Below are positions 1 through 64,000 of a DNA stretch of 64,000 nt, piece by piece. Both the position numbers and the translations under genes were made by a program. The stretch comes from Smittium mucronatum (lineage: Eukaryota; Kickxellomycota; Harpellomycetes; Harpellales; Legeriomycetaceae). Where the stretch lies: contig LSSL01000273.1 in NCBI GenBank assembly GCA_001953115.1, positions 1 to 64,000 of the forward strand. Reading direction: 5' to 3'. Position 1 is the first letter of the stretch. Each line of letters opens with the position of its first letter. The notes under the pieces are model-generated. The model searched no databases. It saw nothing but the letters and a program-made list of their open reading frames with translations, and was not told where the DNA came from.

Positions 1-118
1 AATCGAAGAGATTTCTGTAGGAACCCTTTGGGCGGTATATTGTATTCTTTTTTCGAAGGTTTGCTGCCAGTAGCTCAGCAGAAGAGCTTATTCTAGTTAG
101 AACAATAAGCTTTTTTTT
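1..118 (+). ncRNA. Possible 3' end of a structured RNA with T-run terminator (partial)
   Basis: The first 110 bases are clearly more GC-rich than the DNA that follows. They contain two tandem hairpins: a 5-bp stem pairing 62-66 with 76-80, and a stem pairing 85-92 with 104-111 that extends with A-U and G-U pairs into a run of eight T (111-118). A stem followed by a T-run is what a polymerase III transcript end looks like. I do not recognise the RNA family, and the 5' part lies outside the window. No long ORF crosses the segment. A chance hairpin is the alternative. Confidence 0.28.
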
Positions 119-3100
119 ACGCCTTTTTTTGTTTTTTCATACTTTTTAGTATCGTTTTTAATACTTTATCTTGAAATAAAATTCCGTGACACAAAAAAAA
201 AGTCCCTAATACATTAATATTTTCAAAAATGAGAATTTTTCATTTTGGGTATTGACAACCACTTATCATGTACCAGAAAAAATATGATAGGCAAAAAAAA
301 TACTTGAAAAGAACATCACAGACTTGAGAATCTGTATTAAATAATACAAATAGTCTGTTTTTAAATCAATTTTTTAATGGTAACGTAAATTTTATCGACA
401 AATCAAGAAATATAATAATTCATTTTGAGATAATCCAATATATTTTTTTGAAAAATCACTGGGAACATAAAGCTTGGATTTAGTAATATATTTGCTTGTA
501 ATTCTTGTGATAAAAGACGAAATCGGCTTTGGAATTAATAGTAGAGCTTGTGAACTAATAAAATTGCTTGTGTTTAATGCTTAACCATTATTTTATTTAT
601 CAAAAGTGCAAGTCTGATATCTGCTTAACATAATTTATAGATCATTTTACTCAATTGGGTACATGATCTTATATTTTTTTAAAAAAATAAAATATATTTG
701 TAAAATATTTGATATTAAGTTGACCAATAATCTGATGGGTCATGATTTTTTTTCGAATATCAGAATTTTATAACTCTTTTAATCCTGTTATTCCTAGTTT
801 TTTGTTAGTAACTTTTTGAGCCTGGATTTTGGGATCAAAGTTAGGGTAAATTAATGTTTATAATCTTTATTAGTGCAAAAATATCCTGTAAACCTCTCAA
901 ACCTTGGGCTGATTCTTTTAAAAAATCTTGCGGATTATTTGAAAGCCACTTTTTAAAAATTTAAACCTTGGGTTCTCTCTAAATTTTTTGAAACACATAT
1001 TCAAATTTTTTTAGGAAAAATGTCTAGCCAGTAATAAAAAAATACTAAATCTTTTACTTTAATTCCTGATGATCAACGAGAATGTATATCAATTACTTTT
1101 TAATATAACCTTAGTAAAATAAAAACTTTTTTACGATTACAAATCTTTATTTGGTAATTTTTCAATCTTAATACCATATTTGACAAAAAAAATAAAAATA
1201 TCCAGTCATGTTAAAATTGGATAGGGAGGGCTCAAATCCAGGTTGAAAAGGTTTTGAAAATGAGTATATATATGCTACCAGAGTTATTATTTTGTAACTA
1301 TATTGAAAAATATTAAAAAAAATCCCACTAAAACCTGAGTATATCATATTCTTTTTTATATATTTGGAGTTTAAAGCTAAATATAAAAAATCAACAATGT
1401 ATAGCATTGATCTAAAGTCGATCAAAAGACGCTTTATTGTGAACATATGTCTTTTTTGATTTATTTTTTTTTGCTAAAATTGTAAAAAATTTCTTGAAAT
1501 ATGCTTCTTTCACTTCTATGCGATACTAAAGAGCATTTCGAATAACGGGATTTAAGATTTTAAGGTTTTTTCATATAAATAATTTCTAAAAAAATATTAA
1601 TCGAATAAAGAAAAAAATTAAAGAGCTATTAAAAATGTTTATATTTTTTTAAATGTATTTTGAGCCACTTTGATTTTTGCACGGGGCTTCGAGGTGTCTA
1701 TTTTTTGGATAATTTTTTAATAGTACATAGATTAATTTAGTTCAGAATACCCATTATTTATAAGAAAAAAAATTTTTAGTTATATATTTTTTCAACAGAT
1801 ATTTGGAGTTTTTTGGTTTTTATAATAAACATTTTTTTTAAACGTATCGAGTTTTTTAAACGTATTTCAGTGTTTAATTACTAAAATAATCGATTTTATA
1901 CGTCAAACCCAGCCAAAATCAATAAAGAGATATTATAATAACCCCAAAAATCAGATTGAATATAAGAAATTTATATCTAAATAGATTTATAAGGAAACTA
2001 TTGTTTATTAGGCGTTTATAAATCATTTTTTTGATTTTTTCTATTTTTAAATAGTGAATTTCATTTAAAAAAAATTTAATTTTAATTATTTTAGGTTTAT
2101 TTGATTACAGCCATCTTAAATAACCGATTTTTTTTGAAATTTTGTTTTTTGGCATAACTATCATAATATAAAAAATTGCGGTTTTATTAATTAAATCTAT
2201 CTCGATTCTGATAAAATCTGCTAGTATTTGATATATATTTTTTTAAAATTTTGCCAATATACCGGATTTTATAATTTTATATTTTTTATGCGAATTTAGT
2301 ATAAATATCACAATTCCGCTTATCGAAAAGGAAATTTTTGGAATTTCGATAAATAAATTTTTTAGTCATTTTTTTCTAGATTTTTTTTGTAAATAGTATA
2401 AAATTAAAATTTACATCTATTAAAATTAGCTGTACTCTTTAACTTTCTGATATTTTTTTCATTTAAATTGCACTTTTCTCATCCAATTTTCTGAAAGAAT
2501 AATTAAATATAGATATTTTTGCATAATTTATTTTAATATTATAAAATTTCTACTTTTTTTTTTAACGCAGGAGATATTCTTCTATTTTACTAAATGCAAC
2601 TCCTTTATATATCTTTATAATTATAAGTAAAAGTATTAAAAATGGCCGATAAACTATAAATTATGCTTTTTTTAATAAAAACTTTTTTTTACTTTTATTG
2701 GATAAAAATTGCTAATAAATTATTTTATCACGTTCATGTTATGCTATAGAATTTTATAATTATTAATAATCACCTGAATAAGCTATTTTTAAGTTTAAAA
2801 TAAGTTTATATTGGAAAAAATTTAGGCTACAAGTTTTAAAGAAACTGAATTAATTCTAAAATTAGTGTATTAATTTTTTTAAATTATTTTCACAAAGCAA
2901 TTTTTTAAAATAAGGAAAATGGCTTTCTAGAAAAACTCTTGTTTTTTTTTTCCGAAATTTTCGTGATCGATACTTTTATTTTTACCTGTTTAAAAATAAT
3001 TTTAAATTATATAATAAGATTTTCTAACTATTATTTCAAATATTTAATCCTTCCTTATTCGTAAAAAAAAATTCACGATATAAATCCTATTTTTCACAGA

Positions 3101-6100
3101 TGTAAAAAAGTTAAAATATATTTTAATTGGTCTATTTTTCCCTATACTTATTCTATTTAGTTTAATAGATGAAAAATTCGGCTTATAGACATAATTTTTG
3201 CTAATAAACATTTTTTAATAAATATATTCTCAATTATTAATTATCAATTCTTATGAGTAAAAGTTGATCTTTTAAATAAGTTATGTTTTTAATGAATAAA
3301 TATACTTTCAAAAAACAGGTGGCTGATATCTTTATTATATCTCAAGAATGTCTTATTTGGGAGATCATTTTCTAGAAAAAATATATTTAATTATATTTTA
3401 CCAGCGCTAAACCAATGAAACTTATATAAATACTCTAGCTGCAACAAATTTACCAAAAATTTCCAATAAAAAGTATACTTTTAAACTTCTATTATAGATT
3501 AATCAATAAATCAATAAATCAATAAATTATATCGGCGATATATTTCCAAATTAGGAAAGATGAAAAAAATTTATCAGAGAAGCTTCTGCCCATAACGTTT
3601 TTCTCCAATATTTTTCTCCATTTTAATTTCGAGAATTGTTTTAAAATTGATTAATTTTTTTCTCCGTGATAATAAGTATACAAAAAAACTGGAACCATAT
3701 TTTTATCTTACAGCCATTTTAATCAACTTTTCTACTATTAAATTTTATTAACCCTTTCCAGACCCAAATTTGCGCTTCGCTTATATGAGCATATCAAAAA
3801 AAGATTTTTTTTAAATACATGACTATTATAAAAGCATAAAAATACCATTAATATAGATATAAATTTTGCGAACTTATTTTCGTTAAATATTTTCTATGAG
3901 TAAATTTCTGGATTAAAATTTTTTTGGAGTATTTTATATCTATTCTACTAAAATAATATTCACAACTTAATTCGAAAAATAAGGTAAATGATTCAGATAT
4001 TGGTCGTTTTTAGTGATTTTGAGTCTATTTATGAAATAATTGTTCAGAAAAATTAAAAAATTCAATCATAAAAGGGTAAAAGATTTTTATAATAACCCAA
4101 ATTTAACAAATAAAATTATCCAAAGAAAAAAAATGATATTCAAGTTATAATTTTCAAGAATTAAATTTTTTCACAATTTAAATCATCTCTAAGACAACAA
4201 TTGTGGGAAAATATACCAAACTGATCAATAATTTTTAATTTCAATTTTAAAATAATTAAGGTTCTTACATATTTTTTTCAATATAATTGAAAATCAGGAA
4301 GAGTGTAAAAAATTCGTAGAAAAATTTATAATCTCAAAAAGAATAACCCATTTATTCAAAATAAACACTTAGCTTAATGTAGTCAGGATTATTTTTCATA
4401 TACATTCAATTTGATATATAATAGTTAAAAAAAAAGCAAAAAATTAGCGGATGTAAGATTAACGAGTGTTATACCGATTAAACTTTACCATAGAACATAT
4501 AAAATGCTACCTTTTAATTTGTATAAAATATCATTATATTTCATTTTGCCTGATTCAAGTCAAATTAACTCTTTTAAATTGTTTTATCATCATTTAAATT
4601 TTATTATAAAACAAATAATAATTTTATAATATGAATTTCTGTTGATTTTAAATATTTTCAAAAAATAATTGGAAATTGTTTAAAGCTTTAAATATAACCT
4701 TTTATGTTAAGTCAACTATTATATCTGACTTCATAGATCTATAACCAATTAGCTTTAAACTTTTATCTTATTGCAAATAAAAAACTATTTATTATTTAAT
4801 TCTATTTAATTCAAAAAAAATTACCTGTTTGAATATTTGATTCGTTAAAAAAACTTCTTTGAGGTAGTTTTACAATTTAGATAAAAGATAAAACCAACTT
4901 TTCGCCATCTAAAATAAAAGGCTTAATCATAATTGTTTTAGAAGACGTTATTTGGTTATTTTTGATTATTTTAATCATTCTTAATCATTTCAAGGCTGAT
5001 TGTACAAAAGTGAATACCACTTTTATCTCAACTACAAATTAATATGCGTAATGTTTTTTTTCATTGTAAAATTCAAGAAAGTAAGCTTGTTGAAATGGTC
5101 AAATATCTAAAAAACGAGTGAAACGCGAATTAGAACCCAAGAATGGTATTATTTAATCTTACTGGTGAAAAATTATACGGAATACCAAAAATGGATTCAG
5201 GGAGTTTCTTCCGATTCCTGTATATTTTTCTCATTTCAAAATATTAAATCACAGCGTATAGAATTTGTCATCAATTTTGTGGGAATCAGAAATTTTATTC
5301 AATTTATAACAGTGGAATCTATCTTAAAGACACATTTCAAGAAAAAAACACCAATTTTTTTATAATTGGTTGCTCAAAATTTTGAATAAATAAAAACGAA
5401 TTTTTCCGAACTTAATTTACAAAACATATAAATTATATTCGCTATTAGAAAAAATTTGACTATTCAAATATTTAAATTTAAAATTAGATGAAATTGGAAA
5501 TCATTTAGCTTTTCAATCATATTATCTACCATTAAAAGACTAATAAAAAAGCTGTGAGAATATGAAGAAATATTTATAAACCCGATAATAGATCAAGAAT
5601 ATATTTTTGGTAGCTTCAAATCGATTTCCAAAAAAAACAATTATAAAAAAAACGCCACTAACTACGAATATTAGATTTTCTACTTTAAATAAACATTTAT
5701 TGAAAAATGATAGATAATAAACAGGATTTTTAAAGAGATTTTCATATTCAGAGTGTATTGAAAGCCCAAGTGAATATAAGATAAAAAATAACAACAAAAG
5801 GGATATAATATAAAACTAAAAGAATGATAGCTTTGTTTATTATAAACCCATCTTTGTAATGTGAAATGTTTTTGTGTTTTTATATAAGTTATAAAAAAAA
5901 AAATTCTGTGCACATTTTTTTAACTAAAAAACTTTTTTTTCTTATCGAAATATCTTTTTTCGATAAAAAATTAATATCTCATATTGGAAAATTTTAAATA
6001 TCTTCATTTAAGTATAAAAATAAAGTAGTTTAATCCCATAATTATTAGAATTATGAAATGATAAGTCAAATTTAATAAAAGTTATTAGCGATTAATTAAA

Positions 6101-6576
6101 TAAACTCCTTAAATCGAGTCCATAAAAAATTAGGATGACGTAAGCATTTCTTGTGTGCTTTATTATACTATATTATGAATATGGAAAATGTTTTTTAATC
6201 GTAAAGATATATATAAGGCTTTCGCAATATTGAAATAAATTGAGGATTAAAATTGGACTTAAATACAGAGCCTGCAAGAAGTTTAAAAAAATAATCATAA
6301 AAAAAATAAAATTAAGCATTTCAATTATCACTGTTTAAATAAAAAATACAATTTAATTTTTTTTTATAACCGCATCTTTCGGTTAATATTTCATCTTTGA
6401 CCTTTACGATATTAAAAAAAAATACATACTATGGTATATTTTAGATATAAATTTAAAAAACTATTTCATATTTCCTCCTAAATACCCTCAAAAAAATCAA
6501 ATTTCGCTACATTATTTGAATAAAAATTAACTAGAGTGATTAATTTTTCTTTTGATTTTACTTCCGGATACATAAT
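119..6576. other. Gene-poor AT-rich DNA outside the palindrome arm
   Basis: Only short, low-complexity ORFs are present (for example 1168-1446 and 5540-5797 on minus, 5165-5365 on plus), rich in Phe, Ile, Lys and Asn as expected of random AT-rich DNA. I recognise no gene or RNA. Two short segments recur inside the palindrome arm: 178-201 resembles 23545-23568, and 3541-3559 is identical to 19611-19629. A small tandem repeat lies at 3501-3527. Confidence 0.7.
3501..3527 (+). repeat. Short tandem repeat, 8-bp unit
   Basis: About three head-to-tail copies of the unit ATCAATAA. The tract lies 14 bases upstream of the 19-base motif at 3541-3559 that is shared with 19611-19629. Confidence 0.7.
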
Positions 6577-7339
6577 TAGGGCATAATCTCATATTTTGAA
6601 ATGATATCAGAAGAACCAGCGGTCCTAAGATGGACAGGTTGAATTAAAGTTGAAATAATAGATATTTCGCATTTTTAAAATCATTTATAAGTTTTGGATG
6701 ACTAAAAATAAGGATAAATGAATAGAGTTTATCAAATAATTATTAAAAATCTCTTAATTACAATTTTTTTGTAAAAATATTGCGAAATATTCAGACTAAC
6801 TCCAGTAAATAAAAGCTAAATCAGTTTTTTGTAAAAATATCACAATTAAGCACATTTTCTTAAAATAATGAATCCAATGCGTTGATTTTTTATAACATAG
6901 ATTTCAATAAAATTTGATGATAAAATTTTCTTTTGCATATAGTAATTAAAATTTTATATTTTTTCAAAAATTAAGCTAAGTTAAAGTTTAATAATTAAAA
7001 AATTGCAATAAAAAATGATTATTTTTAGAAAAACTTGAAAGATGTCCAAATTGACTTAAATATTCAAATATTGTCATTTATCTTTTTGATTTTCTTGAAC
7101 CATTTTTTGCAAAAAATTCAGGCGTATCATTTTTATTTCAAGGTTTCCTGGGTATCTTTAGATTGGATTATTCAGAAATACTTACCAAATCTTTGCAAAT
7201 TTTTTTTATTCGCATAATTGATAGATTTATCAATTCCTTTAATCATTTATGCTGCGTACTCACATGAGTATTTATCTTCCACTATAAGTATTCTCATTTA
7301 AAACTGTGAATTTTTTAAAATTTTTGATTATTTAATTAT
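6577..7339. other. Non-coding AT-rich DNA (left arm; mirror 63238-64000)
   Basis: I recognise nothing here. The ORF at 7035-7217 is a short Phe/Leu-rich reading frame without features. The stretch lies just downstream of the pogo relic's reading direction. Confidence 0.6.
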
Positions 7340-8617
7340 CCATAGCTTATCTAGAAATTTTTCAAAAATAAGATCAAAAAATCATTTATAGTATTCAAGG
7401 ATGAAAAATCAGAAATAATTTCAGCTTTTAAAAAGGATTTCATAATGTTTTTTCTCAACAAGCTCTCCCAGATTGGATAATAATATTTATCCGCGTTTAA
7501 TATCGTAGCGGGCTTGCCAAGCTCGACAACTGTAGATTCACCTTGTATTTTTTTGCTAATAAACTCATAATATTCTTATCATTTTGAGGCATATCATAAT
7601 AGGATATAAATTTACTCTAAAATATATATTCATAACTTTTATTAAAAACAGCTAAAATTCCCATATTCATAGTTCGCATCAGGGATGTGGCATTCAAAGG
7701 CAGAGATATCGTTTTTTCTCTTTTAACTTCTTGGATTTTCGAATTTCCCAGATCTTTTTTAAGAATTAAACGAGTTTTTCAAAATAAATTATCTTTTTAC
7801 ATAAGGTCTGGATATCTTAAGAAATAATTTCACAAAAATAAATTAACCCATACAAACATTTTTTTGGATTTAGTATGCTGTATGAATAGTTTTTCCACTA
7901 AAAAATTCAGGACTTTTAATTTCTCCGATTATAAGAAATATATTTTGTGTTTCCCGGTAGAATTAATGCACATTAAAAGAAAAACTCTTTCCTTTGATTT
8001 TTTTTTCCTTGAAAAATTTTCAAATTTTCTCTAGGGTAAAAAACGATATAACTTGGTCCATTTTATAAAAACTTTTGGTTTCTTTTATATTGTATAAATA
8101 TTCAGGAATGTATTCATCCATGAATTTCTGAACTTTTAGCAAGTTATTATAAGTTTTAGAGCCTTTTCTGTCCGTTTTCGCGCCTTCTTCGTATAAAATT
8201 TTCGTTTTAACATCCATCCTCCTAGAAAATTCAGAATACCAACCTTTTGTAGCTCAGAAATAGAATATATTGAGTTTTTCTGCAGTTTGGATATTTTTTT
8301 GTAATTTTAATTGTGGTGGAGGTGTGAGCTTAGATTTCCATTGTCTTTCTAATCAATCCAGAAGATTTTTTCCTAGTTCTGGTTACTTTAGAAAAGGATT
8401 TCTGAAAATATTTTTAATTATATTCTTATCAAATCCCAAAGATCTAGATTTTAGTGCCTCTTTATTTACAAGTATACTTCTTATTGCTTTATCACTCACA
8501 GAAAAATTTCTACCTAAATATCTTAATTAAGGAAGATGATTTTTTTCCAAGTGTTATTATTGTTTGACGGAGTTGAATCTCCGAAAGTTTAGGCCAACAC
8601 CACATCCCACTTTTCCC
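7340..8617 (-). pseudogene. pogo/Tigger-type (DDE_1) transposase relic, left arm
   Basis: Read on the minus strand, frames shift but conserved blocks of pogo/Tigger transposases appear in order. First is a Psq/CENP-B-like helix-turn-helix (about 8617-8390), with FSVSDKAIRSIL recognisable. Next is the start of the DDE domain (8217-8020), where EYIPEYLYNIKETKSFYKM matches the family pattern around Y-N-x-D-E-T-G-L-F-Y. Then come a GKHKIYFLIIGE block and, near 7680-7760, SLPLNATSLMRTMNMGILAV, which matches the family's LPPNxTSxxQPxDxG block. The first catalytic aspartate position reads lysine, several stops and frameshifts interrupt the frame, and the D-N motif is not legible. The element is dead. 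Assignment rests on motif order, not on a database search. Confidence 0.72.
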
Positions 8618-9322
8618 TTTTTTTAGAAATTTTTGGTTTAATTGAGGCCCAATTTAACATAAAGCCAATAAAATTGAGTGCTCATGTATTAGATTATTTA
8701 AAAAAAAATTATTGAAAAAGAATTTCGGATTTCAATAAAATTTATTGATTTATCAAAATTACCCAAAAAAAGTAGTAGATAGATTGAAAATGGGGTGCAT
8801 GTTATCAATAGCAACCAAATATTATTTTTTTTACTCAAGTCAGCAAAAGTTTAAAATATGTGGATTTAATTAAGTTTATGGTGCGGGCTTAAGATAGACT
8901 GTAAATAAAAAACTAAATTAATGATGAATAATTTCAAGCGAAGCTGCAATGGAAAAAAATATCATTATGTATAAAATGTATAAAAATCAACTGTGAAAAT
9001 CGACTCGAATTTTGAGCAATCTCAACTTGAACTTTTAAGAACATTAACAAGAAAATTATATCAAATTTGGTAACTTTAAATAGTTTCATTTATCTTGATT
9101 CCAAATTCCAAATATTTTTTTATTATGTGAGGCGATTATAAATATTCACAAAGTAAAGTTTACCTATATTTCCATATTTTTTTTATTATAGAAGCCTAGA
9201 TTTGAAAACGAAAGAATGTATCTTCTGAAAAGATTGTAAAAATGCCATTAATTTAAATCATTACCTCCGTTTACGACAGCTTTCCCGCTAACGGATTTCA
9301 CCAACCAGATATTAACTTGAAG
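8618..9322. other. Non-coding DNA between pogo relic and broken ORF
   Basis: No ORF with recognisable content. Homopolymer-rich sequence, presumably decayed repeat DNA (mirror 61255-61959). Confidence 0.55.
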
Positions 9323-9673
9323 TCATTTAAATGACGAATAAAAAGCGAACAAAGAAATTTTCCCGATAAAAAAAACATCCCAATATTCACATAAAACGCG
9401 ATTGAAAATAGCAGGCGATTACCATCTCTGTCCAGTTCTCCCTAAACCCGAGAAAATTTTGAGATCCTGTCCAGCCTTTATGGATTTTGCTGCTGGATTA
9501 ACACTAACCATGTAAAAATATTCTTTATTGGTGAATAAAACATCTCCCAACCTAGAAGATCCACAAATAAGTTGGAAATTTTTGATTAAATAACATGCTA
9601 AGATAAAAGATGCCCTATTTTGAAACTGATTGACAGCAATTTTTGTAAATTGACTGTTTTTGATACAATTTGA
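9323..9673 (-). pseudogene. Unrecognised broken ORF, left arm
   Basis: On the minus strand an open frame of about 85 codons (9673-9420) has balanced composition unlike the surrounding AT-rich noise, including the segment NPAAKSIKAGQDLKIFSGLG. It meets a TAA stop immediately after QRW, then continues in the same frame for about 31 codons (SPAIFNRVLCEYWDVFFIGK...) to a second stop. Residue use and the uninterrupted sense on both sides of the stop suggest a formerly coding sequence. I do not recognise the family; a decayed transposon or host pseudogene are both possible. Confidence 0.4.
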
Positions 9674-9966
9674 CTAGAATGTATATTTTAGCCTAATCTA
9701 AAAGTACTATTCAAATACAAATATCGATGACCAATGAATCGTTCCATTTTCTACAATTGTCAATCTGGATAAGGGCTGGTAATATTTTGCGGGTTAGTTT
9801 CAAAGAGCAAAAAACTAGTATTTTTAAAAGAAGTTTTATTGGCAGGGGATCAAAAAAACGAATTTAGATATCGTTGATTCATTGGTGATATATTTCCCTT
9901 TCTGGGCCTAAAGATGCATTGAAATCCTATTTGCGTACTTCAATATCTTCTATTCGTCATTATTAA

Positions 9967-10107
9967 ATATTGGCTATTGTTATTGGCTTATTTTTTATAT
10001 TTGCAAATGAAAATGGTAAATTACAACTATGGGAACTCAATACGCTTTTGGGTCCAGAAAGGGCTAAAGACAATTCTGACCAAACTAAAGCTTCAAAGCA
10101 ACTATAG
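9967..10107 (+). pseudogene. WD40 fragment, possibly EED/ESC-like, left arm
   Basis: A 46-codon open frame contains FANENGKLQLWELNTLLGPE, which has the form of a WD40 strand-turn (G-K-L-x-L-W-E-L). It also resembles the late blade of Polycomb EED, where a G-K-L-Y-V-W-D-L segment occurs after an A-L-G-N stretch. No start codon, splice pattern or neighbouring blades could be connected upstream or downstream, so it is probably a gene remnant. It ends about 200 bases before the DOA1 start but is not one of that gene's blades. The EED assignment is tentative. Confidence 0.35.
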
Positions 10108-10304
10108 GAAGTTAAAGGAAAGCATCTTTTACGACATTCTATTTTGTGCTATTTTATAGGCTGAGCCATATTTATAATTCCAGCAGAAATATAGTTGATG
10201 AATTTTCAAAAATTATTCGGGTTAAAATCGTTAATATACAAACACTTAAGCTGTAAAAAAGCATCCTTGTTTAGTAAATACCACCAAAACTAATTTCATT
10301 TAAA

Positions 10305-13300
10305 ATGGAAATGTTCAAATTGTCAGCTATCCTATCAGGCCATCAGGATGATGTATGTTCCTTCATACTACTCTTTCATTCTAGGCAATACAATGTCTAT
10401 ATGTTGTCAATATTTTTTCATGCTCATTCCTTTTTACCTGCATTCGTAAACTTCTCGATTTAGGTTAGGGGAATAGCTTCTTTAAATGAAGACTGCGTCA
10501 TAACCGTCTCCAGAGATAGAACTGGCGGAGTATGGGATCGTCAAGGCCCTACAAATTTTTCTATGGAAAAAATGTTAATATCACATAATGCCTACGTGAA
10601 TTCCGTCACCATCTTAAGAATTTCCCAAAGCTGTATTAATACTCTTTTTTTTACAACTCAATTTTCCATTTTTTTAATTGTTGTATCAAAAAATAGATTT
10701 TGTCGTCACTGGAGGCTCTGACAAAATTATTTACGTCTGGGACACCCAAGACTTTTCCGCTCCCATTTATACCCTGCTTGGCCATACCGATAACGTCTGT
10801 ACTTTATCAACGACAAAGGATGGGAAAATCCTTTCTGGTTCTTGGGACAAGTACCTATCCAATATTGTTTCTGGCTTAAAGATTTCCTATCACCTTACAA
10901 CGGCTTCAAATTAAAAATTATTTTTAAAACCTATGATTTTAGATCAGCCAGAGTTTGGACAAACTTTCAAACTCAGTACACTCTAACTGGGCATGATTAT
11001 GCAGTATGGGGAGTGATAGAATTTAACAGCGATTCAATTCTCACTGGTACCCTTTTATACTTATTTTATCTTAATCCAAATACACAGCTTCTTATTTTAT
11101 TTTTTAGCGTCAGCTGATAAAACCATCCGTAGATGGGTTAACGGAAAACATGTGAAAACCTACACTGGTCATTCAGATTGTGTTCGGGCTCTCGTAGATC
11201 TTGAAAATGGAAGTTTTGCTTCTGCTGGAAACGATGGGTAACTTTTTTTATATTTAGAACTATGTCGTTTTTAAATATGGCATATTATAACTGTTTTTTC
11301 AGGTCAATCAGAGTCTGGGATGTTGATGGCTCTTGCTTAATGGAACTTTATGGCCATAGTTCATTTATTTATTCAATTGTTCTCCTGCCCACTGGAGAAT
11401 TAGCTTCTTCTTCCGAGGATCGCTCTATAATAATATGGAGAGGTAAATTTCACAATATTTACCCTATCGATATCCCTAATATTTATTTTTTTAATAGATG
11501 GAGAAAATGTTCAAACTATCTTTTTGCCTGCTACATCGATATGGTGCCTTTCCACAATATCTAACGGTGACATTGTATGTGGCACCAGTGATGATAATGC
11601 TTATGTATTTACAAGAAATAAAGATAGATATGCCGATTCTAGCACCCTCAATACCTTCAATGAGGCAAATTCCAACTTTGCTGAGTCCAAGTACAACGTT
11701 CTAATTTTTGATCTTAAAACACAAACTAATTTCTTTATCTTTATTACTGAAAAAATAGGAAAACAAAGACCGACATCAACACTGATAAGCTACCTGGTCT
11801 TGAAAGATTGACTGAGCCAGGTATTTTCTTTTTCAAACTTTATGTCTTATTTTATAACTTTTTTCTTTATACCAGGTAATAAGGATCAACAAGTCATAAT
11901 GGTGAAAAATGAGAGCCAAGTAGAGGCATATCAATGGGATGCCTCATTGAATAGCTGGATGAAAATTGGCGTGGTAACTGATGCTATAGGCCAAGAAAGG
12001 AAACAGCTTTATGAAGGCAAAGAATATGATTATGTTTTCTCAGTTGATTTGGAAGATGGAAAACCTATTAAAAAATTACCCTATAACTGTTCAGGTAAAA
12101 AGAATTATTAAAGATTTTGCACTGTACTTGAAATTTTCATTTTTTATTCAAAGTTTATGTATATATCTATCCGTTACTATTTTTTTCAAAAAATGGATTT
12201 ACTAGCCAGCTATAACCTTTTAATCAAATAAATTTCACATAGAAAACCCATACACCGCAGCTCAGAACTTTATTAACAAGCACCAACTTAGTAATACATA
12301 TTTGGATGAAGTTGCTAGCTTTATAATAACAAACTCAAAAAATTCCGAGATTGGGCCTGCCCCAACTAAAGGTGATCCTCTCACAGGAAGCTCCAGATAC
12401 GTTTCTGGAAACTTGAACTCTACCCAATTTGGTTCCGAAAATTCCAATGGTGACCCCTTTACTGGGGGCTCCAGGTATTTGTCTGGTGATGGCAATACTA
12501 CAAAACCAAAACCCCAAGCTAAAATAGATAAATATGTTTGTCCTGTAAGATTTTTTAAAAAAATAATTAAATTTAACTTGCATAAATAGTTTTCCATTTT
12601 AAAGCATATCTAAAGTCTTCTAATCTTCAAATTAGAAAAAGTATATAGTTATGGACTCGGGTAATCCAGACGCTATTTACAGAAAGTTAGATGAGTTCAA
12701 TGCCAAAGTTGAATCAGAATCCAATGATCTAGCATTTAGCACCTTAGATATGAGCTCGATAAGGAGTGTAACCAATGCACTTTCAGGAAAGTCGGTTTCT
12801 GATCAAGAACTAACATCAGGCATATTAAAAATACTGCAGGGTGCCAAAAGTTGGCCAATCGAGTACAGATATCCCCTTTTAGATATCATTAGACTACTTG
12901 TATGTAAGAATTACTTTCAGGGAGATATCAAAAACAATCTTCTATCAGGTAATAGGATAGATATATTTATTGAAAATATCTGTGCTATTGAATATGGCTT
13001 CCAAAACAAAAAGACAGATGGTATACAGGTTAGAGCTATTATGGCCTTACGTTTAATTGTAAACATGTTCAATTCTGTTAATGGACAAAATGAGATTGTT
13101 TTGGGGGGGATGGGATTGTTATCTCTTTGCAAACTATTGATTGAATCAAACCCAAATAAAAATACAAAATTAGGAATTTCATCCTTTTTGATGAACTTCT
13201 CATTGCTTTTGTATAATGAAATACTGATCTCGAAGAACCCGAATTTGTTTTCTGATTCAGAGGTATCAGTCCCCGAACTGTATTCTAGGTTGGTTGATCT

Positions 13301-13674
13301 GACAGTGGATTTTTTGAATATGGAGACATTACTTTTACAAGAGGAAGAATATATTTCAAACGAAGCGGGTGGGGGAAAAAATGATGTTTTGTTTAGATTA
13401 GTTAATACTTCAGGGATTTTAATGTTAATAGCTAGCTCCCCAGCAGTTAAAAGCGATTCGTCATTTTCAGAAAAGCTTAATTCGAGTGGCATTGAGAATT
13501 CTCTTAAGAACCTATTAAATATCAATGGATCTGGAATAATAGCAACAACCACAGGTAAAATGAAACCCATTTTGATTATGTTAAAATTTATTTTACGTGT
13601 AATACACCAATTAATCAATAACTATCCTTTTAGAATCAATCCTAGAAATTCAGGGGGGTGTACCTGCAGCTTAA
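10305..13674 (+). CDS. DOA1: DOA1/UFD3 (PLAA) ubiquitin-binding Cdc48 adaptor, 12 exons, left arm
   Basis: Exons 10305-10352, 10464-10632, 10697-10850, 10943-11046, 11108-11237, 11303-11442, 11498-11690, 11759-11820, 11876-12094, 12243-12544, 12636-13554 and 13634-13674 join in frame to 826 codons; all introns are GT-AG. Seven WD40 blades fill residues 1 to about 290, beginning SAILSGHQDDV and VSRDRT, and form the ubiquitin-binding propeller. A PFU domain follows (about 334-445), with EAYQWDASLNSWMKIG, YEGKEYDYVFSVD and LPYN typical of PLAA. Then comes a linker with two DP(L/F)TG(S/G)SRY motifs and a C-terminal PUL domain (about 505-820) that binds Cdc48/p97 in known homologues. Family role: ubiquitin homeostasis and sorting with Cdc48. 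Length is close to human PLAA. The last small exon is the least certain part. The gene appears intact. Confidence 0.93.
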
Positions 13675-15207
13675 TTCCAAGTAAAGATGCATTACTTTTA
13701 TCGACTTGATTACAAAATGTTTGTTTAGGAAAGCGTGTTCGCGTAAATTCTCATTTTCCGAAAAGTTAATTTCCGTTTTCAGAATTTTTTTTCCAAATAT
13801 AATTTTTGCTGAACGTTTCGAATGAACAAGTGATTTTTAATAAATGAGTAAATATGTTTTTTTTATGCTTTGCCCAATAGTTTAAGCTAAGTTTAATAAA
13901 TATAAATTACATTGAGCCATATATTGTTTGAAAAATAATTTCAAAAGTAATTTTGTTAATGACGAACGTTCAGTGATTTAAAATTTGTTTCTTGAAATTT
14001 TTACCGGTTCATAACAAAAGTGGTATGCATAATAGATCTATGATTTTATCTTGTTCAAGAATAATTATGTGTAAAATGTACTGGGAAATTAGATTTAACC
14101 AATTGACATTGTTAAATTGAAACAATTGTTATGTTATGTTATTGATTGTTTATATTTTTAAATTATGAAAAGTATCATTGTCCTTAAAAGGATAATAAAA
14201 TCTAAACTGATGTAAATAATGGCAATACATATCTTAGGCTACAAGAGAAGCCCTGAGTGTTTTTGAGAAAGTTTGTTGAGTGGAATGCTTTTATAATGAA
14301 AACACATTCATATTAATTTGTTTTTTCTTCCTCTTTGCCCTAATGCCGTACTTGATGAAGCTATGATGATGAAAGAGGCTTATAAATTAATAATATTTAA
14401 TAAACAGTCTGGTCCAATTCTCTTTTGTAAAACATAGATCCAATTTTCGTGGACAATGGGTCACAAAGTCTTGGTAAATAGTAACATTTGCATATATAAT
14501 TTAAGAAAGTCTAAAAATTAGATATACTGAAATACCCACATTCTATATAACCTTGTATCGCTATTGTTTATAAAACATTCAACCATCTTTTATTTCCCTT
14601 CACTCTAAGATAATTTATATTTGTGGGCTAAAGTAACCAAGAATAACCCCATTCCTTTTTTTAACAAGAAATCCATATTATACATACTAGGACTCTAAGA
14701 TACTGTATTTTTAAACTTGAACGTTTGAGTTACTGTACCTGGAACTTTTCTGAATATGCAATATTGAGAGGAAATAGAAGTATATTTTAATTTATATAAA
14801 AGACTTTAAGCATTACTAGATACATCTTGACAATCAGTATACTAAATACTTTTGTATCTATTCCTTTTTGTAAAAGCCTTTTTCTCTTTACTAAAAAGAA
14901 AAAGGGTTTATTATCTCTATTTATTACTTGGTTATTACTAGCTCTGTAATTTATACTTTTTGGAACGATCTTTTTTTTCCCCGCATTATCTCAGTCTAGA
15001 TTCAAAATTATTTATTGAATTTATGACTTTAACGGTTTATTTTCTATATTAATTTATTATATCTTATCTTATAAAGGTGATACTGTCTTTTTTACTATTT
15101 TATACGCCTACATTTTCACACTTCGTATCAATTAAAACATCAATAAACAAGAACTTCTGTACATATTTATCTTTTCCCCGAATATCAACAGTTTCGCAGC
15201 ATTGCCA
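13675..15207. other. Intergenic region between DOA1 and cyclin genes
   Basis: Non-coding sequence between two plus-strand genes, holding the DOA1 3' flank and the cyclin promoter. No ORF of note and no tRNA-like structure were seen. It contains a hairpin near 14877-14905 made of complementary T/C-rich and A/G-rich arms. Mirror: 55370-56902. Confidence 0.6.
14877..14905. repeat. Imperfect hairpin, pyrimidine/purine arms
   Basis: A CCTTTTTCTC arm is followed by an AAGAAAAAGG arm with a short ACT-centred loop, giving a stem of roughly a dozen pairs. It lies about 300 bases upstream of the cyclin start. It may be a transcript-end structure or chance in low-complexity DNA. Mirror copy at 55672-55700. 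Confidence 0.4.
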
Positions 15208-17518
15208 ATGTTGTCTTCTGGTAAAGATTTAAAACACCACAGTTCCAAATTTGGCAAATTTGGGACAGCAATGGCTAAAAAAAAACCTCCGATGACGAGT
15301 CAAAAGGATAAAATTATACTTAATACTCAGTTGATTGGTAAGTTCTCTCTCTCCAAAAAATACTAACAATAAGTCCTAAATTTTGTATTATGATATAGAA
15401 ATAATGGAGGTGTTAGTCTCTGAACTATTTACAGCCCAAAATACCAAAAAAGTGGTGTCTGATTCGCAAAATATTCGGACCACAATGGGAATATTTAAGA
15501 AAAATAATCAGCCAAATACTAAAACTACACATTCTATCCCGCCATTAAATGGGTTTATTACTAAACTTGTTGAACGGACAAGCACTCCAGCAACATGTCT
15601 AGCATTGGCAATGCTGTACCTGACAAGAGTGAAAGCCAATAACCCAGCAATGGTGGGGTCACCAAATTCATCGTACCGTTTAATAATAGCATCTTTGTGT
15701 GTAGCAACCAAATACTTGTATGATGATGCATATCACAACAATAGCTGGTACTCGATATCTCATGAAATATTTTCACTTGCTGAAATCAACCGAATGGAGC
15801 TTGAGTTTATGTATTTCTTGAGATATGACCTTTATATTTCTGGAAACGAATGGAATTTATGGATCGCAGCTCTTGAAGCCAAACTAGTAAATTACTGGCA
15901 CTCAAAGTACCATGGAAGCCCGGAGGTTTCCAATGGAATAGGAACAGATCAAATTCAGAACACTTTTAGCAACTCTGGCCCAAAAAAAACACGTTTTTCT
16001 TTTATTAAAAAAGACATTAACTTGGAAGAACTTGGTATAAAGTTTTTTTACAGGAACCAAATATTTTTGGCATTTGAATGCTGCGATTTAGCCGATGCAC
16101 CCACCATATCAAATCTCGCATGGAGTCCTAAGGGCCAAACCCTACTAGAATCACTCAACCGATCAATATACAAGACGAGTTTAAAAAAATCTAAACAGGG
16201 AGAGTTGTCAAATTCCAAGATTAGTGGATCTGGAGGGTTTATTGCAAGTACTCCCGGATACAAATCAAGTGATTCTAGTGTTGTCAGCTCTCTGGGATCG
16301 AGTCGAATTAAGAGTAGTTTAGGGTCTGAAAAAACGATGAATGCCAGCACATCAGCTTCAAGCGTGGGTCTAGTAACGCCATCTAAAACTGGATTTGATG
16401 GCGATGGAGTTACTAGTAAGGAGAGGTATCCTTCTTTAGACAAATCTGAATCTTTTCATCATCTCGACTATTCTACTCTTCAAACGACCCCATATTCTAA
16501 ATATTTTGGGCTCAAGCGTGAAAAGCGATATGCTGAAAATGAAAAATACATCAAAAAGCACGATAATACATTATTTTATATTCCAGAAAACTCTGCTATC
16601 AATCAGGATGCTCGTAAGGAGAATAAGTATCAAGGGTACGGTACCAAAAATACAAATTCAGAAGCCTCATCGGGCTCTAGTAATATAGTTATAAGCAACC
16701 CGTTTCCAATTCCACTGATTTACTCGAAACAGTCGGGCATCAGGAATGATAGCAATACATCAAACAAGACTATGATTGATGACTGGAATGAGCCGTCATT
16801 AGGAGAACATAATAATCCCGATATTTCCAGGAAAATCGATGAACTATCTAAAATATACTCAAGAATGGAATTGGCAGAGTCTGAAACACCCGATAAAATT
16901 GCAAAAATTTGCACACGAAGTGACATAAATCCAAATAAGAATAATTTTGATTTGATTTCATTCCAAATTCCAAGTTATAAAATTGATTTAAAAAGAGGAG
17001 GGCAGAATCTTTGCAACAAGATTGGATCACCGATCCCTCCCAGGAGCAGCAGCCGCATTGGAAATAGAAGGGATTCATCTAACATAGCTGCCAACAACTC
17101 TAGTCGTCCGATATACGATGATTTTTCAAGAATACCCTTTCTTTCCAAAAGAGTATCTGTACGAAAACCTACCGAACAAGATTGTAAGCTTTTGGGTCTG
17201 GAGCTTTTAAAAACGGATGTAGATTACCAGGCGCATAGAAATAAGGTGATTAGCGACGCTAAATTAACCAAAGTGGGTGATAACAATTCTACAAGCAATT
17301 TTGTGAACGCAAGGATTAGAAGCAAATCCAAAAGTACTGATTCTGAACTGTCTGCATTGTCGTCGCCTATATATTCATTGGAGTCAAACTTTTCAAACTC
17401 ATCACTAGAATCTAATTATGTGCAGATTTCTGAAAAGGTATTGTTGACTAAGCTGGGAAATGACGACGTTTATCAAAAACCTAGTGTTATTAATATCTCT
17501 GATTTTAAAAGGATTTAG
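15208..17518 (+). CDS. Pho80/Pcl-type cyclin with long disordered tail, 2 exons, left arm
   Basis: Exon 1 (15208-15337) and exon 2 (15399-17518) give 749 codons. The 61-bp intron has a GTAAGT donor and a perfect TACTAAC branch site at 15361-15367. The PHO80-like cyclin box spans about residues 91-206: PPLNGFITKLVERT, then LALAMLYLTRVK, then a helix with LIIASLCVATKYLYDDAY and the W-Y-S-I / EINRMELEFMYFL segment typical of this family. Family members activate a Pho85-type CDK, so a role in nutrient or cell-cycle signalling is inferred. Residues from about 210 on are Ser/Asn/Lys-rich, with several S/T-P sites, and look disordered. A 749-residue protein is long for a Pcl cyclin. The start is chosen at the first ATG whose exon splices in frame. 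Confidence 0.85.
15361..15367 (+). promoter_or_regulatory. Consensus intron branch site TACTAAC
   Basis: A perfect TACTAAC heptamer lies 31 bases before the acceptor AG of the cyclin intron (15338-15398). It matches the yeast-type branch-point consensus and supports the intron call and a fungal origin. Confidence 0.8.
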
Positions 17519-17557
17519 AGTACACGTTTTTTTTTTTTGAAAAAGAATTATAAATAT

Positions 17558-19167
17558 TTAAAGTTTAGTTTTTTTAATGATTTTTGCAATGAACATCCCT
17601 GAAGTGTCTGAAAATCTTGGATCCAATCTTGCACAATTTTCTAAAGAATCTATCCAAGGGAAATCAGATTTCGGGTAGATTTTGTATACTTTTTCCAAGA
17701 ATAATTTAGAATTGCTGAAATGGTTGCTTATTAATAAAGAATGATGGAGAGGCACTATAGATGGAATGCAACTAAACACAAAAAAATATATACGTTATTT
17801 TTAGTAAGTCGGGATTGAAAGTAAAGGTTATTACTCTGAATTATGGTCCATAATTATCTTTTCCATAAACTTGGCTATAACGAGCTCATTTTGTTTATAG
17901 CTAAGCGAGCAAGTACTGTAGATCAGCGTTCCGTCGACACATAAATTATTCCAACCGTTGAGTATTAGTTTATATTGCAGATCTGAAACATTTTTTAATC
18001 GATCGTATGTGAGAAATTCGTCGTCCAATTTAGCAAAGGAACCAGAAGAAGTGTTTATATATTTTTCCAAATGTATCAGTGATCCATCGTGAGAGCATTC
18101 AGCATCAACGAGAACTTTAGAATATTTTTTATTTGCTAAAGAATTTGGAGTGGATATATTTCTAAGTAGCTTTGAAGAGAAAAAGGGCTTTAAAACAGAG
18201 CTTTCTGTTTTAGATATCTTTGGTTCTTGTAAACCATTAGGCTTGGAAGGAGGATTTTTTTTTAAATGATTAAAATCCCACCAATTTTCATCCGGAGGAG
18301 GGACTTTAAAAGTAGTACCATCTGTAGCAAATAAACGTACACGTATTTTTGCCATTGAATTTGATTTTTTAATTAAACTCTGGCAAATCGAAATGCGTTT
18401 TTGAGATATGTCAACGCCAGTAATGGTGCCAAAAGATTTTTTCGAGGGAGGGCCGTTTTTTTGCAAAGAGTCAGCAATAAGCAGCAGTTTTCCTCCTGGA
18501 GCACAACATAAATCAAGGACGTGGTCATTCGGATGAACTTCTAAACTCATTGCAGTTATAACAGAGCTAAGATCAATACCAATAATCTAATTTTTTTAAA
18601 AGCGGAGAAAGACAAAAAAGATCAACATCTACTAAATAGTATTTTATTTAATGTTAATTAAAATACCTTTCCTGTTTTATACCTAAAAATTGTATAGATT
18701 AGATTAGCCGCTTATATGATTATTTGATTTTAAATAAAAGATATTAAAAAAAATTACAAATCAGTGTTATTTATTTTGGCTTTTCCATCTGAAATTCGAA
18801 GAATTCCCAATATTGTTGGAGAAAGAGAAACTTTACAGTGAATTTGGGCTTGTAACTGTTTTGCGATGTTTTCTAAATATTTCGTATCTTTGGAAAAATT
18901 CATTTCTAGAGTATTTGTTCCCCTTTCAATTTTTTGAGAGGATTCAGATTTTAATCTTTTTGAAGGATTGTCATTGTAGTTATGAGGGAAACCATTGATT
19001 ATGGTATAATCAAAACCAACGACCCTGACATATCTGGGGAGATTTTCTAGGCAATTATAGATATCAGAATCGACATCAATACTCTTGTAGAAGGAAGAAA
19101 TTTGCTTTGACCAATCTTGAGAATGACCTTTAACTTCTTTGGAATTAAATTCGAGAGTATTTTCCAT
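17558..19167 (-). CDS. NOP2/Sun-family RNA cytosine-5 methyltransferase, 4 exons, left arm
   Basis: Minus-strand exons 19167-18758, 18682-18667 (16 bases), 18586-17835 and 17771-17558 join in frame to 463 codons, with GT-AG introns. The N-terminal region has LPRYVRVV. The SAM-binding motif I is LDLCCAPGGK, preceded by IIGIDLSS encoded upstream of the apparent internal Met. GVDISQKR follows, then ATDGT. Motif IV reads VLVDAECSHDGS, and motif VI is LIYSTCSLSYKQNE with the nucleophile cysteine. The end ARLDPRFSDTSGMFIAKI fits the family C-terminus. Members methylate tRNA or rRNA cytosines using two cysteines, and both are present, although the usual Pro before the motif IV Cys is Glu. The exact subfamily is undetermined. 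Transcribed divergently from the SAP-domain gene. Confidence 0.87.
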
Positions 19168-20475
19168 TTTAACTATTGATAGAATTTAATTTTTTTAGAA
19201 ATGTAATCTATGGGGCACGATATATATAAATGTGTCGTTTAAACTAAAAAAAATTGTCACTATACTCATGAAACAGTCAAAAATTTATTTGAGATTTAAT
19301 ATATTATTTTTGTTGAGCTAGTATTTTTCAAGAGCTGCTTTACTTTTATTGGTTCTTTTGGAGGCCTGATATATGTTAGCTCCATTTTTTTACTCAAATT
19401 ACGTTAGTCTCTATTTGGGAGATACTTTTTAAAACCATACTTTTTTTTACTGTGTAAACCATTGGTTACTGTAGAATTTATCGCCGCAAAGCCAATTAGT
19501 TTAGAAAAATAATTTCTCCAATAAATTTTATAAATTTTCCAATAAATGATTTATTTTAGTAATTTTACATTCAAGATCAACCAATAATTTTGAAAGATTT
19601 CATAGCTATGTATTTCCAAATTAGGAAAGTGTCTGCTCTCAAAGAGAATCTCCCATTTATGCAAATTGCTTTTATTCTAATTGATCCTTTAAAAGTCTAT
19701 CCAATTATAGGCATTAATTAAAACTGATTCAGTATAATGGTGGAAAATGGAGACCCATTTTTGCATTGCTAGTCTTGAAAGGACGAAGAAACGAAATGAA
19801 CGTTTTTACCGTCAAGGCTGATATAAATTGTTCCTTAATTATAGCTATTTAACCAATTGTATTTGAATATATTAATTTAATAAAAAAATATCTATCTGTA
19901 GTTGGACAAAGCCGCATTGTATCATTTAAACTTTAATGCATTAATTTCAGCTGATAATATCTATACCACATAGCTAATAGTTTTAGACAATTTTTCATTA
20001 TGTTGGTTACAATCAAAAAAATTTAAATAAACTCTTCAAATTTTAGCAAATCGAGGTGAAATATAGCACTATGGAGTTAAAGAGTTCAACATCACGATTC
20101 ATGATTCAACTAGATTGCATTTGATGTCTGCTAATGTTAGATCCACCCAGAAAGAATCAGTATATTTTTAGTTTCATTATTCAGTAGCAGGATTGGTACC
20201 TTGACGTCTGTTTTTACACGAATAAAAATCCCCAGCTATCTTAATTTGATGGGGGCCCAGCATTTTACGGCCAATCAGTATAAACATGATCTCAAAAGAC
20301 ATAGATCCACTGGCTAAATAAAAAAATAACGCGTAAATTCACTAATAAGTTTCTAGATTCAACTATTTGTTTACACTGAGGATATTTCTAATACAAAATA
20401 AATAGTTCATTTGAATTTCAATAGCATATCATTTTTTACTCCCCGCGTTCAATTATTATATTTTAGTGATTGAAA
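19168..20475. other. Divergent intergenic region, methyltransferase / THO1
   Basis: About 1.3 kb separating two divergent genes. It contains the TATA-like site near 19216 and a 19-base motif (19611-19629) identical to 3541-3559 outside the palindrome. It also has scattered slightly GC-richer blocks (20150-20330) that hint at old coding or transposon sequence but hold no legible frame. Mirror: 50102-51409. Confidence 0.55.
19216..19232 (-). promoter_or_regulatory. TATA-like element upstream of the methyltransferase gene
   Basis: On the minus strand TTTATATATATCG lies about 50-65 bases before the ATG at 19167. Position and sequence fit a TATA box, but such runs are common in AT-rich DNA. Confidence 0.3.
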
Positions 20476-21364
20476 ATGCAATACGATGAAAAGACATTAA
20501 AGAAATGTAAAGTCCAAGAACTTAAATCTATTTTGAAAGATCTTGGCCTGAATACTGAGGGTAAGAAAGATGAACTTATATCTAGAATTCTTGAGCAATC
20601 CAAAACAATAGAGCCCGTAAAAAGTCCCAAACCAGTTTCGGAATCGACAAAAAACATCATAGAATCAGGTGCAAAAAATGAATTAACACCTATTTCGGCA
20701 AAGGATGCAAATGAGTATACTACTTTTTTAAAAAAATTACTTTCCAAATAAATATAAATTTTCTCTTGAATTTAAAATCATTTATTTATAGGGTTAAAAA
20801 TGATCCTGCTTCAATCAAAGAACTTTCTGAGTCCGAAAAACTATTAAGACGGGCAGAAAAGTTCGGTCTGGCTACAGCTGACATTTCCGATTTGACTGAA
20901 GAAGAACGTTTACAACGACGGATTTTGAAGTTTGGTCCTATTAAAACACCTTCTCAAAAGCCTAGTAAAATTGAAATCGACACCTCTTCAAATTCATTAG
21001 ACCCCGAGATTCTTAAAAAAAGGGCTGAAAGATTTGGGATTACACAAGCTGTTTCTCCTTCAGGGCTAGAAAAGAAAACATCTTTAAAACGTGAGGTTGA
21101 AATTTCCGAGGTAAAATATTTTATTTATCTTTCTGTTTTTAATTCTCTTTTCGATTTTTAAATTTTCTTTTATCCATCTAATTAAATGTTGTATTTTAGG
21201 AGGAGAAGGAGAAAATTAACAAGAGGCAAGAAAGATTTGGATCAATAGATGGTGCCCAAGGTCCCATTTCTAAAACCAAACCTTCAGAGGCAGTCAGTGC
21301 CGAAGAGCGGGAAAAAATGAGGAAACGAGCAGAAAGGTTTGGTCTACCCATTCATCAAAATTAA
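20476..21364 (+). CDS. THO1: THO1/SARNP (CIP29) SAP-domain mRNP protein, 3 exons, left arm
   Basis: Exons 20476-20714, 20792-21110 and 21200-21364 join in frame to 240 codons; introns are GTATAC...AG and GTAAAA...AG. Residues about 1-37 form a SAP DNA/RNA-binding domain (KCKVQELKSILKDLGL, then KKDELISRI). The rest carries five spaced repeats of the form K/R-R-x-E-(K/R)-F-G: LRRAEKFGL, QRRILKFGP, KKRAERFGI, NKRQERFGS and RKRAERFGL. In Tho1/SARNP homologues such repeats bind the DEAD-box helicase UAP56/Sub2 during mRNP assembly and nuclear export. The protein is highly charged and ends five residues after the last repeat. The unspliced frames on either side read into stops, so the introns are required. 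Confidence 0.9.
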
Positions 21365-24073
21365 ATCATTTTGTAATTGGGGTAAATTAAACATTGGCTT
21401 TATGGATCAAGCCCTTTTTTTGTATTTTTTTATGAAAAAGCTTTTCAACTTTTTGGCCCGCTTCGTTCTTTCTTTTGATTTTTTCTGCTCTATAATCTTT
21501 TTTCGAAAAAAAAAAACTTTTGCTATTTTGCTATAAATGTGCATTTAGTATTATTTTTGATCGCAATTTATTTATTCCTGCTGTATAAACTTTCTACTCT
21601 TTCTATTATCATCCATTTTTTCGGTTAATTTTTCGAAATTCGATTTTATTTTTTCTATATGATATGTCTAAACCTTCACTATTTTCCCTATAGTACAGGT
21701 ATATCATTTTGACATTTTGAATTATAAATTTAATTTTAATAGCTAAAATTTAAACAATCGCCCTAAACTTTTTTCAAGTCATTCAATTAGCATAATATAT
21801 ATATATAGATAAAAAGCATAAACATACAAAAGCTATAGTTGTGGAAATTAATAATCGTAATAATCTCAAAATTACCCAACTGTGACATATCAACACCGAT
21901 AAAAGCACAGAACTCTGCCTATTTAATACTATTATTTCAGTTAAAATCACAAATGTTTTTTATCTTTATAAATTCAAAAAAAAACATTTCGATAAATAAT
22001 CAAATTTAAGAATTGATTTCATTTCAACTCTAAACACTATGAATGGAAACAAATACGCGCACTCCCATTAGCAAGCTTGGCTATAAGTATTCCACTTCCC
22101 CTTCCACCAATGAATATAAAAAATTTAAATTTTCAAAAGTAGATCGAGTCTCCTTTAATTCACCAATGCTAGTCTATTTTTTTTTTCAATTTGGCCCAAA
22201 TTTTTGCCTTATACTAGAAATTCGCCTTGAAAGGTAAATCTTTACAGTAAAAAATTAGATGATAATTTAAATATTTTTTTTCCATTAGAGTAATATAATC
22301 AAATTTTGTATGCTTTTTTCTGACCCAAATTTTTTATTATAAAGTTCATTCTGGCCAATTTTCACTAGAATCTGATGGAGATAAAATAAGGTGTTAATAG
22401 AATTATATTTCAACTTACAAGTTAATCTAGATAAATAATTTAATATATTCTATTCGCCATTTTAATTATTTCCTGGACTTAATTTTCAATATTAATAATT
22501 TGAGATAATAAAAATATTAATTTTTTTATTATTATCGAGTGTTTTTGAAAGTGTTTACTGTTTTGCTGTTTGAATAAAAATAATAGAATCACGTTATGTG
22601 GCTTTCGATATTATCCAAAGGGGATTTAAATTTCACAGCTAATAAAAATCTTGTGTTTCTAATAAATAGGCTTATAATAATCATGTGCCATAGCTGAAAT
22701 TTAAAATAGATTTTGCATTCCCCTTAACACAGACAAATATGAAGTTCGGTCAATGAGTGCTATATAAGAAATTTTTTATGTCTTTAGGATATTTTTTGTT
22801 AATAAAAAAAGCTTTTATATTTATCGAATCTCTGGTTGGTATTCTAGTGACTTTTTGAAATTAAATTTTTCTTTTATAACTCGAAAAATCCGTTTAAATT
22901 TTCAATCCTTTAAATTCCAGTTTTATCAACTATAAACTTCCACTTTGATCAAATCTTTATTACTTTATATATGTGGTTGAACATAAGATTGATTAATAAT
23001 TGATTTTTTTTTATTGCAACTTAAATCCAAGCCCCTTGTTCAAAAATGCATGAAAAATGGTTATCTCTTCAAGTGATTCAATTGAAAGTGTGGTTGCATA
23101 TATGATATTTTATTTTCTGCGCATATAAGGGCTTAACTTTTATCATTTATATAAATTTTAAAATCTTAAAGGAACAATCATTCTCAACACATTTTATTTT
23201 GCGCAATAATATTACACACAGTCAAAAAAAAACTTTTTAATAAAGTCCATATGACCTCTGAGGGTTAAGTTGGTTTGTTCATTTTTATTTAGTCAAGATT
23301 TTACAATATTGATAGCATAAGCATTGGATGGCAACAGACGTTAAGTGCAGTTCTTGGAAGAAATGACCTTCTTCAAACACTGAATCCCCTACTTTAAATT
23401 GAAAATATATAGTTTCTTGATACCCCTTAACGCCCTGGGTGCTCTATGCACTTTAATTTGATATAATCAAAGCAATGCATTTTGCTTCTACTCTTAATTA
23501 GCCAATGGAATATAAAGTTACCAGTGAAAGAACCAAATTGGAGTAAAATTCCGTGATACAAAAAAAAATTTAAAAGAATATACCAAATTGAAGTAAACGT
23601 TCCTGTAAATGATGTTCCAATTAAACCACCTAACCATTTTTGAGTTGAGTTATTAAAATTTTACCAATAGAAATTATATGAATATTTAAATGTGTTTTAT
23701 TGGGCAGGAGGTGATCATCCTTCTTTTTTCAATTCTGAAAGAGTCAATAGTTTTTGCAAATCAAATATATGCAGTTGGCTAGAGCTTAGAGTGGAGCTCC
23801 AGATTGCAGCAAATGAAAATGGCTAATTCTCTTTTAGGTGCTATACATTTTAGACTAGAACGATTTTTAATGCGAGTGAAGGGTAGAATAAACAATAATT
23901 TAAATATTGTTGGCCCTTACTCGAAAATTTTTTATCCAAGGTAAATTACTGCTCATCAAATATTACTTGTTAGCTCTGCTTCGCTTTAACTAATTATTTT
24001 TGATCCTCTCACTCTTTCATCAGATCAAGTTTATACTTTTATAAAACAACAATTTCAATTTCTCCGTATCAAG
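21365..24073. other. Intergenic region between THO1 and PA2G4 genes
   Basis: About 2.7 kb. A short coding-like frame occurs at 22043-22237. A direct, imperfect repeat lies around 23531-23555 and 23582-23610 (AACCAAATTGGAGTAAA versus TACCAAATTGAAGTAAA), and part of it recurs at 178-201. A TATAAAA at 24040-24046 precedes the PA2G4 start by about 30 bases. No other gene or RNA was recognised. Mirror: 46504-49212. Confidence 0.5.
22043..22308 (+). CDS. Possible small hypothetical protein, left arm
   Basis: The frame from 22043 begins METNTRTPISKLGYKYST and has mixed composition with several Cys-free polar residues for about 44 codons. It then enters an Phe-rich stretch. A GTAAAT donor after 22232 and an acceptor AG near 22289 would splice it to a stop a few codons later. 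No family was recognised. It could be a remnant exon or noise. Confidence 0.2.
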
Positions 24074-25472
24074 ATGATGAAAACTAAGGCTATCGACAAC
24101 AAGAAAAAGGGGAAGGCTGAGGAAGTCCCCGAAGAGGAATATACTTTGAATGATCCCACAGTTATTGACAAGTACAAATCTGCAGCCAATGTTGCCAACC
24201 GTAAAAATACATCCTCCCTATTTCATTTCCATCCTTCATTTTTTATTTTTCCGATTTAGAATCTTTGTTGGCCGTTCTCGAAAATGTAAAGGAAGGCGCT
24301 TCAATCTTCGAACTATGCAAAATTGGTGATAATAAGGTTGCTGAGCTGTGTAAAAAGTCTTACACCAAGGCCAGCTTCAATAGAGGTCTTTCTTATCCTA
24401 CTAGTGTATCTGTAAACGATATTGCTTGTCATTTCTCCCCCCTTGAAAGTGATGCTGAAGCTGTAAAGCCTCTTTCAAAAGGAGACGTTGTTAAAGTGTA
24501 AGTTTTCTTTCTTATTTCACACTAGCTATTTAGATTGACTAAAAAAAAATTTTTTAATAGTCAATTGGGTGCTCATTTCGATGGATTGGCTGCCGTTATC
24601 GGCCACACAGTTGTTGTTGGCGCAAGCGAGGTAAATTTTATAGTTCTCCATTTTTTATGCACCTTATTATCGTTTTACCACCATGATTTCTTTCTCCTTT
24701 ATTTTTAGGCTGAACCAGTAACTGGAGAAAAAGCCGATTTGCTCTCTGCCGCCCATTATGCTGCCGAAGGAATTCTTCGCATGATCAAACCAGGAAAAAT
24801 GGTACTATTTTTTCCAAGATATAAATTTGCATTTATTATAATTTTTACATTATTGTTTAGTCAACCGAGATTTCAGATGTTGCCCAGAAAATCACCAAGA
24901 CTTTTGACTGCTCTCCTCTGGAAGGATCTTTATGTCATAACCAAACGAGAAACAAAATTGACGGCGAAAAACACATCGTATTGAACCCTTCTGATGAGCA
25001 AAGAAACAAAGTCAAAATTAACACAGTTGAGGTTGGTGAGGTATATCTAATCGATATTCTTGTTTCTGGTGGCCAAGCAAAACCTCGTCCTTCAAAAAAT
25101 AGAACCACTGTCTATTGTAAATCTGGAACCAATTACAAACTTAAAATGCAGGTCGCCAGATCCCTATACTCTGAAGTCAACTCTAAGTTTGGAACTTTTC
25201 CGTTCTCTCTTAGGTGCTGTGAGGACGAAAGGAAGGCCCGTATGGGTGTCATCGAGTGTGCTAAATCTCATGTTTTAGAAGCTTTTGATGTAATTGAAGA
25301 AAAAGATGGCCATAACGTTGCCCAAGTTTGCTTCTCCGTCATGGTTACACCAAATGGTGTATCTCGATTGACTAGTGGACCTGCATTCAACAACAAGATT
25401 ATTGTATCTGATAAGAAATTCGACGCTGAAATCACTGCTTTGCTTAACACATCTCCTAAATCTTTAAAATAA
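24074..25472 (+). CDS. PA2G4: PA2G4/EBP1-type (methionine aminopeptidase-like) protein, 5 exons, left arm
   Basis: Exons 24074-24200, 24260-24497, 24561-24630, 24709-24801 and 24861-25472 join in frame to 379 codons. The chain follows EBP1 throughout: EEYTLNDPTVIDKYKSAANV, GASIFELCKIGD, GLSYPTSVSVNDIACHFSPL, LGAHFDGLAAVIGHTVVVG, the HNQTRNKIDGEKHIVLNP loop, and LRCCEDERKARMGVIECAKS. EBP1 proteins keep the pita-bread fold of type II methionine aminopeptidases without the activity, and bind ribosomes and RNA as growth regulators. The fungal Cdb4 group is the same family. The protein stops soon after ALLNTSPKSLK and lacks the long Lys-rich tail of animal EBP1. The gene appears intact. Confidence 0.93.
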
Positions 25473-28400
25473 TTGACTTTTCTATTCTCAATCCTTAAAT
25501 ATTTTTAATAAATGTTTGATTATTGCAATTTTTTATTAACAGTCTTCCACTTTCTTCTCTCTCTGCTTACCATTTTCCTCTAAATTTAGAGATTCACATG
25601 TTTGATTTATTGATATGGCGAACTTACTTTAAATTTGGTTCTATTCTACCCTCAATAAAAATTCCAATCCAGAATTCCTAATATATTATTTTTGGTTTGG
25701 GTTTAATTTATTCGATCTTAGAATTGTATTATTCATATGTATCGGCAAATTTTGCTATGAGGTAGTAGCTAATTATATTCTAATGAAAGGCCTCGAAAAA
25801 TAGAGCATTGTTATTCCACAAAATACGAATATAACTTTTATGGTGACAAGCACACTTTTATTTGGTAAAAATTTAAAAAATCAGAATTGCCTTTTCTGCT
25901 TCAAATTCCTGTAATTTAACTAAAAGGTAAATTTTTTTTTATCGAAAATTAAAATTTGAAGGGTATTTTTTTATATTTTAATCCATTCATTTTCAAAAAA
26001 CATTCCAAAAAAATACAAAAAAATAAAGCGAATTTCAAAAAAATTATGAAAATCATCGAAATTCAACAAGTTAAATAAATAAAATGTTTGAAAAAGTAAT
26101 TTTTACTGCTATATCGTATTAACCAGCTGTTTAAATCGCATTTTAGACAAATTAAACAAAATTCCATGTAGTAATTTATTCTTTCATTTGACCAATAATT
26201 TTTTATGTGATTAATCAAGGTTAAACGTTTTTCAGATATGACCATAAACAATTAAAGTAACAAAAATCTATTAGAGTAGGTATTTCAAGAAATTTTTGGG
26301 TTATTTTTTAATTAAATCGGATATTTAGAAATGAATGATGAATGAACTAATTAAGAATATTTCAAGAAAAATATTTCTAATTAGAGAGCAATTCCAAAAA
26401 AATGTCAGAAAATTGGATGTTGTTGTTTTTATTTTTCTATATGAAAAAAGTATATGATATTACAAAGTTTCTATGTAGTGAGCTCCCCTCATTCCCTGCC
26501 AATTAAGCCGATAACAATCAATATAAAAAATTGTCTCAAATTAATATACTCACTGAGAAAAAGTAACTAATAATCAGCTAACAAGATTTCGAGTTTTTCA
26601 TGTTCGATTGACGTTTAATCGAAGACTTAGACATTTTTTAATGGAAAATTCTTTCAAAAAGTTCATTCATCCTAGTATCCTAATACTATTTTATTTTTAT
26701 TATTATTAAAATAAAAACTCTGAATAGTATTTGAACTTGAAATTTTCATTCTAATAGACCTCTTTTTCAGATAAGTCCCCATTTCAAACCAATAAAACAT
26801 TATTATACTTCTATTCGCTGGAAATATTTATGGAAAACATAATTTTTCACTCTTGTAGATGCTTAAAATATAGACAATACTTTTTATGTGCGAATATTTT
26901 ATAATTAAAAATCTATTAGGTTCCTTTCGTGAATATTTTGATTTCGATGAAACGGTGAAAATGAGCTTTGAAATGGGTGAATACGCCTATCTTGACTTCC
27001 ACCATTCAATCCGTTTAAATGAATTTATAACATTGGTTAATAGGCTGAAAATCCCGAAAAATCAATCAATTATACAATAAATCATTTTTATATTGAAAAA
27101 ATCCACAATAATTTTTTTTCTGCACTAACCTAGTGTCATCCTATCTTTTAACTATTCTAAGAGTTTATTAAGAATTTATTTTACAAATTTCCTTTAAAAA
27201 ACTGTGAGTGTTTTCGAAAATTGCAGTTTTTGCATTTCATTATTTTTTAAATTTTCGCATAAATTTCGGGAAACTTCTAGCTGACAAAAAAAATTCTTTA
27301 AAAAAAATCATCGCCATATAAGTACTCTAAATATATTAATGAGACAAAAAAAATACATAACATATATTCATAAAAAAATGTGTACTAAATATGGTAAGGA
27401 AATAAAAATCTGGCAACTTCATAAAAAATATGATGATTATTTGGAGAATCTGACAATCATTTTAATAACCTGAAATATTGGTATACTTTTTTTTAATTAT
27501 CTGAAAATTTTAGCAATGATCTTAAAATATAAGCGCAATTATTTTTTTATCTTATTCTTATTCTTTGGCTTTGTTTTTCTTTTTTATGTTAGTTCTACAT
27601 CTCAAAAATATCGTGTATTAAATCCAAAAATCATAATGAGCTCAAAAATTTATTGATATATCAGCATTCATCAATATTTTCATAGACTCGCAATATTATG
27701 GTTATAATTTACTATTTAATTTAAATATTTTAAGACTATGCATAGTTTATCCTATAATAAATTAATTAAATAACTGTAATTATCAGAATTAAGTATTAAT
27801 AGAACTTGGAGTGTGTTAATTAAGTTCAGTAAATATTTTCGTTTAATCTTCCCCCCCCCCTCCATCAATCCATTTCAAGTTAATTAAGTGCTATACAGGA
27901 TATTTTTTGGTTACTAAAAGCCTATAATGAGCCATCGCTGTATTGATTTTTACATGCGTAAGAATCAAAAAAATAAATTCATGGAGCTTAGTTCAATAAT
28001 TAAAATTATCATTTGTAATTATGCCAAAATGAATCGAATCGAAAAGATATGTGTTCATGTATATTTCAAAATTTATATTATGAATTCAAGCTGCTTTAAA
28101 TCAAAAAAAACATATATAAGTATTAATTTTACTTCTAAAAAAATGACAGTAAAAAGTAATAAACCATTAATTTCGTAAATTTTATTTCTAATAAGGATAA
28201 AAAAACTTAAAAAAAAGTAGTGAAAAATTAATTTTTATCGAATACATTATAACACTTAAAATCGCGGTTTTTTTTTCAAGAACTCTCTAAATATTTTTAT
28301 ATCCATAAAAATTTATTTTCTGTATATAGAGACTAATTAGATGTTAACATCAAATTCTAAAACAGATGATCTATATCATTTCTCCCCTTGATTTGATTCT

Positions 28401-28929
28401 TAACACTCTTAATCGATGGGTTTTTTGAGATTATCTGACCCATCCAACCAGAATTTTTTAAAAAATAAAACGAGTAACTAAATAAGACTAAGAAGAATAT
28501 TTTTTTTTCAATATAACAAATGTATAATGCATTGATGATATGAATTAACATACACTAATTCAAAATAGGGTATATAGATTTACCTGAAGCTCGCGATAAT
28601 AATATCGAAATGGTCTGGAATAAAGAAAATAAAAGGAGAGAGCAGCATAATTTAAGAATTGGTGTTTTAGCTTTCAGTAAAATTGAGTATCCAATAGACC
28701 TTTTTTCCTGAAGACTTTTTTTGCTTCAGCTTTGAAGAAAATTGTCATTTTTTTAATACTTATAATATCCGATATTTTATTGGCGGATTTTAAAACTGTG
28801 CCCAATTTCACTTTTTTTGGTAGACTATTGCTAAAATAGTCGGATAATTAAAAGGAGGTATCCCAATTCTTCAGGTATCATAATAATAGTTAGAAAATTA
28901 TAATCTGAGATTTTCAGAAAAAAACTGAA
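25473..28929. other. Gene-poor AT-rich DNA downstream of PA2G4
   Basis: No recognisable gene. A frame at 26886-27080 has a slightly more protein-like stretch (FDFDETVKMSFEMGEY...), and 28564-28707 on plus reads IDLPEARDNNIEMVWNKEN with few stops. Both are too short to name and may be transposon debris. A run of 10 C at 27851-27860 lies in a context resembling the poly-C repeats at 28930 and 31808. Mirror: 41648-45104. Confidence 0.5.
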
Positions 28930-29024
28930 ATTTTAAGGAATTATTTTAAAAATTATTTAAATCACTGAAATTTTATTCCTTAATATGACTTTCTTCCCCC
29001 CCCTTCCCACAGAAACCTGATAAT
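28930..29024 (+). repeat. Poly-C inverted repeat copy A flanking MULE relic, left arm
   Basis: It shares with the reverse complement of 31707-31808 an ordered set of blocks: ATTTTAAGGAA, AAATCACTGA, TTTATTCC, a run of C (8 here, 10 there), CACAGA and CTGATA. The two copies point towards each other around a MULE transposase relic, as terminal inverted repeats would. Mirror copy at 41553-41647. Confidence 0.6.
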
Positions 29025-29858
29025 AAAAACAAAGATATGATTTATTTTTCTCCCTAAAATTAAAATATGGAGAATTCCAATAAAAAACATGAATTTTATA
29101 ATTTCCAATGAAGAAATTTTATGACCAATATACCTACACTTATAAAAATCGAAAACTTTTTTTTTTCGCCAAAAATACCAGATAGCTAGAAATTTTCTGG
29201 GTAAAAAGTAAAGTTCAGGAAAAATTTTCTATCATATTTATTTATTTGGATTCTTTTAAAAAGTATAGGGTTCAGTTCAGGTGAAAAAGTCCAGATATCG
29301 AATTTTAAACATGAATTATTGAGTTTACACTTTTTAACTAATCTGTATTTAAAATATTTTACTTTAGATTAATTTCAGGCGAAAAAAAACGATCGAAATG
29401 TAATCTATGCAGATATATAAGGATACATTTATTCAGCTAACATGTTCTTTATGAAATTGAATATTTTATCCCAAAACTTAAATATCAAAACAGTCCGTTA
29501 AGTTTATTTCAAATTTAAAACGAAGCCCCAAATTAAAGCCTTTTCATGACTCGATTATTAATTACAAAAAATAAATAAGGTACCGATTTATTTCTTTATA
29601 TCTCATAATTTAAACTTTTAATTTTATATAACAGTGTACATATACTCAGTTTATAAAATAAATTTATCAAAAATCACTCAAAGTTTTGATTTTTTTTGTT
29701 TTTTTTTGTCACAATAAATAAATAGATGGCTAAATATTTTTGATTTAATACTAATTGAATAATAATAATAAAACGGACGAAAATTTAAGCTTGTAAATAA
29801 ATCATTTATCCAAAATTGAGTTTTTTTAATCTCCCTTGGCCTCCCTGCCTTTTTTCTT

Positions 29859-31290
29859 TCAGAAATCGAAATTATGCTTATGTTTTCGGTCCTTTTGATT
29901 TATAATAAAAAGCAGTAAAATTAGATACACTTTTTTTGATTTAAAAAAATCAATACAAGAACAATAATAATCTTTCCATGTCTCTATGCTTTTTTTAGGA
30001 AATAAAATTTCCATTTTAGCAGAAAACTGCATAAAAAAATCAAAATTCTCGGTTTCCAAGGTTTTTATTTTGTTTGATGTATATCCTACCTACATTTGAT
30101 CGATTGAAAATTCGGAAACACTGAATATAAATTCGTCTAAAATTTTTTTTACATTGTTAAAATGTAAATGATTATCTCTCAATGAAAATCCATTGTATTC
30201 CATTTTTCCAAAGTTTGGTTAGTTTGGGCTTTGATGTTCTTCATTATCTTATTCAAAAATGGGATAAGCTCTATTATTCTTAATGTGTTTTACCTAGAAA
30301 ACTTCTGTTTTACTGTTCTATTGAATCTTTTAATAGCATTATTTTTAGAGAGAAAGAAAATAAATGATCCCCCATACCGATTTTTTTTTTCGAAATGGTT
30401 TTTCGAAATAATTTCCACCAGCTCCATGTTGAAATTGAAATTTTTTCGTTTCAATATAAACACTTCTTTTGTTTTTTTGAAGAGCTTATTGTCCACAATC
30501 AGTTGTATTTTACAAATATATCCATATATTATATTTTCAATTTTATTTTTTTTCTTTCCCGATTTCATCTTTAATATTTTTATATAAACATAACCGGAAA
30601 TTTATTATATTTAAATTCATAGGAAAGGTTGTTAATTCCTTAGATATTTATGGCGTGGAGTCCACTACCAAAAAATTTAGTTCAAAATTAAGGCTTAGCT
30701 TTTTAGTTTCTATAATAATGGTTTCAAAGGCCCGAATGTAATCTTTTTTATCATCTCTGCTGACCGTGGAGATTGAAATATACGAAAAAAAATTTTTATT
30801 GGTAATACTGATAATTATTACTGGGTATCATCCTTTTAACGATTCAAATTTTGAATCAAAATGTGTATTTGCAGCCAGGGAGAGTCTAATTAGCATAATT
30901 TTGATTTCATTTGAAATTTAATATCTTCATGTTCAACTGAATATCATGAAATTTAATGATATTTATCAGTTAAATCTTCATTCGCTTTTTTGAATTCATT
31001 TGCTTACATTATAGTTGTTATTAAACTGACAGCTTTCGATTTTTATGGTGATTATTTCTAACCGAATAATTATTTTGAGATTCAAAAAAAAAAAAAATTG
31101 ATATGGGCTAAAACCATCTTTATTAAAGAAATAATTACATTTTTTATATGATTTTATTTAAACTCTGCGCATATTTAGGAATGGACTGTTTGGTAGTAGT
31201 ACTTCCTAAAATTATCATAATATTCGTCTATTCTTAAATCGCCAAGGCATTCTCCCATGTTTTTTTTACATTGTAATATACTGTTTGCTT
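29859..31290 (-). pseudogene. MULE transposase relic 2 (FLYWCH + DDE + SWIM), left arm
   Basis: Minus-strand reading gives decayed blocks in MULE order. A FLYWCH-like zinc finger lies near 31287-31170 (C-K-K-N-M-G-E-C ... V-H-S). The transposase domain lies at about 30890-30640: NTHFDSKFESLKG, a TGA stop, then YPVIIISITNKNFFSYISIS, VSRDDKKDYI and FLVVDSTP before a second stop. The FNRTVKQ block is near 30310, and a SWIM-like DYYCSCIDFFKSKK near 29950. Both aspartates of the blocks seen (F-D-S and V-D-S) remain, but stops and frameshifts kill the gene. The inverted poly-C repeats at 28930 and 31808 bracket it. Confidence 0.75.
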
Positions 31291-31706
31291 TTATTTGTTG
31301 AAAGTTTTAGAATATTTCACTAGCGTACTTTTAAACTTTTCCTTGATGAGAGAATGTTCTGATATAATCTTATTCTTTTTGGATTCATTCATTGTTATCT
31401 GAATTATATTGAAAATATTTAATGTATAAAGCTAAGGCATTTTTTTAAAAAAAATATTCATATAGGATCTATAGAAAAAGATTAGGCTTAAATTCTTTTG
31501 GATGATAACTATTAACCATAAATAAAAAATTCTATTTTTCCCCTTACATAAAAGTTTTTAATTCAATCTTTTTGCAGAAGATTATTGGTACTTGATATTT
31601 TTATTAATTATAACAAGTTTTTTTATTGATGTGTATTTTAAGTAAACAGAATAGTCGACTTATATAATCAATAAATCGATTTATTAAATTTCAGATTCTT
31701 TCTTAT

Positions 31707-31808
31707 AATATCAGATCTCTGTGAGGGAGGGGGGGGGGTTAAAAAATAGCCTTAATATGGAATAAATCATCAGTGATTTGATCAATTTGTCAAATACTTC
31801 CTTAAAAT
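31707..31808 (-). repeat. Poly-C inverted repeat copy B flanking MULE relic, left arm
   Basis: Inverted partner of 28930-29024, with the same ordered blocks and a 10-base G run on the plus strand. Together they delimit a unit of about 2.9 kb. Target-site duplications were not found by eye. Mirror copy at 38769-38870. Confidence 0.6.
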
Positions 31809-31999
31809 GCCATATTTATTGATAAAATTGCAGTAATTTATTATTTATTCTTTAACCGGACATTAGGTTTAGAAATATTTTCAACCTTTATTGGCTTGAT
31901 TTTTTTAAATTTTTTATTTTTTTAGTAAAAGTTAAAATTTTTTATCCGTAAAAAGTAACTAAGCTTAATAAGATACAGTTGTTGGGAAGATTAAATTAA

Positions 32000-32945
32000 T
32001 TGTTGAATTTAACTTTCCCACCTGTTTCAATGGAAAACCAAAGGCTTTCTATTTTGCTCCAGGTGTCTCTTTTCTTTAGGTATTTGGAATCTCTGGTGAT
32101 TTTTTTATGGTATTTTCTCCATCTAATGAACGTTCCTTCGGCTTGCAGAATTTTATTTGCTAACTTAGCTTCAGTTTTAGCCCTGTAAATATTTCATACG
32201 ACTAGGTCATACATAATCTCAATGTTAGTAAACTTTCCTTTGAATGGCTCTAATAAATCAAATATTATATCTACAGTATTATACTCGTTACTTCATTGAC
32301 CTCCGTATATTTCTTGTTTATAAACCGTAAAATTAGCTTCCAGAATTCTATGAATCTTCTGCAGCCAAAATAAATATGTGGTATATTTTCTTCTCTGGAT
32401 TTGCATATTTTTCATGCCTGTGAATGATCAAATATACATTTTTCTATATTTTCGATTTTTCTCCAGTGATTATTGTGTTATGAAAAAGGAAATAAAATTG
32501 GCTAGTAAGTTTGGATTATAGGTCCAATTTGTGAGTTTTTATCATATTGAAATTTGGTTGAATTTTGACTTATTTACCAATAGTATCCGTTTTTGTTGAA
32601 CTATTGGCTCCTTTTTATATTTCAAGTCAATAATTTTTCTGAAAGAACGCTTTTCCCATCTATCTATAGGTTGATTATTAATCTTGAAGTTTTCAGAATG
32701 TATTTTAGAAGAGTTTATGAATTTTTTATCGAAAAATTAGTGCTTATCGTTGAGCTTATATTAAATATTATTGGTTTATTGTTTATGTTGATATTATATA
32801 TATAATCCGAATCATCTTCCCAGATTGGATCGCAGTTTGCTATAAATTTCCCGCAACTAGTTATTTTATTTTTAGAAATCCATAGTTGGTCTTTCTTATC
32901 CAGGTTAATCCCGAAAATTTTGTTTAATCTTTTTAGCCTAAGCAT
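32000..32945 (-). pseudogene. LINE-type retrotransposon 3' relic with zf-RVT remnant, left arm
   Basis: On the minus strand, frame-shifted blocks end in a recognisable reverse-transcriptase zinc-binding region near 32470-32290. It reads CIFDHSQA, a stop where the first C-x-x-C begins, then KICKSREENIPHIYFGC and FIEFWKLILRF, matching the C-x-x-C...H-x-x-x-x-C...W pattern of zf-RVT. It is followed by a helical C-terminal stretch (AKTEAKLANKILQAEGTF, about 32185-32003). The upstream part (32945-32715) is an open frame starting MLRLKRLNKIFGINLDKKDQ. No polymerase motif (Y-x-D-D) was seen. A truncated, dead element. Confidence 0.6.
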
Positions 32946-33477
32946 TTGGATTTTTTCGTATAGCCATTTTTATATTTCAGAAGGTTAAAATGTATTTATA
33001 GGTCTTTTTGTGGAAAATTGTATCAAATTGTGTAAAAATCAGTCTAATCGATTAAATCTAAATAAAATCGTGTTTAATTGTATCAATTTAGAATAAATTA
33101 GTCAAAATTTGGTATTTCCAAATAAAAATCTGTCAGTTTGAAAAAAAATGAAGATAAAGGCGATTTTTTATCATAAAAGTAAAAAAAAAATACAACCAAT
33201 GAATACAAAACCTTAAAATTCCTCATTTTAATAGCCCTCCAAATTTTTTCCGGGATTTTTTATAATAATGTACTAAAATTTATACCACGAAAATAAAAAG
33301 CACATTTAAACCTAAAAGATCTTTTTATAAACTTTATACTATTTTTTATAAAAATTAAAGGAAAACACTTAAATTTTAAATAAAGAGTTCACTTAGAAAT
33401 CTCCTAGCCATAAATAAATGTTTTGATTCAGATTATTTTGAATACTCGCAATATTTAAAATTCTGGAAGAAAAGATA
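32946..33477. other. Spacer between LINE relic and MULE relic 1
   Basis: Non-coding and AT-rich. TTGTATCAA occurs twice, near 33019 and 33077, in similar contexts. No gene was recognised. Mirror: 37100-37631. Confidence 0.5.
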
Positions 33478-34960
33478 ATCAAAGAACTTTAAAAATTACA
33501 AGTATTCGGTATTCTATTGCAAAAAATTTAACGACTGTAAATTTCCTGCAATGTTAAAGCTATGGAAATTTTATGATCTAAATTATCTAACTTATTTGAA
33601 GGGTTCACATTCCTATGAATGTGTTAGAACGGAAAATAACGATATAAAGAGCGAAATTCTGAAACTTAATAATATTGGACATAAATCTGGTAATATTTAC
33701 AGCATTTTAAGAAATAATGGAAAGGTATTTGAAATGGATAAAATATATAACGTAATCAGAAACGAATCAAAAAATGAGAAAAATATAAAAAAACAACTCT
33801 GAATGATTTCACTAATATGTGTAAGTTTTTTTTACTTAATTATTCTTCTGGAGAGCCTTATGTGGCATCTTATTTATCCGATATACGAGATTTAAGGTTT
33901 TTGGCTACCTCAGCAGACTCAATAAAAATGCTTTCAGAGGCTGAGAATATACACCTGGTTTCAATATTTAAGTCGATTGATGGTAGCTACCCTATTATAA
34001 TCTCTGAGATTTCATATAATAAACAATTTTTCTATCCAATATCAATATCAATAGTAAACAGCGATAATTTAGATTCATATTTCTTGATAATGGGCACTCT
34101 TGAAAATGAACTAAATGGAATGGGTCTAATATGGAATGTAGGAATAATTATTGCAGATTCTGCTTAGAAAATTTCAAACGCGGTTGAAAAATTTCAATAT
34201 AAAACTAAAAGAGTTCATTTTTGGTTCCACATATCCAAAAATATGTTAAAACCCATTAAAAGGAGTCATTCCAGTGTTCAAAATAAATTTTACACGGATT
34301 TAAAGAAAATAAAACTTTCACCAAATACTGAAATTTTTGAAAGATCAAAGCCACTTTCTTCGAAAAATGGATCAGTTTCAGCGAGCTAATTAATGTGATA
34401 AGAAAAATAGATAAATTTTATTTCCAGAAAGATGATAGTTGGTATGAGGGATAAAGCTTATTTTCCCATTCAACAAAAAAAATTTTAGAAAGGTTCAATA
34501 GAACTTTGAAAGATGGGTATAAAAAATGGAAAAAACTAAACATACTGGATTTTTTGAGTATTTCAGTGTCCATTTTGCAGGATTAATATAGTTTTAAAAA
34601 GCCGGGTACTTCAAAAATATTGTAAAACCAAATAATTAAAACTAAAAAAACGGCCATGGATTTTTCATTGATTTGTAAAAATGGGAAAATTGATGTTTAT
34701 TTGACCGAAGAAAGAAAAACGGATCTTTTAGAAAAGAGATTAATACGTGTAACTTATGAAAGACTAAACTGGGAAAGTTTTGACACCATGGCTAAGTTTT
34801 TTTAAGATTACAAATTTATTTACGTATGCTCTAGGATTTTCAGCTGGAAAGACATATACTTTTCATGCGAGCAGTTCTTAAAAATAAAGAAATGAATATA
34901 CATATACTCATTTCTACAAATGAAAAAATTACAGGAATAGTATATATAATCCTTCTTTAA
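33478..34960 (+). pseudogene. MULE transposase relic 1 (FLYWCH + DDE + SWIM), left arm, abuts the centre
   Basis: Plus-strand blocks in MULE order. A FLYWCH-type finger lies at 33490-33620 (VFYCKKFNDCKFPAMLKLW ... GSHSYEC). A frameshift follows in an A-run at 33787-33793. The transposase domain lies at 33817-34167 (SIDGSYPIIISEISYNKQFF, FPISISIV-like strand, GIIIADSA), then a TAG stop and KISNAVEKF, VHFWFHISKNMLK. The ILERFNRTLKDGYKKW block is near 34480-34540, after another frameshift and stop. A SWIM-like DIYFSCEQFLKIKK is near 34860-34890. The first catalytic Asp, present in relic 2, is not seen here. A diverged paralogue of relic 2. Confidence 0.75.
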
Positions 34961-35110
34961 GACGCAAAAAAGATTTGAAGGCCAAAAAAAGTTTTAAAAA
35001 ACACCAGTTTGCAATTTTTTTAAAAATCACTTTAGTTTATTGTTGTTTTAGATTACATAAAATATATTTAAAATTTTATATAAAATTAAGAAATTTACAA
35101 GTTAATAGGA

Positions 35111-35466
35111 NNNNNNNNNNNNNNNNNNNNNNNNNNNNNNNNNNNNNNNNNNNNNNNNNNNNNNNNNNNNNNNNNNNNNNNNNNNNNNNNNNNNNNNNNN
35201 NNNNNNNNNNNNNNNNNNNNNNNNNNNNNNNNNNNNNNNNNNNNNNNNNNNNNNNNNNNNNNNNNNNNNNNNNNNNNNNNNNNNNNNNNNNNNNNNNNNN
35301 NNNNNNNNNNNNNNNNNNNNNNNNNNNNNNNNNNNNNNNNNNNNNNNNNNNNNNNNNNNNNNNNNNNNNNNNNNNNNNNNNNNNNNNNNNNNNNNNNNNN
35401 NNNNNNNNNNNNNNNNNNNNNNNNNNNNNNNNNNNNNNNNNNNNNNNNNNNNNNNNNNNNNNNNNN
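35111..35466. other. Assembly gap (356 N) at the palindrome centre
   Basis: A run of 356 unknown bases. The last known base on the left and the first on the right are exact mirror partners, so both arms stop at the same point. An independently assembled junction would seldom break at mirrored bases. A contig joined to its own reverse complement, or a hairpin that blocked sequencing, would do so. Confidence 0.99.
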
Positions 35467-35616
35467 TCCTATTAACTTGTAAATTTCTTAATTTTATATA
35501 AAATTTTAAATATATTTTATGTAATCTAAAACAACAATAAACTAAAGTGATTTTTAAAAAAATTGCAAACTGGTGTTTTTTAAAACTTTTTTTGGCCTTC
35601 AAATCTTTTTTGCGTC

Positions 35617-37099
35617 TTAAAGAAGGATTATATATACTATTCCTGTAATTTTTTCATTTGTAGAAATGAGTATATGTATATTCATTTCTTTATTTTTAAG
35701 AACTGCTCGCATGAAAAGTATATGTCTTTCCAGCTGAAAATCCTAGAGCATACGTAAATAAATTTGTAATCTTAAAAAAACTTAGCCATGGTGTCAAAAC
35801 TTTCCCAGTTTAGTCTTTCATAAGTTACACGTATTAATCTCTTTTCTAAAAGATCCGTTTTTCTTTCTTCGGTCAAATAAACATCAATTTTCCCATTTTT
35901 ACAAATCAATGAAAAATCCATGGCCGTTTTTTTAGTTTTAATTATTTGGTTTTACAATATTTTTGAAGTACCCGGCTTTTTAAAACTATATTAATCCTGC
36001 AAAATGGACACTGAAATACTCAAAAAATCCAGTATGTTTAGTTTTTTCCATTTTTTATACCCATCTTTCAAAGTTCTATTGAACCTTTCTAAAATTTTTT
36101 TTGTTGAATGGGAAAATAAGCTTTATCCCTCATACCAACTATCATCTTTCTGGAAATAAAATTTATCTATTTTTCTTATCACATTAATTAGCTCGCTGAA
36201 ACTGATCCATTTTTCGAAGAAAGTGGCTTTGATCTTTCAAAAATTTCAGTATTTGGTGAAAGTTTTATTTTCTTTAAATCCGTGTAAAATTTATTTTGAA
36301 CACTGGAATGACTCCTTTTAATGGGTTTTAACATATTTTTGGATATGTGGAACCAAAAATGAACTCTTTTAGTTTTATATTGAAATTTTTCAACCGCGTT
36401 TGAAATTTTCTAAGCAGAATCTGCAATAATTATTCCTACATTCCATATTAGACCCATTCCATTTAGTTCATTTTCAAGAGTGCCCATTATCAAGAAATAT
36501 GAATCTAAATTATCGCTGTTTACTATTGATATTGATATTGGATAGAAAAATTGTTTATTATATGAAATCTCAGAGATTATAATAGGGTAGCTACCATCAA
36601 TCGACTTAAATATTGAAACCAGGTGTATATTCTCAGCCTCTGAAAGCATTTTTATTGAGTCTGCTGAGGTAGCCAAAAACCTTAAATCTCGTATATCGGA
36701 TAAATAAGATGCCACATAAGGCTCTCCAGAAGAATAATTAAGTAAAAAAAACTTACACATATTAGTGAAATCATTCAGAGTTGTTTTTTTATATTTTTCT
36801 CATTTTTTGATTCGTTTCTGATTACGTTATATATTTTATCCATTTCAAATACCTTTCCATTATTTCTTAAAATGCTGTAAATATTACCAGATTTATGTCC
36901 AATATTATTAAGTTTCAGAATTTCGCTCTTTATATCGTTATTTTCCGTTCTAACACATTCATAGGAATGTGAACCCTTCAAATAAGTTAGATAATTTAGA
37001 TCATAAAATTTCCATAGCTTTAACATTGCAGGAAATTTACAGTCGTTAAATTTTTTGCAATAGAATACCGAATACTTGTAATTTTTAAAGTTCTTTGAT
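35617..37099 (-). pseudogene. MULE transposase relic 1, right-arm copy
   Basis: Mirror of 33478-34960, with the same frameshift (in the T-run at 36784-36790) and the same in-frame stop. The two copies face away from the gap with their SWIM ends nearest to it. Confidence 0.75.
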
Positions 37100-37631
37100 T
37101 ATCTTTTCTTCCAGAATTTTAAATATTGCGAGTATTCAAAATAATCTGAATCAAAACATTTATTTATGGCTAGGAGATTTCTAAGTGAACTCTTTATTTA
37201 AAATTTAAGTGTTTTCCTTTAATTTTTATAAAAAATAGTATAAAGTTTATAAAAAGATCTTTTAGGTTTAAATGTGCTTTTTATTTTCGTGGTATAAATT
37301 TTAGTACATTATTATAAAAAATCCCGGAAAAAATTTGGAGGGCTATTAAAATGAGGAATTTTAAGGTTTTGTATTCATTGGTTGTATTTTTTTTTTACTT
37401 TTATGATAAAAAATCGCCTTTATCTTCATTTTTTTTCAAACTGACAGATTTTTATTTGGAAATACCAAATTTTGACTAATTTATTCTAAATTGATACAAT
37501 TAAACACGATTTTATTTAGATTTAATCGATTAGACTGATTTTTACACAATTTGATACAATTTTCCACAAAAAGACCTATAAATACATTTTAACCTTCTGA
37601 AATATAAAAATGGCTATACGAAAAAATCCAA

Positions 37632-38577
37632 ATGCTTAGGCTAAAAAGATTAAACAAAATTTTCGGGATTAACCTGGATAAGAAAGACCAACTATGGATT
37701 TCTAAAAATAAAATAACTAGTTGCGGGAAATTTATAGCAAACTGCGATCCAATCTGGGAAGATGATTCGGATTATATATATAATATCAACATAAACAATA
37801 AACCAATAATATTTAATATAAGCTCAACGATAAGCACTAATTTTTCGATAAAAAATTCATAAACTCTTCTAAAATACATTCTGAAAACTTCAAGATTAAT
37901 AATCAACCTATAGATAGATGGGAAAAGCGTTCTTTCAGAAAAATTATTGACTTGAAATATAAAAAGGAGCCAATAGTTCAACAAAAACGGATACTATTGG
38001 TAAATAAGTCAAAATTCAACCAAATTTCAATATGATAAAAACTCACAAATTGGACCTATAATCCAAACTTACTAGCCAATTTTATTTCCTTTTTCATAAC
38101 ACAATAATCACTGGAGAAAAATCGAAAATATAGAAAAATGTATATTTGATCATTCACAGGCATGAAAAATATGCAAATCCAGAGAAGAAAATATACCACA
38201 TATTTATTTTGGCTGCAGAAGATTCATAGAATTCTGGAAGCTAATTTTACGGTTTATAAACAAGAAATATACGGAGGTCAATGAAGTAACGAGTATAATA
38301 CTGTAGATATAATATTTGATTTATTAGAGCCATTCAAAGGAAAGTTTACTAACATTGAGATTATGTATGACCTAGTCGTATGAAATATTTACAGGGCTAA
38401 AACTGAAGCTAAGTTAGCAAATAAAATTCTGCAAGCCGAAGGAACGTTCATTAGATGGAGAAAATACCATAAAAAAATCACCAGAGATTCCAAATACCTA
38501 AAGAAAAGAGACACCTGGAGCAAAATAGAAAGCCTTTGGTTTTCCATTGAAACAGGTGGGAAAGTTAAATTCAACAA
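37632..38577 (+). pseudogene. LINE-type relic with zf-RVT remnant, right-arm copy
   Basis: Mirror of 32000-32945. The zinc-binding block reads on the plus strand at about 38107-38290, and the C-terminal helix at 38392-38577. Confidence 0.6.
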
Positions 38578-38768
38578 TTAATTTAATCTTCCCAACAACT
38601 GTATCTTATTAAGCTTAGTTACTTTTTACGGATAAAAAATTTTAACTTTTACTAAAAAAATAAAAAATTTAAAAAAATCAAGCCAATAAAGGTTGAAAAT
38701 ATTTCTAAACCTAATGTCCGGTTAAAGAATAAATAATAAATTACTGCAATTTTATCAATAAATATGGC

Positions 38769-38870
38769 ATTTTAAGGAAGTATTTGACAAATTGATCAAA
38801 TCACTGATGATTTATTCCATATTAAGGCTATTTTTTAACCCCCCCCCCTCCCTCACAGAGATCTGATATT
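38769..38870 (+). repeat. Poly-C inverted repeat copy B, right arm
   Basis: Mirror of 31707-31808; here the C-run reads on the plus strand at 38839-38848. Confidence 0.6.
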
Positions 38871-39286
38871 ATAAGAAAGAATCTGAAATTTAATAAATCG
38901 ATTTATTGATTATATAAGTCGACTATTCTGTTTACTTAAAATACACATCAATAAAAAAACTTGTTATAATTAATAAAAATATCAAGTACCAATAATCTTC
39001 TGCAAAAAGATTGAATTAAAAACTTTTATGTAAGGGGAAAAATAGAATTTTTTATTTATGGTTAATAGTTATCATCCAAAAGAATTTAAGCCTAATCTTT
39101 TTCTATAGATCCTATATGAATATTTTTTTTAAAAAAATGCCTTAGCTTTATACATTAAATATTTTCAATATAATTCAGATAACAATGAATGAATCCAAAA
39201 AGAATAAGATTATATCAGAACATTCTCTCATCAAGGAAAAGTTTAAAAGTACGCTAGTGAAATATTCTAAAACTTTCAACAAATAA

Positions 39287-40718
39287 AAGCAAACAGTATA
39301 TTACAATGTAAAAAAAACATGGGAGAATGCCTTGGCGATTTAAGAATAGACGAATATTATGATAATTTTAGGAAGTACTACTACCAAACAGTCCATTCCT
39401 AAATATGCGCAGAGTTTAAATAAAATCATATAAAAAATGTAATTATTTCTTTAATAAAGATGGTTTTAGCCCATATCAATTTTTTTTTTTTTTGAATCTC
39501 AAAATAATTATTCGGTTAGAAATAATCACCATAAAAATCGAAAGCTGTCAGTTTAATAACAACTATAATGTAAGCAAATGAATTCAAAAAAGCGAATGAA
39601 GATTTAACTGATAAATATCATTAAATTTCATGATATTCAGTTGAACATGAAGATATTAAATTTCAAATGAAATCAAAATTATGCTAATTAGACTCTCCCT
39701 GGCTGCAAATACACATTTTGATTCAAAATTTGAATCGTTAAAAGGATGATACCCAGTAATAATTATCAGTATTACCAATAAAAATTTTTTTTCGTATATT
39801 TCAATCTCCACGGTCAGCAGAGATGATAAAAAAGATTACATTCGGGCCTTTGAAACCATTATTATAGAAACTAAAAAGCTAAGCCTTAATTTTGAACTAA
39901 ATTTTTTGGTAGTGGACTCCACGCCATAAATATCTAAGGAATTAACAACCTTTCCTATGAATTTAAATATAATAAATTTCCGGTTATGTTTATATAAAAA
40001 TATTAAAGATGAAATCGGGAAAGAAAAAAAATAAAATTGAAAATATAATATATGGATATATTTGTAAAATACAACTGATTGTGGACAATAAGCTCTTCAA
40101 AAAAACAAAAGAAGTGTTTATATTGAAACGAAAAAATTTCAATTTCAACATGGAGCTGGTGGAAATTATTTCGAAAAACCATTTCGAAAAAAAAAATCGG
40201 TATGGGGGATCATTTATTTTCTTTCTCTCTAAAAATAATGCTATTAAAAGATTCAATAGAACAGTAAAACAGAAGTTTTCTAGGTAAAACACATTAAGAA
40301 TAATAGAGCTTATCCCATTTTTGAATAAGATAATGAAGAACATCAAAGCCCAAACTAACCAAACTTTGGAAAAATGGAATACAATGGATTTTCATTGAGA
40401 GATAATCATTTACATTTTAACAATGTAAAAAAAATTTTAGACGAATTTATATTCAGTGTTTCCGAATTTTCAATCGATCAAATGTAGGTAGGATATACAT
40501 CAAACAAAATAAAAACCTTGGAAACCGAGAATTTTGATTTTTTTATGCAGTTTTCTGCTAAAATGGAAATTTTATTTCCTAAAAAAAGCATAGAGACATG
40601 GAAAGATTATTATTGTTCTTGTATTGATTTTTTTAAATCAAAAAAAGTGTATCTAATTTTACTGCTTTTTATTATAAATCAAAAGGACCGAAAACATAAG
40701 CATAATTTCGATTTCTGA
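39287..40718 (+). pseudogene. MULE transposase relic 2, right-arm copy
   Basis: Mirror of 29859-31290. Plus-strand blocks: FLYWCH remnant near 39290-39405, transposase domain 39690-39940 with an in-frame TGA and a later TAA, FNRTVKQ near 40260, SWIM-like block near 40625. Confidence 0.75.
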
Positions 40719-41552
40719 AAGAAAAAAGGCAGGGAGGCCAAGGGAGATTAAAAAAACTCAATTTTGGATAAATGATTTATTTACAAGCTTAAATTTTCGT
40801 CCGTTTTATTATTATTATTCAATTAGTATTAAATCAAAAATATTTAGCCATCTATTTATTTATTGTGACAAAAAAAAACAAAAAAAATCAAAACTTTGAG
40901 TGATTTTTGATAAATTTATTTTATAAACTGAGTATATGTACACTGTTATATAAAATTAAAAGTTTAAATTATGAGATATAAAGAAATAAATCGGTACCTT
41001 ATTTATTTTTTGTAATTAATAATCGAGTCATGAAAAGGCTTTAATTTGGGGCTTCGTTTTAAATTTGAAATAAACTTAACGGACTGTTTTGATATTTAAG
41101 TTTTGGGATAAAATATTCAATTTCATAAAGAACATGTTAGCTGAATAAATGTATCCTTATATATCTGCATAGATTACATTTCGATCGTTTTTTTTCGCCT
41201 GAAATTAATCTAAAGTAAAATATTTTAAATACAGATTAGTTAAAAAGTGTAAACTCAATAATTCATGTTTAAAATTCGATATCTGGACTTTTTCACCTGA
41301 ACTGAACCCTATACTTTTTAAAAGAATCCAAATAAATAAATATGATAGAAAATTTTTCCTGAACTTTACTTTTTACCCAGAAAATTTCTAGCTATCTGGT
41401 ATTTTTGGCGAAAAAAAAAAGTTTTCGATTTTTATAAGTGTAGGTATATTGGTCATAAAATTTCTTCATTGGAAATTATAAAATTCATGTTTTTTATTGG
41501 AATTCTCCATATTTTAATTTTAGGGAGAAAAATAAATCATATCTTTGTTTTT

Positions 41553-41647
41553 ATTATCAGGTTTCTGTGGGAAGGGGGGGGAAGAAAGTCATATTAAGGA
41601 ATAAAATTTCAGTGATTTAAATAATTTTTAAAATAATTCCTTAAAAT
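41553..41647 (-). repeat. Poly-C inverted repeat copy A, right arm
   Basis: Mirror of 28930-29024, facing copy B at 38769-38870 across MULE relic 2. Confidence 0.6.
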
Positions 41648-44600
41648 TTCAGTTTTTTTCTGAAAATCTCAGATTATAATTTTCTAACTATTATTATGAT
41701 ACCTGAAGAATTGGGATACCTCCTTTTAATTATCCGACTATTTTAGCAATAGTCTACCAAAAAAAGTGAAATTGGGCACAGTTTTAAAATCCGCCAATAA
41801 AATATCGGATATTATAAGTATTAAAAAAATGACAATTTTCTTCAAAGCTGAAGCAAAAAAAGTCTTCAGGAAAAAAGGTCTATTGGATACTCAATTTTAC
41901 TGAAAGCTAAAACACCAATTCTTAAATTATGCTGCTCTCTCCTTTTATTTTCTTTATTCCAGACCATTTCGATATTATTATCGCGAGCTTCAGGTAAATC
42001 TATATACCCTATTTTGAATTAGTGTATGTTAATTCATATCATCAATGCATTATACATTTGTTATATTGAAAAAAAAATATTCTTCTTAGTCTTATTTAGT
42101 TACTCGTTTTATTTTTTAAAAAATTCTGGTTGGATGGGTCAGATAATCTCAAAAAACCCATCGATTAAGAGTGTTAAGAATCAAATCAAGGGGAGAAATG
42201 ATATAGATCATCTGTTTTAGAATTTGATGTTAACATCTAATTAGTCTCTATATACAGAAAATAAATTTTTATGGATATAAAAATATTTAGAGAGTTCTTG
42301 AAAAAAAAACCGCGATTTTAAGTGTTATAATGTATTCGATAAAAATTAATTTTTCACTACTTTTTTTTAAGTTTTTTTATCCTTATTAGAAATAAAATTT
42401 ACGAAATTAATGGTTTATTACTTTTTACTGTCATTTTTTTAGAAGTAAAATTAATACTTATATATGTTTTTTTTGATTTAAAGCAGCTTGAATTCATAAT
42501 ATAAATTTTGAAATATACATGAACACATATCTTTTCGATTCGATTCATTTTGGCATAATTACAAATGATAATTTTAATTATTGAACTAAGCTCCATGAAT
42601 TTATTTTTTTGATTCTTACGCATGTAAAAATCAATACAGCGATGGCTCATTATAGGCTTTTAGTAACCAAAAAATATCCTGTATAGCACTTAATTAACTT
42701 GAAATGGATTGATGGAGGGGGGGGGGAAGATTAAACGAAAATATTTACTGAACTTAATTAACACACTCCAAGTTCTATTAATACTTAATTCTGATAATTA
42801 CAGTTATTTAATTAATTTATTATAGGATAAACTATGCATAGTCTTAAAATATTTAAATTAAATAGTAAATTATAACCATAATATTGCGAGTCTATGAAAA
42901 TATTGATGAATGCTGATATATCAATAAATTTTTGAGCTCATTATGATTTTTGGATTTAATACACGATATTTTTGAGATGTAGAACTAACATAAAAAAGAA
43001 AAACAAAGCCAAAGAATAAGAATAAGATAAAAAAATAATTGCGCTTATATTTTAAGATCATTGCTAAAATTTTCAGATAATTAAAAAAAAGTATACCAAT
43101 ATTTCAGGTTATTAAAATGATTGTCAGATTCTCCAAATAATCATCATATTTTTTATGAAGTTGCCAGATTTTTATTTCCTTACCATATTTAGTACACATT
43201 TTTTTATGAATATATGTTATGTATTTTTTTTGTCTCATTAATATATTTAGAGTACTTATATGGCGATGATTTTTTTTAAAGAATTTTTTTTGTCAGCTAG
43301 AAGTTTCCCGAAATTTATGCGAAAATTTAAAAAATAATGAAATGCAAAAACTGCAATTTTCGAAAACACTCACAGTTTTTTAAAGGAAATTTGTAAAATA
43401 AATTCTTAATAAACTCTTAGAATAGTTAAAAGATAGGATGACACTAGGTTAGTGCAGAAAAAAAATTATTGTGGATTTTTTCAATATAAAAATGATTTAT
43501 TGTATAATTGATTGATTTTTCGGGATTTTCAGCCTATTAACCAATGTTATAAATTCATTTAAACGGATTGAATGGTGGAAGTCAAGATAGGCGTATTCAC
43601 CCATTTCAAAGCTCATTTTCACCGTTTCATCGAAATCAAAATATTCACGAAAGGAACCTAATAGATTTTTAATTATAAAATATTCGCACATAAAAAGTAT
43701 TGTCTATATTTTAAGCATCTACAAGAGTGAAAAATTATGTTTTCCATAAATATTTCCAGCGAATAGAAGTATAATAATGTTTTATTGGTTTGAAATGGGG
43801 ACTTATCTGAAAAAGAGGTCTATTAGAATGAAAATTTCAAGTTCAAATACTATTCAGAGTTTTTATTTTAATAATAATAAAAATAAAATAGTATTAGGAT
43901 ACTAGGATGAATGAACTTTTTGAAAGAATTTTCCATTAAAAAATGTCTAAGTCTTCGATTAAACGTCAATCGAACATGAAAAACTCGAAATCTTGTTAGC
44001 TGATTATTAGTTACTTTTTCTCAGTGAGTATATTAATTTGAGACAATTTTTTATATTGATTGTTATCGGCTTAATTGGCAGGGAATGAGGGGAGCTCACT
44101 ACATAGAAACTTTGTAATATCATATACTTTTTTCATATAGAAAAATAAAAACAACAACATCCAATTTTCTGACATTTTTTTGGAATTGCTCTCTAATTAG
44201 AAATATTTTTCTTGAAATATTCTTAATTAGTTCATTCATCATTCATTTCTAAATATCCGATTTAATTAAAAAATAACCCAAAAATTTCTTGAAATACCTA
44301 CTCTAATAGATTTTTGTTACTTTAATTGTTTATGGTCATATCTGAAAAACGTTTAACCTTGATTAATCACATAAAAAATTATTGGTCAAATGAAAGAATA
44401 AATTACTACATGGAATTTTGTTTAATTTGTCTAAAATGCGATTTAAACAGCTGGTTAATACGATATAGCAGTAAAAATTACTTTTTCAAACATTTTATTT
44501 ATTTAACTTGTTGAATTTCGATGATTTTCATAATTTTTTTGAAATTCGCTTTATTTTTTTGTATTTTTTTGGAATGTTTTTTGAAAATGAATGGATTAAA

Positions 44601-45104
44601 ATATAAAAAAATACCCTTCAAATTTTAATTTTCGATAAAAAAAAATTTACCTTTTAGTTAAATTACAGGAATTTGAAGCAGAAAAGGCAATTCTGATTTT
44701 TTAAATTTTTACCAAATAAAAGTGTGCTTGTCACCATAAAAGTTATATTCGTATTTTGTGGAATAACAATGCTCTATTTTTCGAGGCCTTTCATTAGAAT
44801 ATAATTAGCTACTACCTCATAGCAAAATTTGCCGATACATATGAATAATACAATTCTAAGATCGAATAAATTAAACCCAAACCAAAAATAATATATTAGG
44901 AATTCTGGATTGGAATTTTTATTGAGGGTAGAATAGAACCAAATTTAAAGTAAGTTCGCCATATCAATAAATCAAACATGTGAATCTCTAAATTTAGAGG
45001 AAAATGGTAAGCAGAGAGAGAAGAAAGTGGAAGACTGTTAATAAAAAATTGCAATAATCAAACATTTATTAAAAATATTTAAGGATTGAGAATAGAAAAG
45101 TCAA
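41648..45104. other. Gene-poor AT-rich DNA, right arm
   Basis: Mirror of 25473-28929. Nothing recognisable beyond the 10-base G run at 42717-42726. Confidence 0.5.
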
Positions 45105-46503
45105 TTATTTTAAAGATTTAGGAGATGTGTTAAGCAAAGCAGTGATTTCAGCGTCGAATTTCTTATCAGATACAATAATCTTGTTGTTGAATGCAGGTCC
45201 ACTAGTCAATCGAGATACACCATTTGGTGTAACCATGACGGAGAAGCAAACTTGGGCAACGTTATGGCCATCTTTTTCTTCAATTACATCAAAAGCTTCT
45301 AAAACATGAGATTTAGCACACTCGATGACACCCATACGGGCCTTCCTTTCGTCCTCACAGCACCTAAGAGAGAACGGAAAAGTTCCAAACTTAGAGTTGA
45401 CTTCAGAGTATAGGGATCTGGCGACCTGCATTTTAAGTTTGTAATTGGTTCCAGATTTACAATAGACAGTGGTTCTATTTTTTGAAGGACGAGGTTTTGC
45501 TTGGCCACCAGAAACAAGAATATCGATTAGATATACCTCACCAACCTCAACTGTGTTAATTTTGACTTTGTTTCTTTGCTCATCAGAAGGGTTCAATACG
45601 ATGTGTTTTTCGCCGTCAATTTTGTTTCTCGTTTGGTTATGACATAAAGATCCTTCCAGAGGAGAGCAGTCAAAAGTCTTGGTGATTTTCTGGGCAACAT
45701 CTGAAATCTCGGTTGACTAAACAATAATGTAAAAATTATAATAAATGCAAATTTATATCTTGGAAAAAATAGTACCATTTTTCCTGGTTTGATCATGCGA
45801 AGAATTCCTTCGGCAGCATAATGGGCGGCAGAGAGCAAATCGGCTTTTTCTCCAGTTACTGGTTCAGCCTAAAAATAAAGGAGAAAGAAATCATGGTGGT
45901 AAAACGATAATAAGGTGCATAAAAAATGGAGAACTATAAAATTTACCTCGCTTGCGCCAACAACAACTGTGTGGCCGATAACGGCAGCCAATCCATCGAA
46001 ATGAGCACCCAATTGACTATTAAAAAATTTTTTTTTAGTCAATCTAAATAGCTAGTGTGAAATAAGAAAGAAAACTTACACTTTAACAACGTCTCCTTTT
46101 GAAAGAGGCTTTACAGCTTCAGCATCACTTTCAAGGGGGGAGAAATGACAAGCAATATCGTTTACAGATACACTAGTAGGATAAGAAAGACCTCTATTGA
46201 AGCTGGCCTTGGTGTAAGACTTTTTACACAGCTCAGCAACCTTATTATCACCAATTTTGCATAGTTCGAAGATTGAAGCGCCTTCCTTTACATTTTCGAG
46301 AACGGCCAACAAAGATTCTAAATCGGAAAAATAAAAAATGAAGGATGGAAATGAAATAGGGAGGATGTATTTTTACGGTTGGCAACATTGGCTGCAGATT
46401 TGTACTTGTCAATAACTGTGGGATCATTCAAAGTATATTCCTCTTCGGGGACTTCCTCAGCCTTCCCCTTTTTCTTGTTGTCGATAGCCTTAGTTTTCAT
46501 CAT
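45105..46503 (-). CDS. PA2G4: PA2G4/EBP1-type protein, 5 exons, right-arm copy
   Basis: Minus-strand exons 46503-46377, 46317-46080, 46016-45947, 45868-45776 and 45716-45105 encode the same 379 codons as 24074-25472. Function and features are as for the left copy. No coding difference was seen between the arms. Confidence 0.92.
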
Positions 46504-49212
46504 CTTGATACGGAGAAATTGAAATTGTTGTTTTATAAAAGTATAAACTTGATCTGATGAAAGAGTGAGAGGATCAAAAATAATTAGTTAAAGCGAAGCA
46601 GAGCTAACAAGTAATATTTGATGAGCAGTAATTTACCTTGGATAAAAAATTTTCGAGTAAGGGCCAACAATATTTAAATTATTGTTTATTCTACCCTTCA
46701 CTCGCATTAAAAATCGTTCTAGTCTAAAATGTATAGCACCTAAAAGAGAATTAGCCATTTTCATTTGCTGCAATCTGGAGCTCCACTCTAAGCTCTAGCC
46801 AACTGCATATATTTGATTTGCAAAAACTATTGACTCTTTCAGAATTGAAAAAAGAAGGATGATCACCTCCTGCCCAATAAAACACATTTAAATATTCATA
46901 TAATTTCTATTGGTAAAATTTTAATAACTCAACTCAAAAATGGTTAGGTGGTTTAATTGGAACATCATTTACAGGAACGTTTACTTCAATTTGGTATATT
47001 CTTTTAAATTTTTTTTTGTATCACGGAATTTTACTCCAATTTGGTTCTTTCACTGGTAACTTTATATTCCATTGGCTAATTAAGAGTAGAAGCAAAATGC
47101 ATTGCTTTGATTATATCAAATTAAAGTGCATAGAGCACCCAGGGCGTTAAGGGGTATCAAGAAACTATATATTTTCAATTTAAAGTAGGGGATTCAGTGT
47201 TTGAAGAAGGTCATTTCTTCCAAGAACTGCACTTAACGTCTGTTGCCATCCAATGCTTATGCTATCAATATTGTAAAATCTTGACTAAATAAAAATGAAC
47301 AAACCAACTTAACCCTCAGAGGTCATATGGACTTTATTAAAAAGTTTTTTTTTGACTGTGTGTAATATTATTGCGCAAAATAAAATGTGTTGAGAATGAT
47401 TGTTCCTTTAAGATTTTAAAATTTATATAAATGATAAAAGTTAAGCCCTTATATGCGCAGAAAATAAAATATCATATATGCAACCACACTTTCAATTGAA
47501 TCACTTGAAGAGATAACCATTTTTCATGCATTTTTGAACAAGGGGCTTGGATTTAAGTTGCAATAAAAAAAAATCAATTATTAATCAATCTTATGTTCAA
47601 CCACATATATAAAGTAATAAAGATTTGATCAAAGTGGAAGTTTATAGTTGATAAAACTGGAATTTAAAGGATTGAAAATTTAAACGGATTTTTCGAGTTA
47701 TAAAAGAAAAATTTAATTTCAAAAAGTCACTAGAATACCAACCAGAGATTCGATAAATATAAAAGCTTTTTTTATTAACAAAAAATATCCTAAAGACATA
47801 AAAAATTTCTTATATAGCACTCATTGACCGAACTTCATATTTGTCTGTGTTAAGGGGAATGCAAAATCTATTTTAAATTTCAGCTATGGCACATGATTAT
47901 TATAAGCCTATTTATTAGAAACACAAGATTTTTATTAGCTGTGAAATTTAAATCCCCTTTGGATAATATCGAAAGCCACATAACGTGATTCTATTATTTT
48001 TATTCAAACAGCAAAACAGTAAACACTTTCAAAAACACTCGATAATAATAAAAAAATTAATATTTTTATTATCTCAAATTATTAATATTGAAAATTAAGT
48101 CCAGGAAATAATTAAAATGGCGAATAGAATATATTAAATTATTTATCTAGATTAACTTGTAAGTTGAAATATAATTCTATTAACACCTTATTTTATCTCC
48201 ATCAGATTCTAGTGAAAATTGGCCAGAATGAACTTTATAATAAAAAATTTGGGTCAGAAAAAAGCATACAAAATTTGATTATATTACTCTAATGGAAAAA
48301 AAATATTTAAATTATCATCTAATTTTTTACTGTAAAGATTTACCTTTCAAGGCGAATTTCTAGTATAAGGCAAAAATTTGGGCCAAATTGAAAAAAAAAA
48401 TAGACTAGCATTGGTGAATTAAAGGAGACTCGATCTACTTTTGAAAATTTAAATTTTTTATATTCATTGGTGGAAGGGGAAGTGGAATACTTATAGCCAA
48501 GCTTGCTAATGGGAGTGCGCGTATTTGTTTCCATTCATAGTGTTTAGAGTTGAAATGAAATCAATTCTTAAATTTGATTATTTATCGAAATGTTTTTTTT
48601 TGAATTTATAAAGATAAAAAACATTTGTGATTTTAACTGAAATAATAGTATTAAATAGGCAGAGTTCTGTGCTTTTATCGGTGTTGATATGTCACAGTTG
48701 GGTAATTTTGAGATTATTACGATTATTAATTTCCACAACTATAGCTTTTGTATGTTTATGCTTTTTATCTATATATATATATTATGCTAATTGAATGACT
48801 TGAAAAAAGTTTAGGGCGATTGTTTAAATTTTAGCTATTAAAATTAAATTTATAATTCAAAATGTCAAAATGATATACCTGTACTATAGGGAAAATAGTG
48901 AAGGTTTAGACATATCATATAGAAAAAATAAAATCGAATTTCGAAAAATTAACCGAAAAAATGGATGATAATAGAAAGAGTAGAAAGTTTATACAGCAGG
49001 AATAAATAAATTGCGATCAAAAATAATACTAAATGCACATTTATAGCAAAATAGCAAAAGTTTTTTTTTTTCGAAAAAAGATTATAGAGCAGAAAAAATC
49101 AAAAGAAAGAACGAAGCGGGCCAAAAAGTTGAAAAGCTTTTTCATAAAAAAATACAAAAAAAGGGCTTGATCCATAAAGCCAATGTTTAATTTACCCCAA
49201 TTACAAAATGAT
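46504..49212. other. Intergenic region, right arm (PA2G4 / THO1)
   Basis: Mirror of 21365-24073, including the short hypothetical frame at 48534-48340 on the minus strand. Confidence 0.5.
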
Positions 49213-50101
49213 TTAATTTTGATGAATGGGTAGACCAAACCTTTCTGCTCGTTTCCTCATTTTTTCCCGCTCTTCGGCACTGACTGCCTCTGAAGGTTTG
49301 GTTTTAGAAATGGGACCTTGGGCACCATCTATTGATCCAAATCTTTCTTGCCTCTTGTTAATTTTCTCCTTCTCCTCCTAAAATACAACATTTAATTAGA
49401 TGGATAAAAGAAAATTTAAAAATCGAAAAGAGAATTAAAAACAGAAAGATAAATAAAATATTTTACCTCGGAAATTTCAACCTCACGTTTTAAAGATGTT
49501 TTCTTTTCTAGCCCTGAAGGAGAAACAGCTTGTGTAATCCCAAATCTTTCAGCCCTTTTTTTAAGAATCTCGGGGTCTAATGAATTTGAAGAGGTGTCGA
49601 TTTCAATTTTACTAGGCTTTTGAGAAGGTGTTTTAATAGGACCAAACTTCAAAATCCGTCGTTGTAAACGTTCTTCTTCAGTCAAATCGGAAATGTCAGC
49701 TGTAGCCAGACCGAACTTTTCTGCCCGTCTTAATAGTTTTTCGGACTCAGAAAGTTCTTTGATTGAAGCAGGATCATTTTTAACCCTATAAATAAATGAT
49801 TTTAAATTCAAGAGAAAATTTATATTTATTTGGAAAGTAATTTTTTTAAAAAAGTAGTATACTCATTTGCATCCTTTGCCGAAATAGGTGTTAATTCATT
49901 TTTTGCACCTGATTCTATGATGTTTTTTGTCGATTCCGAAACTGGTTTGGGACTTTTTACGGGCTCTATTGTTTTGGATTGCTCAAGAATTCTAGATATA
50001 AGTTCATCTTTCTTACCCTCAGTATTCAGGCCAAGATCTTTCAAAATAGATTTAAGTTCTTGGACTTTACATTTCTTTAATGTCTTTTCATCGTATTGCA
50101 T
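49213..50101 (-). CDS. THO1: THO1/SARNP SAP-domain protein, 3 exons, right-arm copy
   Basis: Minus-strand exons 50101-49863, 49785-49467 and 49377-49213 give the same 240 codons as 20476-21364, with the SAP domain and five K/R-R-x-E-K/R-F-G-type repeats. Confidence 0.9.
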
Positions 50102-51409
50102 TTTCAATCACTAAAATATAATAATTGAACGCGGGGAGTAAAAAATGATATGCTATTGAAATTCAAATGAACTATTTATTTTGTATTAGAAATATCCTCA
50201 GTGTAAACAAATAGTTGAATCTAGAAACTTATTAGTGAATTTACGCGTTATTTTTTTATTTAGCCAGTGGATCTATGTCTTTTGAGATCATGTTTATACT
50301 GATTGGCCGTAAAATGCTGGGCCCCCATCAAATTAAGATAGCTGGGGATTTTTATTCGTGTAAAAACAGACGTCAAGGTACCAATCCTGCTACTGAATAA
50401 TGAAACTAAAAATATACTGATTCTTTCTGGGTGGATCTAACATTAGCAGACATCAAATGCAATCTAGTTGAATCATGAATCGTGATGTTGAACTCTTTAA
50501 CTCCATAGTGCTATATTTCACCTCGATTTGCTAAAATTTGAAGAGTTTATTTAAATTTTTTTGATTGTAACCAACATAATGAAAAATTGTCTAAAACTAT
50601 TAGCTATGTGGTATAGATATTATCAGCTGAAATTAATGCATTAAAGTTTAAATGATACAATGCGGCTTTGTCCAACTACAGATAGATATTTTTTTATTAA
50701 ATTAATATATTCAAATACAATTGGTTAAATAGCTATAATTAAGGAACAATTTATATCAGCCTTGACGGTAAAAACGTTCATTTCGTTTCTTCGTCCTTTC
50801 AAGACTAGCAATGCAAAAATGGGTCTCCATTTTCCACCATTATACTGAATCAGTTTTAATTAATGCCTATAATTGGATAGACTTTTAAAGGATCAATTAG
50901 AATAAAAGCAATTTGCATAAATGGGAGATTCTCTTTGAGAGCAGACACTTTCCTAATTTGGAAATACATAGCTATGAAATCTTTCAAAATTATTGGTTGA
51001 TCTTGAATGTAAAATTACTAAAATAAATCATTTATTGGAAAATTTATAAAATTTATTGGAGAAATTATTTTTCTAAACTAATTGGCTTTGCGGTGATAAA
51101 TTCTACAGTAACCAATGGTTTACACAGTAAAAAAAAGTATGGTTTTAAAAAGTATCTCCCAAATAGAGACTAACGTAATTTGAGTAAAAAAATGGAGCTA
51201 ACATATATCAGGCCTCCAAAAGAACCAATAAAAGTAAAGCAGCTCTTGAAAAATACTAGCTCAACAAAAATAATATATTAAATCTCAAATAAATTTTTGA
51301 CTGTTTCATGAGTATAGTGACAATTTTTTTTAGTTTAAACGACACATTTATATATATCGTGCCCCATAGATTACATTTCTAAAAAAATTAAATTCTATCA
51401 ATAGTTAAA
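50102..51409. other. Divergent intergenic region, right arm
   Basis: Mirror of 19168-20475, with the TATA-like element now on the plus strand near 51345-51361. Confidence 0.5.
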
Positions 51410-53019
51410 ATGGAAAATACTCTCGAATTTAATTCCAAAGAAGTTAAAGGTCATTCTCAAGATTGGTCAAAGCAAATTTCTTCCTTCTACAAGAGTATTG
51501 ATGTCGATTCTGATATCTATAATTGCCTAGAAAATCTCCCCAGATATGTCAGGGTCGTTGGTTTTGATTATACCATAATCAATGGTTTCCCTCATAACTA
51601 CAATGACAATCCTTCAAAAAGATTAAAATCTGAATCCTCTCAAAAAATTGAAAGGGGAACAAATACTCTAGAAATGAATTTTTCCAAAGATACGAAATAT
51701 TTAGAAAACATCGCAAAACAGTTACAAGCCCAAATTCACTGTAAAGTTTCTCTTTCTCCAACAATATTGGGAATTCTTCGAATTTCAGATGGAAAAGCCA
51801 AAATAAATAACACTGATTTGTAATTTTTTTTTATATCTTTTATCTAAAATCAAATAATCATATAAGCGGCTAATCTAATCTATAAAATTTTTAGGTATAA
51901 AACAGGAAAGGTATTTTAATTAACATTAAATAAAATACTATTTAGTAGATGTTGATCTTTTTTGTCTTTCTCCGCTTTTAAAAAAATTAGATTATTGGTA
52001 TTGATCTTAGCTCTGTTATAACTGCAATGAGTTTAGAAGTTCATCCGAATGACCACGTCCTTGATTTATGTTGTGCTCCAGGAGGAAAACTGCTGCTTAT
52101 TGCTGACTCTTTGCAAAAAAACGGCCCTCCCTCGAAAAAATCTTTTGGCACCATTACTGGCGTTGACATATCTCAAAAACGCATTTCGATTTGCCAGAGT
52201 TTAATTAAAAAATCAAATTCAATGGCAAAAATACGTGTACGTTTATTTGCTACAGATGGTACTACTTTTAAAGTCCCTCCTCCGGATGAAAATTGGTGGG
52301 ATTTTAATCATTTAAAAAAAAATCCTCCTTCCAAGCCTAATGGTTTACAAGAACCAAAGATATCTAAAACAGAAAGCTCTGTTTTAAAGCCCTTTTTCTC
52401 TTCAAAGCTACTTAGAAATATATCCACTCCAAATTCTTTAGCAAATAAAAAATATTCTAAAGTTCTCGTTGATGCTGAATGCTCTCACGATGGATCACTG
52501 ATACATTTGGAAAAATATATAAACACTTCTTCTGGTTCCTTTGCTAAATTGGACGACGAATTTCTCACATACGATCGATTAAAAAATGTTTCAGATCTGC
52601 AATATAAACTAATACTCAACGGTTGGAATAATTTATGTGTCGACGGAACGCTGATCTACAGTACTTGCTCGCTTAGCTATAAACAAAATGAGCTCGTTAT
52701 AGCCAAGTTTATGGAAAAGATAATTATGGACCATAATTCAGAGTAATAACCTTTACTTTCAATCCCGACTTACTAAAAATAACGTATATATTTTTTTGTG
52801 TTTAGTTGCATTCCATCTATAGTGCCTCTCCATCATTCTTTATTAATAAGCAACCATTTCAGCAATTCTAAATTATTCTTGGAAAAAGTATACAAAATCT
52901 ACCCGAAATCTGATTTCCCTTGGATAGATTCTTTAGAAAATTGTGCAAGATTGGATCCAAGATTTTCAGACACTTCAGGGATGTTCATTGCAAAAATCAT
53001 TAAAAAAACTAAACTTTAA
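51410..53019 (+). CDS. NOP2/Sun-family RNA m5C methyltransferase, 4 exons, right-arm copy
   Basis: Plus-strand exons 51410-51819, 51895-51910, 51991-52742 and 52806-53019 encode the same 463 codons as 17558-19167. The only arm difference lies in intron 1, at 51885 (A here; C on the sense strand of the left copy), ten bases before the acceptor of the 16-base exon. The splice AG itself is unchanged. Confidence 0.87.
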
Positions 53020-53058
53020 ATATTTATAATTCTTTTTCAAAAAAAAAAAACGTGTACT

Positions 53059-55369
53059 CTAAATCCTTTTAAAATCAGAGATATTAATAACACTAGGTTT
53101 TTGATAAACGTCGTCATTTCCCAGCTTAGTCAACAATACCTTTTCAGAAATCTGCACATAATTAGATTCTAGTGATGAGTTTGAAAAGTTTGACTCCAAT
53201 GAATATATAGGCGACGACAATGCAGACAGTTCAGAATCAGTACTTTTGGATTTGCTTCTAATCCTTGCGTTCACAAAATTGCTTGTAGAATTGTTATCAC
53301 CCACTTTGGTTAATTTAGCGTCGCTAATCACCTTATTTCTATGCGCCTGGTAATCTACATCCGTTTTTAAAAGCTCCAGACCCAAAAGCTTACAATCTTG
53401 TTCGGTAGGTTTTCGTACAGATACTCTTTTGGAAAGAAAGGGTATTCTTGAAAAATCATCGTATATCGGACGACTAGAGTTGTTGGCAGCTATGTTAGAT
53501 GAATCCCTTCTATTTCCAATGCGGCTGCTGCTCCTGGGAGGGATCGGTGATCCAATCTTGTTGCAAAGATTCTGCCCTCCTCTTTTTAAATCAATTTTAT
53601 AACTTGGAATTTGGAATGAAATCAAATCAAAATTATTCTTATTTGGATTTATGTCACTTCGTGTGCAAATTTTTGCAATTTTATCGGGTGTTTCAGACTC
53701 TGCCAATTCCATTCTTGAGTATATTTTAGATAGTTCATCGATTTTCCTGGAAATATCGGGATTATTATGTTCTCCTAATGACGGCTCATTCCAGTCATCA
53801 ATCATAGTCTTGTTTGATGTATTGCTATCATTCCTGATGCCCGACTGTTTCGAGTAAATCAGTGGAATTGGAAACGGGTTGCTTATAACTATATTACTAG
53901 AGCCCGATGAGGCTTCTGAATTTGTATTTTTGGTACCGTACCCTTGATACTTATTCTCCTTACGAGCATCCTGATTGATAGCAGAGTTTTCTGGAATATA
54001 AAATAATGTATTATCGTGCTTTTTGATGTATTTTTCATTTTCAGCATATCGCTTTTCACGCTTGAGCCCAAAATATTTAGAATATGGGGTCGTTTGAAGA
54101 GTAGAATAGTCGAGATGATGAAAAGATTCAGATTTGTCTAAAGAAGGATACCTCTCCTTACTAGTAACTCCATCGCCATCAAATCCAGTTTTAGATGGCG
54201 TTACTAGACCCACGCTTGAAGCTGATGTGCTGGCATTCATCGTTTTTTCAGACCCTAAACTACTCTTAATTCGACTCGATCCCAGAGAGCTGACAACACT
54301 AGAATCACTTGATTTGTATCCGGGAGTACTTGCAATAAACCCTCCAGATCCACTAATCTTGGAATTTGACAACTCTCCCTGTTTAGATTTTTTTAAACTC
54401 GTCTTGTATATTGATCGGTTGAGTGATTCTAGTAGGGTTTGGCCCTTAGGACTCCATGCGAGATTTGATATGGTGGGTGCATCGGCTAAATCGCAGCATT
54501 CAAATGCCAAAAATATTTGGTTCCTGTAAAAAAACTTTATACCAAGTTCTTCCAAGTTAATGTCTTTTTTAATAAAAGAAAAACGTGTTTTTTTTGGGCC
54601 AGAGTTGCTAAAAGTGTTCTGAATTTGATCTGTTCCTATTCCATTGGAAACCTCCGGGCTTCCATGGTACTTTGAGTGCCAGTAATTTACTAGTTTGGCT
54701 TCAAGAGCTGCGATCCATAAATTCCATTCGTTTCCAGAAATATAAAGGTCATATCTCAAGAAATACATAAACTCAAGCTCCATTCGGTTGATTTCAGCAA
54801 GTGAAAATATTTCATGAGATATCGAGTACCAGCTATTGTTGTGATATGCATCATCATACAAGTATTTGGTTGCTACACACAAAGATGCTATTATTAAACG
54901 GTACGATGAATTTGGTGACCCCACCATTGCTGGGTTATTGGCTTTCACTCTTGTCAGGTACAGCATTGCCAATGCTAGACATGTTGCTGGAGTGCTTGTC
55001 CGTTCAACAAGTTTAGTAATAAACCCATTTAATGGCGGGATAGAATGTGTAGTTTTAGTATTTGGCTGATTATTTTTCTTAAATATTCCCATTGTGGTCC
55101 GAATATTTTGCGAATCAGACACCACTTTTTTGGTATTTTGGGCTGTAAATAGTTCAGAGACTAACACCTCCATTATTTCTATATCATAATACAAAATTTA
55201 GGACTTATTGTTAGTATTTTTTGGAGAGAGAGAACTTACCAATCAACTGAGTATTAAGTATAATTTTATCCTTTTGACTCGTCATCGGAGGTTTTTTTTT
55301 AGCCATTGCTGTCCCAAATTTGCCAAATTTGGAACTGTGGTGTTTTAAATCTTTACCAGAAGACAACAT
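53059..55369 (-). CDS. Pho80/Pcl-type cyclin, 2 exons, right-arm copy
   Basis: Minus-strand exons 55369-55240 and 55178-53059 give the same 749 codons as 15208-17518. The stop lies 39 bases beyond the end of the convergent methyltransferase, so the two genes overlap or nearly overlap at their 3' ends. Confidence 0.85.
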
Positions 55370-56902
55370 TGGCAATGCTGCGAAACTGTTGATATTCGGG
55401 GAAAAGATAAATATGTACAGAAGTTCTTGTTTATTGATGTTTTAATTGATACGAAGTGTGAAAATGTAGGCGTATAAAATAGTAAAAAAGACAGTATCAC
55501 CTTTATAAGATAAGATATAATAAATTAATATAGAAAATAAACCGTTAAAGTCATAAATTCAATAAATAATTTTGAATCTAGACTGAGATAATGCGGGGAA
55601 AAAAAAGATCGTTCCAAAAAGTATAAATTACAGAGCTAGTAATAACCAAGTAATAAATAGAGATAATAAACCCTTTTTCTTTTTAGTAAAGAGAAAAAGG
55701 CTTTTACAAAAAGGAATAGATACAAAAGTATTTAGTATACTGATTGTCAAGATGTATCTAGTAATGCTTAAAGTCTTTTATATAAATTAAAATATACTTC
55801 TATTTCCTCTCAATATTGCATATTCAGAAAAGTTCCAGGTACAGTAACTCAAACGTTCAAGTTTAAAAATACAGTATCTTAGAGTCCTAGTATGTATAAT
55901 ATGGATTTCTTGTTAAAAAAAGGAATGGGGTTATTCTTGGTTACTTTAGCCCACAAATATAAATTATCTTAGAGTGAAGGGAAATAAAAGATGGTTGAAT
56001 GTTTTATAAACAATAGCGATACAAGGTTATATAGAATGTGGGTATTTCAGTATATCTAATTTTTAGACTTTCTTAAATTATATATGCAAATGTTACTATT
56101 TACCAAGACTTTGTGACCCATTGTCCACGAAAATTGGATCTATGTTTTACAAAAGAGAATTGGACCAGACTGTTTATTAAATATTATTAATTTATAAGCC
56201 TCTTTCATCATCATAGCTTCATCAAGTACGGCATTAGGGCAAAGAGGAAGAAAAAACAAATTAATATGAATGTGTTTTCATTATAAAAGCATTCCACTCA
56301 ACAAACTTTCTCAAAAACACTCAGGGCTTCTCTTGTAGCCTAAGATATGTATTGCCATTATTTACATCAGTTTAGATTTTATTATCCTTTTAAGGACAAT
56401 GATACTTTTCATAATTTAAAAATATAAACAATCAATAACATAACATAACAATTGTTTCAATTTAACAATGTCAATTGGTTAAATCTAATTTCCCAGTACA
56501 TTTTACACATAATTATTCTTGAACAAGATAAAATCATAGATCTATTATGCATACCACTTTTGTTATGAACCGGTAAAAATTTCAAGAAACAAATTTTAAA
56601 TCACTGAACGTTCGTCATTAACAAAATTACTTTTGAAATTATTTTTCAAACAATATATGGCTCAATGTAATTTATATTTATTAAACTTAGCTTAAACTAT
56701 TGGGCAAAGCATAAAAAAAACATATTTACTCATTTATTAAAAATCACTTGTTCATTCGAAACGTTCAGCAAAAATTATATTTGGAAAAAAAATTCTGAAA
56801 ACGGAAATTAACTTTTCGGAAAATGAGAATTTACGCGAACACGCTTTCCTAAACAAACATTTTGTAATCAAGTCGATAAAAGTAATGCATCTTTACTTGG
56901 AA
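55370..56902. other. Intergenic region, right arm (cyclin / DOA1)
   Basis: Mirror of 13675-15207; nothing recognised except the hairpin at 55672-55700. Confidence 0.55.
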
Positions 56903-59900
56903 TTAAGCTGCAGGTACACCCCCCTGAATTTCTAGGATTGATTCTAAAAGGATAGTTATTGATTAATTGGTGTATTACACGTAAAATAAATTTTAACATA
57001 ATCAAAATGGGTTTCATTTTACCTGTGGTTGTTGCTATTATTCCAGATCCATTGATATTTAATAGGTTCTTAAGAGAATTCTCAATGCCACTCGAATTAA
57101 GCTTTTCTGAAAATGACGAATCGCTTTTAACTGCTGGGGAGCTAGCTATTAACATTAAAATCCCTGAAGTATTAACTAATCTAAACAAAACATCATTTTT
57201 TCCCCCACCCGCTTCGTTTGAAATATATTCTTCCTCTTGTAAAAGTAATGTCTCCATATTCAAAAAATCCACTGTCAGATCAACCAACCTAGAATACAGT
57301 TCGGGGACTGATACCTCTGAATCAGAAAACAAATTCGGGTTCTTCGAGATCAGTATTTCATTATACAAAAGCAATGAGAAGTTCATCAAAAAGGATGAAA
57401 TTCCTAATTTTGTATTTTTATTTGGGTTTGATTCAATCAATAGTTTGCAAAGAGATAACAATCCCATCCCCCCCAAAACAATCTCATTTTGTCCATTAAC
57501 AGAATTGAACATGTTTACAATTAAACGTAAGGCCATAATAGCTCTAACCTGTATACCATCTGTCTTTTTGTTTTGGAAGCCATATTCAATAGCACAGATA
57601 TTTTCAATAAATATATCTATCCTATTACCTGATAGAAGATTGTTTTTGATATCTCCCTGAAAGTAATTCTTACATACAAGTAGTCTAATGATATCTAAAA
57701 GGGGATATCTGTACTCGATTGGCCAACTTTTGGCACCCTGCAGTATTTTTAATATGCCTGATGTTAGTTCTTGATCAGAAACCGACTTTCCTGAAAGTGC
57801 ATTGGTTACACTCCTTATCGAGCTCATATCTAAGGTGCTAAATGCTAGATCATTGGATTCTGATTCAACTTTGGCATTGAACTCATCTAACTTTCTGTAA
57901 ATAGCGTCTGGATTACCCGAGTCCATAACTATATACTTTTTCTAATTTGAAGATTAGAAGACTTTAGATATGCTTTAAAATGGAAAACTATTTATGCAAG
58001 TTAAATTTAATTATTTTTTTAAAAAATCTTACAGGACAAACATATTTATCTATTTTAGCTTGGGGTTTTGGTTTTGTAGTATTGCCATCACCAGACAAAT
58101 ACCTGGAGCCCCCAGTAAAGGGGTCACCATTGGAATTTTCGGAACCAAATTGGGTAGAGTTCAAGTTTCCAGAAACGTATCTGGAGCTTCCTGTGAGAGG
58201 ATCACCTTTAGTTGGGGCAGGCCCAATCTCGGAATTTTTTGAGTTTGTTATTATAAAGCTAGCAACTTCATCCAAATATGTATTACTAAGTTGGTGCTTG
58301 TTAATAAAGTTCTGAGCTGCGGTGTATGGGTTTTCTATGTGAAATTTATTTGATTAAAAGGTTATAGCTGGCTAGTAAATCCATTTTTTGAAAAAAATAG
58401 TAACGGATAGATATATACATAAACTTTGAATAAAAAATGAAAATTTCAAGTACAGTGCAAAATCTTTAATAATTCTTTTTACCTGAACAGTTATAGGGTA
58501 ATTTTTTAATAGGTTTTCCATCTTCCAAATCAACTGAGAAAACATAATCATATTCTTTGCCTTCATAAAGCTGTTTCCTTTCTTGGCCTATAGCATCAGT
58601 TACCACGCCAATTTTCATCCAGCTATTCAATGAGGCATCCCATTGATATGCCTCTACTTGGCTCTCATTTTTCACCATTATGACTTGTTGATCCTTATTA
58701 CCTGGTATAAAGAAAAAAGTTATAAAATAAGACATAAAGTTTGAAAAAGAAAATACCTGGCTCAGTCAATCTTTCAAGACCAGGTAGCTTATCAGTGTTG
58801 ATGTCGGTCTTTGTTTTCCTATTTTTTCAGTAATAAAGATAAAGAAATTAGTTTGTGTTTTAAGATCAAAAATTAGAACGTTGTACTTGGACTCAGCAAA
58901 GTTGGAATTTGCCTCATTGAAGGTATTGAGGGTGCTAGAATCGGCATATCTATCTTTATTTCTTGTAAATACATAAGCATTATCATCACTGGTGCCACAT
59001 ACAATGTCACCGTTAGATATTGTGGAAAGGCACCATATCGATGTAGCAGGCAAAAAGATAGTTTGAACATTTTCTCCATCTATTAAAAAAATAAATATTA
59101 GGGATATCGATAGGGCGAATATTGTGAAATTTACCTCTCCATATTATTATAGAGCGATCCTCGGAAGAAGAAGCTAATTCACCAGTGGGCAGGAGAACAA
59201 TTGAATAAATAAATGAACTATGGCCATAAAGTTCCATTAAGCAAGAGCCATCAACATCCCAGACTCTGATTGACCTGAAAAAACAGTTATAATATGCCAT
59301 ATTTAAAAACGACATAGTTCTAAATATAAAAAAAGTTACCCATCGTTTCCAGCAGAAGCAAAACTTCCATTTTCAAGATCTACGAGAGCCCGAACACAAT
59401 CTGAATGACCAGTGTAGGTTTTCACATGTTTTCCGTTAACCCATCTACGGATGGTTTTATCAGCTGACGCTAAAAAATAAAATAAGAAGCTGTGTATTTG
59501 GATTAAGATAAAATAAGTATAAAAGGGTACCAGTGAGAATTGAATCGCTGTTAAATTCTATCACTCCCCATACTGCATAATCATGCCCAGTTAGAGTGTA
59601 CTGAGTTTGAAAGTTTGTCCAAACTCTGGCTGATCTAAAATCATAGGTTTTAAAAATAATTTTTAATTTGAAGCCGTTGTAAGGTGATAGGAAATCTTTA
59701 AGCCAGAAACAATATTGGATAGGTACTTGTCCCAAGAACCAGAAAGGATTTTCCCATCCTTTGTCGTTGATAAAGTACAGACGTTATCGGTATGGCCAAG
59801 CAGGGTATAAATGGGAGCGGAAAAGTCTTGGGTGTCCCAGACGTAAATAATTTTGTCAGAGCCTCCAGTGACGACAAAATCTATTTTTTGATACAACAAT

Positions 59901-60272
59901 TAAAAAAATGGAAAATTGAGTTGTAAAAAAAAGAGTATTAATACAGCTTTGGGAAATTCTTAAGATGGTGACGGAATTCACGTAGGCATTATGTGATATT
60001 AACATTTTTTCCATAGAAAAATTTGTAGGGCCTTGACGATCCCATACTCCGCCAGTTCTATCTCTGGAGACGGTTATGACGCAGTCTTCATTTAAAGAAG
60101 CTATTCCCCTAACCTAAATCGAGAAGTTTACGAATGCAGGTAAAAAGGAATGAGCATGAAAAAATATTGACAACATATAGACATTGTATTGCCTAGAATG
60201 AAAGAGTAGTATGAAGGAACATACATCATCCTGATGGCCTGATAGGATAGCTGACAATTTGAACATTTCCAT
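56903..60272 (-). CDS. DOA1: DOA1/UFD3 (PLAA), 12 exons, right-arm copy
   Basis: Minus-strand exons 60272-60225, 60113-59945, 59880-59727, 59634-59531, 59469-59340, 59274-59135, 59079-58887, 58818-58757, 58701-58483, 58334-58033, 57941-57023 and 56943-56903 encode the same 826 codons as 10305-13674. Two adjacent differences from the left copy (59116-59117) fall in intron 6 and leave splice signals intact. Confidence 0.92.
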
Positions 60273-60469
60273 TTTAAATGAAATTAGTTTTGGTGGTATT
60301 TACTAAACAAGGATGCTTTTTTACAGCTTAAGTGTTTGTATATTAACGATTTTAACCCGAATAATTTTTGAAAATTCATCAACTATATTTCTGCTGGAAT
60401 TATAAATATGGCTCAGCCTATAAAATAGCACAAAATAGAATGTCGTAAAAGATGCTTTCCTTTAACTTC

Positions 60470-60610
60470 CTATAGTTGCTTTGAAGCTTTAGTTTGGTCA
60501 GAATTGTCTTTAGCCCTTTCTGGACCCAAAAGCGTATTGAGTTCCCATAGTTGTAATTTACCATTTTCATTTGCAAATATAAAAAATAAGCCAATAACAA
60601 TAGCCAATAT
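60470..60610 (-). pseudogene. WD40 (EED-like) fragment, right-arm copy
   Basis: Mirror of 9967-10107, with the same 46-codon frame containing the G-K-L-Q-L-W-E-L strand. Confidence 0.35.
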
Positions 60611-60903
60611 TTAATAATGACGAATAGAAGATATTGAAGTACGCAAATAGGATTTCAATGCATCTTTAGGCCCAGAAAGGGAAATATATCACCAATGAAT
60701 CAACGATATCTAAATTCGTTTTTTTGATCACCTGCCAATAAAACTTCTTTTAAAAATACTAGTTTTTTGCTCTTTGAAACTAACCCGCAAAATATTACCA
60801 GCCCTTATCCAGATTGACAATTGTAGAAAATGGAACGATTCATTGGTCATCGATATTTGTATTTGAATAGTACTTTTAGATTAGGCTAAAATATACATTC
60901 TAG

Positions 60904-61254
60904 TCAAATTGTATCAAAAACAGTCAATTTACAAAAATTGCTGTCAATCAGTTTCAAAATAGGGCATCTTTTATCTTAGCATGTTATTTAATCAAAAATT
61001 TCCAACTTATTTGTGGATCTTCTAGGTTGGGAGATGTTTTATTCACCAATAAAGAATATTTTTACATGGTTAGTGTTAATCCAGCAGCAAAATCCATAAA
61101 GGCTGGACAGGATCTCAAAATTTTCTCGGGTTTAGGGAGAACTGGACAGAGATGGTAATCGCCTGCTATTTTCAATCGCGTTTTATGTGAATATTGGGAT
61201 GTTTTTTTTATCGGGAAAATTTCTTTGTTCGCTTTTTATTCGTCATTTAAATGA
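60904..61254 (+). pseudogene. Unrecognised broken ORF, right-arm copy
   Basis: Mirror of 9323-9673, with the same internal TAA at 61156-61158. Confidence 0.4.
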
Positions 61255-61959
61255 CTTCAAGTTAATATCTGGTTGGTGAAATCCGTTAGCGGGAAAGCTG
61301 TCGTAAACGGAGGTAATGATTTAAATTAATGGCATTTTTACAATCTTTTCAGAAGATACATTCTTTCGTTTTCAAATCTAGGCTTCTATAATAAAAAAAA
61401 TATGGAAATATAGGTAAACTTTACTTTGTGAATATTTATAATCGCCTCACATAATAAAAAAATATTTGGAATTTGGAATCAAGATAAATGAAACTATTTA
61501 AAGTTACCAAATTTGATATAATTTTCTTGTTAATGTTCTTAAAAGTTCAAGTTGAGATTGCTCAAAATTCGAGTCGATTTTCACAGTTGATTTTTATACA
61601 TTTTATACATAATGATATTTTTTTCCATTGCAGCTTCGCTTGAAATTATTCATCATTAATTTAGTTTTTTATTTACAGTCTATCTTAAGCCCGCACCATA
61701 AACTTAATTAAATCCACATATTTTAAACTTTTGCTGACTTGAGTAAAAAAAATAATATTTGGTTGCTATTGATAACATGCACCCCATTTTCAATCTATCT
61801 ACTACTTTTTTTGGGTAATTTTGATAAATCAATAAATTTTATTGAAATCCGAAATTCTTTTTCAATAATTTTTTTTTAAATAATCTAATACATGAGCACT
61901 CAATTTTATTGGCTTTATGTTAAATTGGGCCTCAATTAAACCAAAAATTTCTAAAAAAA
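61255..61959. other. Non-coding DNA, right arm
   Basis: Mirror of 8618-9322; nothing recognised. Confidence 0.5.
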
Positions 61960-63237
61960 GGGAAAAGTGGGATGTGGTGTTGGCCTAAACTTTCGGAGAT
62001 TCAACTCCGTCAAACAATAATAACACTTGGAAAAAAATCATCTTCCTTAATTAAGATATTTAGGTAGAAATTTTTCTGTGAGTGATAAAGCAATAAGAAG
62101 TATACTTGTAAATAAAGAGGCACTAAAATCTAGATCTTTGGGATTTGATAAGAATATAATTAAAAATATTTTCAGAAATCCTTTTCTAAAGTAACCAGAA
62201 CTAGGAAAAAATCTTCTGGATTGATTAGAAAGACAATGGAAATCTAAGCTCACACCTCCACCACAATTAAAATTACAAAAAAATATCCAAACTGCAGAAA
62301 AACTCAATATATTCTATTTCTGAGCTACAAAAGGTTGGTATTCTGAATTTTCTAGGAGGATGGATGTTAAAACGAAAATTTTATACGAAGAAGGCGCGAA
62401 AACGGACAGAAAAGGCTCTAAAACTTATAATAACTTGCTAAAAGTTCAGAAATTCATGGATGAATACATTCCTGAATATTTATACAATATAAAAGAAACC
62501 AAAAGTTTTTATAAAATGGACCAAGTTATATCGTTTTTTACCCTAGAGAAAATTTGAAAATTTTTCAAGGAAAAAAAAATCAAAGGAAAGAGTTTTTCTT
62601 TTAATGTGCATTAATTCTACCGGGAAACACAAAATATATTTCTTATAATCGGAGAAATTAAAAGTCCTGAATTTTTTAGTGGAAAAACTATTCATACAGC
62701 ATACTAAATCCAAAAAAATGTTTGTATGGGTTAATTTATTTTTGTGAAATTATTTCTTAAGATATCCAGACCTTATGTAAAAAGATAATTTATTTTGAAA
62801 AACTCGTTTAATTCTTAAAAAAGATCTGGGAAATTCGAAAATCCAAGAAGTTAAAAGAGAAAAAACGATATCTCTGCCTTTGAATGCCACATCCCTGATG
62901 CGAACTATGAATATGGGAATTTTAGCTGTTTTTAATAAAAGTTATGAATATATATTTTAGAGTAAATTTATATCCTATTATGATATGCCTCAAAATGATA
63001 AGAATATTATGAGTTTATTAGCAAAAAAATACAAGGTGAATCTACAGTTGTCGAGCTTGGCAAGCCCGCTACGATATTAAACGCGGATAAATATTATTAT
63101 CCAATCTGGGAGAGCTTGTTGAGAAAAAACATTATGAAATCCTTTTTAAAAGCTGAAATTATTTCTGATTTTTCATCCTTGAATACTATAAATGATTTTT
63201 TGATCTTATTTTTGAAAAATTTCTAGATAAGCTATGG
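61960..63237 (+). pseudogene. pogo/Tigger-type transposase relic, right-arm copy
   Basis: Mirror of 7340-8617. The helix-turn-helix lies at about 61960-62190, the DDE start at 62360-62557, and the LPxNxTS-type block near 62875-62935, with the same stops and frameshifts. Confidence 0.72.
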
Positions 63238-64000
63238 ATAATTAAATAATCAAAAATTTTAAAAAATTCACAGTTTTAAATGAGAATACTTATAGTGGAA
63301 GATAAATACTCATGTGAGTACGCAGCATAAATGATTAAAGGAATTGATAAATCTATCAATTATGCGAATAAAAAAAATTTGCAAAGATTTGGTAAGTATT
63401 TCTGAATAATCCAATCTAAAGATACCCAGGAAACCTTGAAATAAAAATGATACGCCTGAATTTTTTGCAAAAAATGGTTCAAGAAAATCAAAAAGATAAA
63501 TGACAATATTTGAATATTTAAGTCAATTTGGACATCTTTCAAGTTTTTCTAAAAATAATCATTTTTTATTGCAATTTTTTAATTATTAAACTTTAACTTA
63601 GCTTAATTTTTGAAAAAATATAAAATTTTAATTACTATATGCAAAAGAAAATTTTATCATCAAATTTTATTGAAATCTATGTTATAAAAAATCAACGCAT
63701 TGGATTCATTATTTTAAGAAAATGTGCTTAAGTGTGATATTTTTACAAAAAACTGATTTAGCTTTTATTTACTGGAGTTAGTCTGAATATTTCGCAATAT
63801 TTTTACAAAAAAATTGTAATTAAGAGATTTTTAATAATTATTTGATAAACTCTATTCATTTATCCTTATTTTTAGTCATCCAAAACTTATAAATGATTTT
63901 AAAAATGCGAAATATCTATTATTTCAACTTTAATTCAACCTGTCCATCTTAGGACCGCTGGTTCTTCTGATATCATTTCAAAATATGAGATTATGCCCTA
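63238..64000. other. Non-coding AT-rich DNA at the window edge, right arm
   Basis: Mirror of 6577-7339. The inverted repeat is still continuing at the last base. Confidence 0.6.

Follow-up and report, generated by a model that had tools for sequence, protein, structure and literature searches.

A mirrored 35 kb duplication in a Smittium mucronatum scaffold is most likely one locus assembled twice and joined head to head

The window, by which we mean the whole 64,000-base stretch of Smittium mucronatum DNA that was analysed, comprises the first 64,000 bases of a 102,391-base scaffold (C228), the rest of which was also examined. It contains two contigs separated by a run of N, and its main features are as follows.

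1-35110, minus strand: left contig, nearly identical in reverse complement to the first part of the right contig
1-201, no strand: left contig's outer end, which falls in a different dispersed repeat
6845, 9847, 11396, 11460, 11461, 18692, 18733, 18745 and 19483 (left-arm positions): inner mismatches between the arms, all substitutions, with no indels
11205-13709, plus strand: PLAA/Doa1-like gene with WD40 exon(s) and a PUL domain (PUL E=2.3e-28), with a mirror copy on the other arm
15380-17518, plus strand: cyclin gene (Pfam Cyclin / Cyclin_N)
17831-18586, minus strand: RsmB/F-type RNA methyltransferase exon (PF01189, E=1.5e-18)
20715-21161, plus strand: Tho1/MOS11 C-terminal domain exon (PF18592, E=1.5e-10)
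32981-35110, plus strand: first ~2.13 kb of a transposon-like dispersed repeat of ~3.0 kb, truncated at the gap and mirrored at 35467-37596
35111-35466, no strand: scaffold gap of 356 N, the exact mirror centre and the only N run in the scaffold
35467-64000, plus strand: right contig within the window, in which the copy reaches scaffold position 70578

All the genes recognised in the arms come from ordinary families. The gene with WD40 and PUL domains at 11205-13709, which we take to be PLAA/Doa1-like, has its WD40 match at 11328-11438 and the mirror match at 59139-59249; the open frame at 11205-11561 holds three of the nine inner differences. Relatives of the cyclin gene occur in Coemansia and Furculomyces. 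The reading frames at 24205-25472 may encode an EBP1/PA2G4-type protein; a Pfam search with the frame at 24861-25472 gave no family at E 0.001. Within the window, ARAGORN (bacterial code) found no tRNA genes, and no Rfam family reached its gathering score.

Across 6577-35110 and 35467-64000, every position i is complementary to position 70577-i at all but nine sites, which bears out the claim of a sequence-only reading of this DNA that the arms are near-perfect inverted copies with paired positions summing to 70577. A match of such length is not a product of chance. That reading had noticed only three differences, whereas nine can be counted in the same range. It had further placed the duplication at 28.5 kb or more per arm, which holds as a minimum, but its starting point of 6577 is simply the position that pairs with the final base of the window, and the whole of 1-35110 is mirrored. 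An indel breaks the strict register to the left of about 5731, and an end-to-end alignment of the entire left contig with the reverse complement of 35467-70578 gives 99.87% identity.

Over the full 35 kb, the arms differ at 47 sites, comprising 37 substitutions and 10 single-base indels. These are unevenly spread, with 9 in the inner 28.5 kb versus 38 in the outer 6.6 kb. The outer part diverges by about 0.6% (38/6,576), and the inner part is almost free of differences: there are none in the innermost 15,627 bases counted from the centre, and a second run without differences extends for 7.2 kb. The outer value is near the SNP ratio of 0.75% published for the S. mucronatum assembly, which is described as spanning 102.35 Mb in 7,797 scaffolds over 1 kb (PMC5954228).

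Nothing in the left contig (35.1 kb) is unique to it: all of it is contained in the right contig (66.9 kb in total, scaffold 35467-102391), which extends beyond 70578 for a further 31.8 kb, to 102391, without a mirror copy. Both arms are flush with the 356-N gap; the centre thus consists of N only, and a sequenced junction between the arms is absent. When arm positions 12000-13000 served as a 1 kb probe against the genome (73.8 Mb in 2,957 contigs), the two arm copies and one weak match of 46 bases elsewhere were returned. The genome examined is smaller than the published assembly, and may be a subset of it or another assembly.

At the centre, both arms end at the same base inside the ~3 kb repeat, other copies of which continue for ~0.85 kb. 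Genome-wide, the arm's final 1.5 kb has 35 matches: the two arms and 33 others at 66-87% identity. Among ten copies of the repeat that were compared, the match to the arm begins at arm positions 32973-32987, and the six on the plus strand stay alike for roughly 0.83-0.88 kb beyond the shared end of the arms. An alignment of all ten, in which the arm's last base is misplaced, still has a mean of 9.7-9.9 of the ten copies aligned at columns 3240-3779, past the arm end. The repeat may be Mutator-like; a Pfam search with three reading frames from one copy gave no family at E 0.01. The missing ends of two full copies, at ~0.85 kb each, would need about 1.7 kb, for which there is no room in 356 bases, if the gap size is true, unless both copies are truncated. 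A short inverted repeat that turned the assembly walk back on itself was also considered and rejected, because 30000-35110 holds only pairs of up to 37 bases that are 70-90% complementary.

The outer end of the left contig likewise lies within dispersed repeats, position 1 corresponding to 70578 on the right contig. A copy on contig C876 crosses this end point unbroken, at 87.8% identity over 1,287 aligned columns. The left arm ends at the scaffold start with no flank of its own, although an incomplete assembly could also leave none. A scan of the whole scaffold for two telomere-like motifs, tandem TTAGGG (at least two units) and tandem TTAGG (at least four), found neither. With repeats at both ends and its entire length contained in another contig, the left contig looks like a redundant product of assembly.

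For other Harpellales, the group behind the S. mucronatum genome used 2 x 125-base Illumina reads and the assembler Ray 2.3.1, with mate-pair libraries of up to 10 kb, and the S. simulii and Capniomyces assemblies were scaffolded with SSPACE (PMC5954228, PMC4974312). From this work on relatives, we infer that the S. mucronatum genome was probably assembled in a similar way. Reads of 2 x 125 bases and mates of no more than 10 kb could hardly resolve identical runs of 15,627 bases and 7.2 kb, and two copies in the file would consequently be weak evidence of two copies in the chromosome.

Redundancy is also found elsewhere in the assembly. Genome-wide domain searches gave 408 rows (Pkinase 113, Mito_carr 39, RRM_1 49, WD40 149, Helicase_C 58; for WD40, 150 of 295 candidates were scored). 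Copies were counted as pairs, by eye, if they had equal E-value, bit score, model range and open-frame length. By this measure, 17 pairs of equal-scoring gene copies lie on different contigs among the 408 rows listed: seven in Pkinase, one further in RRM_1, five in WD40 (among the matches listed), four in Helicase_C and none in Mito_carr. The pair C1039/C2631 recurs in RRM_1, with open frames of unequal length in one row (196 and 221 aa). DNA comparison of two of the 17 pairs showed 100% identity in both (C2631/C1039 over 2,000 bases, C1940/C754 over 1,500), and each stretch was found in two places only when the genome was searched with it. Long identical stretches are hard for short reads to resolve, and these pairs suggest loci that were assembled twice.

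Near misses were left out of this count. These were C2008/C2047 (54.4 versus 54.1 bits, Helicase_C), C747:7906 versus C747:18657 (67.5 versus 66.3, Pkinase), and WD40 repeats of the same score and range with different open-frame lengths, such as C1590/C2878 and C2173/C507. C747 was considered as a second head-to-head scaffold and rejected, because its mirrored, divergent kinase genes (C747:3001-21938) share only 79% identity across ~0.78 kb and represent an old inverted duplication of an ordinary kind. Long N runs, possibly not assembly gaps, occur at C747:3001-4949 and C229:1-7530. Undoubled loci exist too: ILV5 was found once, and there is no pair among the 39 Mito_carr rows. ILV5, which encodes ketol-acid reductoisomerase, lies here on the 47,579-base contig C227. 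Over its 397 residues, its product is 100% identical to the NCBI protein of S. mucronatum, an insect-gut fungus, and the next match, from S. culicis, reaches 89%; the S. mucronatum protein at NCBI is placed on a 59,539-base contig.

We consider the duplication in the file very probably false: one locus that was assembled twice and joined head to head. The locus would be represented by the 66.9 kb contig and again by the redundant, contained contig of 35.1 kb. The stop at a shared base would reflect a failure of assembly inside the dispersed transposon-like repeat, from which the assembler may have passed outward twice, giving two contigs with the same starting base and with differences only at variant positions. 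Scaffolding would then have set the redundant contig in reverse across a gap of 356 bases. Both the double pass and the faulty link are steps that we infer. The link itself could have come from chimeric pairs or from mates located in the central repeat, and these are guesses. Because the arms differ at 47 sites, one contig cannot simply have been copied letter for letter; the differences may be allelic variants, or variant positions at which the two passes chose differently. Their distribution fits two patchy alleles; conversion between the arms of a palindrome would leave a similar gradient, so the pattern is not decisive.

Such a gradient is one of several features that would also suit a real young palindrome of ~70 kb. 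In it, a fold-back seeded by inverted copies of the ~3 kb repeat would have produced a short spacer between two 35 kb arms, and recent origin, or arm-to-arm conversion fading outward, would have maintained 99.87% identity. The arms are near-perfect, a dispersed repeat lies at the centre, divergence is concentrated at the outer margin as conversion could leave it, and the scaffold join spans the centre. This last point counts against a false duplication: two ends are not usually joined by a scaffolder unless read pairs connect them, and pairs in head-to-head orientation are what would be expected from a true palindrome with a short spacer. Also counting against it, among the 408 rows listed, the sole equal-scoring mirrored pair on one contig is that of C228 itself (WD40), and head-to-head joins are thus not a common habit of this assembly. 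Undoubled loci such as ILV5 weigh on the same side. Even so, a real palindrome appears unlikely. Its left arm would lack flanking sequence, its gap is too small to hold what is missing from two full repeats, its identical arms are so long that short reads could hardly have resolved them, and the assembly is redundant elsewhere. The two copies might instead both be real and non-adjacent, the product of a recent segmental duplication whose second copy lies elsewhere in the genome and was wrongly linked here. Two versions differing at 47 sites would agree with this, as would the genome multiplication proposed for the clade by an earlier study (PMC5954228). However, the duplications of the clade are called ancient in that study (PMC5954228), as against a difference of about 0.13% here, and the left copy again has no flank of its own. 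We regard this account as very improbable.

The sequence-only reading had left the choice between a natural palindrome, implying very recent fold-back amplification, a palindromic chromosome end or conversion, and an error of scaffolding in which one contig, or two haplotypes, had been joined head to head. Its artefact branch is the one that gains support, from four observed features: the contained left contig, the gap at the centre, the dispersed repeats at both left-contig ends, and the redundancy elsewhere. A natural palindrome is not singled out by the central repeat, the link across the centre or the outer divergence.

The analysis indicates doubled loci in this draft genome; its gene counts may be inflated, and gene counts, family sizes and claims of recent duplication taken from it need checking. 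If the palindrome were true, it would represent a young fold-back amplification in a little-studied lineage of gut fungi.

In large natural palindromes, such as those of mammalian Y chromosomes, a short spacer separates two long inverted arms whose identity is very high. The long, near-identical inverted arms are shared with the present locus; unlike those palindromes, it is flankless on one side, its centre is unsequenced, and it belongs to an assembly with redundant contigs. Palindromes created by whole-genome amplification, as described for Pacasus (PMC6218980), are likewise artificial inverted copies of one sequence. Those lie in chimeric DNA fragments and show up in long reads, whereas here there are two contigs and a central N gap.

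The closest resemblance lies with the heterotype and homotype false duplications of Ko et al. 2022 (PMC9516828). The characteristics listed there include an assembly gap separating duplicates that share a scaffold, read depth over the copies that is half (heterotype) or very low (homotype), discordant read pairs between copies and, for the heterotype form, one-copy k-mers, and the same-scaffold share of false duplications is given as 7-24% in three older vertebrate assemblies (PMC9516828). Here, 356 N at 35111-35466 lie exactly between the copies. Containment, a criterion of our own that is not taken from PMC9516828, is seen in the alignment of 1-35110 end to end with 35467-70578. That class is defined by read depth, read pairs and k-mers, whereas the present case is known from sequence alone and has its copies head to head, an arrangement for which the main text of PMC9516828 contains no word beginning with 'inver'. 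In both, near-identical copies lie on the same scaffold with a gap between them, and their genes are counted twice (PMC9516828).
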